This document shows, piece by piece, positions 1 to 64,000 of a DNA stretch of 64,000 bases. The translations under genes were made by a program, and so were the position numbers. Position 1 is the stretch's first letter, and each line of letters opens with the position of its first letter. Origin of the DNA: Pyrrhoderma lamaoense (lineage: Eukaryota > Basidiomycota > Agaricomycetes > Hymenochaetales > Hymenochaetaceae); the NCBI GenBank assembly GCA_002794735.1, contig NBAZ01000042.1, forward strand, positions 1-64,000, given 5' to 3'. Under the pieces are notes generated by a model. That model made no database searches. It saw only the letters and a program-made list of their open reading frames with translations, and had not been told where the DNA came from.

Positions 1-2395
1 GTCAAGCTATGAGTCGGTCGACGAAGGCGCCTTTATAGCTAAAGAGTTTTTTAAGAGATCCTTGATGTCTACTTTACAAGAATCTCCACTCGACACTTTT
101 ATTACGAGAAATTATTCCTAATCATGCATCTTTCCTTACTAATAGCGAAATCTCCAACTTGTCTATGCTGACAAGCAAACTCAAGGTCGGAAGTGAACCG
201 GGTGCAATCGCTGGAGGGTGGGGAGAAGGGAGGATGACAGATCAGGAGGAGCGGACGGCTGAGACCGTCAATGAACTGTGGGACAGGTGGCCAACGAAAT
301 TTCAGAGTGGTCAAGAGGAGAAGATAGCAGAAGCATTGAATGGTATTGCTCAAGCTATCAGTGACCAGTTGTAACATTCCACTCAAGAGGAAGTACACGG
401 CGAATTATTGTGCTTATAAACCAAAATGGAAGTCGGATACAAAAGCCGAATCTTGTCGTCATCCCATTCAAAGAGAAGATAAAGCACGGCACGAAGGGCG
501 ATGGTGCGGCGACGACAGGAGAGGCTGACTCGGATGGAAATGGATCCTTTGCCGTAATTGGCGATATCAGATCTTCCACTAACACTAGTGATGATGAAGT
601 AATCTCCGGATTAGGCCATTATGTCTGCGAGTCGTTCTCCGTACAAGATGACCGCTTATGGATGCTTGCTCTCGGTTTCAGTTATTCCGACCTAGTCGTG
701 TATCTCTACGACCGCTCTGGTGTGGTTAGATCAACTAAGATCAACATCCATGAGGAGAAGGAAGACTTCCTGCGAATAGCAATCGGGGTTCTTTTCGCAG
801 AGGATAAGGACCTGGGACTTGACACGTCCGTCAAGACAAGAGATGGGAAGCGATATGTAACTGTTAAAACAGATTGACGACGACGAAGTGGAATTGGAGA
901 TCTTGAAGACCGTGTTCCGCTCTAAGAGTATCGTAGGGAGAGGGACGACAATCCGACTCTGTAGTGGTCGTCTCAAGAATGACGAGGACAAGGAGGGGAA
1001 TGAACTACGGAAGTACATAGTGAAGGATAGCTGGGTAGACGAGGATGATGAGATAAAGGAGTATAACATACTACAGAAGCTGAAGGGATTTCCGAACGTT
1101 CCTTCTATGTGTGCACACCAGTATATGGGAAATCACACAGGGAAATTTCGACCAGGAGTTGAGGGCTCAAACTCGAAGACGACCCTTCGCGAACATCATC
1201 GAATGGTACTGAGTACTGTGGGACAGCCAATCAGTGATTTCAAGACGCCAAAGGAGCTGGTGATCGCCTTCAGGGATATCTTTATTGGTAATGTTAAATG
1301 TATAATTGCATACTCCTGGTTGAATTAGCTAACGGAGGATACAGCAATCATCGACTTGAAAATGAAGAAAAATATCTTGCATCGTGATATAAGTGAGAAC
1401 AATATAATGCTCATTGATGCAGGAGATGGTCAAAGAGCTGGTTGCCTGATTGATTTTGACCATGCTGTGGACCTCTCGGATGAGAATGCGTTAGAAACTG
1501 TGAAACAGAGAACGGTAAAATTTGTGAATAACACTCGTTATCTGCATCTACTGACTGTATCTATAAGGGAACGATCACATTTATGTCTGCCGGGGTGTTC
1601 ATAGAACGAGAGACCTTCGTGCACAATTACTACCATGATCTAGAATCCACATTTTATACTCTTATATGGGTTTGTCTCGATCGTAGTCTGAAGTGGTTCA
1701 TAAAGCGAAAAGAGATCGACCAACCACAACCTCGGAGTTCTCCAATCCTGGAGCAATGGGTTCCCGAACACTTTATTTGGAGTGATCTGAGGAGGGCTGC
1801 TCTCTTGAAGTACACTTATATTTGTTTACCAGACGAATTTCGCTGTTCAGTTATAAATTATCTTTCTCCGGAGCTCGCCAGTATCGAGGAATACCTGCAA
1901 AATATTCGAGCTTTTTTTCACACTCGTATAGACGCAGCCATATGGCCAGATCCAAAGACAGGGTTCAGACAAGATATTCACGTGGACCGTAGAGAGATCC
2001 TTATGATTCATGAAGAGGCGCTTACTAAGTTAGAGGCTATAGAGACAGGACAGCATTTGGACGAATCTTCTCCCGAAGAAGCTGCTAGCCTAGTATCTAC
2101 TTCAAGACAGAGCGGCTCTGGGAAACGTCCACGGATCCCTGATGTGATACCCTCTACAGGTGGTGCTAGTAATAGTAGCGATGTGCATTCGTCTGGTGCA
2201 TCAAGACTTGCGTTGACCCCCTGTGGTTTTGAGGGATCCCCTGCAGAACAAACATATTTATGTACTCCAGAGGGGCAGGGCTTAATTGATCCTCCAGCAA
2301 GGATAAAGCGCAAACAGCGACCCGATGGTCGACTGGGAGACTTTGTAGGCCAGGGATTGAAGAGGCAGAAGGGTAATTTTGTACCTGTTTTTTAA
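1..2395 (+). pseudogene. FunK1 kinase copy 1 (N-type A, C-type 1), frame-broken, cut by window edge
   Basis: FunK1-family Ser/Thr kinase-like protein. Base 1 corresponds to the first exon base after the upstream intron in the copy at 48391. Kinase core seen: HRDISENNIML catalytic loop (about 1380-1410), LIDFDHA as the DFG-like motif, and a C-lobe helix YYHDLESTFYTLIWVC near 1630-1677. Two introns explain the apparent stops: 1288-1344 (57 nt, branch CTAAC, ends ACAG) and 1515-1567 (53 nt, branch CTGAC); after splicing the frame runs KQRT/GTITFMSAG. The tail is Ser/Pro-rich and ends in a basic KRKQRPDGR segment. Compared with the open copy at 38406-40886 this one has four single-base insertions, at about 99-102 (T run), 369, 424 and 866 (A run), which break exon 1. 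These may be homopolymer assembly errors or real decay. Confidence 0.85.
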
Positions 2396-3838
2396 ATGCC
2401 CTTAGATATCTTGACTATGTGCTGTTTCGCTTCTTTTTTCTTTTTCTTCTTTTTCTTGGTTATTTCTGCTCTGTTTGTGTAACACTATGATCAATCTCGC
2501 TGTCATTCTATGTCCTGAAAAAGGCTCGATAAACAAAGCTTCTATGTATGTGTAATTACATAATATATACAGAGAGTTTGTATTTGTTGTGTTCTGCGTG
2601 GTGGTTCTGCGCTTTGGTATATTAGTACAATGGCCCTAAGTCTAAGCACTAGAGAGAAGGGGAGAAATCAGTCCGTCGGACTATGCTGAGGCTTCTAATC
2701 AGATTTCTTAGATACTGGGATGGGATAGGGTTGGGTAAATTAAGGGGGTTCCCATACTCGCCTTGACTTGCGGGGTTGGCCACCATGTTTAAGGAGCTTC
2801 GCCAGGTGTGGTACATTAGACCATTGGAAGGGTACTCCTGCGTGGGGGAGGGGGGGCCTTCCCATTATATTTATATACAAGCATGTGTAATAAAAGTGCC
2901 AATTATGGTTTATGTCGATCGCTGACTTACGTGCCCTTGTATTATTAATCCTGTTGGCAGACGGGTTCGCTTTCTGCAGAACGGGATTGGAATCTGCCTT
3001 GAAAGTCTTGTTTGCATCGTGATGTAGAATCCTGAATATTTGAAACAGCAGGCTTCTTCAGCCTGCCCTACCGCACATGCTTCATCAAGATAGCGAGCAG
3101 ACGGAGAAGTCTACTTCCAGTGTTCGGGGGTCTTTTTGGAACTCGAGATCGAGCTTGTCGTTACGATATCCATTGAATGTGCTGCCGAAATCGGAACGGG
3201 AATTGCACGATCGCAGTCATTCTGTCTCTGTTTATAGTACGTTCTCAAACTCTGCTTGGGAAATAGACTTCTTATCCATTCATCTATCCATAATCCTTAC
3301 ATCTTCTCACTCTACTGTTAGGAAATCCGATTACCATCTTTCAACAGCGACTGTGCTGCCACAGTTTCCGTTGCTCATAAACAAATATGTACTAACCATT
3401 TGCAGGCTCTGCAACATTGCAACATTACACCCGACTATACGGGAGATACATCTGGGTCAAGTACACCGGTACCGCGCAATGTACCACGGCGCTAGATGTG
3501 AAGGATGTTCTAGGGGCGAGTGACATCTACACGCTTCTCGTACTGTATACACATGCATCGCCTTATACTAATATCGACTTCTGTATACTTTCTGCATTAT
3601 GCGTGAAGAGTCACAATAGATTCAGGGTGATAGAGTCAGTCTTCGTATACCTATATTCACTACCAATCCTACTACCCCTCTTTAAAGCGAGAACACCGCG
3701 CCTCCTCTCTTCCCAGGTAACAAGACCATTTCTCCCCGTCTGTTAACACAGCGCTCGAGTTCCCTGAAGAGAACGAGATAACTGCCATATCGCTCCGTGT
3801 CTCAGTGTCCCATCGCTCTATACCACTCAAGTCTCGAT
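2396..3838. repeat. inter-cassette spacer, copy 1 of 4
   Basis: About 1.4 kb between two FunK1 genes. Near-identical copies lie at about 50781-52223 (+), 36965-38405 (-) and, for its right half, 60988-61949 (-). It has a T-rich stretch after the kinase stop, a hairpin at 3048-3066 (stem GCAGGCT/AGCCTGC, loop TCTTC), a long open frame at 3077-3523 and a good 3' splice-site-like string (ACTAACCATTTGCAG) ending near 3403. I cannot say whether it is promoter, 5' leader or a small gene. Confidence 0.7.
3077..3746 (+). CDS. hypothetical ORF pair in the inter-cassette spacer
   Basis: Not recognised. A 148-codon frame (3077-3523) starts MLHQDSEQTEKSTS and overlaps a second open frame (3417-3746) containing YIWVKYTGTAQCTTALDVKD. 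The second frame begins just after a CTAAC..TTTGCAG acceptor-like site, so it could be a downstream exon. Both frames are kept in the copies at 36831-37725 and 61080-61749; the first is frameshifted in the copy at 51463 by a small deletion. The copies are almost identical at the DNA level, so conservation of the frame is weak evidence for coding. It may instead be 5' leader DNA of the next FunK1 gene. Confidence 0.25.
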
Positions 3839-6072
3839 ATGAATCCTGGGAATCCAGAGGTGCGCACACATTCTCAATCATTGTCTGTCAAACCACTTAC
3901 TTATCTATACAACTACTTAGGAGGGAGCTTCAGGCTCGAAGCGAGGGTCAATACCCTCCAACTATCGATTTAGTTCTGCTTCAACAGTAAGTTAACAGTC
4001 ACAAGATCTAGTGCTTAAGCTCAGAGAATGAAAAACAGAGAAACATTAAAGCCCTGAAAAGCACTCACTCGTCAGCGGCCGAATCGAGTGACTTCACTTC
4101 TAAGAAAGTGACGGAGGCGAAGGAGGTGATGAAAGAATTGCTGATACCGACTATGCAAGAATATCCTTTTACGACCCTCTTGCAGAAATTCGGACCGGAT
4201 CCACTGTCAAAACTTGCCAGTGACAACTCACCCAATCTGGCTGAGTTGGCTAGAAGGCTCAGCTTACGAACTGACGATACGGACCTACTGTTTGTTGGTG
4301 ACCGTTGGGTCGGGTGGCCAACGGAAACTGACACTGAGCGAGAAGAAAAGATTAGTAACGTTTTGAACAACATAGGGCTCGCGCTTGCAAAACTGACTGG
4401 CTTAACGCAGAAGAGAAAGTACTCGTCGCGTTTTAATAAATATTTCCCGAAAGGAGGGCGAAAATTAAAGCCGGATCTTGTTGTCGTACCAGTGGCTGAG
4501 TCGGCTGGAAGTGGGGGTGAGCCAAATGACTGGCTATCCTTCGTCGCCTTCGGCGAGATTAAATTCGTCAAGAAGGGCAACAATAACGATGTCCTCGCTG
4601 GGTTAGCCAATTATGTCTACGAAACCCTGACCTTCCAGGATAATCGCGATTGGATGCTTGCTCTCGCTTTTAAACATTCCGACCTAGTCATGTATCTCTA
4701 CGACCGCTCTGGTGTGGTTAGATCAACTCCGATCGACATCCATAAGGAGAAGGAAGACTTCCTGCGAATAGCAATCCGGGTTCTTTTCGCAGAGGATAAG
4801 GACCTGGGACTTGACACGTCCGTCAAGACAAGAGATGGGAAGCGATATGTAACTGTTAAACAGATTGACGGCAACGAAGTGGAATTGGAGATCTTGAAGA
4901 CCGTGTTCCGCTCTAAGAGTATCGTAGGGAGAGGGACGACAATCCGACTCTGTAGTGGTCGTCTCAAGAGTGACGAGGACAAGGAGGGGAATGAACTACG
5001 GAAGTACATAGTGAAGGATAGCTGGATAGAGGTGACCGATTGGTCACGAGAGCGTGATATACTTCAGAAGCTGAAGGGATTTCCGAATGTTCCTTGCATG
5101 TATTCATTCCAGCAAATATCAGGTGACGGTACTGGTACTGAACGGTTCAGACCGAAAGAAGAACAGGTTGAACAGGCCCGGACACCGAATTGGAGGAGGT
5201 ACGGAAAAACGGCGTTCAACCCTCGTAAACATCATCGAATGGTACTGAGTGCTGCGGCACAGCCAATCAGTGATTTCAAGACGCCAAAGGAGCTGGTGAT
5301 CGCCTTCAGGGATATCTTTATTGGTAATGTTAAATGTATAATTGCATACTCCTGGTTGAATCAGCTAACGGAGGATACAGCAATCATCGACTTGAAAATG
5401 AAGAAAGAAATCTTGCATCGTGATATAAGTGATAGCAATATAATGCTCGTGGATGCAGGAGATGGTCAAAGAGCTGGTTGCCTGATTGATTTTGAGCATG
5501 CTGTGGACCTCTTGGATGAGAATGCGTTAGAAACTGTGAAACAGAGAACGGTAAAGTTTGTGAATAACACTCGTTATCTGCATCTACTGACTGTATCTAT
5601 TAGGGAACGACCCTATTTATGGCCGCAGACGTTTTAAAAAATAAAAGCGACTTTGTCCACAATTACCACTACGATCTAGAATCCGCATTTTATTCCCTCA
5701 TATGCGTTTGTCTCGATCGTTGTCGCTTCCCCTGGATATATGGGGTCCAACCGATTCTGAGGAGGGAATGAACGCTTCTGCTTTAATCAAGCAAACATTT
5801 TCTGAGAGCAGAAACGTCTTCAAAAGTCTGTTTCTCGACAAGCTCTCTCCGGAACTTATCAAGCTCAAGGATTATTTCCTTGAGCTCAAATCATTAATAA
5901 ATGTTTCTATGAATACCAAGGATGCGGAGAGGGACATCTCGAAAGATCGAAATGAGATTCTTCGTATACATGCGAGGGTGCTGGCCAAGTTAGAGGCTAT
6001 AGAGACAGGACAGCATTTGGACGAAGCTTCTCCCGAAGAAGCTGCTAGCCTAGCATCTACTCCAAGACAGAG
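3839..6072 (+). pseudogene. FunK1 kinase copy 2 (N-type B, mid-module beta), C-lobe truncated
   Basis: FunK1-like kinase. A possible first exon MNPGNPE (3839-3859) is followed by an intron to 4011 (donor GTGCGC is weak), then a long open exon 4012-5323. Intron 5324-5380 (57 nt) carries CAG where the other copies have an in-frame TAG, so this copy reads open through the unspliced intron. The next intron is 5551-5603. Motifs: HRDISDSNIML and LIDFEHA (Asp kept). It uses the beta mid-module (SFQQISGDGTG, then a Glu/Arg-rich insert). A deletion of about 35 nt after CVCLDR shifts the frame and gives a stop at 5769-5771, leaving about 556 residues. The downstream C-terminal region continues in another frame to 6072, where FunK1 similarity stops abruptly. 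A 12-nt deletion near 4068 removes the Met used by the copy at 36728. Confidence 0.8.
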
Positions 6073-6946
6073 CGCAAGATACACGGGTATTTTGCCATCA
6101 AAAGTGCAGATAATACAATTACCCATGTACATCATGAATCTTTCTTGCCACCAAACGCAGCGGGAAAGTTCAATCTTGAAAGTCTCATCAGCACAAGACG
6201 GGTGCGTCAGACAAGATTTGCAGAGAAAAGCACACGTATGTCAGTTAAAGAGCGGCAAGAATCCGGTATCGTGCGGACTCGGCGCGAGATAATGCATGAA
6301 TTACACAGGGTACTCGCTAACCAGGAGAAGAGATTGGGGACAGGCCTTTATCGTCAAGTTCGATGGACAACAAACTCAACTCCTACGGGAAACTCAGCGA
6401 ATGCTATGATTGCAGCAAAGGAAAGGATGTCGAAGGTATCTTCATCTCGTATATCACTTAAATAATGCTCTAATGGTTTAAAAGATTATTAAGAGGCGCT
6501 GTGAAGCTTTCAAAGGGCTTACATTTGCAGATCTCACTTGTGTCGGTGTAACATTCACACCTTTAAAGCGCGGTTCATATGGGTTTATCTATCTAAACGG
6601 AGAAATAGTAGTTGGTAGAGGTAGGACCCTTTGCGTGGGGGTACTGAGCTGCGCTAACTTTCCAATCCTTTATTTAGTCTTGGCTTCTTACACTAAAGGT
6701 GGCGGGTGTTATGGAATGCATGCTTGGAAAGAAAGCATATCAAATATAGCCGAGGTCTCATATATAGCAGTCGAGGTTTTCGAGCATCTGTCTGCTCGGA
6801 CTTTTCGTATCCGGCCGGTACCCTCTTTATATGTGTCCCAGTATGCCCATATACCCTCGCAATGCTTTCTTTTTCAACTCTCTAAGTCTTTGGACTTCTA
6901 CCCGGATCATCGTACGTGTGACATGTCAGACGATGATTACAAATAA
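6061..6946 (+). pseudogene. 5'-truncated unknown gene fused to a FunK1 tail
   Basis: Not recognised. Three exons fit well: an open frame from about 6061 to 6435, intron 6436-6484 (GTATCT..CTAAT..AAAG, 49 nt), exon 6485-6620, intron 6621-6677 (GTAGGA..GCTAAC..TTTAG, 57 nt) and exon 6678-6946 with a TAA stop. The joined product reads AAKERMSK/IIKRRCEAFKGLTF, then GSYGFIYLNGEIVVGR/VLASYTKGGGCYGMHAW. Splicing in phase across three exons argues this is or was a real protein. No start codon is visible: the frame meets a stop at 6046-6048 and the FunK1 tail ends at about 6072, so the 5' part was probably lost at a recombination junction. A frameshifted inverted copy lies at 31947-32820. Confidence 0.55.
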
Positions 6947-7659
6947 TGGAAATTGCTCAACGCCAATGAAGTGAAGATCTTCGATGCGATGGCTGAGCTG
7001 AAACGTAGAGTTGTCACTACTGAGTCAATGTAATCAGACCACTTTTTCCTTTCCATATTTCTTCAGCAATCGAACTACATTATATTGATTGGCGATCCTT
7101 GACAGTGGAGAACGAAGATAGCTGAGATACAGAAGGTGGGCAGGTCCTTTTTAACATGTGACTTATTTTTTACCTGAACAGGGACGATGACTATAAGTAG
7201 AAACGATACTACTCCTTTTACCCGCTTACACGAATATAAATGCTGAAATCCAAAATTTCTCAAAGATAATAACACCCTCTTTTTTAAGAAAGGAGGACTC
7301 GACACCATAATCGAATCCTCTCCAAAGATCACGGCACAATTCAGACACTTTTTCGCCTACACTCATGAGACAAATTCAGTTGTCCTGGGAGCACGGGCAC
7401 GACTTCTTTTGGAGAACACGCAGGCCCACATATCATTCTTGAGTTGCAATATAAGTAAATCATCTCTATTAGCTTAGGCGATTATCTCTTTGCGTCTCTG
7501 ATCGCAGATGGGAAACTCTTCACGTGGGGTGGATTCCAACAAAGATATAAATGCTGAAATCCAAAATTTCTCATAATAACATTCTCTTTTTTAGCTCGTT
7601 TGAATAACTACGAAAGCAGAACGTAGTAAGGCTAGGTGTAACGAGATCAACAACAGATA

Positions 7660-7862
7660 CAACAGCAACAACAGCAACAAAACAAAGAGCGGAAACAGCA
7701 CCAGCGAGGACAGCGAGATAGCAAGGTCGATATGAGCATAGCGAGGTCAGTAGTAGCAGCAGCAACAACAGCAACAGCAACAATAGCAACAACAAAAACA
7801 ACAACATCGACGAGATCGGTATGAACAGCAATAAGAAGGTAAGACTACAGCAACAGTAACAG

Positions 7863-7909
<47 letters not shown>

Positions 7910-7945
7910 GCAGCAGCAACAGCAACTACTACTACTACTAATTAT
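7660..7945 (+). repeat. CAG/CAA trinucleotide tract, left copy
   Basis: Impure (CAG/CAA/ACA) triplet repeats, densest at 7750-7795 and 7850-7935. No convincing gene reads through it. The antisense poly-Cys frame and the + strand poly-Gln/Thr/Ala frames are by-products of the repeat. The tract in the opposite arm (30958-31230) is about 33 bp shorter. Confidence 0.85.
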
Positions 7946-8204
7946 AATACTACTACTAAGCATTCCGCACGCTAGAGTGTTAACGAGGAGGTAAGAACAT
8001 TTTTATCTTTAATTATTCACATATTTACTTACAACTGTAGGAACACTACCAACTTTTCCGCGAACACGTACACGAGCCACATGCAAATGAAGACGGAAAC
8101 TTAAACAACATAATAGTGAGTAAAGTAAATTAATTAATAAAGAAATATAGGACTCACAGAGGGCCCTGTTAGCTGCCACAAACCGGATGAGGCCGACGGG
8201 CATA

Positions 8205-8251
8205 TACCGTAGGGTATACGGTAAACGAACGGCGGTCTTTTGACCGCCGTT
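8205..8251. other. tandem perfect hairpins
   Basis: Two adjacent inverted repeats. The first is 8205-8223, with stem TACCGTA/TACGGTA and loop GGGTA. The second is 8228-8251, with a 10-bp GC-rich stem AACGGCGGTC/GACCGCCGTT and loop TTTT. Both are kept in the opposite arm (30670-30716). They could be a structured RNA, a transposon end or a replication-pausing site; nothing seen decides between these. Confidence 0.6.
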
Positions 8252-9840
8252 ATCTCTATGCCTCTTCTGCCTCAAGTGGCCACACCAAGACGCTAGAGAG
8301 AAGCGCCCCCATAGAGCGATCCTCTTTTCGCATGCTAAGCATACGACGGACCTCGCCCGGATGTTGTTGGTATCTACATCTGGTTGTATCGAGAGCAACC
8401 AGACCGCGATCCTCTCGACCCTATCGCGAGGTAAGTTATCCTCTATTTCTTCTGATTTAATAGTAAGTACTTTAATATCTTATTATTTAAACTGAACTCT
8501 TACCTATGTAGTTCATTTTTTAATCGTGTCAAGTAGATAGAAGGTCGAAAGGTAGTTAGAGGTACAGACAGACACGGTCTTGTACACGATGCGTGATACG
8601 AAGACTTACATCTATTTACATAATCACTGATGTTTTCTTTCAACTTTCGGTTTTTCTTCTTCTTATTCCTCATCATAAACTGGCTTTAGATATCTGAGGA
8701 TGTTATAAAAAGAAAACAGGGCCTTTTGAAGTCGTTAAATATTGATTTTAGAAGCTCTAGAGGTTGAAATTGAAAGGTATAAGTAGATTTTATATATTTT
8801 TCTCAGAGATTTGCATCGCTAAATTAGATGCGTCTAACAATTATCGATACGATCAAGATTTAATGCTTAATTTAAACTTTATTACATAATTGTAGTGAGA
8901 TTAACTATAGTGCTACTACAGTATACTAATTAACATTACATCCGGATACAATATTAATATTAAAGGACGCCAGATATAAGATTGGCGGTGCCAATTTGGA
9001 AATGCCTATCGATTGGTAATGTCGATCGTAATCCCTGTCCTGGGCCCCATCTTGGGCTCCAAGATGTCCGGATGAGGGACGCACAAGAAGAATACTGTTC
9101 CTGAACAGTGTGATTTACTGTGAGAGACCGATGGGGAAAAAACAAGAACTAACCATCTCTAACGAACAAACAGAATAATAGTATTTATTGAAAATTTCCA
9201 GAGCCTTACGTGAGTTCAAATTATCATTGTTGAATGCATGTGATTGCTTTGCAAGAAATAACTGATATCGCCACTCAAATGTGATTTAAGAGTTTGATTT
9301 CTCATAAGGTGCCGAGCAGTACATAGAATCGAGGTCGCATGATCTCTAGTCTGCATAGTTTACTGTTAAGACTGTAACTCTTGCTTTTGATATAACGAAA
9401 ACGTCCCTGTCTCGACGTGGGGCAGGTCTAGTTAGATGATAACCGAAAGGTGCTCGGACTGGGATCGTGATTATAATTTCCATTTTAAGGTGTGAACTGA
9501 GTTCACGCGTTGTGCCGAACGGACTTGTAAGTCCTTCAGTTCTTCCTTGAATCTACTTGGAAACAAACGATTGCTATGATGCCAAAAAATTCAATTCCAA
9601 AAGACTTTTTCTTTCATTCTCCTTGGTGCAACTCAAAAAAACGAGACAGACAACCACAGAATATCAAGTGCACGCGATGACCAAAGCCAGGATTGATCAA
9701 GTCCCTACTGGGATTGTCCCTTAGTATGTCTGTCACGGGAGTATAAGTTATCGCACATGTACACGTTCCTACCTTAGTACCTTAGTAGTGGGTACGATCT
9801 AAAGAACAACCAGGCAATCGATTTTTTTCAAATTCGTATC

Positions 9841-9941
9841 ACAGGTGGATATACGAATGGAAGCACCAGTACATAAGCGCATGTTTCCTCAGACTCAGGC
9901 AAGAAAATATCCAATTAGCTTATACGGCTCCGCCCACCTGT
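9841..9941. mobile_element. MITE-like element, 101 bp
   Basis: Bounded by a perfect 8-bp inverted repeat (ACAGGTGG/CCACCTGT). The interior (AGCGCATGTTTCCTCA, then CAGGC and ATCCAA.TAGCTTAT) is clearly related to 15475-15597. An inverted copy lies at 28980-29080 as part of IR1. No target-site duplication was recognised. Confidence 0.5.
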
Positions 9942-10040
9942 ATTAATGACAATGACAACCGTGTGAGGGGATAGCAAAGCTTAAACCAAACACTCCCTTC
10001 AAGATCGAGCGGGAGTTTGTCTTACGGATTAACGAAGAAT

Positions 10041-13024
10041 ATGGAGCAAAACCAGGACTCACAAAGTTGTAAAAGACCCAGGAGTCCTCACTTGGAGGAA
10101 GCAGGCTCAAGACAGGGATCGACCACAAAGAAGCCAAAGAAGGTACGCTGCCTCTTGGCCTATAATTTTATTTTGTATGGCTTACTAGGTGTATCCCCAG
10201 TCAGGGGATGGATCAACATTAAGCAAAAGCGCCCGACTCAAAAATCTCCAGCCAGGTGAGATATATCTCTATTTTATGCTTTAAGACAATGCAGTACCTA
10301 GATACTGATCTCTCCGTTCTTCTCAAGCGGCTCTTGTAACCAAAGTCGAGACTATTGATGAACAGAGAATCGCAACTCTGGACGGCGTTTATGCTGGTTT
10401 TATTGTTAATGAGACGTTCGATATCCTCATCTGTACAACCTGCAAAAGTTGCGTCCCACCTGAGACTGTACGCAATCATCTCTTAGGAAAAGATCCACAC
10501 AAGCGTATGAAAGTCATAGTTCCACCGCCTAGGGAATTCAAACATGCCTTGAAAGCATTAAAATCTATGTATCCGAACATAGATGCCAAGGATCTTCCTA
10601 AGCTGGCTGAGCTTTACGCAAGGGCCCCAACTGACAGCCTTCTATATATCCATGGGCTTGAAGTCAAAGACTATCAATACTTGTGCTCTTCGAAAAGTTG
10701 TAGACATCTATTCAGTAACCCGGATTCCCTACGAACTCATGCCTACGTACACCATTCTGACCTGACCTTGGCAGACAGAAAAAAGATATGCGAGTCAGGA
10801 CTATACAAAGGCCAGCATTTGAGAGGGAAAGAGCCATCGTGGCAGACGCAAGCTCCGGGAGTACAGATGACTTGTCCGCAGCCGCTTTCATACAATCCTG
10901 TATCAGAGGTCAAGAGTAGACTAACATTTCTTGAGGAAAGCAAGAATTTTGGATCCCTCTTCGTAAGGGAGGTTCAATGGGATCAACGACTAGCTCAGAT
11001 GCCAGACGATATTCAACCCAGCGACTTCAAAAGACTGCTTGCTATCCCACCACGAAAGGGGCATTCTTTAAGTATCTTGCACAGCCTAATTAGCAGTTAT
11101 TATGGACAGTTCCGCGATCGTGCATCAGGCAGTACACACATATTGGCCCTATTTCCAGACAAAAGAAGGTGAGATAAAAAGCAGGAATTTTGATATATCA
11201 AGCCACTAACCGGTAGCCTGTATTTATCATGATAGGGGAGAGAAAGACTGGCGATGGAGTATCAAGTCCGCAGAGATGGAAAGGGGAAATAGGGGAAATA
11301 GGGGAAATAAGGACTACCACAGAGAAGTAGTGCGCCTTGTTGCTTCTCTTCTCCGGTCGGCTAGTGGGAGTTGTACTTACAAGTTCACCATCATGCTCCA
11401 AGAAAACATGCGAAAACAAGCCCAGAGTCTTGCACGCTGGTGTGACAGTGTTAAACCTAGCGAGGAAGAGACTGACGATGGCGACGAGATTGACAACGAC
11501 GACGACGAGACTGACAGTGAAGAAGATGATCAATTCAAATTTCTGAAGGCTAGGAGAACCTCATTTCGAGGGGAATCGTCGACCAAAAACCATCTCGCAG
11601 ACAGCCAAGGGATACGGCTTCTGACCTCTCTGATGATGTCAATTATCTCTCAAGACTGTACTAGCATTCACTTCGATCAGTGGACGAATCCAGCGGTGCA
11701 GTTTCTTTTTGCTTGGCATCATAAAAAAGACCGCTTTGGCTTTAAACCAGATTATTATATGACACCGATCATCTCTGTATTGCTTTATTTTATGAAAGTG
11801 TCGGTTTTCATGAATATCTACTCTCAAGATATGCAATATGGGGAGTACCGCGGACTCATCGAAAAATACCTATCCCTCACACCACCTAATCCTTGTACAT
11901 TTAGTATTCTAGGTGGCATTAGTTCGAAGGCAGCTAGGATTATCAAGAAGACACGAAGGCACTCCAAAATTTCAACATACTACGAGGATGAATCTAAACT
12001 CGAAAAAGTCTCTATTAATGGACAAATACTATCTATAGAGGCACTGAGAAGTGCTTTGATGAATCTCATTTCCTTGGGGCATCAACACCTACAAGAACTT
12101 TCGAGTGCTTACATTAAAGACATTGCATGCACTGGAGAAACTCTTGTGGCCGTTCTGCTTTCAAAACTAGCTCCCAGGAGAAGTGATTCAGGGGAATGCC
12201 ATTCTTCGCGAGTTGCACAATTTAACATGGAGGCCTTCAACACTCTTCGGTCTGAAATGGTCCATGACAAATTTCTGATCAAGGCACAATCGTATCTGAA
12301 TGTCCTTGGTATCTTGATGTATATGTCTGGTGGTCAGGCTCCCCATCTAGCTGTTTTTCTTGATGCACGTCTAAGTGACAATGGGTCGAATGGTACAAGA
12401 AATCTCTTTCAGCTCGAAAACTCTCTTTGGGTTCTCCTCTTTATGAGAGCTAATGCCAGCCACCATCAAGATGCTGCCACCACCAAATACTTCTCGCACT
12501 CATATCCACCAGCCATTGAGGGTCTACTCCATATATACGTTACGCATATACGCCCTATCGAAATCCAGCTCCGTAATTTTCAAAAGCAATCTAAAGTTAC
12601 TGAAGCCATTGAAGCCATGAGGGTATATCTCTTCGTCGATAAGGGTGCTAAAATGACAGTGAAAACATTCAAATTAATGATGAAGAAGACATTGAAGGAA
12701 TGCGGGTTAAACATCAATTTAACGCCCATGTATATACAATGGCTCATGAATGAGCTCATAGGTCGTAATCTGACGTTCAACTTTGACTCCCAACAAATTG
12801 GTCATTTTCTGTCGGGCCACACCAAAGAGACTGCTGATAAACACTATGGACAAACTCTTTCTGGATTGCCATTTCTTTCAACTAGTGACTTACATGCCAT
12901 GACGAAGGTTTGCGATTCTTGGCACAACATCTTAGGTTTGGGTAAGGGCCAACCAACATCATCAACAGCGCCGATAGTGGACGATGCCTGCTCAACAGAT
13001 GATGTAAGCTCTCATAAGATATAA
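10041..13024 (+). CDS. OrsD-type zinc-finger / tyrosine-recombinase-like protein
   Basis: Four exons join in frame: 10041-10142, 10189-10255, 10328-11168 and 11236-13024 (932 codons plus stop). The introns have GT..AG borders; the third has a CACTAACC branch. Residues about 93-116 form a C-x2-C..H..H finger (ICTTCKSC..) and 176-199 a second C-x4-C-x12-H-x3-H finger, the pair typical of OrsD/DUF3505 proteins. An acidic stretch (DDGDEIDNDDDETDSEEDD) follows. The C-terminal half resembles the recombinase-like region found in fungal RecQ/telomere-linked-helicase relatives: GGQAPH near residue 707, SGHTKETADKHYG with Tyr 874, then WHNILGLGKGQP. The usual Arg after GGQxP is His here. No helicase domain follows. 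The role is unknown; DNA binding or a mobile-element origin is inferred. Confidence 0.75.
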
Positions 13025-16000
13025 CTTTTTTTATCATCAGAAAACTGATTTAACATCAAACATACCCTCTTTATGAGACAGGACACTCAAATAACTCCGT
13101 GTGATGGCTCAGAATTTACACAGTGTACTACGGATCAGGGACCTCTCCCTTCCAAAAGACATCCATTGCGACCCTTGACAAACAATGTTTGAAAAATGTT
13201 GTGTTACCGGGTAACTTTGTAACTGTAGTAATATACTTCAAAATACAGAGCTCGGTGCTCATCCTTTTGCAAGCATTGGTGCATTGTATGCAATATTCAG
13301 ATGCGACAGTTCTGTGACTCGAGCGATTGACTATCACAACTTATAACAACTATATATATACGCTTATACTAATCGATTTCTCTGCTCTGAAGTACTTAGT
13401 ACAAGCAGAGGTGTGACAGTGAGTATGAATGCGTCACGTGATTCTTGAGGGCATGTATCCTCTCCTTCATCAGTACAGGTACTATACCAAACCGCCATCA
13501 CGAACACACCTGTTCTGCGATCTTTCAATTATCGCGTCTCAGTGAAAATCAGACCTAGCTGCCGCTATCACAGTCAAGTATACTAAAGCCATTCTAAAGC
13601 GCGAAGAGCTCTAAAATCTCAATACGAACAAACACCGGCAGAACTGACACTGTCTATTGCAAGGGGACCTATCAACTGTACATCTTATACGGGAGCAACA
13701 CAGGAACGAGATACATTTTTCTCTCAGCTCTCCACTCAGTCGCTGGTTAATATACTGAGATATGTGAATTCGGGACCAAGGAGGTGGCGGTATGGGATGC
13801 GCGAAACTGTTTAGACAGATGGATGCTGTGTCGGAGGACTTGCTGAGAATCACCTAGTTGATGAAGTTGACCGAAAGAGGACGCATCAGAGGTGAGGCAT
13901 AACAGTGAGTCCTCGGTGTGTTATAGGATAGCTTCTACCACCTCACTTATCACACGCATTCCCGGAGGTGCAACCTACGAACAGCGGGCCAAGCTCCTTA
14001 TTCGAAAATCATAAAAATGAGGTACTCGCAGAAAAAATACCAGCTTGGTTGATGCTCTTGAAGCATTCAAGAAACCAATTGACATCTCCATTCAGTCCCC
14101 CCCCCATTGCGCGCACTATCTCCCGTGTTCTCCGTGCGAAACTGTCAATAGACTACTGCATTCGCACCACTAGACGCGCCCGCTTTCTCAGACAACGGAA
14201 GACCTCGAGGATTCAGGGACGAATGATTCCCCTGTTGTGCGACCATCAGTTATGGTGTACCCCCTTCCCACTGATCTAATCGTTTCGATCACCGAACTCT
14301 ACACAATACAATACTGCACAATCCGCAGGTCTAGATATACCCCCTGTGAAGGTAGACGTAACAACACGGTTGCGGGGGAACAAAGTGCGGGTGAAAGGGA
14401 GGGGATTGGAGATGATTTTGAGGAGGAAATACCTGCAGGTGAGGGCGAGATCGGGGGAGGGGGGTTGATGTATCAGATTGACTTGATCAAGATAATCATT
14501 AATCATATGTGGCATGGTTAAATAAAGGGAATTGTATGTGTGAAGGCTATATAAAAAAACCTGTACTGATGTCAATATAGATCGAAGTATACTCAGTCTA
14601 TGGTCAATAGATATATAGAAGAAACTCGGAACGATATAATGGCAGGCTCGGATGTGGGCTATGAATTCAGTAAGATGGCCAATAGTAGTCCCTTTCAGGT
14701 CCTGGTAGGTCCTGAGGTTCTCTCTCACAATCCTATGTAGTGTTCGGCACCTCATGAGGGGTCAAACTCTTTGGGGGAAAGTATGCTCGCAAGGCTGGAG
14801 CTTTGAGGGATAGACAGAAGGGCATCAGCAAGAGTAGAGTCGTAAACATCTTTGAACAGTTTATTTCTTCTTTACATGTATAAGCGCTGTAGTATTTGTG
14901 TAGAGTGTACTTGTCTCTTGTTGTTGAATAATATAATACAGCTTTCCTCTTGGCTCTTGTATTGATGAATTATGCAGTGAAATGTGATAAGCAACACGAA
15001 CTTGTCACGATCAGGACCAAATTTCCATTTTCTTCATAAGTCCCCTGTTTACCAATGTTGACGTGTTATTGACGTGTTGTTTATTACTTTCAACCATACA
15101 TTCCCGTTGACTCAGCTTACATGACTCATGCACCACTTACATCACGGAGTGAGTTACAATTTCGAAGTATTTGATAAACTTCTTGCAGATCTGAGTTTCA
15201 TAACTAAGTCTGGGTGTCACTCGGTATGGAAGGCCCGATTGAATTGATATTATAATTTCAATCTCCAAAGTCTCCCGTTTTTTCTCTGCCTTTCTTCCTT
15301 CTTTCTTTTCATACAAATGCCTGTTCTACTTTATAAAAGAGATAATCCAAAATTCACCAATAAGACCCCCACGGCTACAAGTTAGGGCAAATTAAGAGTG
15401 ACTGTTTGAAGTGAGCCAACGAAGACCTGATTAGTAATTACGTGTGTGCTTTTGAAAATCAATAATCTCCAGGCGGGTATACGAGAGGATGTCAGGCACT
15501 AGTACATGTCCACAAGCGCATGTTTCCTCAAATTCAGGCGAGAAACTATCCAAATAGCTTATGTCGCTTACGATTCCTGGCGTCCTTTCGTATACCCACA
15601 TGTAAATTATAAATTACTTAATTAAAATATATGACATAATACCTTCTTTTCTCGTACTTATGTGATTACTACCACACCTCATAAGCTAAGAAGTACTTGA
15701 TGGTCGAGGTAATGGTTCTCCCTTTCAAGCTTTCTATCTTCCTGCCTTCTTTCTTTCTTGCCCCATATCCCCATCAAGCCAGTGTACGAAGACACCCTAC
15801 TACAAATTCTCCATCGTCATTCTATCCACTTTTTGTCCAACTTTGACGTCTTTAAGTCTCTTCAACTTGCCAATATCTAACTCCTAGTGACCCCGCCCTG
15901 GCGTCACCGACAAGCAAAGAAAACCAGGTTTTCGATATATACTTCTGTACTGTCAGTAGGTCTTCGGCCTTGGGTGCCGTGTATCTGTAAGTTAAACTAC

Positions 16001-17069
16001 TGATACTCTGGTGTCTTATTATGCGCTCTTCTTAATGCTCTGTCCAAGTTCCGGGTTTACTTTCTTCTTTGAAGCAGCTCCTTCTCTAGGAGAAAGCAGT
16101 AATCATCCTTCTTGGGAAAAAGAGGTGTGCAATAAAAATAATTCTTATTTTGACGAGTCGCTGTCTTTTCTCACCCAGTCTATCTGTATTATTCACCTCC
16201 TTCCTTCTCTCACACACTATCCTTCAGACCTAGACCGACTTTCAAGGTCATATCAGTCGTAGTCTTGTATTCAAACACCATTCATGCTCTTCGGGAAACT
16301 AAACGAGTTCTTATCTTTCGTTATCTAGAACAAGAAATTAAACCCTGGAGCTCTAGTATCATAAACAACCTTTACCGCGTTGCTTCTTGTGGCTGCACGG
16401 GGAGAGTAGTAGTGAATCTTGACTCTTAGTACGAGTTGCTGAATTAGTGAATTGCTTCCGCCAAGCGGTGAGTTAGGTTTGCTTCCAAATCTCGCGCCTC
16501 TAGTTTTTCCTTCTTTGATCTAGCCTGGGACTTTTATTCTGGCGCCTCTAAACCCCTTCAAAACCTGCTTATATTGCTTTATTGCCGATTCCTTGCGCAT
16601 TTTTCTCATTCCCTGGTTTTATGAGCTGATTTGTTGAACGGGACCATTCTTTATATTTCGTTTGATCAGCCTATACTCTTTTTATAGCTGTAGCTGTATC
16701 GCATCTCTCTACATTCTCCGACGATCAGAGAGGAATTTGTGAGATTGACTCTTTATTTTGTATCAGCTATACTTAGCCCGCTCCGCATCTGGTCCAGCAG
16801 CTTCGCGGCTGGGTATTACCTTGGGCCTCTACGCCGTTTTAAATCAAAAGACGCAAGTGACATTCGGTATTAATACCCTTACTTCTTCCGCATGACAACT
16901 ATTAACAACTAACGAAGTTTTTGTTTTGATGTAGTTCTCAATAAAGCAAGAGGTCAATTATTTTCTTGAGACAAGCCACATCTCGAATTTCCAAAACACT
17001 AGGATTGAGTGTGGATTTTAAAAATTTAATTATTACTGGCCACACCTAAAAAATCTCCTAGAAGTAACG
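13025..17069. other. intergenic region, no gene recognised
   Basis: About 4 kb between the recombinase-like gene and the Zn2Cys6 regulator. Short frames at 13611-13853, 13968-14521 and 14276-14755 show no family features. It contains a C-run near 14097, G-rich DNA near 14440-14465, the MITE-like element at 15475-15597 and pyrimidine-rich DNA at 15715-16700, which could be the promoter and 5' leader of the regulator. Confidence 0.6.
15475..15597. mobile_element. MITE-like element, 123 bp
   Basis: A perfect 10-bp terminal inverted repeat (GGGTATACGA/TCGTATACCC) bounds an interior sharing AGCGCATGTTTCCTCA, TTCAGGC and ATCCAAATAGCTTAT with the elements at 9841-9941 and 28980-29080. It is diverged from those and lies outside the duplicated arms, so it is an independent family member. 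Confidence 0.55.
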
Positions 17070-20041
17070 ATGTACAAATCTTCCACCTCGCAGAGGCAGT
17101 CCTATTCGTTTCCTATCATCGTTTCTCCCCTTGCAGTCTCCAAATCTCCTGTAATTTGCATCCCATCCTTCTCGTACCTAGACGAATCACTTGCAACCAC
17201 TTATAGTACAGAAGAGTATGTTGCCTACGAATGCGACTACCACGTCCCAGTTGTACTGTCAAATACTCCTTTGCCTCTTGTTCCTCCGTCCGCATCATCC
17301 TTAGCTTCAGCTCTCGTTGGTCCAGACCCTGAGCTTGAGTTCTCTTCGGTCGTCCCATCTCGTCCAGCTGTGAAATCGAACGCTCGAGGTAGCATCACTT
17401 TTCACGATCAATATAACTCCGGGCCAGAGAAATATACTCGCTTTCCACCCAGAGGTAGTATATCAGTTACACAAGGAGATCAATCACTGGAATCTGAGAA
17501 ACATGGGTCCTATGTGAGCACATCTTACCAAAGCGATACTTCATCTCTTAGCCCACAAAAATCAATGGATTCAAATAGTCGTGGATATTTGTACCCAGAG
17601 CAAAGCCAGCAGGCTAGCTACTCGAGCTTGAATAATCAGCAGCAGGCATCCTTCCAATTCTCACCTTCTTTCGATACCGCTTCACCTGCATCAAATGACA
17701 ACTGGATCCCGAATGCCAGTAACAGTTTGAATAGTGGGATGTTCGGCTTCAACAGCGGCGCCACTGTTCTCGGTTCTTTGGCAACACCGTCCGACACGCA
17801 GCAACAGACATACAGCCCTGAGCCAAATTACGATTCTTATTCAACCAGATTAGAACAAAATAATGGTCTTGTACAGCCCCAAAACATGGGATACAGCCTC
17901 AGTAACAGTCAATGGGTGGGGTCTCACCAGCCTTACGATGCAACAATGGAGTATCAATATATTGAAAATGAGATCATGTTACCTGTAAAATCATCACCTA
18001 CACCTGGCATGAGGACATCGGGAGAGGACACTGGGAATAACCAGTATGCCGAGACGACCCCAAATCAAACTGCTGAGTTAATGACCGTGTCTAGCTCTTC
18101 AGGAATCTCAGAGCATCGGGGCCGGCGGTACGAACCCGACATTTTTGAGCAACGACAGCAACAGCAACAACAATGGATGAGGGCGCTATCTAATGAGGTA
18201 AGCTTATGTCCGGATAAGTCTGGGCGCACTCGTCTAATGAAAAGCGGCCCATTAAGGGTTCATTCAGTGTTGTTCCGTTACGCCCTGAGCAATCGGATAG
18301 TTCTCCTTCGTCGCAGTTGTCAGGAGCTTGGTCTCAGTATCCACCCAAAAGTTCGGATAGGACAAGCTCTGAACATGCACCAGAGAAGCACAGATGCCCT
18401 CCAGGTCCTCTTCAAAATATGACAGTGCAGATAAACAAATATCCACTGTGTCGGGACTTGATCCGTCCATTTCAGCAGGCAGCTCTCCAGCAGGCAGCTC
18501 TCCAGTAGGCAGCTCTCACTCATCCCTTGAGTCTCTTGTATCAGACTCTCAGAATCAGTCGGACAGTACTAAACAGTCTAGTCCTAACATACGCATCTCA
18601 ACCCTGTCCTTGACCGATGCAATGTGGTCTCAATGTCAACAATATAACAGAAACACGCTAAAGGACACAAATCGTTTGCGACATGGAAGCAACCCACCAG
18701 CTGATATGAATATTTTGGAAATCTCTGCTTTAGAGCGAAGTCAACGTGACGACAGCTACCTGCTCGATTTGGAACAGAAAGGAGAAAAAATCCCCGACGT
18801 GACGAACACAAGTAGTAGTGCTTCGTTATCTAAAGCTCAAACGATACCCCAGGTTGGAGATGTTCCTGCTTCTAATAGCCCCTTAGACCCCGAAAGTATG
18901 ACTGATGCGGTAGTTTTTGGTCAAGGATTCTCTCCCTCTTCCTCTCGGAGACCCGCTCTCTCTACTAGGGAGATAGAGCAGCAGTCGATATCCTCAGGCA
19001 GTAGCTCAGCATCAAGTTCTATAGATTATGTACCTTCCACTGAAACAGCAATGGAAGGTACTACCACTCATACTGAGGACGACTCATTATTCACCCCGTT
19101 ACGGTCAATTGGGCCTTCCGGAGTTATTCCAGATCCTTTTAGCCCTCCTCTATATCAATCTAAATTTGCTAAAAAAGTGCATTCTTATATACGTCATGGT
19201 GGCCATCTTCCAGGGAACATATCTGGTGAAGGTGGTGTATGTGGATCGGCTTATGATGGTCGATCAAACATTCCCGACGATGCAGAACCAGATGAAACAC
19301 ACCTTCCTCCTCCGCCTCCTGGAATGTGGAGTGGTGAGCGTATCGCTCATCTTCTTCCACATCCTCTCGTACTCAAATCGGAGCACCCATTGCCCACAAA
19401 TATCGAAGAGGGTAAGGAACCCGAATTAGGTCCCCAACAACAAGAAGGCAGTGTTTATGGGGTTGTTGAAAGGTCACATCCTCCTGCCATGGGTTACAGT
19501 CCTGATGATTATAAAAAGGCGACCAAGCTGAAGATTGTAGTAAAACTTCCCACGAAAATTGCTTGCTTCTTCTGCCGTCAGCGCAAGATTGCTTGTGGGG
19601 ATGAAGTGGGGGAGGGAGATGATAAAACCTGCAAGTATGTCATACCTACATTTCTATATATTTTCTCGGCTTTTATATCTAATGCTATCTTACAGTCAAT
19701 GCAAGCGTCGAAACATCTCATGTAATTTCCCAACAGTGTCTCGTCGTGGTATGAGAAATGACAAACATTGTTCCGATACTACCGCTAATTGTGTAGAGGA
19801 CACGAAAGCTGTTGGAAACAATCCCGTTCAGGGGCCCTCCTCTCCTAACCAAAAACGAAAGCCAGGCCGGCCCAGGAAAAACAAAAGTGAGAGTGGTAAT
19901 ACCAGGCTGTGTCAGAAACAAGAGGTAGAGAAGGGACGAAGAGGAAGCGTAAAGACGAGGAGAAACTGTCTTCGAGTAAACGATTACATAAAGACGATGG
20001 GCCTAAGAATCGCCCTCAAGCTGGTGAAGATACCAACTTGA
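17070..20041 (+). CDS. Zn2Cys6 fungal transcription factor with C-terminal cluster
   Basis: Proposed exons 17070-18197, 18245-18404, 18476-19634 and 19696-20041 join in frame to 930 codons plus stop. Introns 1 and 3 have standard GTAAGC and GTATGT donors. Intron 2 has an unusual GTCCTC donor, and the alternative there is a frameshift. The first 750 residues are Ser/Gln/Pro-rich low-complexity sequence with short poly-Gln near 18155. The zinc cluster (residues about 793-826) reads CFFCRQRKIAC, an 11-residue gap, then CNQCKRRNISC; intron 3 splits it. A basic AT-hook-like KPGRPRK follows near residue 870. The C-terminal position of the cluster is common in basidiomycete regulators. It probably acts as a nuclear DNA-binding transcription factor with unknown targets. 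It is single copy, between the arms of IR1. Confidence 0.85.
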
Positions 20042-20648
20042 ACTGAATACGGATTCAACTGATCCTCTAGCGACTCTCGCTGCTGAGATGCATGAGGCTC
20101 GTAACATGAATCCACAAAATCTTTCGAAGTCTTCCTATACCTCTTATGATCTATCATCCTCTAGCTGCAGTTTTGTTGTCCACGAAATGACAGATACCTG
20201 GATTTAGAACTGAACCCAGGAGTGTACGGAACGAGCCTACGACTCGCTCCTTAGTTATCCCGGTTGTCTCCTATCTCTGTATTGTCAACTTTTTTGTCTG
20301 TTTGCAATCGCTTTTTTTAGGAAATGTTATCCTCACTTACGATACCTGGCTTGATATCACGCTGTGAATTAGTAAATGAATTAACACTTGTATTCTTTAT
20401 CTTGTCACTTGTTCTCTGGCTTTACGCAGCTTTAGTACTATTTTTCTCTTTTTTTTTGCATAGATATATTCAATTGCTATCTTTCATGCTCTGCTAAGTA
20501 CGATTTCGACCCACTTCTGTAATCTCTAGTGCTAATTCACCTTATTGCTCTGAGGTAACATTTTGTGTGTAATGGGTTAATTTGTCACTTTTCTTTGACT
20601 TATGCCCTTTTTTGGCCCATTCGTGTTATTAACTTTTCATAACATGCT

Positions 20649-21790
20649 ATGCCTGAAGGATCAGTATACCAGTACTACTTCCACGGCGGCAACAGTCCAG
20701 CATGAAGCCCTTGTGAAAGCTCGGGCTGATCTTGATACGCTGGCACGGAGATGGATTCGTTGGTTGTAGCATACGAAGTCATAATGGTGGAGGCATGCGC
20801 GAATGTTTGTGAGCTTCTCATCTCTGCTATCCTCGCTGAAGAATTATCAAGACAACATGTCGGGCTTGCTAATATGTTTTTTCATGTAGAGGCTGCTATT
20901 CTTGGGCTCGAGCTCAAAGAAACCGCAGAGAAGGCCGGGGATGTGGAACGTCAAGCCCAATATCGGCTGGGTGAAGCAAAAGCGGGATTAGAGCATACTG
21001 CCATTGAGGCGAAGAAGAAAGGCGAAGGACATGTCTAAGATGTTAGCAAACAGGCGGAGATTGAGAAGGACATACTTTCTGCAAGCTTGAAGGTTCTGGG
21101 AGATGAACTTGCGGCTGCTATCGCGCCCTCATGAGGTGGCGATTTTCTGGTGCTAGGGAAACTGGATGAAGAAAATGAGGAATCTCAAGCAGAAGAACTC
21201 TTGACTGAGATTATCGATTGGCCAAGGAACTCGCGGTATGTATTTCATCTTTCCTTGAAGAAATAGATCTTATTGCTCACTGCCTCTGTACGGCCAATAA
21301 GCGAGTTGCGCCTAAAAGGTTGACACTGTTATAGAGAAACATGGTCGACTTTTGCAAGAAGCACTCCAAGAAGCTAAAGTGGGTTGGTCAGATTCAGGGA
21401 AGTACAGACCCTCCTGATGCCTATTTAGACCGAAGCGGTCACGCTCAAGATCTTCATTCAATTTGACTACACTCTCTACAGATGGTTGAACAACACAACG
21501 CTGCTCACAAGTCTTGTATCGGAGAACTCAAGAAAGAGTATGAAGATACCCTTGATTTGAAGATCAAGACATTATCAACTCCCAGGCGCTACGCAAGATG
21601 TTCTGACTAAAGCCAAGGCAGCTCTTGCTTCTTCTGTATCGGAAATCGAATCACTGAAGAAGCAACTCGTAGAGAAAGTCTCAGAAAACATCAATGCATC
21701 ATCTACATCCGAGGTACTTCAGTTGGCGCGTGGACTATCTTCTGCGAGCGATGAAACCGTAGCGCTCAAAGAGGTTCTGAAGTCGTAGCA
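20649..21790 (+). pseudogene. decayed coiled-coil protein gene
   Basis: Several short frames on the same strand encode Glu/Lys/Ala-rich heptad-like helices: HEALVKARADLDTLARRW near 20696-20750; ETAEKAGDVERQ and LGEAKAGLEHTAIEAKKK in 20751-21038; AEIEKDILSASLKVLGDELAA near 21055-21120; ELKKEYEDTLDLKIK near 21520-21570; and SEIESLKKQLVEKVSENI near 21635-21690. They are split by stops and frame changes. A heavily spliced gene is possible, but I could not chain the frames with plausible introns. The parent family is not recognised. Confidence 0.45.
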
Positions 21791-22874
21791 TGAACGGGTC
21801 GTTACTGGTCTGCGTGTGGTCTACAGGATGTGGCGGTCCGTACATCGATGGAAAACAAATGTCTTGAAGCAGACGACGAAGAGAAAGACGACACGATTCC
21901 TTGGTACGTGAAACTTTTGAAGCTCTTCGTCAAAGGCACGCACCCCAAACTTGACATGCCTCTATTCCGTACCCCCTTCAACTTAAATTACTGATTTTTG
22001 TAGGAGTCCCCCACTAACCCTCTTTTCTCTTTTATTCTCTCCATATACATCTCTCTCTCAACTTGTATACATCACGAACAATATTTGCAGTTCTCATCCC
22101 ATGCTGTAAACTGTCGTGCATCATCTTTGTACACGTTATCTCATATGTTTGTCTTCATTTCTTTTCGCCTCTATGCCTTGCCAATATTGATCTTTCAATT
22201 CGTTATCAAGCTTTCTATCTTTTAATGAATCATTTTCATCTACTCATCGCCCTTTTCGTATCTGTGCGAGAGAAAGAGTGTTATCTAACTCGTGAACATG
22301 TTCTTTCGCTATCTTTTTTCAGGTTGAAGGAAGACATCACACACCTAATAGATCAGCGCGAAAAATACAAAACAGGACAAGCTAGAGCCTTAAAGAACAA
22401 AAAAAAAGGGGGGGGGGCGATTATTCTGGTTAACTCCATCCACAAGTTTCCAAGCATGTAACTCCTCACGACAATCTTCTGCTGAAGACACTACACACGT
22501 CGTTTTCCTTGATGTTATTCTCTTTACCCCTTCTTCCTCTTTTACCTTATTTTTTTATCTCTTTATCGATTGATTTCAGAGGTCACTGGCTTCTCTGCTC
22601 AAATTCACTCTCTTTCGGATGACTCGTTCCTTACCGCCAATCCAAATGTTCCCCTTTTCCTTATACCCCATTTTAACACTGTATCAATCCTTTTTTCACA
22701 ACTTTTCTTTCTTGTCTATGAAGTCTCTTATCAACCAATGTTTTGAGTTGTTTTTTTGGATATCACACAATGCCGACTACTTTTTCTTTCTTGGAAAGGG
22801 GAGCGTGAGAGACGCAGGCTTACTAGTGCATAATGTACATTGACTGGTCTTCTGATTTCGGGAGAACAATCCAG
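21791..22874. other. pyrimidine-rich region, no gene recognised
   Basis: Mostly T/C-rich DNA with short open frames (22063-22461, 22619-22843) whose products are hydrophobic and Phe/Ser-rich, as expected from such base composition. It includes a homopolymer run of A then G near 22400-22417. No coding signature is seen. Confidence 0.5.
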
Positions 22875-23275
22875 TGTAGGACCAGCGGACTAGATTGCTA
22901 GTCGTAGTGCTTTCGTTAAGCACTTTCTAACTGGCTCGGAGAACTCAGTATTGTTTCTGGCCCATCTCTATTCTTTCCTGAGGATGGGGCTCATTCATAT
23001 GGCCCCTCAATCCTGATAGCCTAAACGTTTTGTCGAGGGGAATATAACCACCTGGAACCCATACTTTCTCTTATTATCTACCTTTATCTCATGCATAAGC
23101 CTCCAGATTTGTGGGCTGTATGAGGCCCCATTAGGCGTTAGATAGTCTATTGTCTTCTATATCCATTGCTCTGCTTTCTACTAGGCTGCCCAGACAAGTT
23201 TGTAATACTCTGACTATACTGCAAGTCGGGTGGGCAGAGAAATACATGTTTTTATCTCAAGTCATAGCTTCGGAC
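22875..23275 (+). mobile_element. LTR-like dispersed repeat, diverged copy
   Basis: Aligns along its length with 55412-55880: starts TGTAGGACCAGC, has a hairpin at 22906-22924, then TTTCTAACT, GGATGGGGCTC, GGAATATAACCACCTGGA, ATAAGCCTCCAGA and TACTGCAAGTCG. The start with TG and the TATATAAG-like element before CCTCCAG in the sister copy suggest a solo LTR, but no tRNA-primer site or internal retroelement domain is present. It is followed by a G11 run near 23280. Confidence 0.5.
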
Positions 23276-23479
23276 AGGGGGGGGGGGGCAAAGGGTAGCA
23301 AGAGAGGCTCAGAAACAGAGGGGGGTCATACAAGTATTACCAGAAAAACAACCACACATAAAAACCACTCTAAGCAACGGGAAAAAAAGTATAAGACATC
23401 ATAAACATCAAATCGCCTGTCGACCGTCTCCTCATCAACAGACGAAAGTCATCTATTAACCGGGTTTTGTTCCTCTCCT

Positions 23480-24620
23480 TCCTTTATTCTTTCACAAGCA
23501 TACGAGCGATACCAGCAATCTGCAATGTCGACAAGAAACCACAGAACATAGCAGAGATGGCTATCCTAGCGATAATCTTCGCTCAGGAAGGCGCGGGAGC
23601 ACTGAGCACACCAATTTGAGTTTGGATACCTAGAAAGCCTAGGTTGGCGAATCCACAGCGTGCGTCAGTGGTGATTGTAAGTGCTCGGTCAGAGAGAGGG
23701 TTGTCAGAGGCCAAGTTCATTTGAAGATCTGTCATATACATTGTTACGATTTTCTCAGTAATCTAGTTGGACTCGAAGGAAGGGGGAGTAGAACACAGAC
23801 CAAAGTAAGCCACAAACTCATTCAAAGCAAGTTTCGTAGCAAATAACTGCGAACCCCTCAGGATCTCAGCACAAGGATGTACCACGTATCCGATAAGCAA
23901 CTGTAACGTCAACTTAAGAATCCCATACCCATTCCTGATCCAACAATGGACACGTTTGTCAACACACTCAACAAGATCTATTCGGCAACCATGAACCCAA
24001 ACCAGTCTCCCTTGCAGAACGCGTGAACACAGGAGGGTTCTTGTCTGTGTGTCCTCAAACTATGACAATTGTGCCCCGTTACACGGGTTTGTCATCTTCG
24101 GATATATGCATCTTGCTGATGGCGATCAAAACTGGGATGGACATGATGGAGGCTATAACTAGGTTATGAGCGGGTACTGCAAGGGCGATGTATGTAGATA
24201 ACACGGAACCTGCGATAGTTGAAAAACTTGAAGTAAGGAATGGTAAGTATATTACAAATATACGTGAAAAGAAGAGAAGCAAGTGGCTCTTTGGAGATGA
24301 ACAGGGCGGGTGAAAGGGAACGGACGAAGAGAAAGACAATTTAGATAAGAGGAAATAAGATATGTGTAACACATACTGGAAGCCATAGTCAATTGTAGCT
24401 CAGATTCAGTCATAAGGTTGATATAAGGCTTGACGAGACAAGCATCTTTGCTCTGCACAACCCAGGATGAGCATGCGGCCCGAAAGATATTCATGATTTT
24501 GAAGAAGAAAAAGCAAGCAAAAGTCATGATGAATATGGAGCAACATAGTACATTATGTGAACAAATGCGATGAAGATAATCTCAGAGAGCTGTAAAGATT
24601 CTTTCGTCAGACCACCAAGA
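23480..24620 (-). pseudogene. concentrative nucleoside transporter (CNT) remnant
   Basis: Reading the minus strand, recognisable CNT-family blocks occur in the correct order: AFVHIMYY (about 24560-24590), FFKIMNI (about 24490-24510), QSKDACLVKPYINLMTES with ELQL (about 24400-24465), an intron-like gap, FSTIAGSVLSTYIAL and IMSIPVLIAISK (about 24100-24240), then ANLGFLGIQTQIGVLSAPAP (about 23600-23655) and a final transmembrane-like segment. In working CNT proteins this region forms the nucleoside/Na+ or H+ binding core in the plasma membrane. Stops and frame changes separate the blocks, and the N-terminal half is not evident. It is decayed or possibly intron-rich; decay is more likely. Confidence 0.65.
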
Positions 24621-25580
24621 AATTAAAGACGATACAAACATTATCTTAAAACCACAACTCATAGTATTAATGAAGAAAAATGCATGATAGACCAAACCGG
24701 TGCTATAGAAGAATTCAGCTCGGTCAAAACCATGTTTCAAGGGATAAGTAGCAAGGGTTGGAAGTGACTGGCTGAGAGATAACACTTGGTTGTTGTAAAT
24801 AAAGACCGACAATCACATTTGTCATTCCGATGATAGAGTTTCCCACTTTTTTGACACCAAAGTTGAGCCCAAGATGTCACAATAACATACAAGTAATAGA
24901 TTTTACTCAGATTTTTAGTTATGTTTTCATTGATAATAATAAATACATAATAGTACTGTTTGGTATTAAAAGTTAAAAACAAAGTGTATATAAGATGTTT
25001 TATGATCATTCGCGTAACAGAAATGCTAGGTCTGGTTAAATAAAGTATATACCTGATATTTTTGTTTAGCTTATGCATTTTCAACGAAAAACTATCTCAT
25101 GCATTATCCAATATGCTATTTTTTGCATAAATCCCCCTTTCTCGAGTGGGGGAGGGGTAAAACTGATGCATTATCGTATTTATGCATTATTACACTATTC
25201 GCTATGACATATTTTACTGTACTTGAAATAAGAGTACTCAGACCATCTACTTGTTCCCATCTACCCATATGTGAAGAAAAAGTAACCCCGTAAAGCCCCT
25301 TGATCCAGCATGGGTGCTCCTTCTCCATCCTTTGGCTCATATGGGCTATGCTCTTATAAGGGATCATACTTGTCTAATGTCTCCTGAGCGAGCTTTGGTA
25401 TAAGAACACAGTCGAGTTTCTTTGGTTTTCTATTATCTAAAGCACAGAATTGACTTTGTGTACAAGGTGCTTGAGCGTTTCGTGCTAAAATTGACAAAAC
25501 TTCTTTCCGGTGTTCTGTATTGACCCTGGTGTGAAAAGGAAAAATTAATATCTATTATATTTTTCGTCTTTCATAGCTAA
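24621..25580. other. AT-rich region, no gene recognised
   Basis: AT-rich DNA between the transporter remnant and the 3' end of the second recombinase-like gene. Short frames (24737-25084, 25099-25367) show no family features. Any N-terminal transporter sequence here is too degraded for me to follow. Confidence 0.5.
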
Positions 25581-28500
25581 TTAAAAGATTACAAACAATG
25601 ATTGGACGTACAACTCTGAGCCATCATGATGAAACGGTTTCGTTAACTGTGTTGGGATTAGTTCTACTCTTGGATAGATGTTTTTTAATGACTCGTCAGG
25701 TATCAGCTGCGCCAGTAGAGGTGGCGGTGGTTGACCCTCGCCTAAACCTAAAACATTATGCCATTGTTTACAATACCAATCTGATGCCTGTGTGATACTT
25801 TTTAAATACGATTTGTGAGACGGTTCATAGATAATCTGGCCATTAAGCCATTGTCCAGTTATCGTAGTTTGCTCTACTGGAGTGATTGCATTACCAGACT
25901 GCCGAGGGTCTAGTACCGGAATGTACTGGTATGCTAACGCATTAGTGATTTGTCTCAATAGTCTTGGTCCTACTTCAAAGACAAAGCCATATTTTTTTAC
26001 ATGTGACTTCAGTATCACTCCAAAGTCTTTGGCCTCCATCCTCGCTCCTCTCATTGTAAATAAAAATGTTTGCTTTATCCTAGCCTCTTCCCCTTCTGAT
26101 TGTTTCTTCAAGACCTCAATCTCGAGGGGTCGCAGGTGAAAAAGGTATATATGAAGTAACCTGTCGACGGCTTGCGGAAAACTATGAGGGATATGTGACT
26201 CAAAACCATTCCTGAGATAGTTTTTGTCCTTTCTTACAAGAAGAACCCAGTAATTGTGAAGGTGGTAGAGATCGCGTTTAGCGCCTGGCCCATCTCCTAT
26301 GATTCTTGTTTTTAAGAACTCGGTTACTCGGGGAGGTTGGCCACCGGTAATATAAAGAAGCACAGCTAGTGATTCTAAATAAGCTTGTGCCGTGCTTATA
26401 AAGCACTCTAGCCGTTTTTTATCGCTCAGAGTTTCAAGAGCCCGACGATTGAGTTGAGAGATGAACGGTGACGAGTATGCCGCTGAGAGACAGGTCGCAA
26501 TATCTTTTTCATGGGACAGTGTCTCCAAAGTATCGCATATCTCAGGTGTTAGGATCTCATACAGATTTATTGCGAGATCTTCACCAGAATATGCATTTCC
26601 ATCCGAGTCATGCATGTAATGACTTGCGATAATTTGCAGATTCTCATATGCAGCCAAGATGAGATCGCTTAGCATTTTTCTCATTGTTTTCAGTGGTAGA
26701 ACGTGTCTATCAATACGCAAGGCTTCACAATCTACTTCCCATATAAGTTTGGGGATTGGTCGTGATCTCCTAACGGCGATAGTAGCCTCCCTACTAATAG
26801 TGCAGAGTAATGAGTAGGTGCAAGGTCTTTTCGACGGTGATAGTATATCTGTGAGAATGGTTGAGGCGGTATTGTAGTCCATCTCCTTGGATGTGATGTG
26901 CAAGAACACAACAGTCTTTAGAAAATATTTTAAAGGAGCGATGAGTGGAGTTATAAGTCTAGCTTCTCTAAATCCAGATGTTTTTGCGTCCAGCTTGTAA
27001 TGTCTAGCAAGAAGATATTGCTCTATAGGATTTCTCCATTTATCGAATCTAACATCGGAACAGTCCTGCGATAGTACTGTCATCACCAGGGATATGAGTA
27101 TCTGTACGCCATTGTCTTCCTCAGATTGCTGTTCAGACACTGGTTCCACCTGTAGTGAGGTGCTGGTATTTTCTAGAGCTTTAGTCGCATTATCAGATCC
27201 ATCCTCAAGTTGGTCCCCGTCATCCCCCTCGTCGGAGTCACCAGTCTCATCTTCCATCAGTCTCATCTTCCCCATCAGTCTCGTCGGAGTCACCAGTCTC
27301 ATCCTCGCCATCAGTCTCGTCGGAGTCACCAGTCTCATCCTCCCCATCAGTCTCAGTCTCAGTCTCGAGTCACCAGTCTCATCCTCCCCATCAATCTCGT
27401 CGGAGTCAGCCTTGTCGCTACTGGTCCCGGTATTACCATCAGTACCTAGCTTTACGTTTGCACACCAGTCTGTAAGACACCGAGCTTGAGCTTTCATATC
27501 CTCTTCGAGACTGAAGGTGTAGTTATGGTTTCTCTTCTCATCAACTGAGCGGAGAAGGGCAGTAATGAAGCGCACCGCTTCTGTCACATATTTATGGTTC
27601 CTATTCTCTCGTCTCATTATCTCTATATCCCACACCCACCCCCTCTCTTTACTATTATAGTCCAAGTATATATGTCCATGTTATTAGTTAGTGATCTTTA
27701 TGATTAGAATAAGAAATTTTCTGACCTTCCTATGCCGGGAATTAGGCTAGCAACTGATCCATAACGTAGAGAATGATTAAGGGCTTTATCATACAGGCTT
27801 TCAACAACTGAGTAGATCCTGCTATAGAGATCCTCTTTCCGTGGTGGAAGTGCTGTTAATAACTGGAAGTCGCTCGGATGAAAGTCCTCAACTAGATGTT
27901 CCAGGCGTTTATCCCACTGTACGCGTTTCAGGAACAGATCTTGAAGTCGCTGGTTCTCTTCCATATAGAGCTTCATGTTTTCATCCACATTTGGAAGGTA
28001 ACTTAATGGTTGAAAATCCGAAAGCTGAGGCAAAGTTGTACATTCAGGAGTGTTACCCTGTACTCCCGGATTTTGCGTCTGCCACGATGGCTGATTCTCT
28101 CAGTTGCTGGCCATGGTATAGTCCTGACTCGCGTATATTATGTTTGGCTGCCAAGGTCAGGTCAGAATGGTGTGCGTAGGCATGAGTTCGTAGGGAATCC
28201 GGGCTACTGAATAGATGTCTACAACTTTTCGAAGAGCACAAGTATTGATAGTCTTTGACTTCAAGCCCATGGATATATAGAAGGCTGTCAGTTGGGGCCC
28301 TTGCGTAAAGCTCAGCCAGCTTAGGAAGATCCTTGGCATCTATGTTCGGATACATAGATTTTAATGCTTTCAAGGCATGTTTGAATTCCCTAGGCGGTGG
28401 AACTATGATTTTCATACGCTTGTGTGATTTTTTCCTAAGAGATGATTGCGTACAGTCTCAGGTGGGACGCAACTTTTGCAGGTTGTACAGATGAGGATAT

Positions 28501-28880
28501 CGAACGTCTCATTAACAATAAAACCAGCATAAACGCCGTCCAGAGTTGCGATTCTCTGTTCATCAATAGTCTCGACTTTGGTTACAAGAGCCGCTTGAGA
28601 AGAACGGAGAGATCAGTATCTAGGTACTGCATTGTCTTAAAGCATAAAATAGAGATATATCTCACCTGGCTGGAGATTTTTGAGTCGGGCGCTTTTGCTT
28701 AATGTTGATCCATCCCCTGACTGGGGATACACCTAGTAAGCCATACAAAATAAAATTATAGGCCAAGAGGCAGCGTACCTTCTTTGGCTTCTTTGTGGTC
28801 GATCCCTGTCTTGAGCCTGCTTCCTCCAAGTGAGGACTCCTGGGTCTTTTACAACTTTGTGAGTCCTGGTTTTGCTCCAT
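25581..28880 (-). pseudogene. second OrsD-type finger / recombinase-like gene, frame-broken
   Basis: Paralogue of the gene at 10041-13024, in opposite orientation. Exons 1-2 (28880-28779, 28732-28666) and most of exon 3 are nearly identical to that copy; the rest is only similar as protein. A single-base deletion near 28428 breaks the first finger (HLLGKDPH region), and the frame is lost again near 28053. The last exon (27665-25581) is a long open frame. It keeps GGQPPR with Arg (codon 26328-26330), a basic RKDK stretch and LLRQI, but has no GH..Y motif near the end, which reads QWHNVLGLGEGQP. An expanded minisatellite (27240-27412) lies in the acidic linker. Its domain retention is complementary to the first copy. 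Confidence 0.75.
27240..27412 (-). repeat. 36-bp minisatellite in the acidic linker
   Basis: On the coding strand a unit of about 36 bp (GACTGATGGGGAGGATGAGA, then CTGGTGACTCCGACGA) is repeated about four times with partial units. The outer units read acidic (DEIDGEDETGDS; EDETGDSDEGDD). The inner units are read one frame off and give a basic series (MGRMRLVTPTRL). The other paralogue has only a short acidic stretch here. Confidence 0.85.
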
Positions 28881-28979
28881 ATTCTTCGTTAATCCGTAAG
28901 ACAAACTCCCGCTCGATCTTGAAGGGAGTGTTTGGTTTAAGCTTTGCTATCCCCTCACACGGTTGTCATTGTCATTAAT

Positions 28980-29080
28980 ACAGGTGGGCGGAGCCGTATA
29001 AGCTAATTGGATATTTTCTTGCCTGAGTCTGAGGAAACATGCGCTTATGTACTGGTGCTTCCATTCGTATATCCACCTGT
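28980..29080. mobile_element. MITE-like element, inverted copy
   Basis: Reverse complement of 9841-9941, carried within the right arm of IR1; the terminal ACAGGTGG/CCACCTGT repeat is intact. Confidence 0.5.
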
Positions 29081-30957
29081 GATACGAATTTGAAAAAAAT
29101 CGATTGCCTGGTTGTTCTTTAGATCGTACCCACTACTAAGGTACTAAGGTAGGAACGTGTACATGTGCGATAACTTATACTCCCGTGACAGACATACTAA
29201 GGGACAATCCCAGTAGGGACTTGATCAATCCTGGCTTTGGTCATCGCGTGCACTTGATATTCTGTGGTTGTCTGTCTCGTTTTTTTGAGTTGCACCAAGG
29301 AGAATGAAAGAAAAAGTCTTTTGGAATTGAATTTTTTGGCATCATAGCAATCGTTTGTTTCCAAGTAGATTCAAGGAAGAACTGAAGGACTTACAAGTCC
29401 GTTCGGCACAACGCGTGAACTCAGTTCACACCTTAAAATGGAAATTATAATCACGATCCCAGTCCGAGCACCTTTCGGTTATCATCTAACTAGACCTGCC
29501 CCACGTCGAGACAGGGACGTTTTCGTTATATCAAAAGCAAGAGTTACAGTCTTAACAGTAAACTATGCAGACTAGAGATCATGCGACCTCGATTCTATGT
29601 ACTGCTCGGCACCTTATGAGAAATCAAACTCTTAAATCACATTTGAGTGGCGATATCAGTTATTTCTTGCAAAGCAATCACATGCATTCAACAATGATAA
29701 TTTGAACTCACGTAAGGCTCTGGAAATTTTCAATAAATACTATTATTCTGTTTGTTCGTTAGAGATGGTTAGTTCTTGTTTTTTCCCCATCGGTCTCTCA
29801 CAGTAAATCACACTGTTCAGGAACAGTATTCTTCTTGTGCGTCCCTCATCCGGACATCTTGGAGCCCAAGATGGGGCCCAGGACAGGGATTACGATCGAC
29901 ATTACCAATCGATAGGCATTTCCAAATTGGCACCGCCAATCTTATATCTGGCGTCCTTTAATATTAATATTGTATCCGGATGTAATGTTAATTAGTATAC
30001 TGTAGTAGCACTATAGTTAATCTCACTACAATTATGTAATAAAGTTTAAATTAAGCATTAAATCTTGATCGTATCGATAATTGTTAGACGCATCTAATTT
30101 AGCGATGCAAATCTCTGAGAAAAATATATAAAATCTACTTATACCTTTCAATTTCAACCTCTAGAGCTTCTAAAATCAATATTTAACGACTTCAAAAGGC
30201 CCTGTTTTCTTTTTATAACATCCTCAGATATCTAAAGCCAGTTTATGATGAGGAATAAGAAGAAGAAAAACCGAAAGTTGAAAGAAAACATCAGTGATTA
30301 TGTAAATAGATGTAAGTCTTCGTATCACGCATCGTGTACAAGACCGTGTCTGTCTGTACCTCTAACTACCTTTCGACCTTCTATCTACTTGACACGATTA
30401 AAAAATGAACTACATAGGTAAGAGTTCAGTTTAAATAATAAGATATTAAAGTACTTACTATTAAATCAGAAGAAATAGAGGATAACTTACCTCGTGATAG
30501 GGTCGAGAGGATCGCGGTCTGGTTGCTCTCGATACAACCAGATGTAGATACCAACAACATCCGGGCGAGGTCCGTTGTATGCTTAGCATGCGAAAAGAGG
30601 ATCGCTCTATGGGGGCGCTTCTCTCTAGCGTCTTGGTGTGGCCACTTGAGGCAGAAGAGGCATAGAGATAACGGCGGTCAAAAGACCGCCGTTCGTTTAC
30701 CGTATACCCTACGGTATATGCCCGTCGGCCTCATCCGGTTTGTGGCAGCTAACAGGGCCCTCTGTGAGTCCTATATTTCTTTATTAATTAATTTACTTTA
30801 CTCACTATTATGTTGTTTAAGTTTCCGTCTTCATTTGCATGTGGCTCGTGTACGTGTTCGCGGAAAAGTTGGTAGTGTTCCTACAGTTGTAAGTAAATAT
30901 GTGAATAATTAAAGATAAAAATGTTCTTACCTCCTCGTTAACACTCTAGCGTGCGGA

Positions 30958-30990
30958 ATGCTTAGTAGTAGTAGTAGTTGCTGTTGCTGC

Positions 30991-31025
<35 letters not shown>

Positions 31026-31230
31026 CTGTTACTGTTGCTGTAGTCTTACCTTCTTATTGCTGTTCATACCGATCTCGTCGATGTTGTTGTTTTTGTTGTT
31101 GCTATTGTTGCTGTTGCTGTTGTTGCTGCTGCTACTACTGACCTCGCTATGCTCATATCGACCTTGCTATCTCGCTGTCCTCGCTGGTGCTGTTTCTGCT
31201 CTTTGTTTTGTTGCTGTTGTTGCTGTTGTA
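30958..31230 (-). repeat. CTG/TTG triplet tract, right copy
   Basis: Same tract as 7660-7945 seen from the other strand, about 33 bp shorter, with the loss mainly in the pure CTG/TTG block near 30975-31040. No gene reads through it convincingly. Confidence 0.85.
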
Positions 31231-31946
31231 TCTGTTGTTGATCTCGTTACACCTAGCCTTACTACGTTCTGCTTTCGTAGTTATTCAAACGAGCTAAAAA
31301 AGAGAATGTTATTATGAGAAATTTTGGATTTCAGCATTTATATCCTTGTTGGAATCCACCCCACGTGAAGAGTTTCCCATCTGCGATCAGAGACGCAAAG
31401 AGATAATCGCCTAAGCTAATAGAGATGATTTACTTGTATTGCAACTCAAGAATGATATGTGGGACTGCGTGTTCTCCAAAAGAAGTCGTGCCCGCGCTTC
31501 CGCCCAGGACAACTGAATTTGTCTCATGAGTGTAGGCGAAAAAGTGTCTGAATTGTGCCGTGATCTTTGGAGAGGATTCGATTATGGTGTCGAGTCCTCC
31601 TTTCTTAAAAAAGAGGGTGTTATTATCTTTGAGAAATTTTGGATTTCAGCATTTATATTCGTGTAAGCGGGTAAAAGGAGTAGTATCGTTTCTACTTATA
31701 GTCATCGTCCCTGTTCAGGTAAAAAATAAGTCACATGTTAAAAAGGACCTGCCCACCTTCTGTATCTCAGCTATCTTCGTTCTCCACTGTCAAGGATCGC
31801 CAATCAATATAATGTAGTTCGATTGCTGAAGAAATATGGAAAGGAAAAAGTGGTCTGATTACATTGACTCAGTAGTGACAACTCTACGTTTCAGCTCAGC
31901 CATCGCATCGAAGATCTTCACTTCATTGGCGTTGAGCAATTTCCAT

Positions 31947-32820
31947 TATTTGTAATCATCGTCTGACATGTCACACGTACGATGATCCGGGTAGAAGTCC
32001 AAAGACTTAGAGAGTTGAAAAAGAAAGCATTGCGAGGGTATATGAGGCATACTGGGACACATATAAAGAGGGTACCGGCCGGATACGAAAAGTCCGAGCA
32101 GACAGATGCTCGAAAACCTCGACTGCTATATATGAGACCTCGGCTATATTTGATATGCTTTCTTTCCAAGCATGCATTCCATAACACCCGCCACCTTTAG
32201 TGTAAGAAGCCAAGACTAAATAAAGGATTGGAAAGTTAGCGCAGCTCAGTACCCCCACGCAAAGGGTCCTACCTCTACCAACTACTATTTCTCCGTTTAG
32301 ATAGATAAACCCATATGAACCGCGCTTTAAAGGTGTGAATGTTACACCGGCACAAGTGAGATCTGCAAATGTAAGCCCTTTGAAAGCTTCACAGCGCCTC
32401 TTAATAATCTTTTAAACCATTAGAGCATTATTTAAGTGATATACGAGATGAAGATACCTTCGACATCCTTTCCTTTGCTGCAATCATAGCATTCGCTGAG
32501 TTTCCCGTAGGAGTTGAGTTTGTTGTCCATCGAACTTGACGATAAAGGCCTGTCCCCAATCTCTTCTCCTGGTTAGCGAGTACCCTGTGTAATTCATGCA
32601 TTATCTCGCGCCGAGTCCGCACGATACCGGATTCTTGCCGCTCTTTAACTGACATACGTGTGCTTTTCTCTGCAAATCTTGTCTGACGCACCCGTCTTGT
32701 GCTGATGAGACTTTCAAGATTGAACTTTCCCGCTGCGTTTGGTGGCAAGAAAGATTCATGATGTACATGGGTAATTGTATTATCTGCACTTTTGATGGCA
32801 AAATACCCGTGTATCTTGCG
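31947..32820 (-). pseudogene. unknown truncated gene, inverted and frameshifted copy
   Basis: Copy of 6073-6946 with the same three-exon structure. A one-base insertion near 32043 changes the last exon (VSQYAHIP becomes VSQYASYT) and shifts the frame. It is joined to the tail of a FunK1 copy at the same breakpoint as in the left arm, so the fusion predates the inversion-duplication. Confidence 0.55.
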
Positions 32821-34440
32821 CTCTGTCTTGGAGTAGATGCTAGGCTAGCAGCTTCTTCGGGAGAAGCTTCGTCCAAATGCTGTCCTGTCTCTATAGCCTC
32901 TAACTTGGCCAGCACCCTCGCATGTATACGAAGAATCTCATTTCGATCCTTCGAGATGTCCCTCTCCGCATCCTTGGTATTCATAGAAACATTTATTAAT
33001 GATTTGAGCTCAAGGAAATAATCCTTGAGCTTGATAAGTTCCGGAGAGAGTTTAACAAGAAACAGAGATTTGAAGACGTTTTCACTCTCAGAAAATGTCT
33101 GCTTGATTAAAGCAGAATCGTTCATTCCCTTCTAAGAATTGGTTGGACCCCATATATCCAGGGGGGAGCGACAACGATCGAGACATACGCATATTAGGGT
33201 ATAAAATGTGGATTCTAGATCGTGGTGGTAATTGTGGACGAAGTCGCTTTTATTTGCTAAAACGTCTGCGGCCATAAATAGGGTCGTTCCCTTATAGATA
33301 CAGTCAGTAGATGCAGATAACGAATGTTATTCACAAATTTTACCGTTCTCTGTTTCACAGTTTCTAACGCATTCTCATCCGAGAGGTCCACAGCATGGTC
33401 AAAACCAATCAGGCAACCAGCTCTTTGACCATCTCCTGCATCCACGAGCATTATATTGCTATCACTTATATCACGATGCAAGATCTTTTTCTTCATTCCC
33501 AAGTCGATGATTGCTGTATCCTCCGTTAGCTAATTCAACCAGGAGTATGCAATTATACATTTAACATTACCAATAAAGATATCCCTGAAGGCGATCACCA
33601 GCTCCTTTGGCGTCTTGAAATCACTGATTGGCTGTCCCACAGTACTCAGTACCATTCGATGATGTTCGCGAAGGGTCGTCTTCGAGTTTGAGCCCTCAAC
33701 TCCTGGTCGAAATTTCCCTGTGTGATTTCCCATATACTGGTGTGCACACATAGAAGGAACGTTCGGAAATCCCTTCAGCTTCTGTAGTATGTTATACTCC
33801 TTTATCTCATCATCCTCGTCTACCCAGCTATCCTTCACTATGTACTTCCGTAGTTCATTCCCCTCCTTGTCCTCGTCACTCTTGAGACGACCACTACAGA
33901 GTCGGATTGTCGTCCCTCTCCCTACGATACTCTTAGAGCGGAACACGGTCTTCAAGATCTCCAATTCCACTTCCTTGTCGTCAATCTGTTTAACAGTTAC
34001 ATATCGCTTCCCATCTCTTGTCTTGACGGACGTGTCAAGTCCCAGGTCCTTATCCTCTGCGAAAAGAACCCCGATTGCTATTCGCAGGAAGTCTTCCTTC
34101 TCCTCATGGATGTTGATCTTAGTTGATCTAACCACACCAGAGCGGTCGTAGAGATACACGACTAGGTCGGAATAACTGAAACCGAGAGCAAGCATCCATA
34201 AGCGGTCATCTTGTACGGAGAACGACTCGCAGACATAATGGCCTAATCCGGAGATTACTTCATCATCACTTGTGTTAGTGGAAGATCTGATATCGCCAAT
34301 TACGGCAAAGGATCCATTTCCATCCGAGTCAGCCTCCCCTGTCGTCGCTGCACCATCGCCCTTCGTGCCGTGCTTTATCTTCTCTTTGAATGGGATGACG
34401 ACAAGATTCGGCTTTTGTATCCGACTTCCATTTGGTTTAT
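32821..34440 (-). pseudogene. FunK1 copy 3: 5'-truncated mosaic (N-type A, mid alpha, C-type 2)
   Basis: The exon is open from 34440 down to 33571 but has no start; the N-terminal part is cut off in the YKPNG region and replaced by the flank of the next cassette. Introns are 33570-33514 and 33343-33291. It has HRDISDSNIML but LIGFDHA, that is Gly in place of the DFG Asp. The mid-module is alpha (MCAHQYMGNHTG). The C-terminal region is the shortened type-2 form shared with the copy at 3839-6072; its frame is restored (LDIWGPTNS) but hits TAG near 33134. It is unlikely to encode an active kinase. Confidence 0.8.
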
Positions 34441-34506
34441 AATCAAAAGGACATTGAGATTTTCATAGCTTTACTTCCGCTTCTCCAATCCCAGGCCTAC
34501 AGAGTC

Positions 34507-36728
34507 TCACGGTTGACCATCGGGTCGCTGTTTGCGCTTTTGCCCTACTTGAGGATCAAGTAAGCTTCGCTCCTCTGGAGTACATAAATATGTTTGTTCT
34601 GCAGGGGATCCCTCGGAACTATAGGAGGTCAACGCAAGTCTTGATGCACCAGACGAATGCACATCGCTACTATTACTAGCACCACCTGTAGAGTGTATCA
34701 CATCAGGGATCCGTGGACGTTCCCCAGAGCCGCTCTGTCTTGAAGTAGATGCTAGGCTAGCAGCTTCTTCGGGAGAAGCTTCGTCCAAATGCTGTCCTGT
34801 CACTGTACCCTCTAACTTGGCCAGTGCCCTCTCATGTATGCGAATAATGTCAGAACGATCTTTCGAGATGTCCCTCTCCGCTTCATTGGTATTCATAGAA
34901 ACATGTATTAATGACCTTATATCCAAAAGATATTCCTTGAGCTTGATAAATTCCGGAGAGAGTTTCTCAAAAAACAGAGAAGTGTAGGACGCTTCTGAAG
35001 CAATAAATGAGCGCTTGAGTGAAGCACATGAGTTCATCTCCTTCTCTGTGTTGGTAGGACCCCATATATCCAGGGAATAAGCGCCTTTCTCCTCATTGCT
35101 GAGGAGCATACTACTACGATCGAGACATACCCATATAAGGGTATAAAATGTGGATTCCAGATCGTGGTAGAATTGGTGGACGAAGCCGCTTTTATTTGCT
35201 AAAACGTCTGCGGCCATAAATAGGGTCGTTCCCTTATAGATACAGTCAGTAGATGCAGATAACGAATGTTATTCACAAACTTTACCGTTCTCTGTTTCAC
35301 AGTTTCTAACGCATTCTCATCCGAGAGGTCCACAGCATGGTCAAAACCAATCAGGCAACCAGCTCTTTGACCATCTCCTGCATCCACGAGCATTATATTG
35401 CTATCACTTATATCACGATGCAAGATCTTTTTCTTCATTCCCAAGTCGATGATTGCTGTATCCTCCGTTAGCTAATTCAACCAGGAGTATGCAATTATAC
35501 ATTTAACATTACCAATAAAGATATCCCTGAAGGCGATCACCAGCTCCTTTGGCGTCTTGAAATCACTGATTGGCTGTCCCACAGTACTCAGTACCATTCG
35601 ATGATGTTCGCGAAGGGTCGTCTTCGAGTTTGAGCCCTCAACTCCTGGTCGAAATTTCCCTGTGTGATTTCCCATATACTGGTGTGCACACATAGAAGGA
35701 ACGTTCGGAAATCCCTTCAGCTTCTGTAGTATGTTATACTCCTTTATCTCATCATCCTCGTCTACCCAGCTATCCTTCACTATGTACTTCCGTAGTTCAT
35801 TCCCCTCCTTGTCCTCGTCACTCTTGAGACGACCACTACAGAGTCGGATTGTCGTCCCTCTCCCTACGATACTCTTAGAGCGGAACACGGTCTTCAAGAT
35901 CTCCAATTCCACTTCCTTGTCGTCAATCTGTTTAACAGTTACATATCGCTTCCCATCTCTTGTCTTGACGGACGTGTCAAGTCCCAGGTCCTTATCCTCT
36001 GCGAAAAGAACCCCGATTGCTATTCGCAGGAAGTCTTCCTTCTCCTTATGGATGTCGATCGGCATTGATCTAACCACACCAGAGCGGTCGTAGAGATACA
36101 TGACTAGGTTGGAATGTTTAAAAGCGAGAGCAAGCATCCAATCGCGATTATCCTGGAAGGTCAGGGTTTCGTGAACATAATTGGCTAACCCAGCGAGGAC
36201 ATCGTTATTGTTGCCCTTCTTGTCGAATTTAATCTCGCCGAAGGCGACGAAGGATAGCCAGTCATTTGGCTCACCCCCACTTCCAGCCGACTCAGCCACT
36301 GGTACGACAACAAGATCCGGCTTTAATTTTCGCCCTCCTTTCGGATAATTTTTATTAAAACGCGACGAGTACTCTCTCTTCTTCGTTAAGCCAGTCAGTT
36401 TTGCAAGCGCGAGCCCTATGTTGTTCAAAACATTACTAATCTTTTCTTCTCGCTCAGTGTCGGTTTGCGTTGGCCACCCGACCCAACGGTCACCAACAAG
36501 TAGTGGGTCCCTACCGTCAATTCGTAAGCCGAGACTTCTAGCCAACTCAGCCAGATTGGGTGAGTTGTCACCGTCAAGTTTTGACAGTGGATCCGGTCCG
36601 AATTTCTGCAAGAGGGTCGTAAAAGGATATTCTTGCATAGTCGGTATCAGCAATTCTTTCATCACCTCCTTCGCCTCCGCCACTTTCTTAGAAGTGAAGT
36701 CACTCGATTCGGCCGCTGACGAGTGCAT
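34507..36728 (-). CDS. FunK1 kinase copy 4 (N-type B, mid alpha, C-type 2), open reading frame
   Basis: One of the two copies open across all kinase exons: exons 36728-35513, 35455-35286 and 35232-34507 give 703 codons plus stop. Introns are 35512-35456 (57 nt) and 35285-35233 (53 nt). It starts at MHSSAAESSDF; the frame stays open upstream to an acceptor-like site (ATCTAG), so a further exon such as MNPGNPE near 36964 is possible. It has a VKDSW Lys, HRDISDSNIML, LIGFDHA (Asp changed to Gly), FYHDLESTFYTLIWVC and a Ser-rich tail ending KRKQRPDGQP. FunK1 kinases are fungal-specific and mostly of unknown substrate. Loss of the metal-binding Asp suggests weak or no catalysis, so it may be a pseudokinase. 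Confidence 0.85.
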
Positions 36729-36964
36729 CGGGTCGAGAGTGCTTTTCAGGACTTTAATGTCTCTCTGTTTTTCATTCTCTGAGCTTAAGCACTAGATCTT
36801 GTGACTGTTAACTTACTGTTGAAGCAGAACTTAATCGATAGTTGGAGGGTAGTGACCCTCGCTTCGAGCCTGAAGCTCCCTCCTAAGTAGTTGTATAGAT
36901 AAGTAAGTGGTTTGACAGACAATGATTGAGAATGTGTGCGCACCTCTGGATTCCCAGGATTCAT

Positions 36965-38405
36965 ATCGAGACTCGAGTGGTATAGATCGATGGGACACTG
37001 AGACACGGAGCGATATGGCAGTTATCTCGTTCTCTTCAGGGATTTCGAGCGCTGTGTTAGCAGGCGGGGGGAATGGTCTTGTTACCTGGGAAGAGAGGAG
37101 GCGCGGTGTTCTCGCTTTAAAGAGGGGTAGTAGGATTGATAATGAATATAGGTATACGAAGACTGACTCTATTATCCTGAATCTATTATGACTCTTCACG
37201 CATAATGCAGAAAGTATACAGAAGTCGATATTAATATAAGGCGATGCATGTGTATACAGTACGAGAAGCGTGTAGATGTCACTCGCCCCTAGAACATCCT
37301 TCACATCTAGCGCCGTGGTACATTGCGCGGTACCGGTGTACTTGACCCAGATGTATCTCCCGTATAGTCGGGTGTAATGTTGCAATGTTGCAGAGCCTGC
37401 AAATGGTTAGTACATATTTGTTTATGAGCAACGGAAACTGTGGCAGCACAGTCGCTGTTGAAAGATGGTAATCGGATTTCCTAACAGTAGAGTGAGGAAA
37501 TGTAAGGATTATGGATAGATGAATGGATAAGAAGTCTATTTCCCAAGCAGAGTTTGAGAACGTACTATAAACAGAGACAGAATGACTGCGATCGTGCAAT
37601 TCCCGTTCCGATTTCGGCAGCACATTCAATGGATATCGTAACGACAAGCTCGATCTCGAGTTCCAAAAAGACCCCCGAACACTGGAAGTAGACTTCTCCG
37701 TCTGCTCGCTATCTTGATGAAGCATGTGCGGTAGGGCAGGCTGAAGAAGCCTGCTGTTTCAAATATTCAGGATTCTACATCACGATGCAAACAAGACTTT
37801 CAAGGCAGATTCCAATCCCGTTCTGCAGAAAGCGAACCTGTCTGCCAACAGGATTAATAATACAGGGCACGTAAGTCAGCGATCGACATAAACCATAATT
37901 GGCACTTTTATTACACATGCTTGTATATAAATATAATGGGAAGGCCCCCCCTCCCCCACGCAGGAGTACCCTTCCAATGGTCTAATGTACCACACCTGGC
38001 GAAGCTCCTTAAACATGGTGGCCAACCCCGCAAGTCAAGGCGAGTATGGGAACCCCCTAATTTACCCAACCCTATCCCATCCCAGTATCTAAGAAATCTG
38101 ATTAGAAGCCTCAGCATAGTCCGACGGACTGATTTCTCCCCTTCTCTCTAGTGCTTAGACTTAGGGCCATTGTACTAATATACCAAAGCGCAGAACCACC
38201 ACGCAGAACACAACAAATACAAACTCTCTGTATATATTATGTAATTACACATACATAGAAGCTTTGTTTATCGAGCCTTTTTCAGGACATAGAATGACAG
38301 CGAGATTGATCATAGTGTTACACAAACAGAGCAGAAATAACCAAGAAAAAGAAGAAAAAGAAAAAAGAAGCGTAAACAGCACATAGTCAAGATATCTAAG
38401 GGCAT
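36965..38405. repeat. inter-cassette spacer, copy 2
   Basis: Minus-orientation copy of 2396-3838, including the GCAGGCT/AGCCTGC hairpin (about 37736-37754), the 148-codon frame (37279-37725) and the 184-codon frame (36831-37385). The second frame is longer here than in the other copies because the CTGTTAAC stop seen at 3741 is replaced by sequence that reads through. Confidence 0.65.
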
Positions 38406-40886
38406 TTAAAAAACAGGTACAAAATTACCCTTCTGCCTCTTCAATCCCTGGCCTACAAAGCTTCCCAGTCGACCATCGCGTCGCTGTTTGCGCTTTATCC
38501 CTGCTACAGGATGAAGTAAGCCCTGCCCCTCTGGAGTACATTTATTTGTTTGTTGTGCAGGGGATCCCTCGAAACTATAGGAGGTCAACGCAAGTCTTGA
38601 TGCACCAGACGAATGCACATCGCTACTATTACTAGCACCACCTGTAGAGGGTATCACATCAGGGATCCGTGGACGTTTCCCAGAGCCGCTCTGTCTTGAA
38701 GTAGATGCTAGGCTAGCAGCTTCTTCGGGAGAAGATTCGTCCAAATGCTGTCCTGTCTCTATAGCCTCTAACTTAGTAAGCGCCTCTTCATGAATCATAA
38801 GGATCTCTCTACGGTCCACGTGAATATCTTGTCTGAACCCTGTCTTTGGATCTGGCCATATGGCTGCGTCTATACGAGTGTGAAGAAAAGCTCGAATTTT
38901 TTGCAGGTATTCCTCGATACTGGCGAGCTCCGGAGAAAGATAATTTATAACTGAACAGCGAAATTCGTCTGGTAAACAAATATAAGTGTACTTCAAGAGA
39001 GCAGCCCTCCTCAGATCACTCCAAATAAAGTGTTCAGGAACCCATTGCTCCAGGATTGGAGAACTCCGAGGTTGTGGTTGGTCGATCTCTTTTCGCTTTA
39101 TGAACCACTTCAGACTACGATCGAGACAAACCCATATAAGAGTATAAAATGTGGATTCTAGATCATGGTAGTAATTGTGCACGAAGGTCTCTCGTTCTAT
39201 GAACACCCCGGCAGACATAAATGTGATCGTTCCCTTATAGATACAGTCAGTAGATGCAGATAACGAGTGTTATTCACAAATTTTACCGTTCTCTGTTTCA
39301 CAGTTTCTAACGCATTCTCATCCGAGAGGTCCACAGCATGGTCAAAATCAATCAGGCAACCAGCTCTTTGACCATCTCCTGCATCAATGAGCATTATATT
39401 GTTCTCACTTATATCACGATGCAAGATATTTTTCTTCATTTTCAAGTCGATGATTGCTGTATCCTCCGTTAGCTAATTCAACCAGGAGTATGCAATTATA
39501 CATTTAACATTACCAATAAAGATATCCCTGAAGGCGATCACCAGCTCCTTTGGCGTCTTGAAATCACTGATTGGCTGTCCCACAGTACTCAGTACCATTC
39601 GATGATGTTCGCGAAGGGTCGTCTTCGAGTTTGAGCCCTCAACTCCTGGTCGAAATTTCCCTGTGTGATTTCCCATATACTGGTGTGCACACATAGAAGG
39701 AACGTTCGGAAATCCCTTCAGCTTCTGTAGTATGTTATACTCCTTTATCTCATCATCCTCGTCTACCCAGCTATCCTTCACTATGTACTTCCGTAGTTCA
39801 TTCCCCTCCTTGTCCTCGTCACTCTTGAGACGACCACTACAGAGTCGGATTGTCGTCCCTCTCCCTACGATACTCTTAGAGCGGAACACGGTCTTCAAGA
39901 TCTCCAATTCCACTTCCTTGTCGTCAATCTGTTTAACAGTTACATATCGCTTCCCATCTCTTGTCTTGACGGACGTGTCAAGTCCCAGGTCCTTATCCTC
40001 TGCGAAAAGAACCCCGATTGCTATTCGCAGGAAGTCTTCCTTCTCCTCATGGATGTTGATCTTAGTTGATCTAACCACACCAGAGCGGTCGTAGAGATAC
40101 ACGACTAGGTCGGAATAACTGAAACCGAGAGCAAGCATCCATAAGCGGTCATCTTGTACGGAGAACGACTCGCAGACATAATGGCCTAATCCGGAGATTA
40201 CTTCATCATCACTAGTGTTAGTGGAAGATCTGATATCGCCAATTACGGCAAAGGATCCATTTCCATCCGAGTCAGCCTCTCCTGTCGTCGCCGCACCATC
40301 GCCCTTCGTGCCGTGCTTTATCTTCTCTTTGAATGGGATGACGACAAGATTCGGCTTTTGTATCCGACTTCCATTTGGTTTATAAGCACAATAATTCGCC
40401 GTGTACTTCCTCTTGAGTGGAATGTTACACTGGTCACTGATAGCTTGAGCAATACCATTCAATGCTTCTGCTATCTTCTCCTCTTGACCACTCTGAAATT
40501 TCGTTGGCCACCTGTCCCACAGTTCATTGACGGTCTCAGCCGTCCGCTCCTCCTGATCTGTCATCCTCCCTTCTCCCCACCCTCCAGCGATTGCACCCGG
40601 TTCACTTCCGACCTTGAGTTTGCTTGTCAGCATAGACAAGTTGGAGATTTCGCTATTAGTAAGAAAAGATGCATGATTAGGAATAATTTCTCGTAATAAA
40701 GTGTCGAGTGGAGATTCTTGTAAAGTAGACATCAAGGATCTCTTAAAAAACTCTTTAGCTATAAAGGCGCCTTCGTCGACCGACTCATAGCTTGACCTAA
40801 AGGAAGAGAGAGGCACGGAAGAAGGAAATTTCGGAAATTTCGTCGCACCATCTTCCTTTTGTTTTTAAGTTCTTTGAGCTTAAGCA
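38406..40886 (-). CDS. FunK1 kinase copy 5 (N-type A, mid alpha, C-type 1), open reading frame
   Basis: The best-preserved N-type A kinase. Exons 40886-40849 (reads CLSSKNLKTKGRW), 40796-39514, 39456-39287 and 39233-38406 join in frame to about 772 codons plus stop; introns are 52, 57 and 53 nt. The true first exon and ATG are not resolved: MNPGNPE near 40938 is in another frame. It keeps the VKDSW Lys, HRDISENNIML and LIDFDHA with Asp, so the catalytic residues look complete. The C-lobe reads GTITFMSAGV, then YYHDLESTFY. The tail has the conserved GQHLDESSPEEAASL block and ends KRQKGNFVPVF. It is predicted to be an active FunK1 Ser/Thr kinase; the substrate is unknown. Confidence 0.85.
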
Positions 40887-41275
40887 CTACATCTTGTGAT
40901 GTCGACTTACTACGCACCTCTGGATTCCCAGGATTCATATCGAGACTTGAGTGGTATAGAGCGATGGGACACTGAGACACGGAGCGATATGGCAGTTATC
41001 TCGTTCTCTTCAGGGAACTCGAGCGCTGTGTTAACAGACGGGGAGAAATGGTCTTGTTACCTGGGAAGAGAGGAGGCACGGTGTTCTCGCTATAAAGAGG
41101 GGTAGTAGGATCGATAATGAATATTATATACTATAGGTTATACGAAGAGTGTGAGAAGTTCGTCGCGCCACCAAACGGTTATCTAATTAGTGGGGAGGGG
41201 CAATTAGTGTTAAACCTGTGTGGAGTCGGCTAGTGCTCTAGCTGACTCCACATAAGTATCCTTAAGGTTATATAG

Positions 41276-41395
41276 TATCATCTATGTAGACCATTTTTTT
41301 TCTGTATTCTGGTCTGCTTAGGTCTACTTAGATGTCATAAAATTATATTCCCGTTGGTATATATATCAACCTTATTTTATTGATATGCCTATATA
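41276..41395. repeat. dispersed repeat, copy 1
   Basis: Aligns with 47040-47158: ATCATCTATGTA, GGTCTGCTTAGGTCT, CTTAGAT, ATATTCCCGTTGG and CAACCTTATTTTATTGATAT are shared with few changes. It lies next to the truncated end of the P450 pseudogene. Its nature is unknown. Confidence 0.6.
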
Positions 41396-43070
41396 CCGAC
41401 TACAAGTCATCGAGAGCGTCCCGATGCCATTGTCACGAAGGAAACTATCTACTTTGCGCAACTTTTGCATTGAAGCTTTTGTCCATCCTTCCGTCCCAGT
41501 CACTCGTTCAACTTCCTCGTGCATTGGTTGGGCATATTGCGGATTTGCTGCAAGGTGGAAAAGTGCATGTGTGAAGCTCTACATGAAGGAATCAGATATT
41601 AGATATTTGACATTCACTTGAAACAAGGATCTGAGTGTACCCACCATGGAGGTTGTGTGAATAGCGGAGAAGTTTAGAGTAAGCAAGCGCTGTGTGAGCG
41701 CGTATACTGTTCTCTGTTCACCCTCTGCCTCATCCATGAGCCAAGAAAGCATGTCAATCTGAAGGCTGATTCAGTAAGAATGTCATACGGTATATTGTAA
41801 GAACCGTCGTTAAACTCACGGGCTTGCCGGGTTAATCCGGACCATACTCATCAATGAGGGCTTGACGGTGCTCAATAATTGGCCTTAAGTGCTTCTCTGC
41901 TCGGCGAGTTGTAGCAGGCACTGAGGTTAGTGATTCGCCAACAAGACGTCCAAGACCATAAGTAAGGGCAGGTCAAGTGATTGTTATTAGTGAACCTACG
42001 GCTTTACAATGTCGGGAAACGGTTTGATGGTATTTGCAGCTTTAACAACATCGATTGTAAACCTTATATTTAGGTCCATGTAATCCTTATTGCGACCTAT
42101 TACCTGTTGATTAGTAGACATAAGGGAAGATAAGGAAGAAAGTATCATTACAAAGAGGTGGCCCAACGAAGACCTTGTTACTTGCACTACAGACTCTTTT
42201 CATCATAGTCCCAAGGGCTGGTTCCGACACCCAGCCTATACTATCGTTAGACATTGATCTTATGCAATATAATGAGAGCAGTGATACCATGGCTAGTTCC
42301 AACATATTCTTCAAAGCTAGCAATAATTTCATCCGTGATATCACTGAACAAAACTCCAATATTACGAGTAAGCTGTGAGCGAACTATAGGCATATGATAC
42401 TGGTTTCTATTGACTAAACGACCTAGAGTGAAATCTGCCGCAAGTCCCTACATGGCAGATAATTGTTTATAGATCAATCATCAATCCTACTTCAAATGTA
42501 GAGTTGGCTCACCTCACTGACAGCCTCGAGAAAAGATAGCTTGTCGTCAGGTGCACGACGGATTTCCTCAATCAACTCTGGAGTGTTAACGATCACAAGC
42601 CAACGCCCAAGTTCTGGCACTTTGAATGTTTGTGTCTTATACTAAGTTGTCCAAGTAAATGAATGATGTTAGTCACAAAGTAAGTGGTGACAGCATTTTC
42701 ATGACTCGCCTTCTCGTACCCTTCGGTTAACATGACACGCGGGTTCTTCAGAAACTTAAGTGCCCCGAGATACGATGATATCCTCCCGGATGGTCCTGTC
42801 GCTGGAACATTAATCTACAAACTGTTAACATTGCCATAAAAAGAGTGTTATAAATCATACGTCACGTTTTCGAGCGTTGAGATACTGCATAACAGTGAAT
42901 GCGACTGCGAGCGCGCACGTAGCGAGATATGTTCTATCATATCCACCGATATTGAGTAGATCGGTGGTAGGCAGCGAAGAGGCGAGAGAGGCATTGAACG
43001 CCATCTTGGAAAAGTCTCTTGGCCTTGTAGCTCTTGCAGGGGTGGGCGCGAGGCATTCTACCTTGTGAAA
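41396..43070 (-). pseudogene. cytochrome P450 remnant lacking ExxR and haem-binding region
   Basis: Minus-strand blocks match a fungal P450 in order: GGYDRTYLATCA and MQYLNARKR (about 42875-42960), then EIRRAPDDKLSFLEAVSE (about 42515-42570), PIVRSQLTRN with LFSDITDEI (about 42305-42390), NKVFVGPPLC (about 42140-42175), DLNIRFTIDVVKAANTIKPF (about 42000-42090), RRAEKHLRPIIEHRQALIDE (about 41850-41910), SWLMDEAEGEQRTVYALTQR with NFSAIHTTSM (about 41640-41755, I-helix region), and AANPQYAQPMHEEVERV with GTEGWTKA (about 41455-41560). The K-helix reads KVDSFLRDNGIGTLSMT, where families of this type have FLRESQRL; the ExxR is deleted. Homology ends at about 41396, before the FxxGxxxCxG haem loop. 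Without these parts it cannot work as a monooxygenase. Confidence 0.75.
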
Positions 43071-44800
43071 TCAAATACATTATATATGGTGAATAGTGGC
43101 ACAGAATTCGCATCGCATCAATGGGGTGAACACGGGCTACCCGGAGAGCTTCCGTGCGACGAAACCCTATTGTTTACTTCATAACATGCATAAGATTCCA
43201 GAGTGAAACACTCGCCATCAATCGTAGAGCTTAAAAATATCTGCATAGATCACTGAGAAACAAGCACTCTCACGGTGAATTCAGAATTGCTTCTTCCAAC
43301 ATTTCATTATTAGCTAATGCAAGTTCAACTTGAAGTTGCATATTTGACCGAGCAAGCTTCGGAGAAGCTTCTTACTCTGTCTGTGTTCAAGTGCTTGAAT
43401 GAGAATAGTACTTTTTTTATTGGCAACATCAGGCGACATAGAAGAGTGTGAGGATAGCAGGAGGAAAAGAAGGATGAGGCGGAGAGAGATAGAGAGAGAA
43501 GTGGCACAGCTTATAAAGGCGTCGACTTGGAACTAAAATATAATACTAGTATATCTTAAAATGAATAAAACTTATACTTTCAAACAACTTAGTCACGCGT
43601 TACTTACTTACTTTTGTAATGTGACCTACGTTATCAAAATTTTCTACGTAGACCTCACAAAGGTAAACGAAGGTATTCCTAGGTAATCTAGGTCTATTAT
43701 TTTTTATTGATCTTAATTTTAGGGTTTACGCAGATTGACGTAGAAGATCTTGGTAGACTGTGGAATACTTTACCACACAAATTCACACAGGTAATCTTTT
43801 AAAACCCTAAATGATGACTTTATTGACTCTACAAAGGTGATCTCAGTTGGCCTTTTGGGCGACTGAAAATTAATAATCTAGCTACGGTCGGCTAAGTAAT
43901 TGCTGACACGCCGTGATTGTAGCTGTAACATAGAAGAAAATATTTACAACACAGTTTCTGGTTACGGCTCTAAGGCGACCTTGTAGCTGGTATTCCAATC
44001 TTTAGTATGTCCAAGTTCCAGTACTTACTTAGTATTTGAAATATAATGATTTTTAAGGAGTTTTGTAAGTAGTTTATACTACTGCTTTTCACATATTCTC
44101 TATAATTCATCAGGGTTTCGAGGCCAGGCCCTTTACTTTTTGATTATCCTCACAATACATACCTATAGTCTCTTGATATTATATGTATAAATATATTTAT
44201 ACAAAAATTTTTTTTTGAAATATTGTGTTGAAAAAAAAATCGGAGTCGAAGTTTGAAAGTGTTGTTTGTGACGAGGGGACAGTATTTTTGCGCAAGACTA
44301 TAATTGCGTACAGTAGCTTGAAATGGAGAATGTCTTTCGGTCTGCATCTTGCGCTATCATAGATGCTGTTGGGGAAGGGTGCTATCAGCAATCTTGGTCT
44401 TGCTGCTCCCCGCATTGTTCTCCTATGCGTCACTTAAGCCGGTGCTACATGTCGTTTAGTACATGCATTCACTGATTTTCATATAGGGGCCCATCAAGTA
44501 CGAGGACACATATCGACCTGACAGTTCAAGGCGAGGAATAACACAACTACGTCTTCATTGTTTAGCTCCTTATTGTACAGATGGGTCTTACCTTCATTTC
44601 GGTAAAACTTGTATGGATCAATATTTTTCGAATTGCAAGTAATGGGCAATTGTACTAAATAGACGTTCCTGAGACAAACAAAATCATATATCAAACGACT
44701 GATTGATCGATCCCAAGTACACTACACGCGCCTCAATGACATACTCCTCTTCCCTTGTACCACTGTCGTCATCTTCTGATCGCAGTTGAGAAACTTGTTA
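43071..44800. other. intergenic region, no gene recognised
   Basis: AT-rich. The part near 43440-43535 (AGAGTGTGAGGATAG, AAGAAGGATGAGG, GGCACAGCTTATA) is related to 46855-46935, so the upstream flank of the P450 was also duplicated. Sequence near 43600-43860 has diverged CTAGGT/GACCTAC-type short repeats. No RNA gene is seen. Confidence 0.5.
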
Positions 44801-45168
44801 TTTGGGAGCTTCTACAAGTTCCCTCATTTTGACAAACTCCGCGATTCGCCGCTGATGAAAATCGTTGAGAGCCAAATAAAGCTTTACCAGCTTCTGAAGT
44901 TGATACGCATACGCTTCACTCGGTGATCCTTTTACAGGGGATAAACGTTGGCCATGGACCTTAATGAAGTCTGCAAGTTGCATAAGCTCAACATTAACTG
45001 TATGATGCTTTTAAAAGGAAAATAAAAATAAAAAATAAAAAATAAAAACAGAACAAGGACTCACATGTACCGGCCTGGTTTCGTTTTCAAAGCTCAAATA
45101 GGCGGGAAATAAGAAGTCCTTCAAGCTTTTCTTCGGCTTCACGAAACTCCCTATTAGTAGCCTCCATT
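44801..45168 (-). CDS. small helical hypothetical protein, probably two exons
   Basis: Not recognised. An upstream frame (MEATNREFREAEEKLEGLLI, near 45110-45168) is coiled-coil-like. A GTGAGT donor near 45063 and a TACAG acceptor near 45000 bound a T-rich intron of about 60 nt, after which NVELMQLADFIKVHG runs to VEAPK and a stop at 44801. The two exons need a frame change near 45092, so the gene may carry a one-base error or be decayed. It is Glu/Arg/Leu-rich with no signal peptide or membrane segment. Confidence 0.3.
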
Positions 45169-45512
45169 TCGACTCCACTCCACTCTAGGCACGATGGTGC
45201 CCAGCGTTTTACTATTCCAAGTGCTCGTTCTTATCTCTTTTATATATACTTCACGAAGTTGATATGGAGAGGATGAAAGATTAGCAAGACGACAACGATA
45301 GATAGATTGATAGATGATTAGTATTGAAAGAAAAATATGAACCAACAAAATAGAGGGGAAATGGTGTAAAAGGGGGCATAGGAGACACAACAAATTTTGT
45401 AGTAATGGATTCGGACAACGGGTATTAGGAGTAGACCGTGGGGAGGAGGTGAGGGTGGAAGAGATGCGCACATTTACAGCTTGATGAGATGAGTTGAAAG
45501 CACTGAAGAAGG

Positions 45513-45755
45513 GTGAAAGGCGGTGTTGACGGGCTAGGATACATCAAGCTCATAGAGATACAAATATACACGTGGGAAGATAGAGGTTACACATTAACAA
45601 AACTTCCAGAGAAAAGGAAAAGGAGCACCCTATTAAGTGCATGGCAAGCAGTCTCAAAATTTCAGAAAGAATATCGGATCCAGTGTTCAACAAGAGAAGA
45701 AGAAATAAATGAGCCAACCACAAGGTTAATAGGCGAGAAGATCCTAAGAAAATAA
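45513..45755 (+). CDS. hypothetical small basic protein
   Basis: Not recognised. An 80-codon frame contains IKLIEIQIYTWEDRGYTLTK, then LPEKRKRSTLLSAWQAV, and ends GEKILRK. The inverted copy (63126-63407) keeps the frame with only Gln-to-Arg and N-terminal changes and has a longer basic N-terminus. Conservation between recent duplicates is weak evidence for coding. Confidence 0.3.
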   Translation: MKGGVDGLGYIKLIEIQIYTWEDRGYTLTKLPEKRKRSTLLSAWQAVSKFQKEYRIQCSTREEEINEPTTRLIGEKILRK

Positions 45756-45944
45756 CGGCTTCTCCAGAAAAGTGTTTCCAGTAGGATAGATAAAACTCTA
45801 TCCTAATCAAGAAAGTGTTTGTTCACCTTAAGCGCCTCGTGCGCCTTCGAGGAGGCATCCAAGTAGTAATCTTTCTCGCTTGGGATACATGAACACAAGA
45901 GTCTGGTCTAGTCAAGGGATAGTAGAAGATTGTAAGGACCGTCA

Positions 45945-46075
45945 TTAAGCTCACGGCTTGTCGGGATAGTCCGGACCATATTCATCGATAGGAGCTTAAC
46001 GATGTTCAATGATTGGCCTTGGCCTTATGTGTTTCTCCGCTCGGCAAGTTGTGGTAGGCACTGGGTGATGGTGTC
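45945..46075 (-). pseudogene. cytochrome P450 internal fragment
   Basis: The minus strand reads RAEKHIRPRPIIEHR, a stop, then APIDEYGPDYPDKP, clearly related to the RRAEKHLRPIIEHRQALIDE block of the P450 remnant at 41396-43070. It has an internal stop and a two-residue duplication. No other P450 block is evident nearby, so it is a small relic. Confidence 0.6.
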
Positions 46076-46175
46076 TGTGAAATCTGGCTCCCTTGATGGC
46101 AAACCTGAAGAAACTGGAGAATTAGTGTCAGTGTTGCTGACGGAGATAGGAAAGGGAATTTTAACGCACCATTGA

Positions 46176-46457
46176 TTGTACAGCGTGACGTCTCTCCTGC
46201 GTTATCCTATCGCATCATCCATCGAAAGACAGACAACTCCTGGTGTTCCTTCCTCATTTGGTGATGTGATCGCATACAGCCTACTCACAAAAGTGGATAC
46301 GTTAAACCTAGGCTTTGATCAGAAAGAACGCGATAATGCTGACGTGTCTCCTACCACAATGACGCCAGCTCCTCAGGAGCTTCAAAAGATCCGTCGAAGT
46401 ATGGCTGAGAATACAAAGTTTAGACTTTTTTCTGAGAGTGAAAACCTCTTCGGCTAG
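46176..46457 (+). CDS. hypothetical ORF with a FunK1-like end
   Basis: A 93-codon frame starting MYSVTSLLRYPIASSIERQT; family not recognised. The last residues (RLFSESENLF) resemble QTFSESENVFKSL in the FunK1 C-type 2 region, so part of it may be a kinase relic. The inverted copy at 62424-62705 differs at one residue. Confidence 0.25.
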   Translation: MYSVTSLLRYPIASSIERQTTPGVPSSFGDVIAYSLLTKVDTLNLGFDQKERDNADVSPTTMTPAPQELQKIRRSMAENTKFRLFSESENLFG

Positions 46458-46931
46458 TATACGTTTGCTGTTTTCCGCCTCAATGCAAGCCCCTTCGAGT
46501 ACGAGAATTCATTCTCCACTTCACAGTGGAGACTATGTGTGCATGAGCATTATGATCGAAATCGACATGACTCTCTGTTGACTTACAATTCTTACACCGT
46601 TCATCATAACCGGAGTCGGCTGATAGTATAGTATGAGTCTCGCCTGGGAAAAGGGGATTTCAAAAATGAAGGACAGGACGCATCACTGTCCCAATTCACA
46701 TTGTAAGCGACGGAGGTAATGATCACTAGAGACGATTAAATACGTGGAACACGGTCTTCGTGGCGTCATAGAGGGGGATGAAGATATACGATAACTGCTG
46801 CTTTGTCTGGCTGACACTGGGGCTGTCTGGTTGCTTAAGTATAGGAAAGTAGAAGGGCGTGAGGATAGAAGCCTAAGAAGGATGAGGGGAGCAAGGTGAG
46901 AGAGGTGACACAGCTTATAGAGGTATTGACT

Positions 46932-47521
46932 TTGACGTGCCTACCTAAACCAACTTACGTAGCCCTAGTTTCTACATGAACCTCACTAAGTACAAGTTCT
47001 ACAAGTTCCTAGCGTCCTATCGTAAATCCACCTATATTATGATCATCTATGTAAGCCACTTTTTCTGTCCTTAGGTCTGCTTAGGTCTGCTTAGATTTTG
47101 TGATATCATATTCCCATTGGGGTATATGACAACCTTAATTTACTGATATCTAGGTATGAATAAACTTTGTCAGCTTGAAATATATTAAAACGTCTTGTCC
47201 AAGAGAAAAGAGAAAAACCCGGTGCTCCGTGAAGATTCGGAGAAAATAAAGTCTAGAATTTCTAATAAGATGAATATGAAGCAGCTTCTGAGTACAGGTA
47301 TGTACTCTTGATGTTTCTTGTATTAAATTCATATCTCGAGCTCGTATGATGAAAATCAATCAGTTCGGAATACACGGGTGATCAATGTCAGCTCACGAAA
47401 CATCATACATATCTGTGTGCGTCTATAGACCATGGGACCCAAAAAGTTAGTAGTATTTTTGAGTACGAGCACACATACCTATTCCAAGCGGGGTTCTCAA
47501 TCCGTTCACGATTTCGAACCC
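46932..47521. other. spacer with dispersed repeat copy 2
   Basis: 47040-47158 matches 41276-41395. Otherwise AT-rich, with no gene recognised. Confidence 0.5.
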
Positions 47522-48190
47522 TTAAATGTCCGCATTCTCTGTAGAGGATGAAACAACATGATTGTATATGCAAGTAAATGACTCTAGGTACGACTTAACT
47601 GTGCTAACGGGTACACTATCTCGGATCCCAGGGGGAACAGTACTCCGCGTATCCTCATCGCTCATATTCATCAATAGCCCGTGAAACTGGGCTATCCTAG
47701 CACTTACGTAGTCGCCTTCTACGCACATAAAGGTTTGTGACTATATTATATTATTAAAACATCATAGATAGAAAGCAATTTAGCTACTTACCATCCCCCG
47801 TAGACGACAGTCGTTTTGGAATGAGTTCAAGATTGTCACCTCCCTTTCCCCGCCCCCCCCCCATGACTATTTGACAGTATGTTTTTATAAGCTTTATTGG
47901 TTCCTTCCGTCGGGAAACACCAGAAACCGTAAACAGAACCGAAATCCCGTCTCTGATCTACTATATGCGACTATATGCGACAGAAAATAGTGGTTTAGTT
48001 TGACACTTATGGATGAAACTGTTAATTTGTAAGCTCGTTATCACAGTTTTTATGACTTACGTTGAGATAGCGTAGAAGTGCATATTCTGGAAGCTCTGCA
48101 ACACGGGACAGCTCATCTGAATAAATAACGCGTCGCATGATTACTTTTTTAGCGGTGGCAAAAGATTTAAAAACATCATCATCCCCATCT
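47522..48190 (-). pseudogene. unknown gene cut by the IR2 arm
   Basis: Not recognised. The minus strand shows an open exon from the IR2 boundary (DDDVFKSFATAKKVIMRR, then LPEYALLRYLN), an intron-like GTAAGT..TAACAG near 48060, and a later exon after GTAAGT..AATATAG (about 47745-47798) reading SQTFMCVEGDYVSARIAQFH and ending NADI at 47522. The 5' end is replaced exactly where the FunK1 duplication begins (48190), so the gene was probably truncated by that event. Confidence 0.35.
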
Positions 48191-48300
48191 ACTGCCATAT
48201 CGCTCCGTGTCTCAGTGTCCCATCGCTCTATACCACTCAAGTCTCGATATGAATCCTGGGAATCCAGAGGTGCGTAGTAAGTCGACATCACAAGATGTAG

Positions 48301-50780
48301 TGCTTAAGCTCAAAGAACTTAAAAACAAAAGGAAGATGGTGCGACGAAATTTCCGAAATTTCCTTCTTCCGTGCCTCTCTCTTCCTTTAGGTCAAGCTAT
48401 GAGTCGGTCGACGAAGGCGCCTTTATAGCTAAAGAGTTTTTTAAGAGATCCTTGATGTCTACTTTACAAGAATCTCCACTCGACACTTTATTACGAGAAA
48501 TTATTCCTAATCATGCATCTTTTCTTACTAATAGCGAAATCTCCAACTTGTCTATGCTGACAAGCAAACTCAAGGTCGGAAGTGAACCGGGTGCAATCGC
48601 TGGAGGGTGGGAGAAGGGAGGATGACAGATCAGGAGGAGCGGACGGCTGAGACCGTCAATGAACTGTGGGACAGGTGGCCAACGAAATTTCAGAGTGGTC
48701 AAGAGGAGAAGATAGCAGAAGCATTGAATGGTATTGCTCAAGCTATCAGTGACCAGTGTAACATTCCACTCAAGAGGAAGTACACGGCGAATTATTGTGC
48801 TTATAAACCAAATGGAAGTCGGATACAAAAGCCGAATCTTGTCGTCATCCCATTCAAAGAGAAGATAAAGCACGGCACGAAGGGCGATGGTGCGGCGACG
48901 ACAGGAGAGGCTGACTCGGATGGAAATGGATCCTTTGCCGTAATTGGCGATATCAGATCTTCCACTAACACTAGTGATGATGAAGTAATCTCCGGATTAG
49001 GCCATTATGTCTGCGAGTCGTTCTCCGTACAAGATGACCGCTTATGGATGCTTGCTCTCGGTTTCAGTTATTCCGACCTAGTCGTGTATCTCTACGACCG
49101 CTCTGGTGTGGTTAGATCAACTAAGATCAACATCCATGAGGAGAAGGAAGACTTCCTGCGAATAGCAATCGGGGTTCTTTTCGCAGAGGATAAGGACCTG
49201 GGACTTGACACGTCCGTCAAGACAAGAGATGGGAAGCGATATGTAACTGTTAAACAGATTGACGACGACGAAGTGGAATTGGAGATCTTGAAGACCGTGT
49301 TCCGCTCTAAGAGTATCGTAGGGAGAGGGACGACAATCCGACTCTGTAGTGGTCGTCTCAAGAATGACGAGGACAAGGAGGGGAATGAACTACGGAAGTA
49401 CATAGTGAAGGATAGCTGGGTAGACGAGGATGATGAGATAAAGGAGTATAACATACTACAGAAGCTGAAGGGATTTCCGAACGTTCCTTCTATGTGTGCA
49501 CACCAGTATATGGGAAATCACACAGGGAAATTTCGACCAGGAGTTGAGGGCTCAAACTCGAAGACGACCCTTCGCGAACATCATCGAATGGTACTGAGTA
49601 CTGTGGGACAGCCAATCAGTGATTTCAAGACGCCAAAGGAGCTGGTGATCGCCTTCAGGGATATCTTTATTGGTAATGTTAAATGTATAATTGCATACTC
49701 CTGGTTGAATTAGCTAACGGAGGATACAGCAATCATCGACTTGAAAATGAAGAAAAATATCTTGCATCGTGATATAAGTGAGAACAATATAATGCTCATT
49801 GATGCAGGAGATGGTCAAAGAGCTGGTTGCCTGATTGATTTTGACCATGCTGTGGACCTCTCGGATGAGAATGCGTTAGAAACTGTGAAACAGAGAACGG
49901 TAAAATTTGTGAATAACACTCGTTATCTGCATCTACTGACTGTATCTATAAGGGAACGATCACATTTATGTCTGCCGGGGTGTTCATAGAACGAGAGACC
50001 TTCGTGCACAATTACTACCATGATCTAGAATCCACATTTTATACTCTTATATGGGTTTGTCTCGATCGTAGTCTGAAGTGGTTCATAAAGCGAAAAGAGA
50101 TCGACCAACCACAACCTCGGAGTTCTCCAATCCTGGAGCAATGGGTTCCTGAACACTTTATTTGGAGTGATCTGAGGAGGGCTGCTCTCTTGAAGTACAC
50201 TTATATTTGTTTACCAGACGAATTTCGCTGTTCAGTTATAAATTATCTTTCTCCGGAGCTCGCCAGTATCGAGGAATACCTGCAAAATATTCGAGCTTTT
50301 TTTCACACTCGTATAGACGCAGCCATATGGCCAGATCCAAAGACAGGGTTCAGACAAGATATTCACGTGGACCGTAGAGAGATCCTTATGATTCATGAAG
50401 AGGCGCTTACTAAGTTAGAGGCTATAGAGACAGGACAGCATTTGGACGAATCTTCTCCCGAAGAAGCTGCTAGCCTAGTATCTACTTCAAGACAGAGCGG
50501 CTCTGGGAAACGTCCACGGATCCCTGATGTGATACCCTCTACAGGTGGTGCTAGTAATAGTAGCGATGTGCATTCGTCTGGTGCATCAAGACTTGCGTTG
50601 ACCTCCTATAGTTTCGAGGGATCCCCTGCACAACAAACAAATAAATGTACTCCAGAGGGGCAGGGCTTAATTGATCCTCCAGCAAGGATAAAGCGCAAAC
50701 AGCGACGCGATGGTCGACTGGGAAGCTTTGTAGGCCAGGGATTGAAGAGGCAGAAGGGTAATTTTGTACCTGTTTTTTAA
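48301..50780 (+). CDS. FunK1 kinase copy 6 (N-type A, mid alpha, C-type 1), one frameshift
   Basis: Near-identical to the copy at 38406-40886. Exons are 48301-48338, 48391-49672, 49730-49899 and 49953-50780. It has HRDISENNIML, LIDFDHA, a complete C-type 1 region and a tail ending KRQKGNFVPVF. The only break seen is one G missing in a G run near 48609 (GGTGGGAG against GGTGGGGAG), which shifts exon 1. If that is a homopolymer error the gene is intact and probably encodes an active kinase; otherwise it is a pseudogene. The two introns that create apparent stops are standard and conserved. Confidence 0.75.
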
Positions 50781-52223
50781 ATGCCCTTAGATATCTTGAC
50801 TATGTGCTGTTTACGCTTCTTTTTTCTTTTTCTTCTTTTTCTTGGTTATTTCTGCTCTGTTTGTGTAACACTATGATCAATCTCGCTGTCATTCTATGTC
50901 CTGAAAAAGGCTCGATAAACAAAGCTTCTATGTATGTGTAATTACATAATATATACAGAGAGTTTGTATTTGTTGTGTTCTGCGTGGTGGTTCTGCGCTT
51001 TGGTATATTAGTACAATGGCCCTAAGTCTAAGCACTAGAGAGAAGGGGAGAAATCAGTCCGTCGGACTATGCTGAGGCTTCTAATCAGATTTCTTAGATA
51101 CTGGGATGGGATAGGGTTGGGTAAATTAAGGGGGTTCCCATACTCGCCTTGACTTGCGGGGTTGGCCACCATGTTTAAGGAGCTTCGCCAGGTGTGGTAC
51201 ATTAGACCATTGGAAGGGTACTCCTGCGTGGGGGAGGGGGGGCCTTCCCATTATATTTATATACAAGCATGTGTAATAAAAGTGCCAATTATGGTTTATG
51301 TCGATCGCTGACTTACGTGCCCTTGTATTATTAATCCTGTTGGCAGACAGGTTCGCTTTCTGCAGAACGGGATTGGAATCTGCCTTGAAAGTCTTGTTTG
51401 CATCGTGATGTAGAATCCTGAATATTTGAAACAGCAGGCTTCTTCAGCCTGCCCTACCGCACATGCTTCATCAAGATAGCGAGCAGACGGAGAAGTCTAC
51501 TTCCAGTGTTCGGGGGTCTTTTTGGAACTCGAGATCGAGCTTGTCGTTACGATATCCATTGAATGTGCTGCCGAAATCGGAACGGGAATTGCACGATCGC
51601 AGTCATTCTGTCTCTGTTTATAGTACGTTCTCAAACTCTGCTTGGGAAATAGACTTCTTATCCATTCATCTATCCATAATCCTTACATTTCTCACTCTAC
51701 TGTTAGGAAATCCGATTACCATCTTTCAACAGCGACTGTGCTGCCACAGTTTCCGTTGCTCATAAACAAATATGTACTAACCATTTGCAGGCTCTGCAAC
51801 ATTGCAACATTACACCCGACTATACGGGAGATACATCTGGGTCAAGTACACCGGTACCGCGCAATGTACCACGGCGCTAGATGTGAAGGATGTTCTAGGG
51901 GCGAGTGACATCTACACGCTTCTCGTACTGTATACACATGCATCGCCTTATACTAATATCGACTTCTGTATACTTTCTGCATTATGCGTGAAGAGTCACA
52001 ATAGATTCAGGGTGATAGAGTCAGTCTTCGTATACCTATATTCACTACCAATCCTACTACCCCTCTTTAAAGCGAGAACACCGCGCCTCCTCTCTTCCCA
52101 GGTAACAAGACCATTTCTCCCCGTCTGTTAACACAGCGCTCGAGTTCCCTGAAGAGAACGAGATAACTGCCATATCGCTCCGTGTCTCAGTGTCCCATCG
52201 CTCTATACCACTCAAGTCTCGAT
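50781..52223. repeat. inter-cassette spacer, copy 3
   Basis: Plus-orientation copy of 2396-3838 with the same hairpin (about 51433-51451). Two bases are lost near 51688, which shifts the 148-codon frame. Confidence 0.65.
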
Positions 52224-54708
52224 ATGAATCCTGGGAATCCAGAGGTGCGCACACATTCTCAATCATTGTCTGTCAAACCACTTACTTATCTATACAACTA
52301 CTTAGGAGGGAGCTTCAGGCTCGAAGCGAGGGTCAATACCCTCCAACTATCGATTTAGTTCTGCTTCAACAGTAAGTTAACAGTCACAAGATCTAGTGCT
52401 TAAGCTCAGAGAATGAAAAACAGAGAAACAAAAAGTCCGAAAAGCACTCTCACTCGTCAGCGGCCGAATCGAGTGACTTCACTTCTAAGAAAGTGGCGGA
52501 GGCGAAGGAGGTGATGAAAGAATGGCTGATACCGACTATGCAAGAATATCCTTTTACGACCCTCTTGCAGAAATTCGGACCGGATCCACTGTCAAAACTT
52601 GACGGTGACAACTCACCCAATCTGGCTGAGTTGGCTAGAAGTCTCGGCTTACGAATTGACGGTAGGGACCCACTACTTGTTGGTGACCGTTGGGTCGGGT
52701 GGCCAACGCAAACCGACACTGAGCGAGAAGAAAAGATTAGTAATGTTTTGAACAACATAGGGCTCGCGCTTGCAAAACTGACTGGCTTAACGAAGAAGAG
52801 AGAGTACTCGTCGCGTTTTAATAAAAATTATCCGAAAGGAGGGCGAAAATTAAAGCCGGATCTTGTTGTCGTACCAGTGGCTGAGTCGGCTGGAAGTGGG
52901 GGTGAGCCAAATGACTGGCTATCCTTCGTCGCCTTCGGCGAGATTAAATTCGACAAGAAGGGCAACAATAACGATGTCCTCGCTGGGTTAGCCAATTATG
53001 TCTACGAAACCCTGACCTTCCAGGATAATCGCGATTGGATGCTTGCTCTCGCTTTTAAACATTCCAACCTAGTCATGTATCTCTACGACCGCTCTGGTGT
53101 GGTTAGATCAACTGCCGATCGACATCCATAAGGAGAAGGAAGACTTCCTGCGAATAGCAATCGGGTTCTTTTCGCAGAGGATAAGGACCTGGGACTTGAC
53201 ACGTCCGTCAAGACAAGAGATGGGAAGCGATATGTAACTGTTAAACAGATTGACGACGACGAAGTGGAATTGGAGATCTTGAAGACCGTGTTCCGCTCTA
53301 AGAGTATCGTAGGGAGAGGGACGACAATCCGACTCTGTAGTGGTCGTCTCAAGAGTGACGAGGACAAGGAGGGGAATGAACTACGGAAGTACATAGTGAA
53401 GGATAGCTGGTAGACGAGGATGATGAGATAAATGAGTATAACATACTACAGAAGCTGAAGGGATTTCCGAATGTTCCTTGCATGTATTCATTCCAGCAAA
53501 TATCAGGTGACGGTACTGTACTGAACGGTTCAGACCGAAAGAAGAACAGGTTGAACAGGCCCGGACACCGAATTGGAGGAAGTACGGAAAAACGGCGTTC
53601 AACCCTCGTAAACATCATCGAATAGTACTGAGTGCTGCGGCACAGCCAATCAGTGATTTCAAGACGCCAAAGGAGCTGGTGATCGCCTTCAGGGATATCT
53701 TTATTGGTAATGTTAAATGTATAATTGCATACTCCTGGTTGAATTAGCTAACGGAGGATACAGCAATCATCGACTTGGAAATGAAGAAAAAGATCTTGCA
53801 TCGTGATATAAGTGATAGCAATATAATGCTCGTGGATGCAGGAGATGGTCAAAGAGCTGGTTGCCTGATTGGTTTTGAGCATGCTGTGGACCTCTCGGAT
53901 GAGAATGCGTTAGAAACTGTGAAACAGAGAACGGTAAAATTTGTGAATAACACTCGTTATCTGCATCTACTGACTGTATCTATAAGGGAACGACCCTATT
54001 TATGGCCGCAGACGTTTTAGCAAATAAAAGCGACTTCGTCCACCAATTCTACCACGATCTGGAATCCACATTTTATTCGCTTATATGCGTATGTCTCGAT
54101 CGTATAGTATGCTCCTCAGCAATGAGGAGAAAGGCGCTTATTCCTGGATATATGGGGTCCTACCAACACAGAGAAGGAGATGAACGCTTCTGCTTCACTC
54201 AAGCGCTCATTTATTGCTTCAGAAGCGTCTACACTTCTCTGGTTTTTGAGAAACTCTCTCCGGAATTCATCAAGCTCAAGGAATATCTTTTGAGCTATAA
54301 GTCATTAATACATGTTTCTATGAATACCAATGAAGCGGAGAGGGACATCTCGAAGATCGTTCTGACATTATTCGCATACATGAGAGGGCACTGGCCAAGT
54401 TAGAGGCTATAGAGACAGGACAGCATTTGGACGAAGCTTCTCCCGAAGAAGCTGCTAGCCTAGCATCTACTTCAAGACAGAGCGGCTCTGGGGAACGTCC
54501 ACGGATCCCTGATGTGATACACTCTACAGGTGGTGCTAGTAATAGTAGCGATGTGCATTCGTCTGGTGCATCAAGACTTGCGTTGACCTCCTATAGTTCC
54601 GAGGGATCCCCTGCAGAACAAACATATTTATGTACTCCAGAGGAGCGAAGCTTACTTGATCCTCAAGTAGGGCAAAAGCGCAAACAGCGACCCGATGGTC
54701 AACCGTGA
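52224..54708 (+). pseudogene. FunK1 copy 7 (N-type B, chimeric mid-module, C-type 2), multiply broken
   Basis: The N-type B exon is open to 53112, where one inserted base (CTGCCGATC) shifts the frame. Further single-base losses are near 53165, 53410, 53518 and 54355. The mid-module starts as alpha (VDEDDEI..EYN) and switches to beta (CMYSFQQISGDGT). Introns matching the 57- and 53-nt pair lie near 53712-53768 and 53941-53993. It has HRDISDSNIML and LIGFEHA (Gly for Asp). The number of indels makes this the most decayed full-length copy. Confidence 0.8.
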
Positions 54709-54745
54709 GACTCTGTAGGCCTGGGATTGGAGAAGCGGAAGTAAA

Positions 54746-55411
54746 GCTATGAAAATCTCAATGTCCTTTTGATTTACTATTTTTTTTACATGTAACTCGT
54801 AAACGTAGAAAATTCACAGTCTGAATAGAAGCGTTTCCACCTGTCATGCTACCTTTCGGTTACCTACTTAGAACTGGTTTGCGATGAGACGCGGCTCTAG
54901 TTAGCCCCTTTTATGGGGAGGGGCAATCCTCTTAAGAACCGCGAGTCAACTTTTTTCAGTTTCTTAGTCAGAATTTGTATTAAATAAGCAATTTTATCGA
55001 TAGGTTTATGTGACACTAGGTACACTTATTTCAGATGGATTTAATGATTCAATCAAGGCTCTTGGATTTATAATTAAAGGCTGAATAAAAAGAAAAATAG
55101 TCAAAAATTAATATATACTGCATAAAATAGCAAGTAAATAAAAAATAATAACTCAAAAGGACAGTATATTGAAGCTATAAGATAAGACACTCAAATTCTC
55201 ACGAAAATAATAAAATAAGATGTTCTGGGCTGCACGCGCGCTACACTGTCAGAGCCAGCGAGTTTTTTCCCTTGGCTGAAAAGCCATGGGTAGTCTTGTG
55301 AAACTCTGTCGTGTTGGGGATAGAGCATTGCAATTATTGCTCTTTGACAAGGAATTCCTTTTAACCATAAGTCGTCAGCTTGCATTGACTACGTCCATGC
55401 CTTTTGTACAC
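54746..55411. other. AT-rich segment of IR3 left arm, no gene recognised
   Basis: Contains GGGGAGGGGCAATCCTCTTA-type DNA near 54915 and a short frame (55191-55385, minus) that is duplicated at 57817-58011. The frame's product shows no family features. Confidence 0.5.
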
Positions 55412-55925
55412 TGTAGGACCAGCTAAGTGTGTAGCCAGTCGTAGTGCATTCATAATGCACTTTCTAACTCGCCCGGAAAGTCCATTGCTACTACTTGGCC
55501 GCGCGCCTGGTCCGTTTCTCCTATTATCTAGCTCGAGGATAGGGTTCGTTTATATGGTCCCCTCGTTTTTGATGGCTTAAACCCTTCGTCCAGTGGCATA
55601 TAGCCACCTGGATGCCATGCTTTCTTAATCATCTACCCTTTATCTCGCCTTTTGATATATAAGCCTCCAGACTTGAGGCCGTAGTAGATCACTCAATTCT
55701 CACTCAATTTCTCCCAATCAATATTATCTCTATCCCCCCCCTGTGTAGCTCTCTAATAGTCGCCTGTACTCTTTATCTACTACTCTGTTGTTTTATCAGG
55801 CTGCAACGCTCTGACCATACTGCAAGTCGTCCGGGCGGTCTGAAATACATACACTCTTATCTCAAACTACAGCCTCGGTCGGAGCTCCTTTCTATACGTT
55901 TCTACTGCTTTACAAGTTTGTGATG
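55412..55925 (+). mobile_element. LTR-like repeat, left copy of palindrome
   Basis: Starts TGTAGGACCAGC and has a perfect 8-bp-stem hairpin at 55443-55461 (AGTGCATT/AATGCACT). A TATATAAG element precedes CCTCCAG near 55658, and the element includes TACTGCAAGTCG. A diverged copy is at 22875-23275 and an inverted copy at 57277-57790. Homology between the two palindrome copies stops at about 55925/57277. Confidence 0.55.
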
Positions 55926-57276
55926 CCTCAGCTTGCCCCAAGGTCTCTATCAGTCTCTACGCTCCGGCCGAATCGAGTTACTCGCTTTTTAGCCCTCAAA
56001 TCTGAGCCAGAGCACCGTGTCTGGTGTAGACAGACTCTAAACCCCAAGTCCTCGCCACTAATAACGACTAAAAGGTCCAGCCCTGACCTAAGGTTAAGTT
56101 TTCACCGCGTTTACCTGTAATATCTGTAGGCACCCTACTAACGCGTCGGAGGGATACAGTGGCCATGTTCAAGAATGGAATAAGCATAGATACATCTGTG
56201 CAGCATGTTCCAGTAATGACTGACAGAACGCACTGTAGCGGCACAGCTTTACATTATTCACAGTGGCCCTGTCAGCGTGTAACATCTACAGAGTTACGAC
56301 TGGGGTTTCTGAATTTCTCAAAAGTACATCACTTACTAGTTGTTACATAAAGATTAATATCATAATGCGAGACTTCTTTCCCACTTTTTATCAATGATTC
56401 AGTCGTATGTAATCATTTTTTGTAGTGAAGTAGTTCATAGCTAGAGTCTGAAAGTGAAAATTTGACAGAAGTAATACTTCATATATATCAGTTCAAGATA
56501 TATACAACATAACGGTGCAAACACTTCTCTCAAAGTAAACATAAGAATTGTACATTAAGAACAAGTTGAAGTATCAGTGTTTCGAATCTAAGGAGTATAT
56601 GTTGTGAGTGCATGCGGATAAAATGAAGAAATCTATAAACTATATGCGCAGCTGACAAGTTGCTGATTTATAATAGATCACAAGAATCATTGGGTTACAT
56701 ATTCAATGATATTGCACTCGCATACGAGTTACTACAAGAGACATCGGAATAAATCAAAGAAAATAATATCTAAATATTCAACTTATATTAATGCGTTTTA
56801 AACTGCTAGTAATGAAACAATTATGTTGCTTTAAGCTGATATCGCAATACGAATTACATATATAAGTATTATCGTCTAAGCTATCTGGTAGTGAATCGTA
56901 CCCAACTTGAGATCTCTGAGATTATGAGTAAAGAAAAAAATAGCCAGGATAGGGCATCGGTCTCTGTTCCAAAAGAACTTACAGTGGATAACACTGGCAA
57001 GGAATGCGATAGTAGAAAAATTGAAGCATTAGGGAGAAACTTTCTTTCTTCCTCGAGTAGCTCACAGATCCAGGCTAACGTTAGTTCAATGAGTTATTCT
57101 ACGTGTATACAAAGGCTGATATCATTGTAATACTAAACATATCAACAGAATGCATCAGAGTAAGTTCCAAGACCGATCTGAAATAACGCTGCCCAAGATA
57201 CAGGTGGGATCTTCCAGATCAACTCCTCACGGGAGTCCTAGTTCGAGTGGACAACATCACCAAGAATCGATTGGTG
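55926..57276. other. single-copy loop of IR3
   Basis: 1.35 kb between the arms. The frames 56891-57130 (Ser/Lys/Glu-rich, MSKEKNSQDRASVSVPKEL) and 57150-57335 are separated by an intron-like GTATAC..TACTAAAC..CAACAG (44 nt), but the splice as read creates a stop. No retroelement polymerase or integrase domain is seen. Confidence 0.45.
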
Positions 57277-58492
57277 CATCACAAACTTGTAAAGCAGTAG
57301 AAACGTATAGAAAGGAGCTCCGACCGAGGCTGTAGTTTGAGATAAGAGTGTATGTATTTCAGACCGCCCGGACGACTTGCAGTATGGTCAGAGCGTTGCA
57401 GCCTGATAAAACAACAGAGTAGTAGATAAAGAGTACAGGCGACTATTAGAGAGCTACACAGGGGGGGGATAGAGATAATATTGATTGGGAGAAATTGAGT
57501 GAGAATTGAGTGATCTACTACGGCCTCAAGTCTGGAGGCTTATATATCAAAAGGCGAGATAAAGGGTAGATGATTAAGAAAGCATGGCATCCAGGTGGCT
57601 ATATGCCACTGGACGAAGGGTTTAAGCCATCAAAAACGAGGGGACCATATAAACGAACCCTATCCTCGAGCTAGATAATAGGAGAAACGGACCAGGCGCG
57701 CGGCCAAGTAGTAGCAATGGACTTTCCGGGCGAGTTAGAAAGTGCATTATGAATGCACTACGACTGGCTACACACTTAGCTGGTCCTACAGTGTACAAAA
57801 GGCATGGACGTAGTCAATGCAAGCTGACGACTTATGGTTAAAAGGAATTCCTTGTCAAAGAGCAATAATTGCAATGCTCTATCCCCAACACGACAGAGTT
57901 TCACAAGACTACCCATGGCTTTTCAGCCAAGGGAAAAAACTCGCTGGCTCTGACAGTGTAGCGCGCGTGCAGCCCAGAACATCTTATTTTATTATTTTCG
58001 TGAGAATTTGAGTGTCTTATCTTATAGCTTCAATATACTGTCCTTTTGAGTTATTATTTTTTATTTACTTGCTATTTTATGCAGTATATATTAATTTTTG
58101 ACTATTTTTCTTTTTATTCAGCCTTTAATTATAAATCCAAGAGCCTTGATTGAATCATTAAATCCATCTGAAATAAGTGTACCTAGTGTCACATAAACCT
58201 ATCGATAAAATTGCTTATTTAATACAAATTCTGACTAAGAAACTGAAAAAAGTTGACTCGCGGTTCTTAAGAGGATTGCCCCTCCCCATAAAAGGGGCTA
58301 ACTAGAGCCGCGTCTCATCGCAAACCAGTTCTAAGTAGGTAACCGAAAGGTAGCATGACAGGTGGAAACGCTTCTATTCAGACTGTGAATTTTCTACGTT
58401 TACGAGTTACATGTAAAAAAATAGTAAATCAAAAGGACATTGAGATTTTCATAGCTTTACTTCCGCTTCTCCAATCCCAGGCCTACAGAGTC

Positions 58493-60751
58493 TCACGGTT
58501 GACCATCGGGTCGCTGTTTGCGCTTTTGCCCTACTTGAGGATCAAGTAAGCTTCGCTCCTCTGGAGTACATAAATATGTTTGTTCTGCAGGGGATCCCTC
58601 GGAACTATAGGAGGTCAACGCAAGTCTTGATGCACCAGACGAATGCACATCGCTACTATTACTAGCACCACCTGTAGAGTGTATCACATCAGGGATCCGT
58701 GGACGTTCCCCAGAGCCGCTCTGTCTTGAAGTAGATGCTAGGCTAGCAGCTTCTTCGGGAGAAGCTTCGTCCAAATGCTGTCCTGTCACTGTACCCTCTA
58801 ACTTGGCCAGTGCCCTCTCATGTATGCGAATAATGTCAGAACGATCTTTCGAGATGTCCCTCTCCGCTTCATTGGTATTCATAGAAACATGTATTAATGA
58901 CCTTATATCCAAAAGATATTCCTTGAGCTTGATAAATTCCGGAGAGAGTTTCTCAAAAAACAGAGAAGTGTAGGACGCTTCTGAAGCAATAAATGAGCGC
59001 TTGAGTGAAGCACATGAGTTCATCTCCTTCTCTGTGTTGGTAGGACCCCATATATCCAGGGAATAAGCGCCTTTCTCCTCATTGCTGAGGAGCATACTAC
59101 TACGATCGAGACATACCCATATAAGGGTATAAAATGTGGATTCCAGATCGTGGTAGAATTGGTGGACGAAGCCGCTTTTATTTGCTAAAACGTCTGCGGC
59201 CATAAATAGGGTCGTTCCCTTATAGATACAGTCAGTAGATGCAGATAACGAATGTTATTCACAAACTTTACCGTTCTCTGTTTCACAGTTTCTAACGCAT
59301 TCTCATCCGAGAGGTCCACAGCATGGTCAAAACCAATCAGGCAACCAGCTCTTTGACCATCTCCTGCATCCACGAGCATTATATTGCTATCACTTATATC
59401 ACGATGCAAGATCTTTTTCTTCATTCCCAAGTCGATGATTGCTGTATCCTCCGTTAGCTAATTCAACCAGGAGTATGCAATTATACATTTAACATTACCA
59501 ATAAAGATATCCCTGAAGGCGATCACCAGCTCCTTTGGCGTCTTGAAATCACTGATTGGCTGTGCCGCAGCACTCAGTACCATTCGATGATGCTTACGAG
59601 GGTTGAACGCCGTTTTTCCGTACTTCCCCCAATTCGGTGTCCGGGCCTGTTCAACCTGTTCTTCTTTCGGTCTGAACCGTTCAGTACCGTCACCTAATCT
59701 TTGCTGGAATGAATACATGCAAGGAACATTCGGAAATCCCTTCAGCTTCTGAAGTATATCACGCTCTCGTGACCAATCGGTCACCTCTATCCAGCTATCC
59801 TTCACTATGTACTTCCGTAGTTCATTCCCCTCCTTGTCCTCGTCACTCTTGAGACGACCACTACAGAGTCGGATTGTCGTCCCTCTCCCTACGATACTCT
59901 TAGAGCGGAACACGGTCTTCAAGATCTCCAATTCCACTTCCTTGTCGTCAATCTGTTTAACAGTTACATATCGCTTCCCATCTCTTGTCTTGACGGACGT
60001 GTCAAGTCCCAGGTCCTTATCCTCTGCGAAAAGAACCCGGATTGCTATTCGCAGGAAGTCTTCCTTCTCCTTATGGATGTCGATCGGCATTGATCTAACC
60101 ACACCAGAGCGGTCGTAGAGATACATGACTAGGTTGGAATGTTTAAAAGCGAGAGCAAGCATCCAATCGCGATTATCCTGGAAGGTCAGGGTTTCGTGAA
60201 CATAATTGGCTAACCCAGCGAGGACATCGTTATTGTTGCCCTTCTTGTCGAATTTAATCTCGCCGAAGGCGACGAAGGATAGCCAGTCATTTGGCTCACC
60301 CCCACTTCCAGCCGACTCAGCCACTGGTACGACAACAAGATCCGGCTTTAATTTTCGCCCTCCTTTCGGATAATTTTATTAAAACGCGACGAGTACTCTC
60401 TCTTCTTCGTTAAGCCAGTCAGTTTGCAAGCGCGAGCCCTATGTTGTTCAAAACATTACTAATCTTTTCTTCTCGCTCAGTGTCGGTTTGCGTTGGCCAC
60501 CCGACCCAACGGTCACCAACAAGTAGTGGGTCCCTACCGTCAATTCGTAAGCCGAGACTTCTAGCCAACTCAGCCAGATTGGGTGAGTTGTCACCGTCAA
60601 GTTTTGACAGTGGATCCGGTCCGAATTTCTGCAAGAGGGTCGTAAAAGGATATTCTTGCATAGTCGGTATCAGCAATTCTTTCATCACCTCCTTCGCCTC
60701 CGCCACTTTCTTAGAAGTGAAGTCACTCGATTCGGCCGCTGACGAGTGCAT
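58493..60751 (-). pseudogene. FunK1 copy 8 (N-type B, mid beta, C-type 2), two one-base losses
   Basis: Aligned with the open copy at 34507-36728, this copy lacks one T near 60424 and one T near 60375, both in T runs, which break exon 1 (ORF 60419-60751, then 59458-60324). The rest is open: introns 59498-59442 and 59271-59219, HRDISDSNIML, LIGFDHA (Gly for Asp) and a C-type 2 tail ending KRKQRPDGQP. The mid-module is beta (CMYSFQQ, then RFRPKEEQVEQARTPNW), whereas its direct-repeat partner has alpha. If the T losses are assembly errors it would encode a full-length FunK1-like protein. Confidence 0.8.
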
Positions 60752-60987
60752 CGGGTCGAGAGTGCTTTTCAGGACTTTAATGTCTCTCTGTTTTTCATTC
60801 TCTGAGCTTAAGCACTAGATCTTGTGACTGTTAACTTACTGTTGAAGCAGAACTTAATCGATAGTTGGAGGGTAGTGACCCTCGCTTCGAGCCTGAAGCT
60901 CCCTCCTAAGTAGTTGTATAGATAAGTAAGTGGTTTGACAGACAATGATTGAGAATGTGTGCGCACCTCTGGATTCCCAGGATTCAT

Positions 60988-61949
60988 ATCGAGACTCGAG
61001 TGGTATAGATCGATGGGACACTGAGACACGGAGCGATATGGCAGTTATCTCGTTCTCTTCAGGGATTTCGAGCGCTGTGTTAGCAGGCGGGGGGGAATGG
61101 TCTTGTTACCTGGGAAGAGAGGAGGCGCGGTGTTCTCGCTTTAAAGAGGGGTAGTAGGATTGGTAGTGAATATAGGTATACGAAGACTGACTCTATCACC
61201 CTGAATCTATTATGACTCTTCACGCATAATGCAGAAAGTATACAGAAGTCGATATTAATATAAGGCGATGCATGTGTATACAGTACGAGAAGCGTGTAGA
61301 TGTCACTCGCCCCTAGAACATCCTTCACATCTAGCGCCGTGGTACATTGCGCGGTACCGGTGTACTTGACCCAGATGTATCTCCCGTATAGTCGGGTGTA
61401 ATGTTGCAATGTTGCAGAGCCTGCAAATGGTTAGTACATATTTGTTTATGAGCAACGAGAACTGTGGCAGCACAGTCGCTGTTGAAAGATGGTAATCGGA
61501 TTTCCTAACAGTAGAGTGAGGAAATGTAAGGATTATGGATAGATGAATGGATAAGGAGTCTATTTCCCAAGCAGAGTTTGAGAACGTACTATAAACAGAG
61601 ACAGAATGACTGCGATCGTGTAATTCCCGTTCCGATTTCGGCAGCACATTCAATGGATATCGTAACGACAAGCTCGATCTCGAGTTCCAAAAAGACCCCC
61701 GAACACTGGAAGTAGACTTCTCCGTCTGCTCGCTATCTTGATGAGGCATGTGCGGTAGGGCAGGCTGAAGAAGCCTGCTGTTTCAAATATTCAGGATTCT
61801 ACATCGCGATGCAAACAAGACTTTCAAGGCAGATTCCAATCCCGTTCTGCAGAAAGCGAACCCGTCTGCCAACAGGATTAATATTACAGGGGCACGTAAG
61901 TCAGCGATCGACATAAACCATAATTGGCACTTTTATTACACATGCTTGT
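60988..61949. repeat. inter-cassette spacer, truncated copy 4
   Basis: Minus-orientation copy of the spacer including the 148-codon frame (61303-61749) and the hairpin. It ends at 61949, where the other copies continue for about 480 bp towards a neighbouring FunK1 gene. Confidence 0.65.
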
Positions 61950-62423
61950 AGTCAATACCTCTATAAGCTGTGTCACCTCTCTCACCTTGCTCCCCTCATC
62001 CTTCTTAGGCTTCTATCCTCACGCCCTTCTACATTCCTATACTTAAGCAACCAGACAGCCCCAGTGTCAGCCAGACAAAGCAGCAGTTATCGTATATCTT
62101 CATCCCCCTCTATGACGCCACGAAGACCGCGTTCCACGTATTTAATCGTCTCTAGTGATCATTACCTCCGTCGCTTACAAAGTGAGTTGGGACAGTGATG
62201 CGTCCTGTCCTTCATTTTTGAAATCCCCTTTTCCCAGGCGAGACTCATACTATACTATCAGCCGACTCCGGTTATGATGAACGGTGTAAGAATTGTAAGT
62301 CAACAGAGAGTCATGTCGATTTCGATCATAATGCTCATGCACACATAGTCTCCACTGTGATGTGGAGAATGAATTCTCGTACTCGAAGGGGCTTGCATTG
62401 AGGCGGAAAACAGCAAACGTATA

Positions 62424-62705
62424 CTAGCCGAAGAGGTTTTCACTCTCAGAAAAAAGTCTAAACTTTGTATTCTCAGCCATACTTCGACGGATCTTTTGAA
62501 GCTCCTGAGGAGCTGGCGTCATTGTGGTAGGAGACACGTCAGCATTATCGCGTTCTTTCTGATCAAAGCCTAGGTTTAACGTATCCACTTTTGTGAGTAG
62601 GCTGTATGCGATCACATCACCAAATGAGGAAGGAACACCAGGAGTTGTCTGTCTTTCGATGGATGTCGCGATAGGATAACGCAGGAGAGACGTCACGCTG
62701 TACAA
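62424..62705 (-). CDS. hypothetical ORF, inverted copy of 46176-46457
   Basis: A 93-codon frame identical to the other copy except for one residue (IATSIERQ against IASSIERQ). Family not recognised; coding status uncertain. Confidence 0.25.
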   Translation of the reverse strand: MYSVTSLLRYPIATSIERQTTPGVPSSFGDVIAYSLLTKVDTLNLGFDQKERDNADVSPTTMTPAPQELQKIRRSMAENTKFRLFSESENLFG

Positions 62706-62805
62706 TTAATGGTGCGTTAAAATTCCCTTTCCTATCTCCGTCAGCAACACTGACACTAATTCTCCAGTTTCTTCAGGTTTGCCATTAAGGGAGCCAGATT
62801 TCACA

Positions 62806-62936
62806 GACACCATCACCCAGTGCCTACCACAACTTGCTGAGCGGAGAAACACATAAGGCCAAGGCCAATCATTGAACATCGTTAAGCTCCTATCGATGAA
62901 TATGGTCCGGACTATCCCGACAAGCCGTGAGCTTAA
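62806..62936 (+). pseudogene. cytochrome P450 internal fragment, inverted copy
   Basis: The plus strand reads AEKHIRPRPIIEHR, a stop, then APIDEYGPDYPDKP. It is the copy of 45945-46075 carried in IR4, with an extra stop just before AEKH. Confidence 0.6.
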
Positions 62937-63125
62937 TGACGGTCCTTACAATCTTCTACTATCCCTTGACTAGACCAGACTCTTGTGTTCATGTATCCCA
63001 AGCGAGAAAGATTACTACTTGGATGCCTCCTCGAAGGCGCACGAGGCGCTTAAGGTGAACAAACACTTTCTTGATTAGGATAGAGTTTTATCTATCCTAC
63101 TGGAAACACTTTTCTGGAGAAGCCG

Positions 63126-63407
63126 TTATTTTCTTAGGATCTTCTCGCCTATTAACCTTGTGGTTGGCTCATTTATTTCTTCTTCTCTTGTTGAACACTG
63201 GATCCGATATTCTTTCCGAAATTTTGAGACTGCTTGCCATGCACTTAATAGGGTGCTCCTTTTCCTTTTCTCTGGAAGTTTTGTTAATGTGTAACCTCTA
63301 TCTTCCCACGTGTATATTTGTATCTCTATGAGCTTAATGAATTCTAGCCCGTCACGACCGCTTTTCACGCTTCTTCCTTTTCTTCTTCTTCGCTGTTTTA
63401 AACTCAT
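63126..63407 (-). CDS. hypothetical small basic protein, inverted copy
   Basis: Copy of 45513-45755 with a longer N-terminus (MSLKQRRRRKGRSVKSGRDG) followed by the conserved IKLIEIQIYTWEDRGY segment. Unknown family. Confidence 0.3.
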   Translation of the reverse strand: MSLKQRRRRKGRSVKSGRDGLEFIKLIEIQIYTWEDRGYTLTKLPEKRKRSTLLSAWQAVSKFRKEYRIQCSTREEEINEPTTRLIGEKILRK

Positions 63408-63656
63408 CTCGTCAAGCTGTAAATGTGCGCATTTATTCCACCCTCCCCCACGGTCTACTCCTAATACTCGTTGTCCGAATTTCTAACTACAAAATTTGCT
63501 GTGTCTCCTGTTCCCCCTTTTACATCATTTCCCCTCTATTTTTGTTGGTTCATATTCTTCTTCAACACTGGTCATCTATATCAATCTATCTATCGTTGTC
63601 GTCTTGCTGTTCTTTCTCCCTTTCCATATCAATCTCGTGGAGTATATATAAAAGAG

Positions 63657-64000
63657 ATAAGGAGAAACTTACAAAGGGCCCCTTTATATCTCAACTTCTA
63701 GACCTCGTTTTTCTTTCTTCTTTTGTCTGTTAGCTTGGAACTTTGTCTTTTCCATTTCCATTATTCTTCTTCCTTTATATCTTCGATATTAGGGGAAAAC
63801 AAACCTGCTTTCTATCTCTTTTTGCGTGTATATATACCAACAACAACTGAGCTGTCCGCGCTTGAGGTGCTGATGATACTTTCGGACCGTCTATCATTTC
63901 TGTTACTGATAACACCTCATGAGACATTTAAATAAGCACTATACCTTTTACGAGAAGTACGCTTAGGTTTCTCATCCTCTTCGTTGTCTTCTTGTATAAT
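63657..64000. other. pyrimidine-rich end of window, no gene recognised
   Basis: Unique sequence beyond IR4. It has TC-rich runs and a short frame, 63723-63935, with no family features. Confidence 0.4.

Follow-up and report, generated by a model that had tools for sequence, protein, structure and literature searches.

Mosaic FunK1 kinase genes in a chain of palindromes of the basidiomycete Pyrrhoderma lamaoense

Results

The locus

The window analysed here comprises the first 64 kb of contig NBAZ01000042.1 (94,911 bp; C42 below) of a Pyrrhoderma lamaoense assembly of 30.65 Mb in 72 contigs. An EF1-alpha gene from this assembly shows its highest identities among the 120 matches listed, 88–90%, to genes of Stereum, Armillaria, Phellopilus, and Leucocoprinus, in line with an agaricomycete source. 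It carries eight near-copies, A to H, of a FunK1 gene (PF17667), all of one subfamily and in the number given by an earlier note on this DNA; a ninth copy, I, lies farther along the contig (Table 1). That these copies belong to the FunK1, or Pkinase_fungal, family is not in doubt: against a profile cut-off of 24.1 bits, B scores 186 (E-value 1.2e-54), exon 1 of D 159 (1.8e-46), and exon 1 of E 150 (1.1e-43). Three more distant FunK1 places are found on C42, at approximately 71.1–71.9, 74.0–75.7, and 81.1–82.0 kb. The family is greatly expanded in this genome, with at least 117 exon-level matches to PF17667 (107 of 490 candidates scored); another cluster is present on contigs C29, C31, and C37. 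A search of a plasmid collection gave no match.

Table 1. Positions of the FunK1 copies, selected parts of copy D, and palindromes on C42
Feature	Position	Strand	Details
Copy A, N2-α-C2	1–2400	+	cut off by contig start; α module 1035–1222
Copy B, N1-β-C3	4012–6074	+	541-aa open frame from 4012; β module 5026–5258
Copy C, N2-α-C3	32819–34442	−	5'-truncated; adjoins 3' end of D; α module 33636–33823
Copy D, N1-α-C1	34507–36791	−	α module 35578–35765
Copy E, N2-α-C2	38406–40864	−	α module 39579–39766
Copy F, N2-α-C2	48391–50780	+	α module 49420–49607
Copy G, N1, α-to-β switch, C1	52397–54741	+	module 53411–53641
Copy H, N1-β-C1	58493–60814	−	β module 59564–59790
Copy I, N1-β-C3	92134–94490		beyond the window
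Exchanged tract of D (against H)	35578–36015	−	67 mismatches, 39 gap columns
Joint 1 in D	35766–36040	−	98.5–100% between nine copies; 0 synonymous differences in six pairs counted
Joint 2 in D	35442–35577	−	with intron 1; 99.3–100% between nine copies
GGT (Gly) codon replacing the DFG-equivalent Asp in D	35346–35348	−	also in C, G, H, I
Palindrome	1–40796		arms 1–10866 / 28058–40796; two aligned pieces, 97.8% and 98.1%
Palindrome	35696–53479		arms 35696–40996 / 48191–53479; 99.0%
Palindrome	51262–61950		arms 51262–55926 / 57276–61950; 97.9%; spacer 1349 bp; G, H in arms
Palindrome			arms 59102–73078 / 79874–93847; 99.7%

C42 is a chain of palindromes with arms 98–99.7% identical, in which the copies oppose each other in both orientations. 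Copies arranged in this way are expected to undergo both conversion and inversion crossovers. Copy C starts exactly at 34441, where the 3' flank of D departs from the flank of G and H, and this start is the product of an unequal exchange or an insertion. Besides conversion, crossovers or insertions also take place, as is shown by the two outer block junctions, one at 34441 at the 3' end of D and the other upstream at 37925. A 53-bp sequence recurs at the junction at 2876, 37925, 51262, 61950, and 91001 and in 8 further places of the genome. In the one copy examined (L049), it forms the inner part of a MITE (about 187 bp, bounded by terminal inverted repeats of 29 bp); we therefore reject a FunK1-carrying transposon, the MITE interior marking a break point and the gene not being carried.

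Block types and their combinations

Alignment of the nine copies (A–I) defines blocks of separate types. The N-terminal part is either N1 (B, D, G, H, I) or N2 (A, C, E, F), which are 67–69% identical to each other, and the mid-kinase module is either α (A, C, D, E, F) or β (B, H, I), at 64–66% identity, with G a hybrid of the two. The earlier note had recognised these types and placed the modules of D and H correctly to within a few bases; the two C-terminal regions that it listed are in fact three, C1 (D, G, H), C2 (A, E, F), and C3 (B, C, I). The α modules of the five copies show zero differences, and the 188 bp of D match those of A and C exactly. The blocks are joined, as previously described, by nearly invariant DNA: joint 1 (276 columns) is 98.5–100% and joint 2 (136 columns, containing intron 1) 99.3–100% identical across all nine copies. 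Identity in the catalytic part is 95–100%. The alignments showed no repeat specific to the ends of the module, such as a dedicated recombination site of programmed cassette switching might provide.

The parental pairing of N-terminal part and module is retained in seven of the nine copies (N1-β in B, H, and I; N2-α in A, C, E, and F), with D and G the only exceptions, and N2-β occurs in none of the nine. All four combinations of α or β with C1 or C3 are present (D, C, H, and B/I). Since seven copies keep the parental pairing, "combinatorial" overstates the case.

The clearest case of exchange, according to the earlier note, is the pair D and H, described there as near-identical from flank to flank with different modules. 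Their match spans 34441–37925 and 58427–61950 (3,526 aligned columns), and the differences are concentrated as claimed, with 67 mismatches and 39 gap columns confined to a single 438-bp tract, whose limits, set by neighbouring informative sites, are 35475–36046. The 3,049 columns outside the tract hold 12 mismatches, all within 37139–37860, and 4 gap columns; between 34441 and 37138 only 3 single gap columns are found there. The module itself is identical at 121 of 188 positions, with the 39 gap columns, whereas the stretches 5' of it are identical at 548/548 (plus 2 gap columns), 311/311, and 274/275 positions, and the stretch 3' of it, to 34441, has zero mismatches. A second case is G, in which the change from α to β inside the module, also noticed earlier, is borne out by informative sites: 16 of these in columns 1267–1300 are of the α type, and from column 1324 onward the copy is β. 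The transition falls between 53448 and 53472, in a stretch identical in both types.

Recombination tests

The copies are mosaics produced by recombination. The earlier note had proposed breakpoint tests and held that one tree for all segments would speak against exchange. Among 328 informative sites, 9,079 of 53,628 pairs are incompatible; the PHI-like statistic is 0.050 against 0.170 in shuffles, with 0 of 1000 site-order shuffles as low, and the Hudson-Kaplan Rm is 30, a signal above chance. The AU test applied to the trees of N-terminal part, module, and C-terminus rejected all six cross-segment comparisons (largest p 1.1e-5). Chance resemblance is ruled out by the PHI-like result and the AU rejections. 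A permutation test of longest shared runs, which rate differences along the gene inflate, gave uncorrected p values below 0.01 for 24 of 36 pairs; the 12 pairs without a significant run pair H, I, or B with A, E, or F, or A, E, and F with one another.

Synonymous divergence and the joints

Synonymous differences were counted block by block. Between D and H there are 0 in 60.7 sites of the N-terminal part, 0 in 62.2 of joint 1, 27 in 41.8 of the module (dS 1.48, dN 0.36), 0 in 13 of joint 2, and 0 in 165.7 of the C-terminus. Between D and E the counts for these five blocks are, in the same order, 28.2 in 61.2 (dS 0.72), 0 in 62, 0 in 41.7, 0 in 13, and 58.7 in 166.3 (dS 0.48), and dS of 0 in joint 1, module, and joint 2. 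The module of B and E has a dS of 1.33 and a dN of 0.38. At the joints, dS falls from 0.7–1.5 in adjacent blocks to 0. The synonymous proportions of N1 against N2 (28/61) and of α against β (27/42) do not differ significantly (p 0.07), so that a single old split of paralogs can explain both pairs of types. The array displays two marks of a mosaic multigene family shaped by ectopic gene conversion: conflicting trees of adjacent segments by the AU test, and synonymous divergence of about zero in sharp-ended tracts that include an intron.

Joint 1 of the C42 copies is 65–68% identical to that of six paralogs on contig C2 and 59–60% to that of a paralog on contig C6. Intron 1 is 68–79% identical to five of the contig C2 paralogs (the sixth, P735, being too short for this comparison) and 53% to the C6 paralog. 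Among the C42 copies both are 98–100% identical in the same comparison. Since joint 1 and intron 1 are near-identical on C42 and yet diverged from contig C2, constraint does not explain them; with a dS of 0, intron included, the joints are homogenised rather than constrained DNA.

Other FunK1 genes in the genome

A search of the genome with β returned 22 matches, 11 of them off C42 and these only 29–49% identical; it found no close relative of β outside C42 and no donor carrying α or β alone. The contig C2 paralogs resemble α (V-D...KEY/KEH...MCTH..MG...REH), and, from these sequences, α looks like the family form and β like the odd one. The independent cluster on contig C2 is also mosaic. The N-terminal halves of P725 and P729 are only 34–52% identical to those of P656, P660, and P739, against cores of about 85–95%, and the PHI-like statistic for these copies (five of the six fetched; P735 was left out, its sequence being cut short) is 0.116 against 0.145 in shuffles (0 of 1000). 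The module is 85–98% alike among the six copies, and the N- and C-termini are the fast parts in this cluster too. As mosaicism recurs there, block exchange is typical of the FunK1 clusters of this genome rather than a mechanism dedicated to the α/β module. Protein searches returned two and three distant FunK1 relatives, too few for a family-wide comparison.

Catalytic motifs and the position of the module

The HRD motif of the catalytic loop (ILHRDIS) is present in all nine copies. The site that we take to be DFG-equivalent, from its sequence context, reads GF[D/E] in C, D, G, H, and I and DF[D/E] in A, B, E, and F, as it does in all six outside paralogs checked (five on contig C2 and the one on C6). 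Working kinases normally need the aspartate at this site; the activity of the five Gly-bearing copies is in doubt. Asp and Gly each occur with both module types (α-Asp in A, E, F; α-Gly in C, D; β-Asp in B; β-Gly in H, I), which indicates that the change passed between module types.

By motif, the module lies between the β3 lysine region (YIVKD) and the hinge (QPISDF), and its length change is in-frame. Solved structures match the C-lobe only (best example chain, casein kinase Yck2, E-value 1.3e-6), so the putative placement in the N-lobe follows from the motifs. Frameshifts are present in A, G, H, and I; because of the indel noise between H and I and an apparent indel in EF1-alpha, they should not be read as marks of pseudogenes.

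Discussion

The observations are, in our opinion, best explained by gene conversion together with crossover between diverged FunK1 lineages in the palindrome chain, a reading that we hold to be probable and that needs no adaptive purpose. The ancestors would have been two or three FunK1 paralogs, diverged to about 63–67% DNA identity. In a palindrome chain that also holds tandem pairs, inverted and direct copies could recombine together; repeated conversion, with crossovers shifting kilobases of flank, would homogenise the joints and move other stretches, thereby placing old blocks (N1/N2, α/β, C1/C2/C3) beside new partners. The identical joints would be both a product of the exchange and its homology arms. 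D would then consist of H-like ends and a C/E-like tract of about 440–570 bp carrying the α module, and G would have received an α tract that ends within the module. A single tract in D fits conversion and double crossover alike, conversion being the likely one. The direction of transfer, and the absence of selection for swapping, are what we infer from the pattern. It should be noted that the evidence for exchange is drawn from one assembly.

The earlier note had ascribed the pattern to gene conversion exchanging cassettes, perhaps diversifying a surface of the kinase domain. The exchange of segments stands, by the AU rejections and the fall of dS to 0; a cassette system diversifying such a surface lacks support. 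Spelled out, the proposal is that new combinations of N-terminal part, module, and C-terminus are selected, with the module serving as a surface for interaction or regulation around the αC helix, β4, and the β4-β5 loop. Consistent with this, the swap replaces a compact block between the two flanking motifs without loss of frame, and the termini of the contig C2 cluster are likewise fast. The recent differences among the C-termini of A, E, and F are mainly nonsynonymous (raw counts of 18 nonsynonymous to 2 synonymous for A–E and 8 to 0 for E–F), which counts against a view without selection, although this excess is based on few changes. The dN/dS of α against β is 0.24 (D–H) and 0.29 (B–E), below the value of 1 that adaptive diversification of the exchanged block would be expected to exceed. 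Against the proposal stand also the parental pairing kept in most copies, the homogenised joints, the mosaicism of a second cluster whose modules are all alike, the lack of an outside relative of β, and the absence of the DFG-equivalent Asp from five of the nine copies, both D and H among them. An adaptive cassette system is thus possible but unsupported, and we consider it improbable. Slightly less probable still is that the array forms a conversion-driven repertoire in which regulatory modules and tails, exchanged and combined with an intact or DFG-less core, yield new kinase and pseudokinase signalling variants, for instance in self/non-self recognition among individuals of the fungus.

Consensus or contig building could also have jumped between near-identical copies. 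In favour of this, there is indel noise in the assembly: in 4,029 aligned bases, H and I show 18 gap columns beside a single mismatch, and a frame-breaking indel seems to be present in an EF1-alpha gene elsewhere. In addition, the contig begins within copy A. The switched blocks, however, are 64–67% identical, a divergence at which no collapse in the consensus is expected, and switches occur in several copies, at differing points, and in the cluster on a separate contig. On this internal evidence, assembly switching is unlikely, with very little probability left to it. That the invariant stretches are held by selection on DNA or protein in old paralogs with a variable mid-region has next to no probability, for all that joint 1 also has fairly high protein identity to the contig C2 paralogs: it is refuted by the synonymous counts (0 in about 62 sites in six pairs, against dS of 0.7–1.5 alongside), and the intron within joint 2, the 32–35% of joint 1 DNA at which the contig C2 paralogs differ, and the conflicting segment trees all speak against it.

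The original description of a FunK1 expansion is reportedly that of Coprinopsis cinerea. The expansions of Coprinopsis cinerea, Paracoccidioides, and Coccidioides concern the same family (PF17667) and, like the present one, are lineage-specific and clustered; FunK1 diversity has been tied to lineage-specific duplication and to enrichment in non-syntenic regions (PMC3203195). The excerpts of that paper do not mention, for these expansions, the segment exchange between copies seen here, and we found no paper on FunK1 together with gene conversion in the literature searched. Gene conversion is discussed, in excerpts, as an evolutionary mode of the wtf meiotic drivers of Schizosaccharomyces (PMC11497594, PMC9562144), like the present array a fungal multigene family; the wtf genes are spore killers unrelated to it in sequence. 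In human Y-chromosome palindromes, according to excerpted accounts, conversion in tracts of up to kilobases keeps the arms alike (PMC3723533, PMC5591018). Both systems are built of inverted-repeat arms. Unlike the human Y, C42 has several palindromes that share arms and genes that swap blocks between diverged lineages, and its arms are 98–99.7% identical, compared with above 99.9%.

Few gene families of fungi are as large, or as poorly understood, as the FunK1 kinases. If their clusters evolve through block exchange in palindromes, whole-gene trees would be unreliable, copies could not be called orthologs, and losses of the catalytic site could be transferred between copies. The pair D and H amounts to a clean natural experiment: these two versions of a single gene are distinguished by little more than about 63 aligned codons of the N-lobe.

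Repeats and neighboring sequences

Contig NBAZ01000042.1 (C42), comprising the window and the remainder beyond it, is a chain of large palindromes, the arms of which are about 5–14 kb long and 98–99.7% identical. Block 20807–23251 recurs at C42 76913–79388 (86–88%). The segment 33000–33307, within the 3′ part of FunK1 copy C, has a second occurrence (94%) on contig C1 at 297768–298075, outside the FunK1 arrays known in this analysis. A 53-bp inner MITE fragment lies at a block junction common to five FunK1 upstream regions and has matches at 8 further genome places; a complete copy of this MITE, ~187 bp with 29-bp terminal inverted repeats, is present in stretch L049. Open frame 10309–11172 contains an OrsD domain (PF12013, E 5.6e-10), and the adjoining 604-aa open frame (11210–13024) has no Pfam match.

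FunK1 copies

Another FunK1 cluster, with mosaic N halves, is located on contig C2 at 656–665 kb and 725–741 kb (L014–L016); there, the N halves of P725 and P729 contrast with those of P656, P660, and P739. The C-termini of copies A, E, and F differ by few changes in total, mostly nonsynonymous; the counts are small, being 18 nonsynonymous versus 2 synonymous for A–E and 8 versus 0 for E–F.

Features on C42
Feature	Position	Remark
MITE fragment	2881–2933	
MITE fragment	37868–37921	
MITE fragment	51267–51319	
MITE fragment	61893–61945	
Gly, copy C	33406	
Gly, copy D	35348	
Gly, copy G	53871	
Gly, copy H	59334	
Gly, copy I	93615	outside window
Largest palindrome	59102–73078 / 79874–93847	extends past window
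Compared copy A	1–2400	
Compared copy E	38406–40864	
Compared copy F	48391–50780	

Gly replaces the Asp of the DFG-equivalent site, as assigned by motif, in five of the nine FunK1 copies of C42 (C, D, G, H, and I), and this replacement is found with alpha as well as beta mid-kinase modules. Judging from sequence, these five copies may be pseudokinases.
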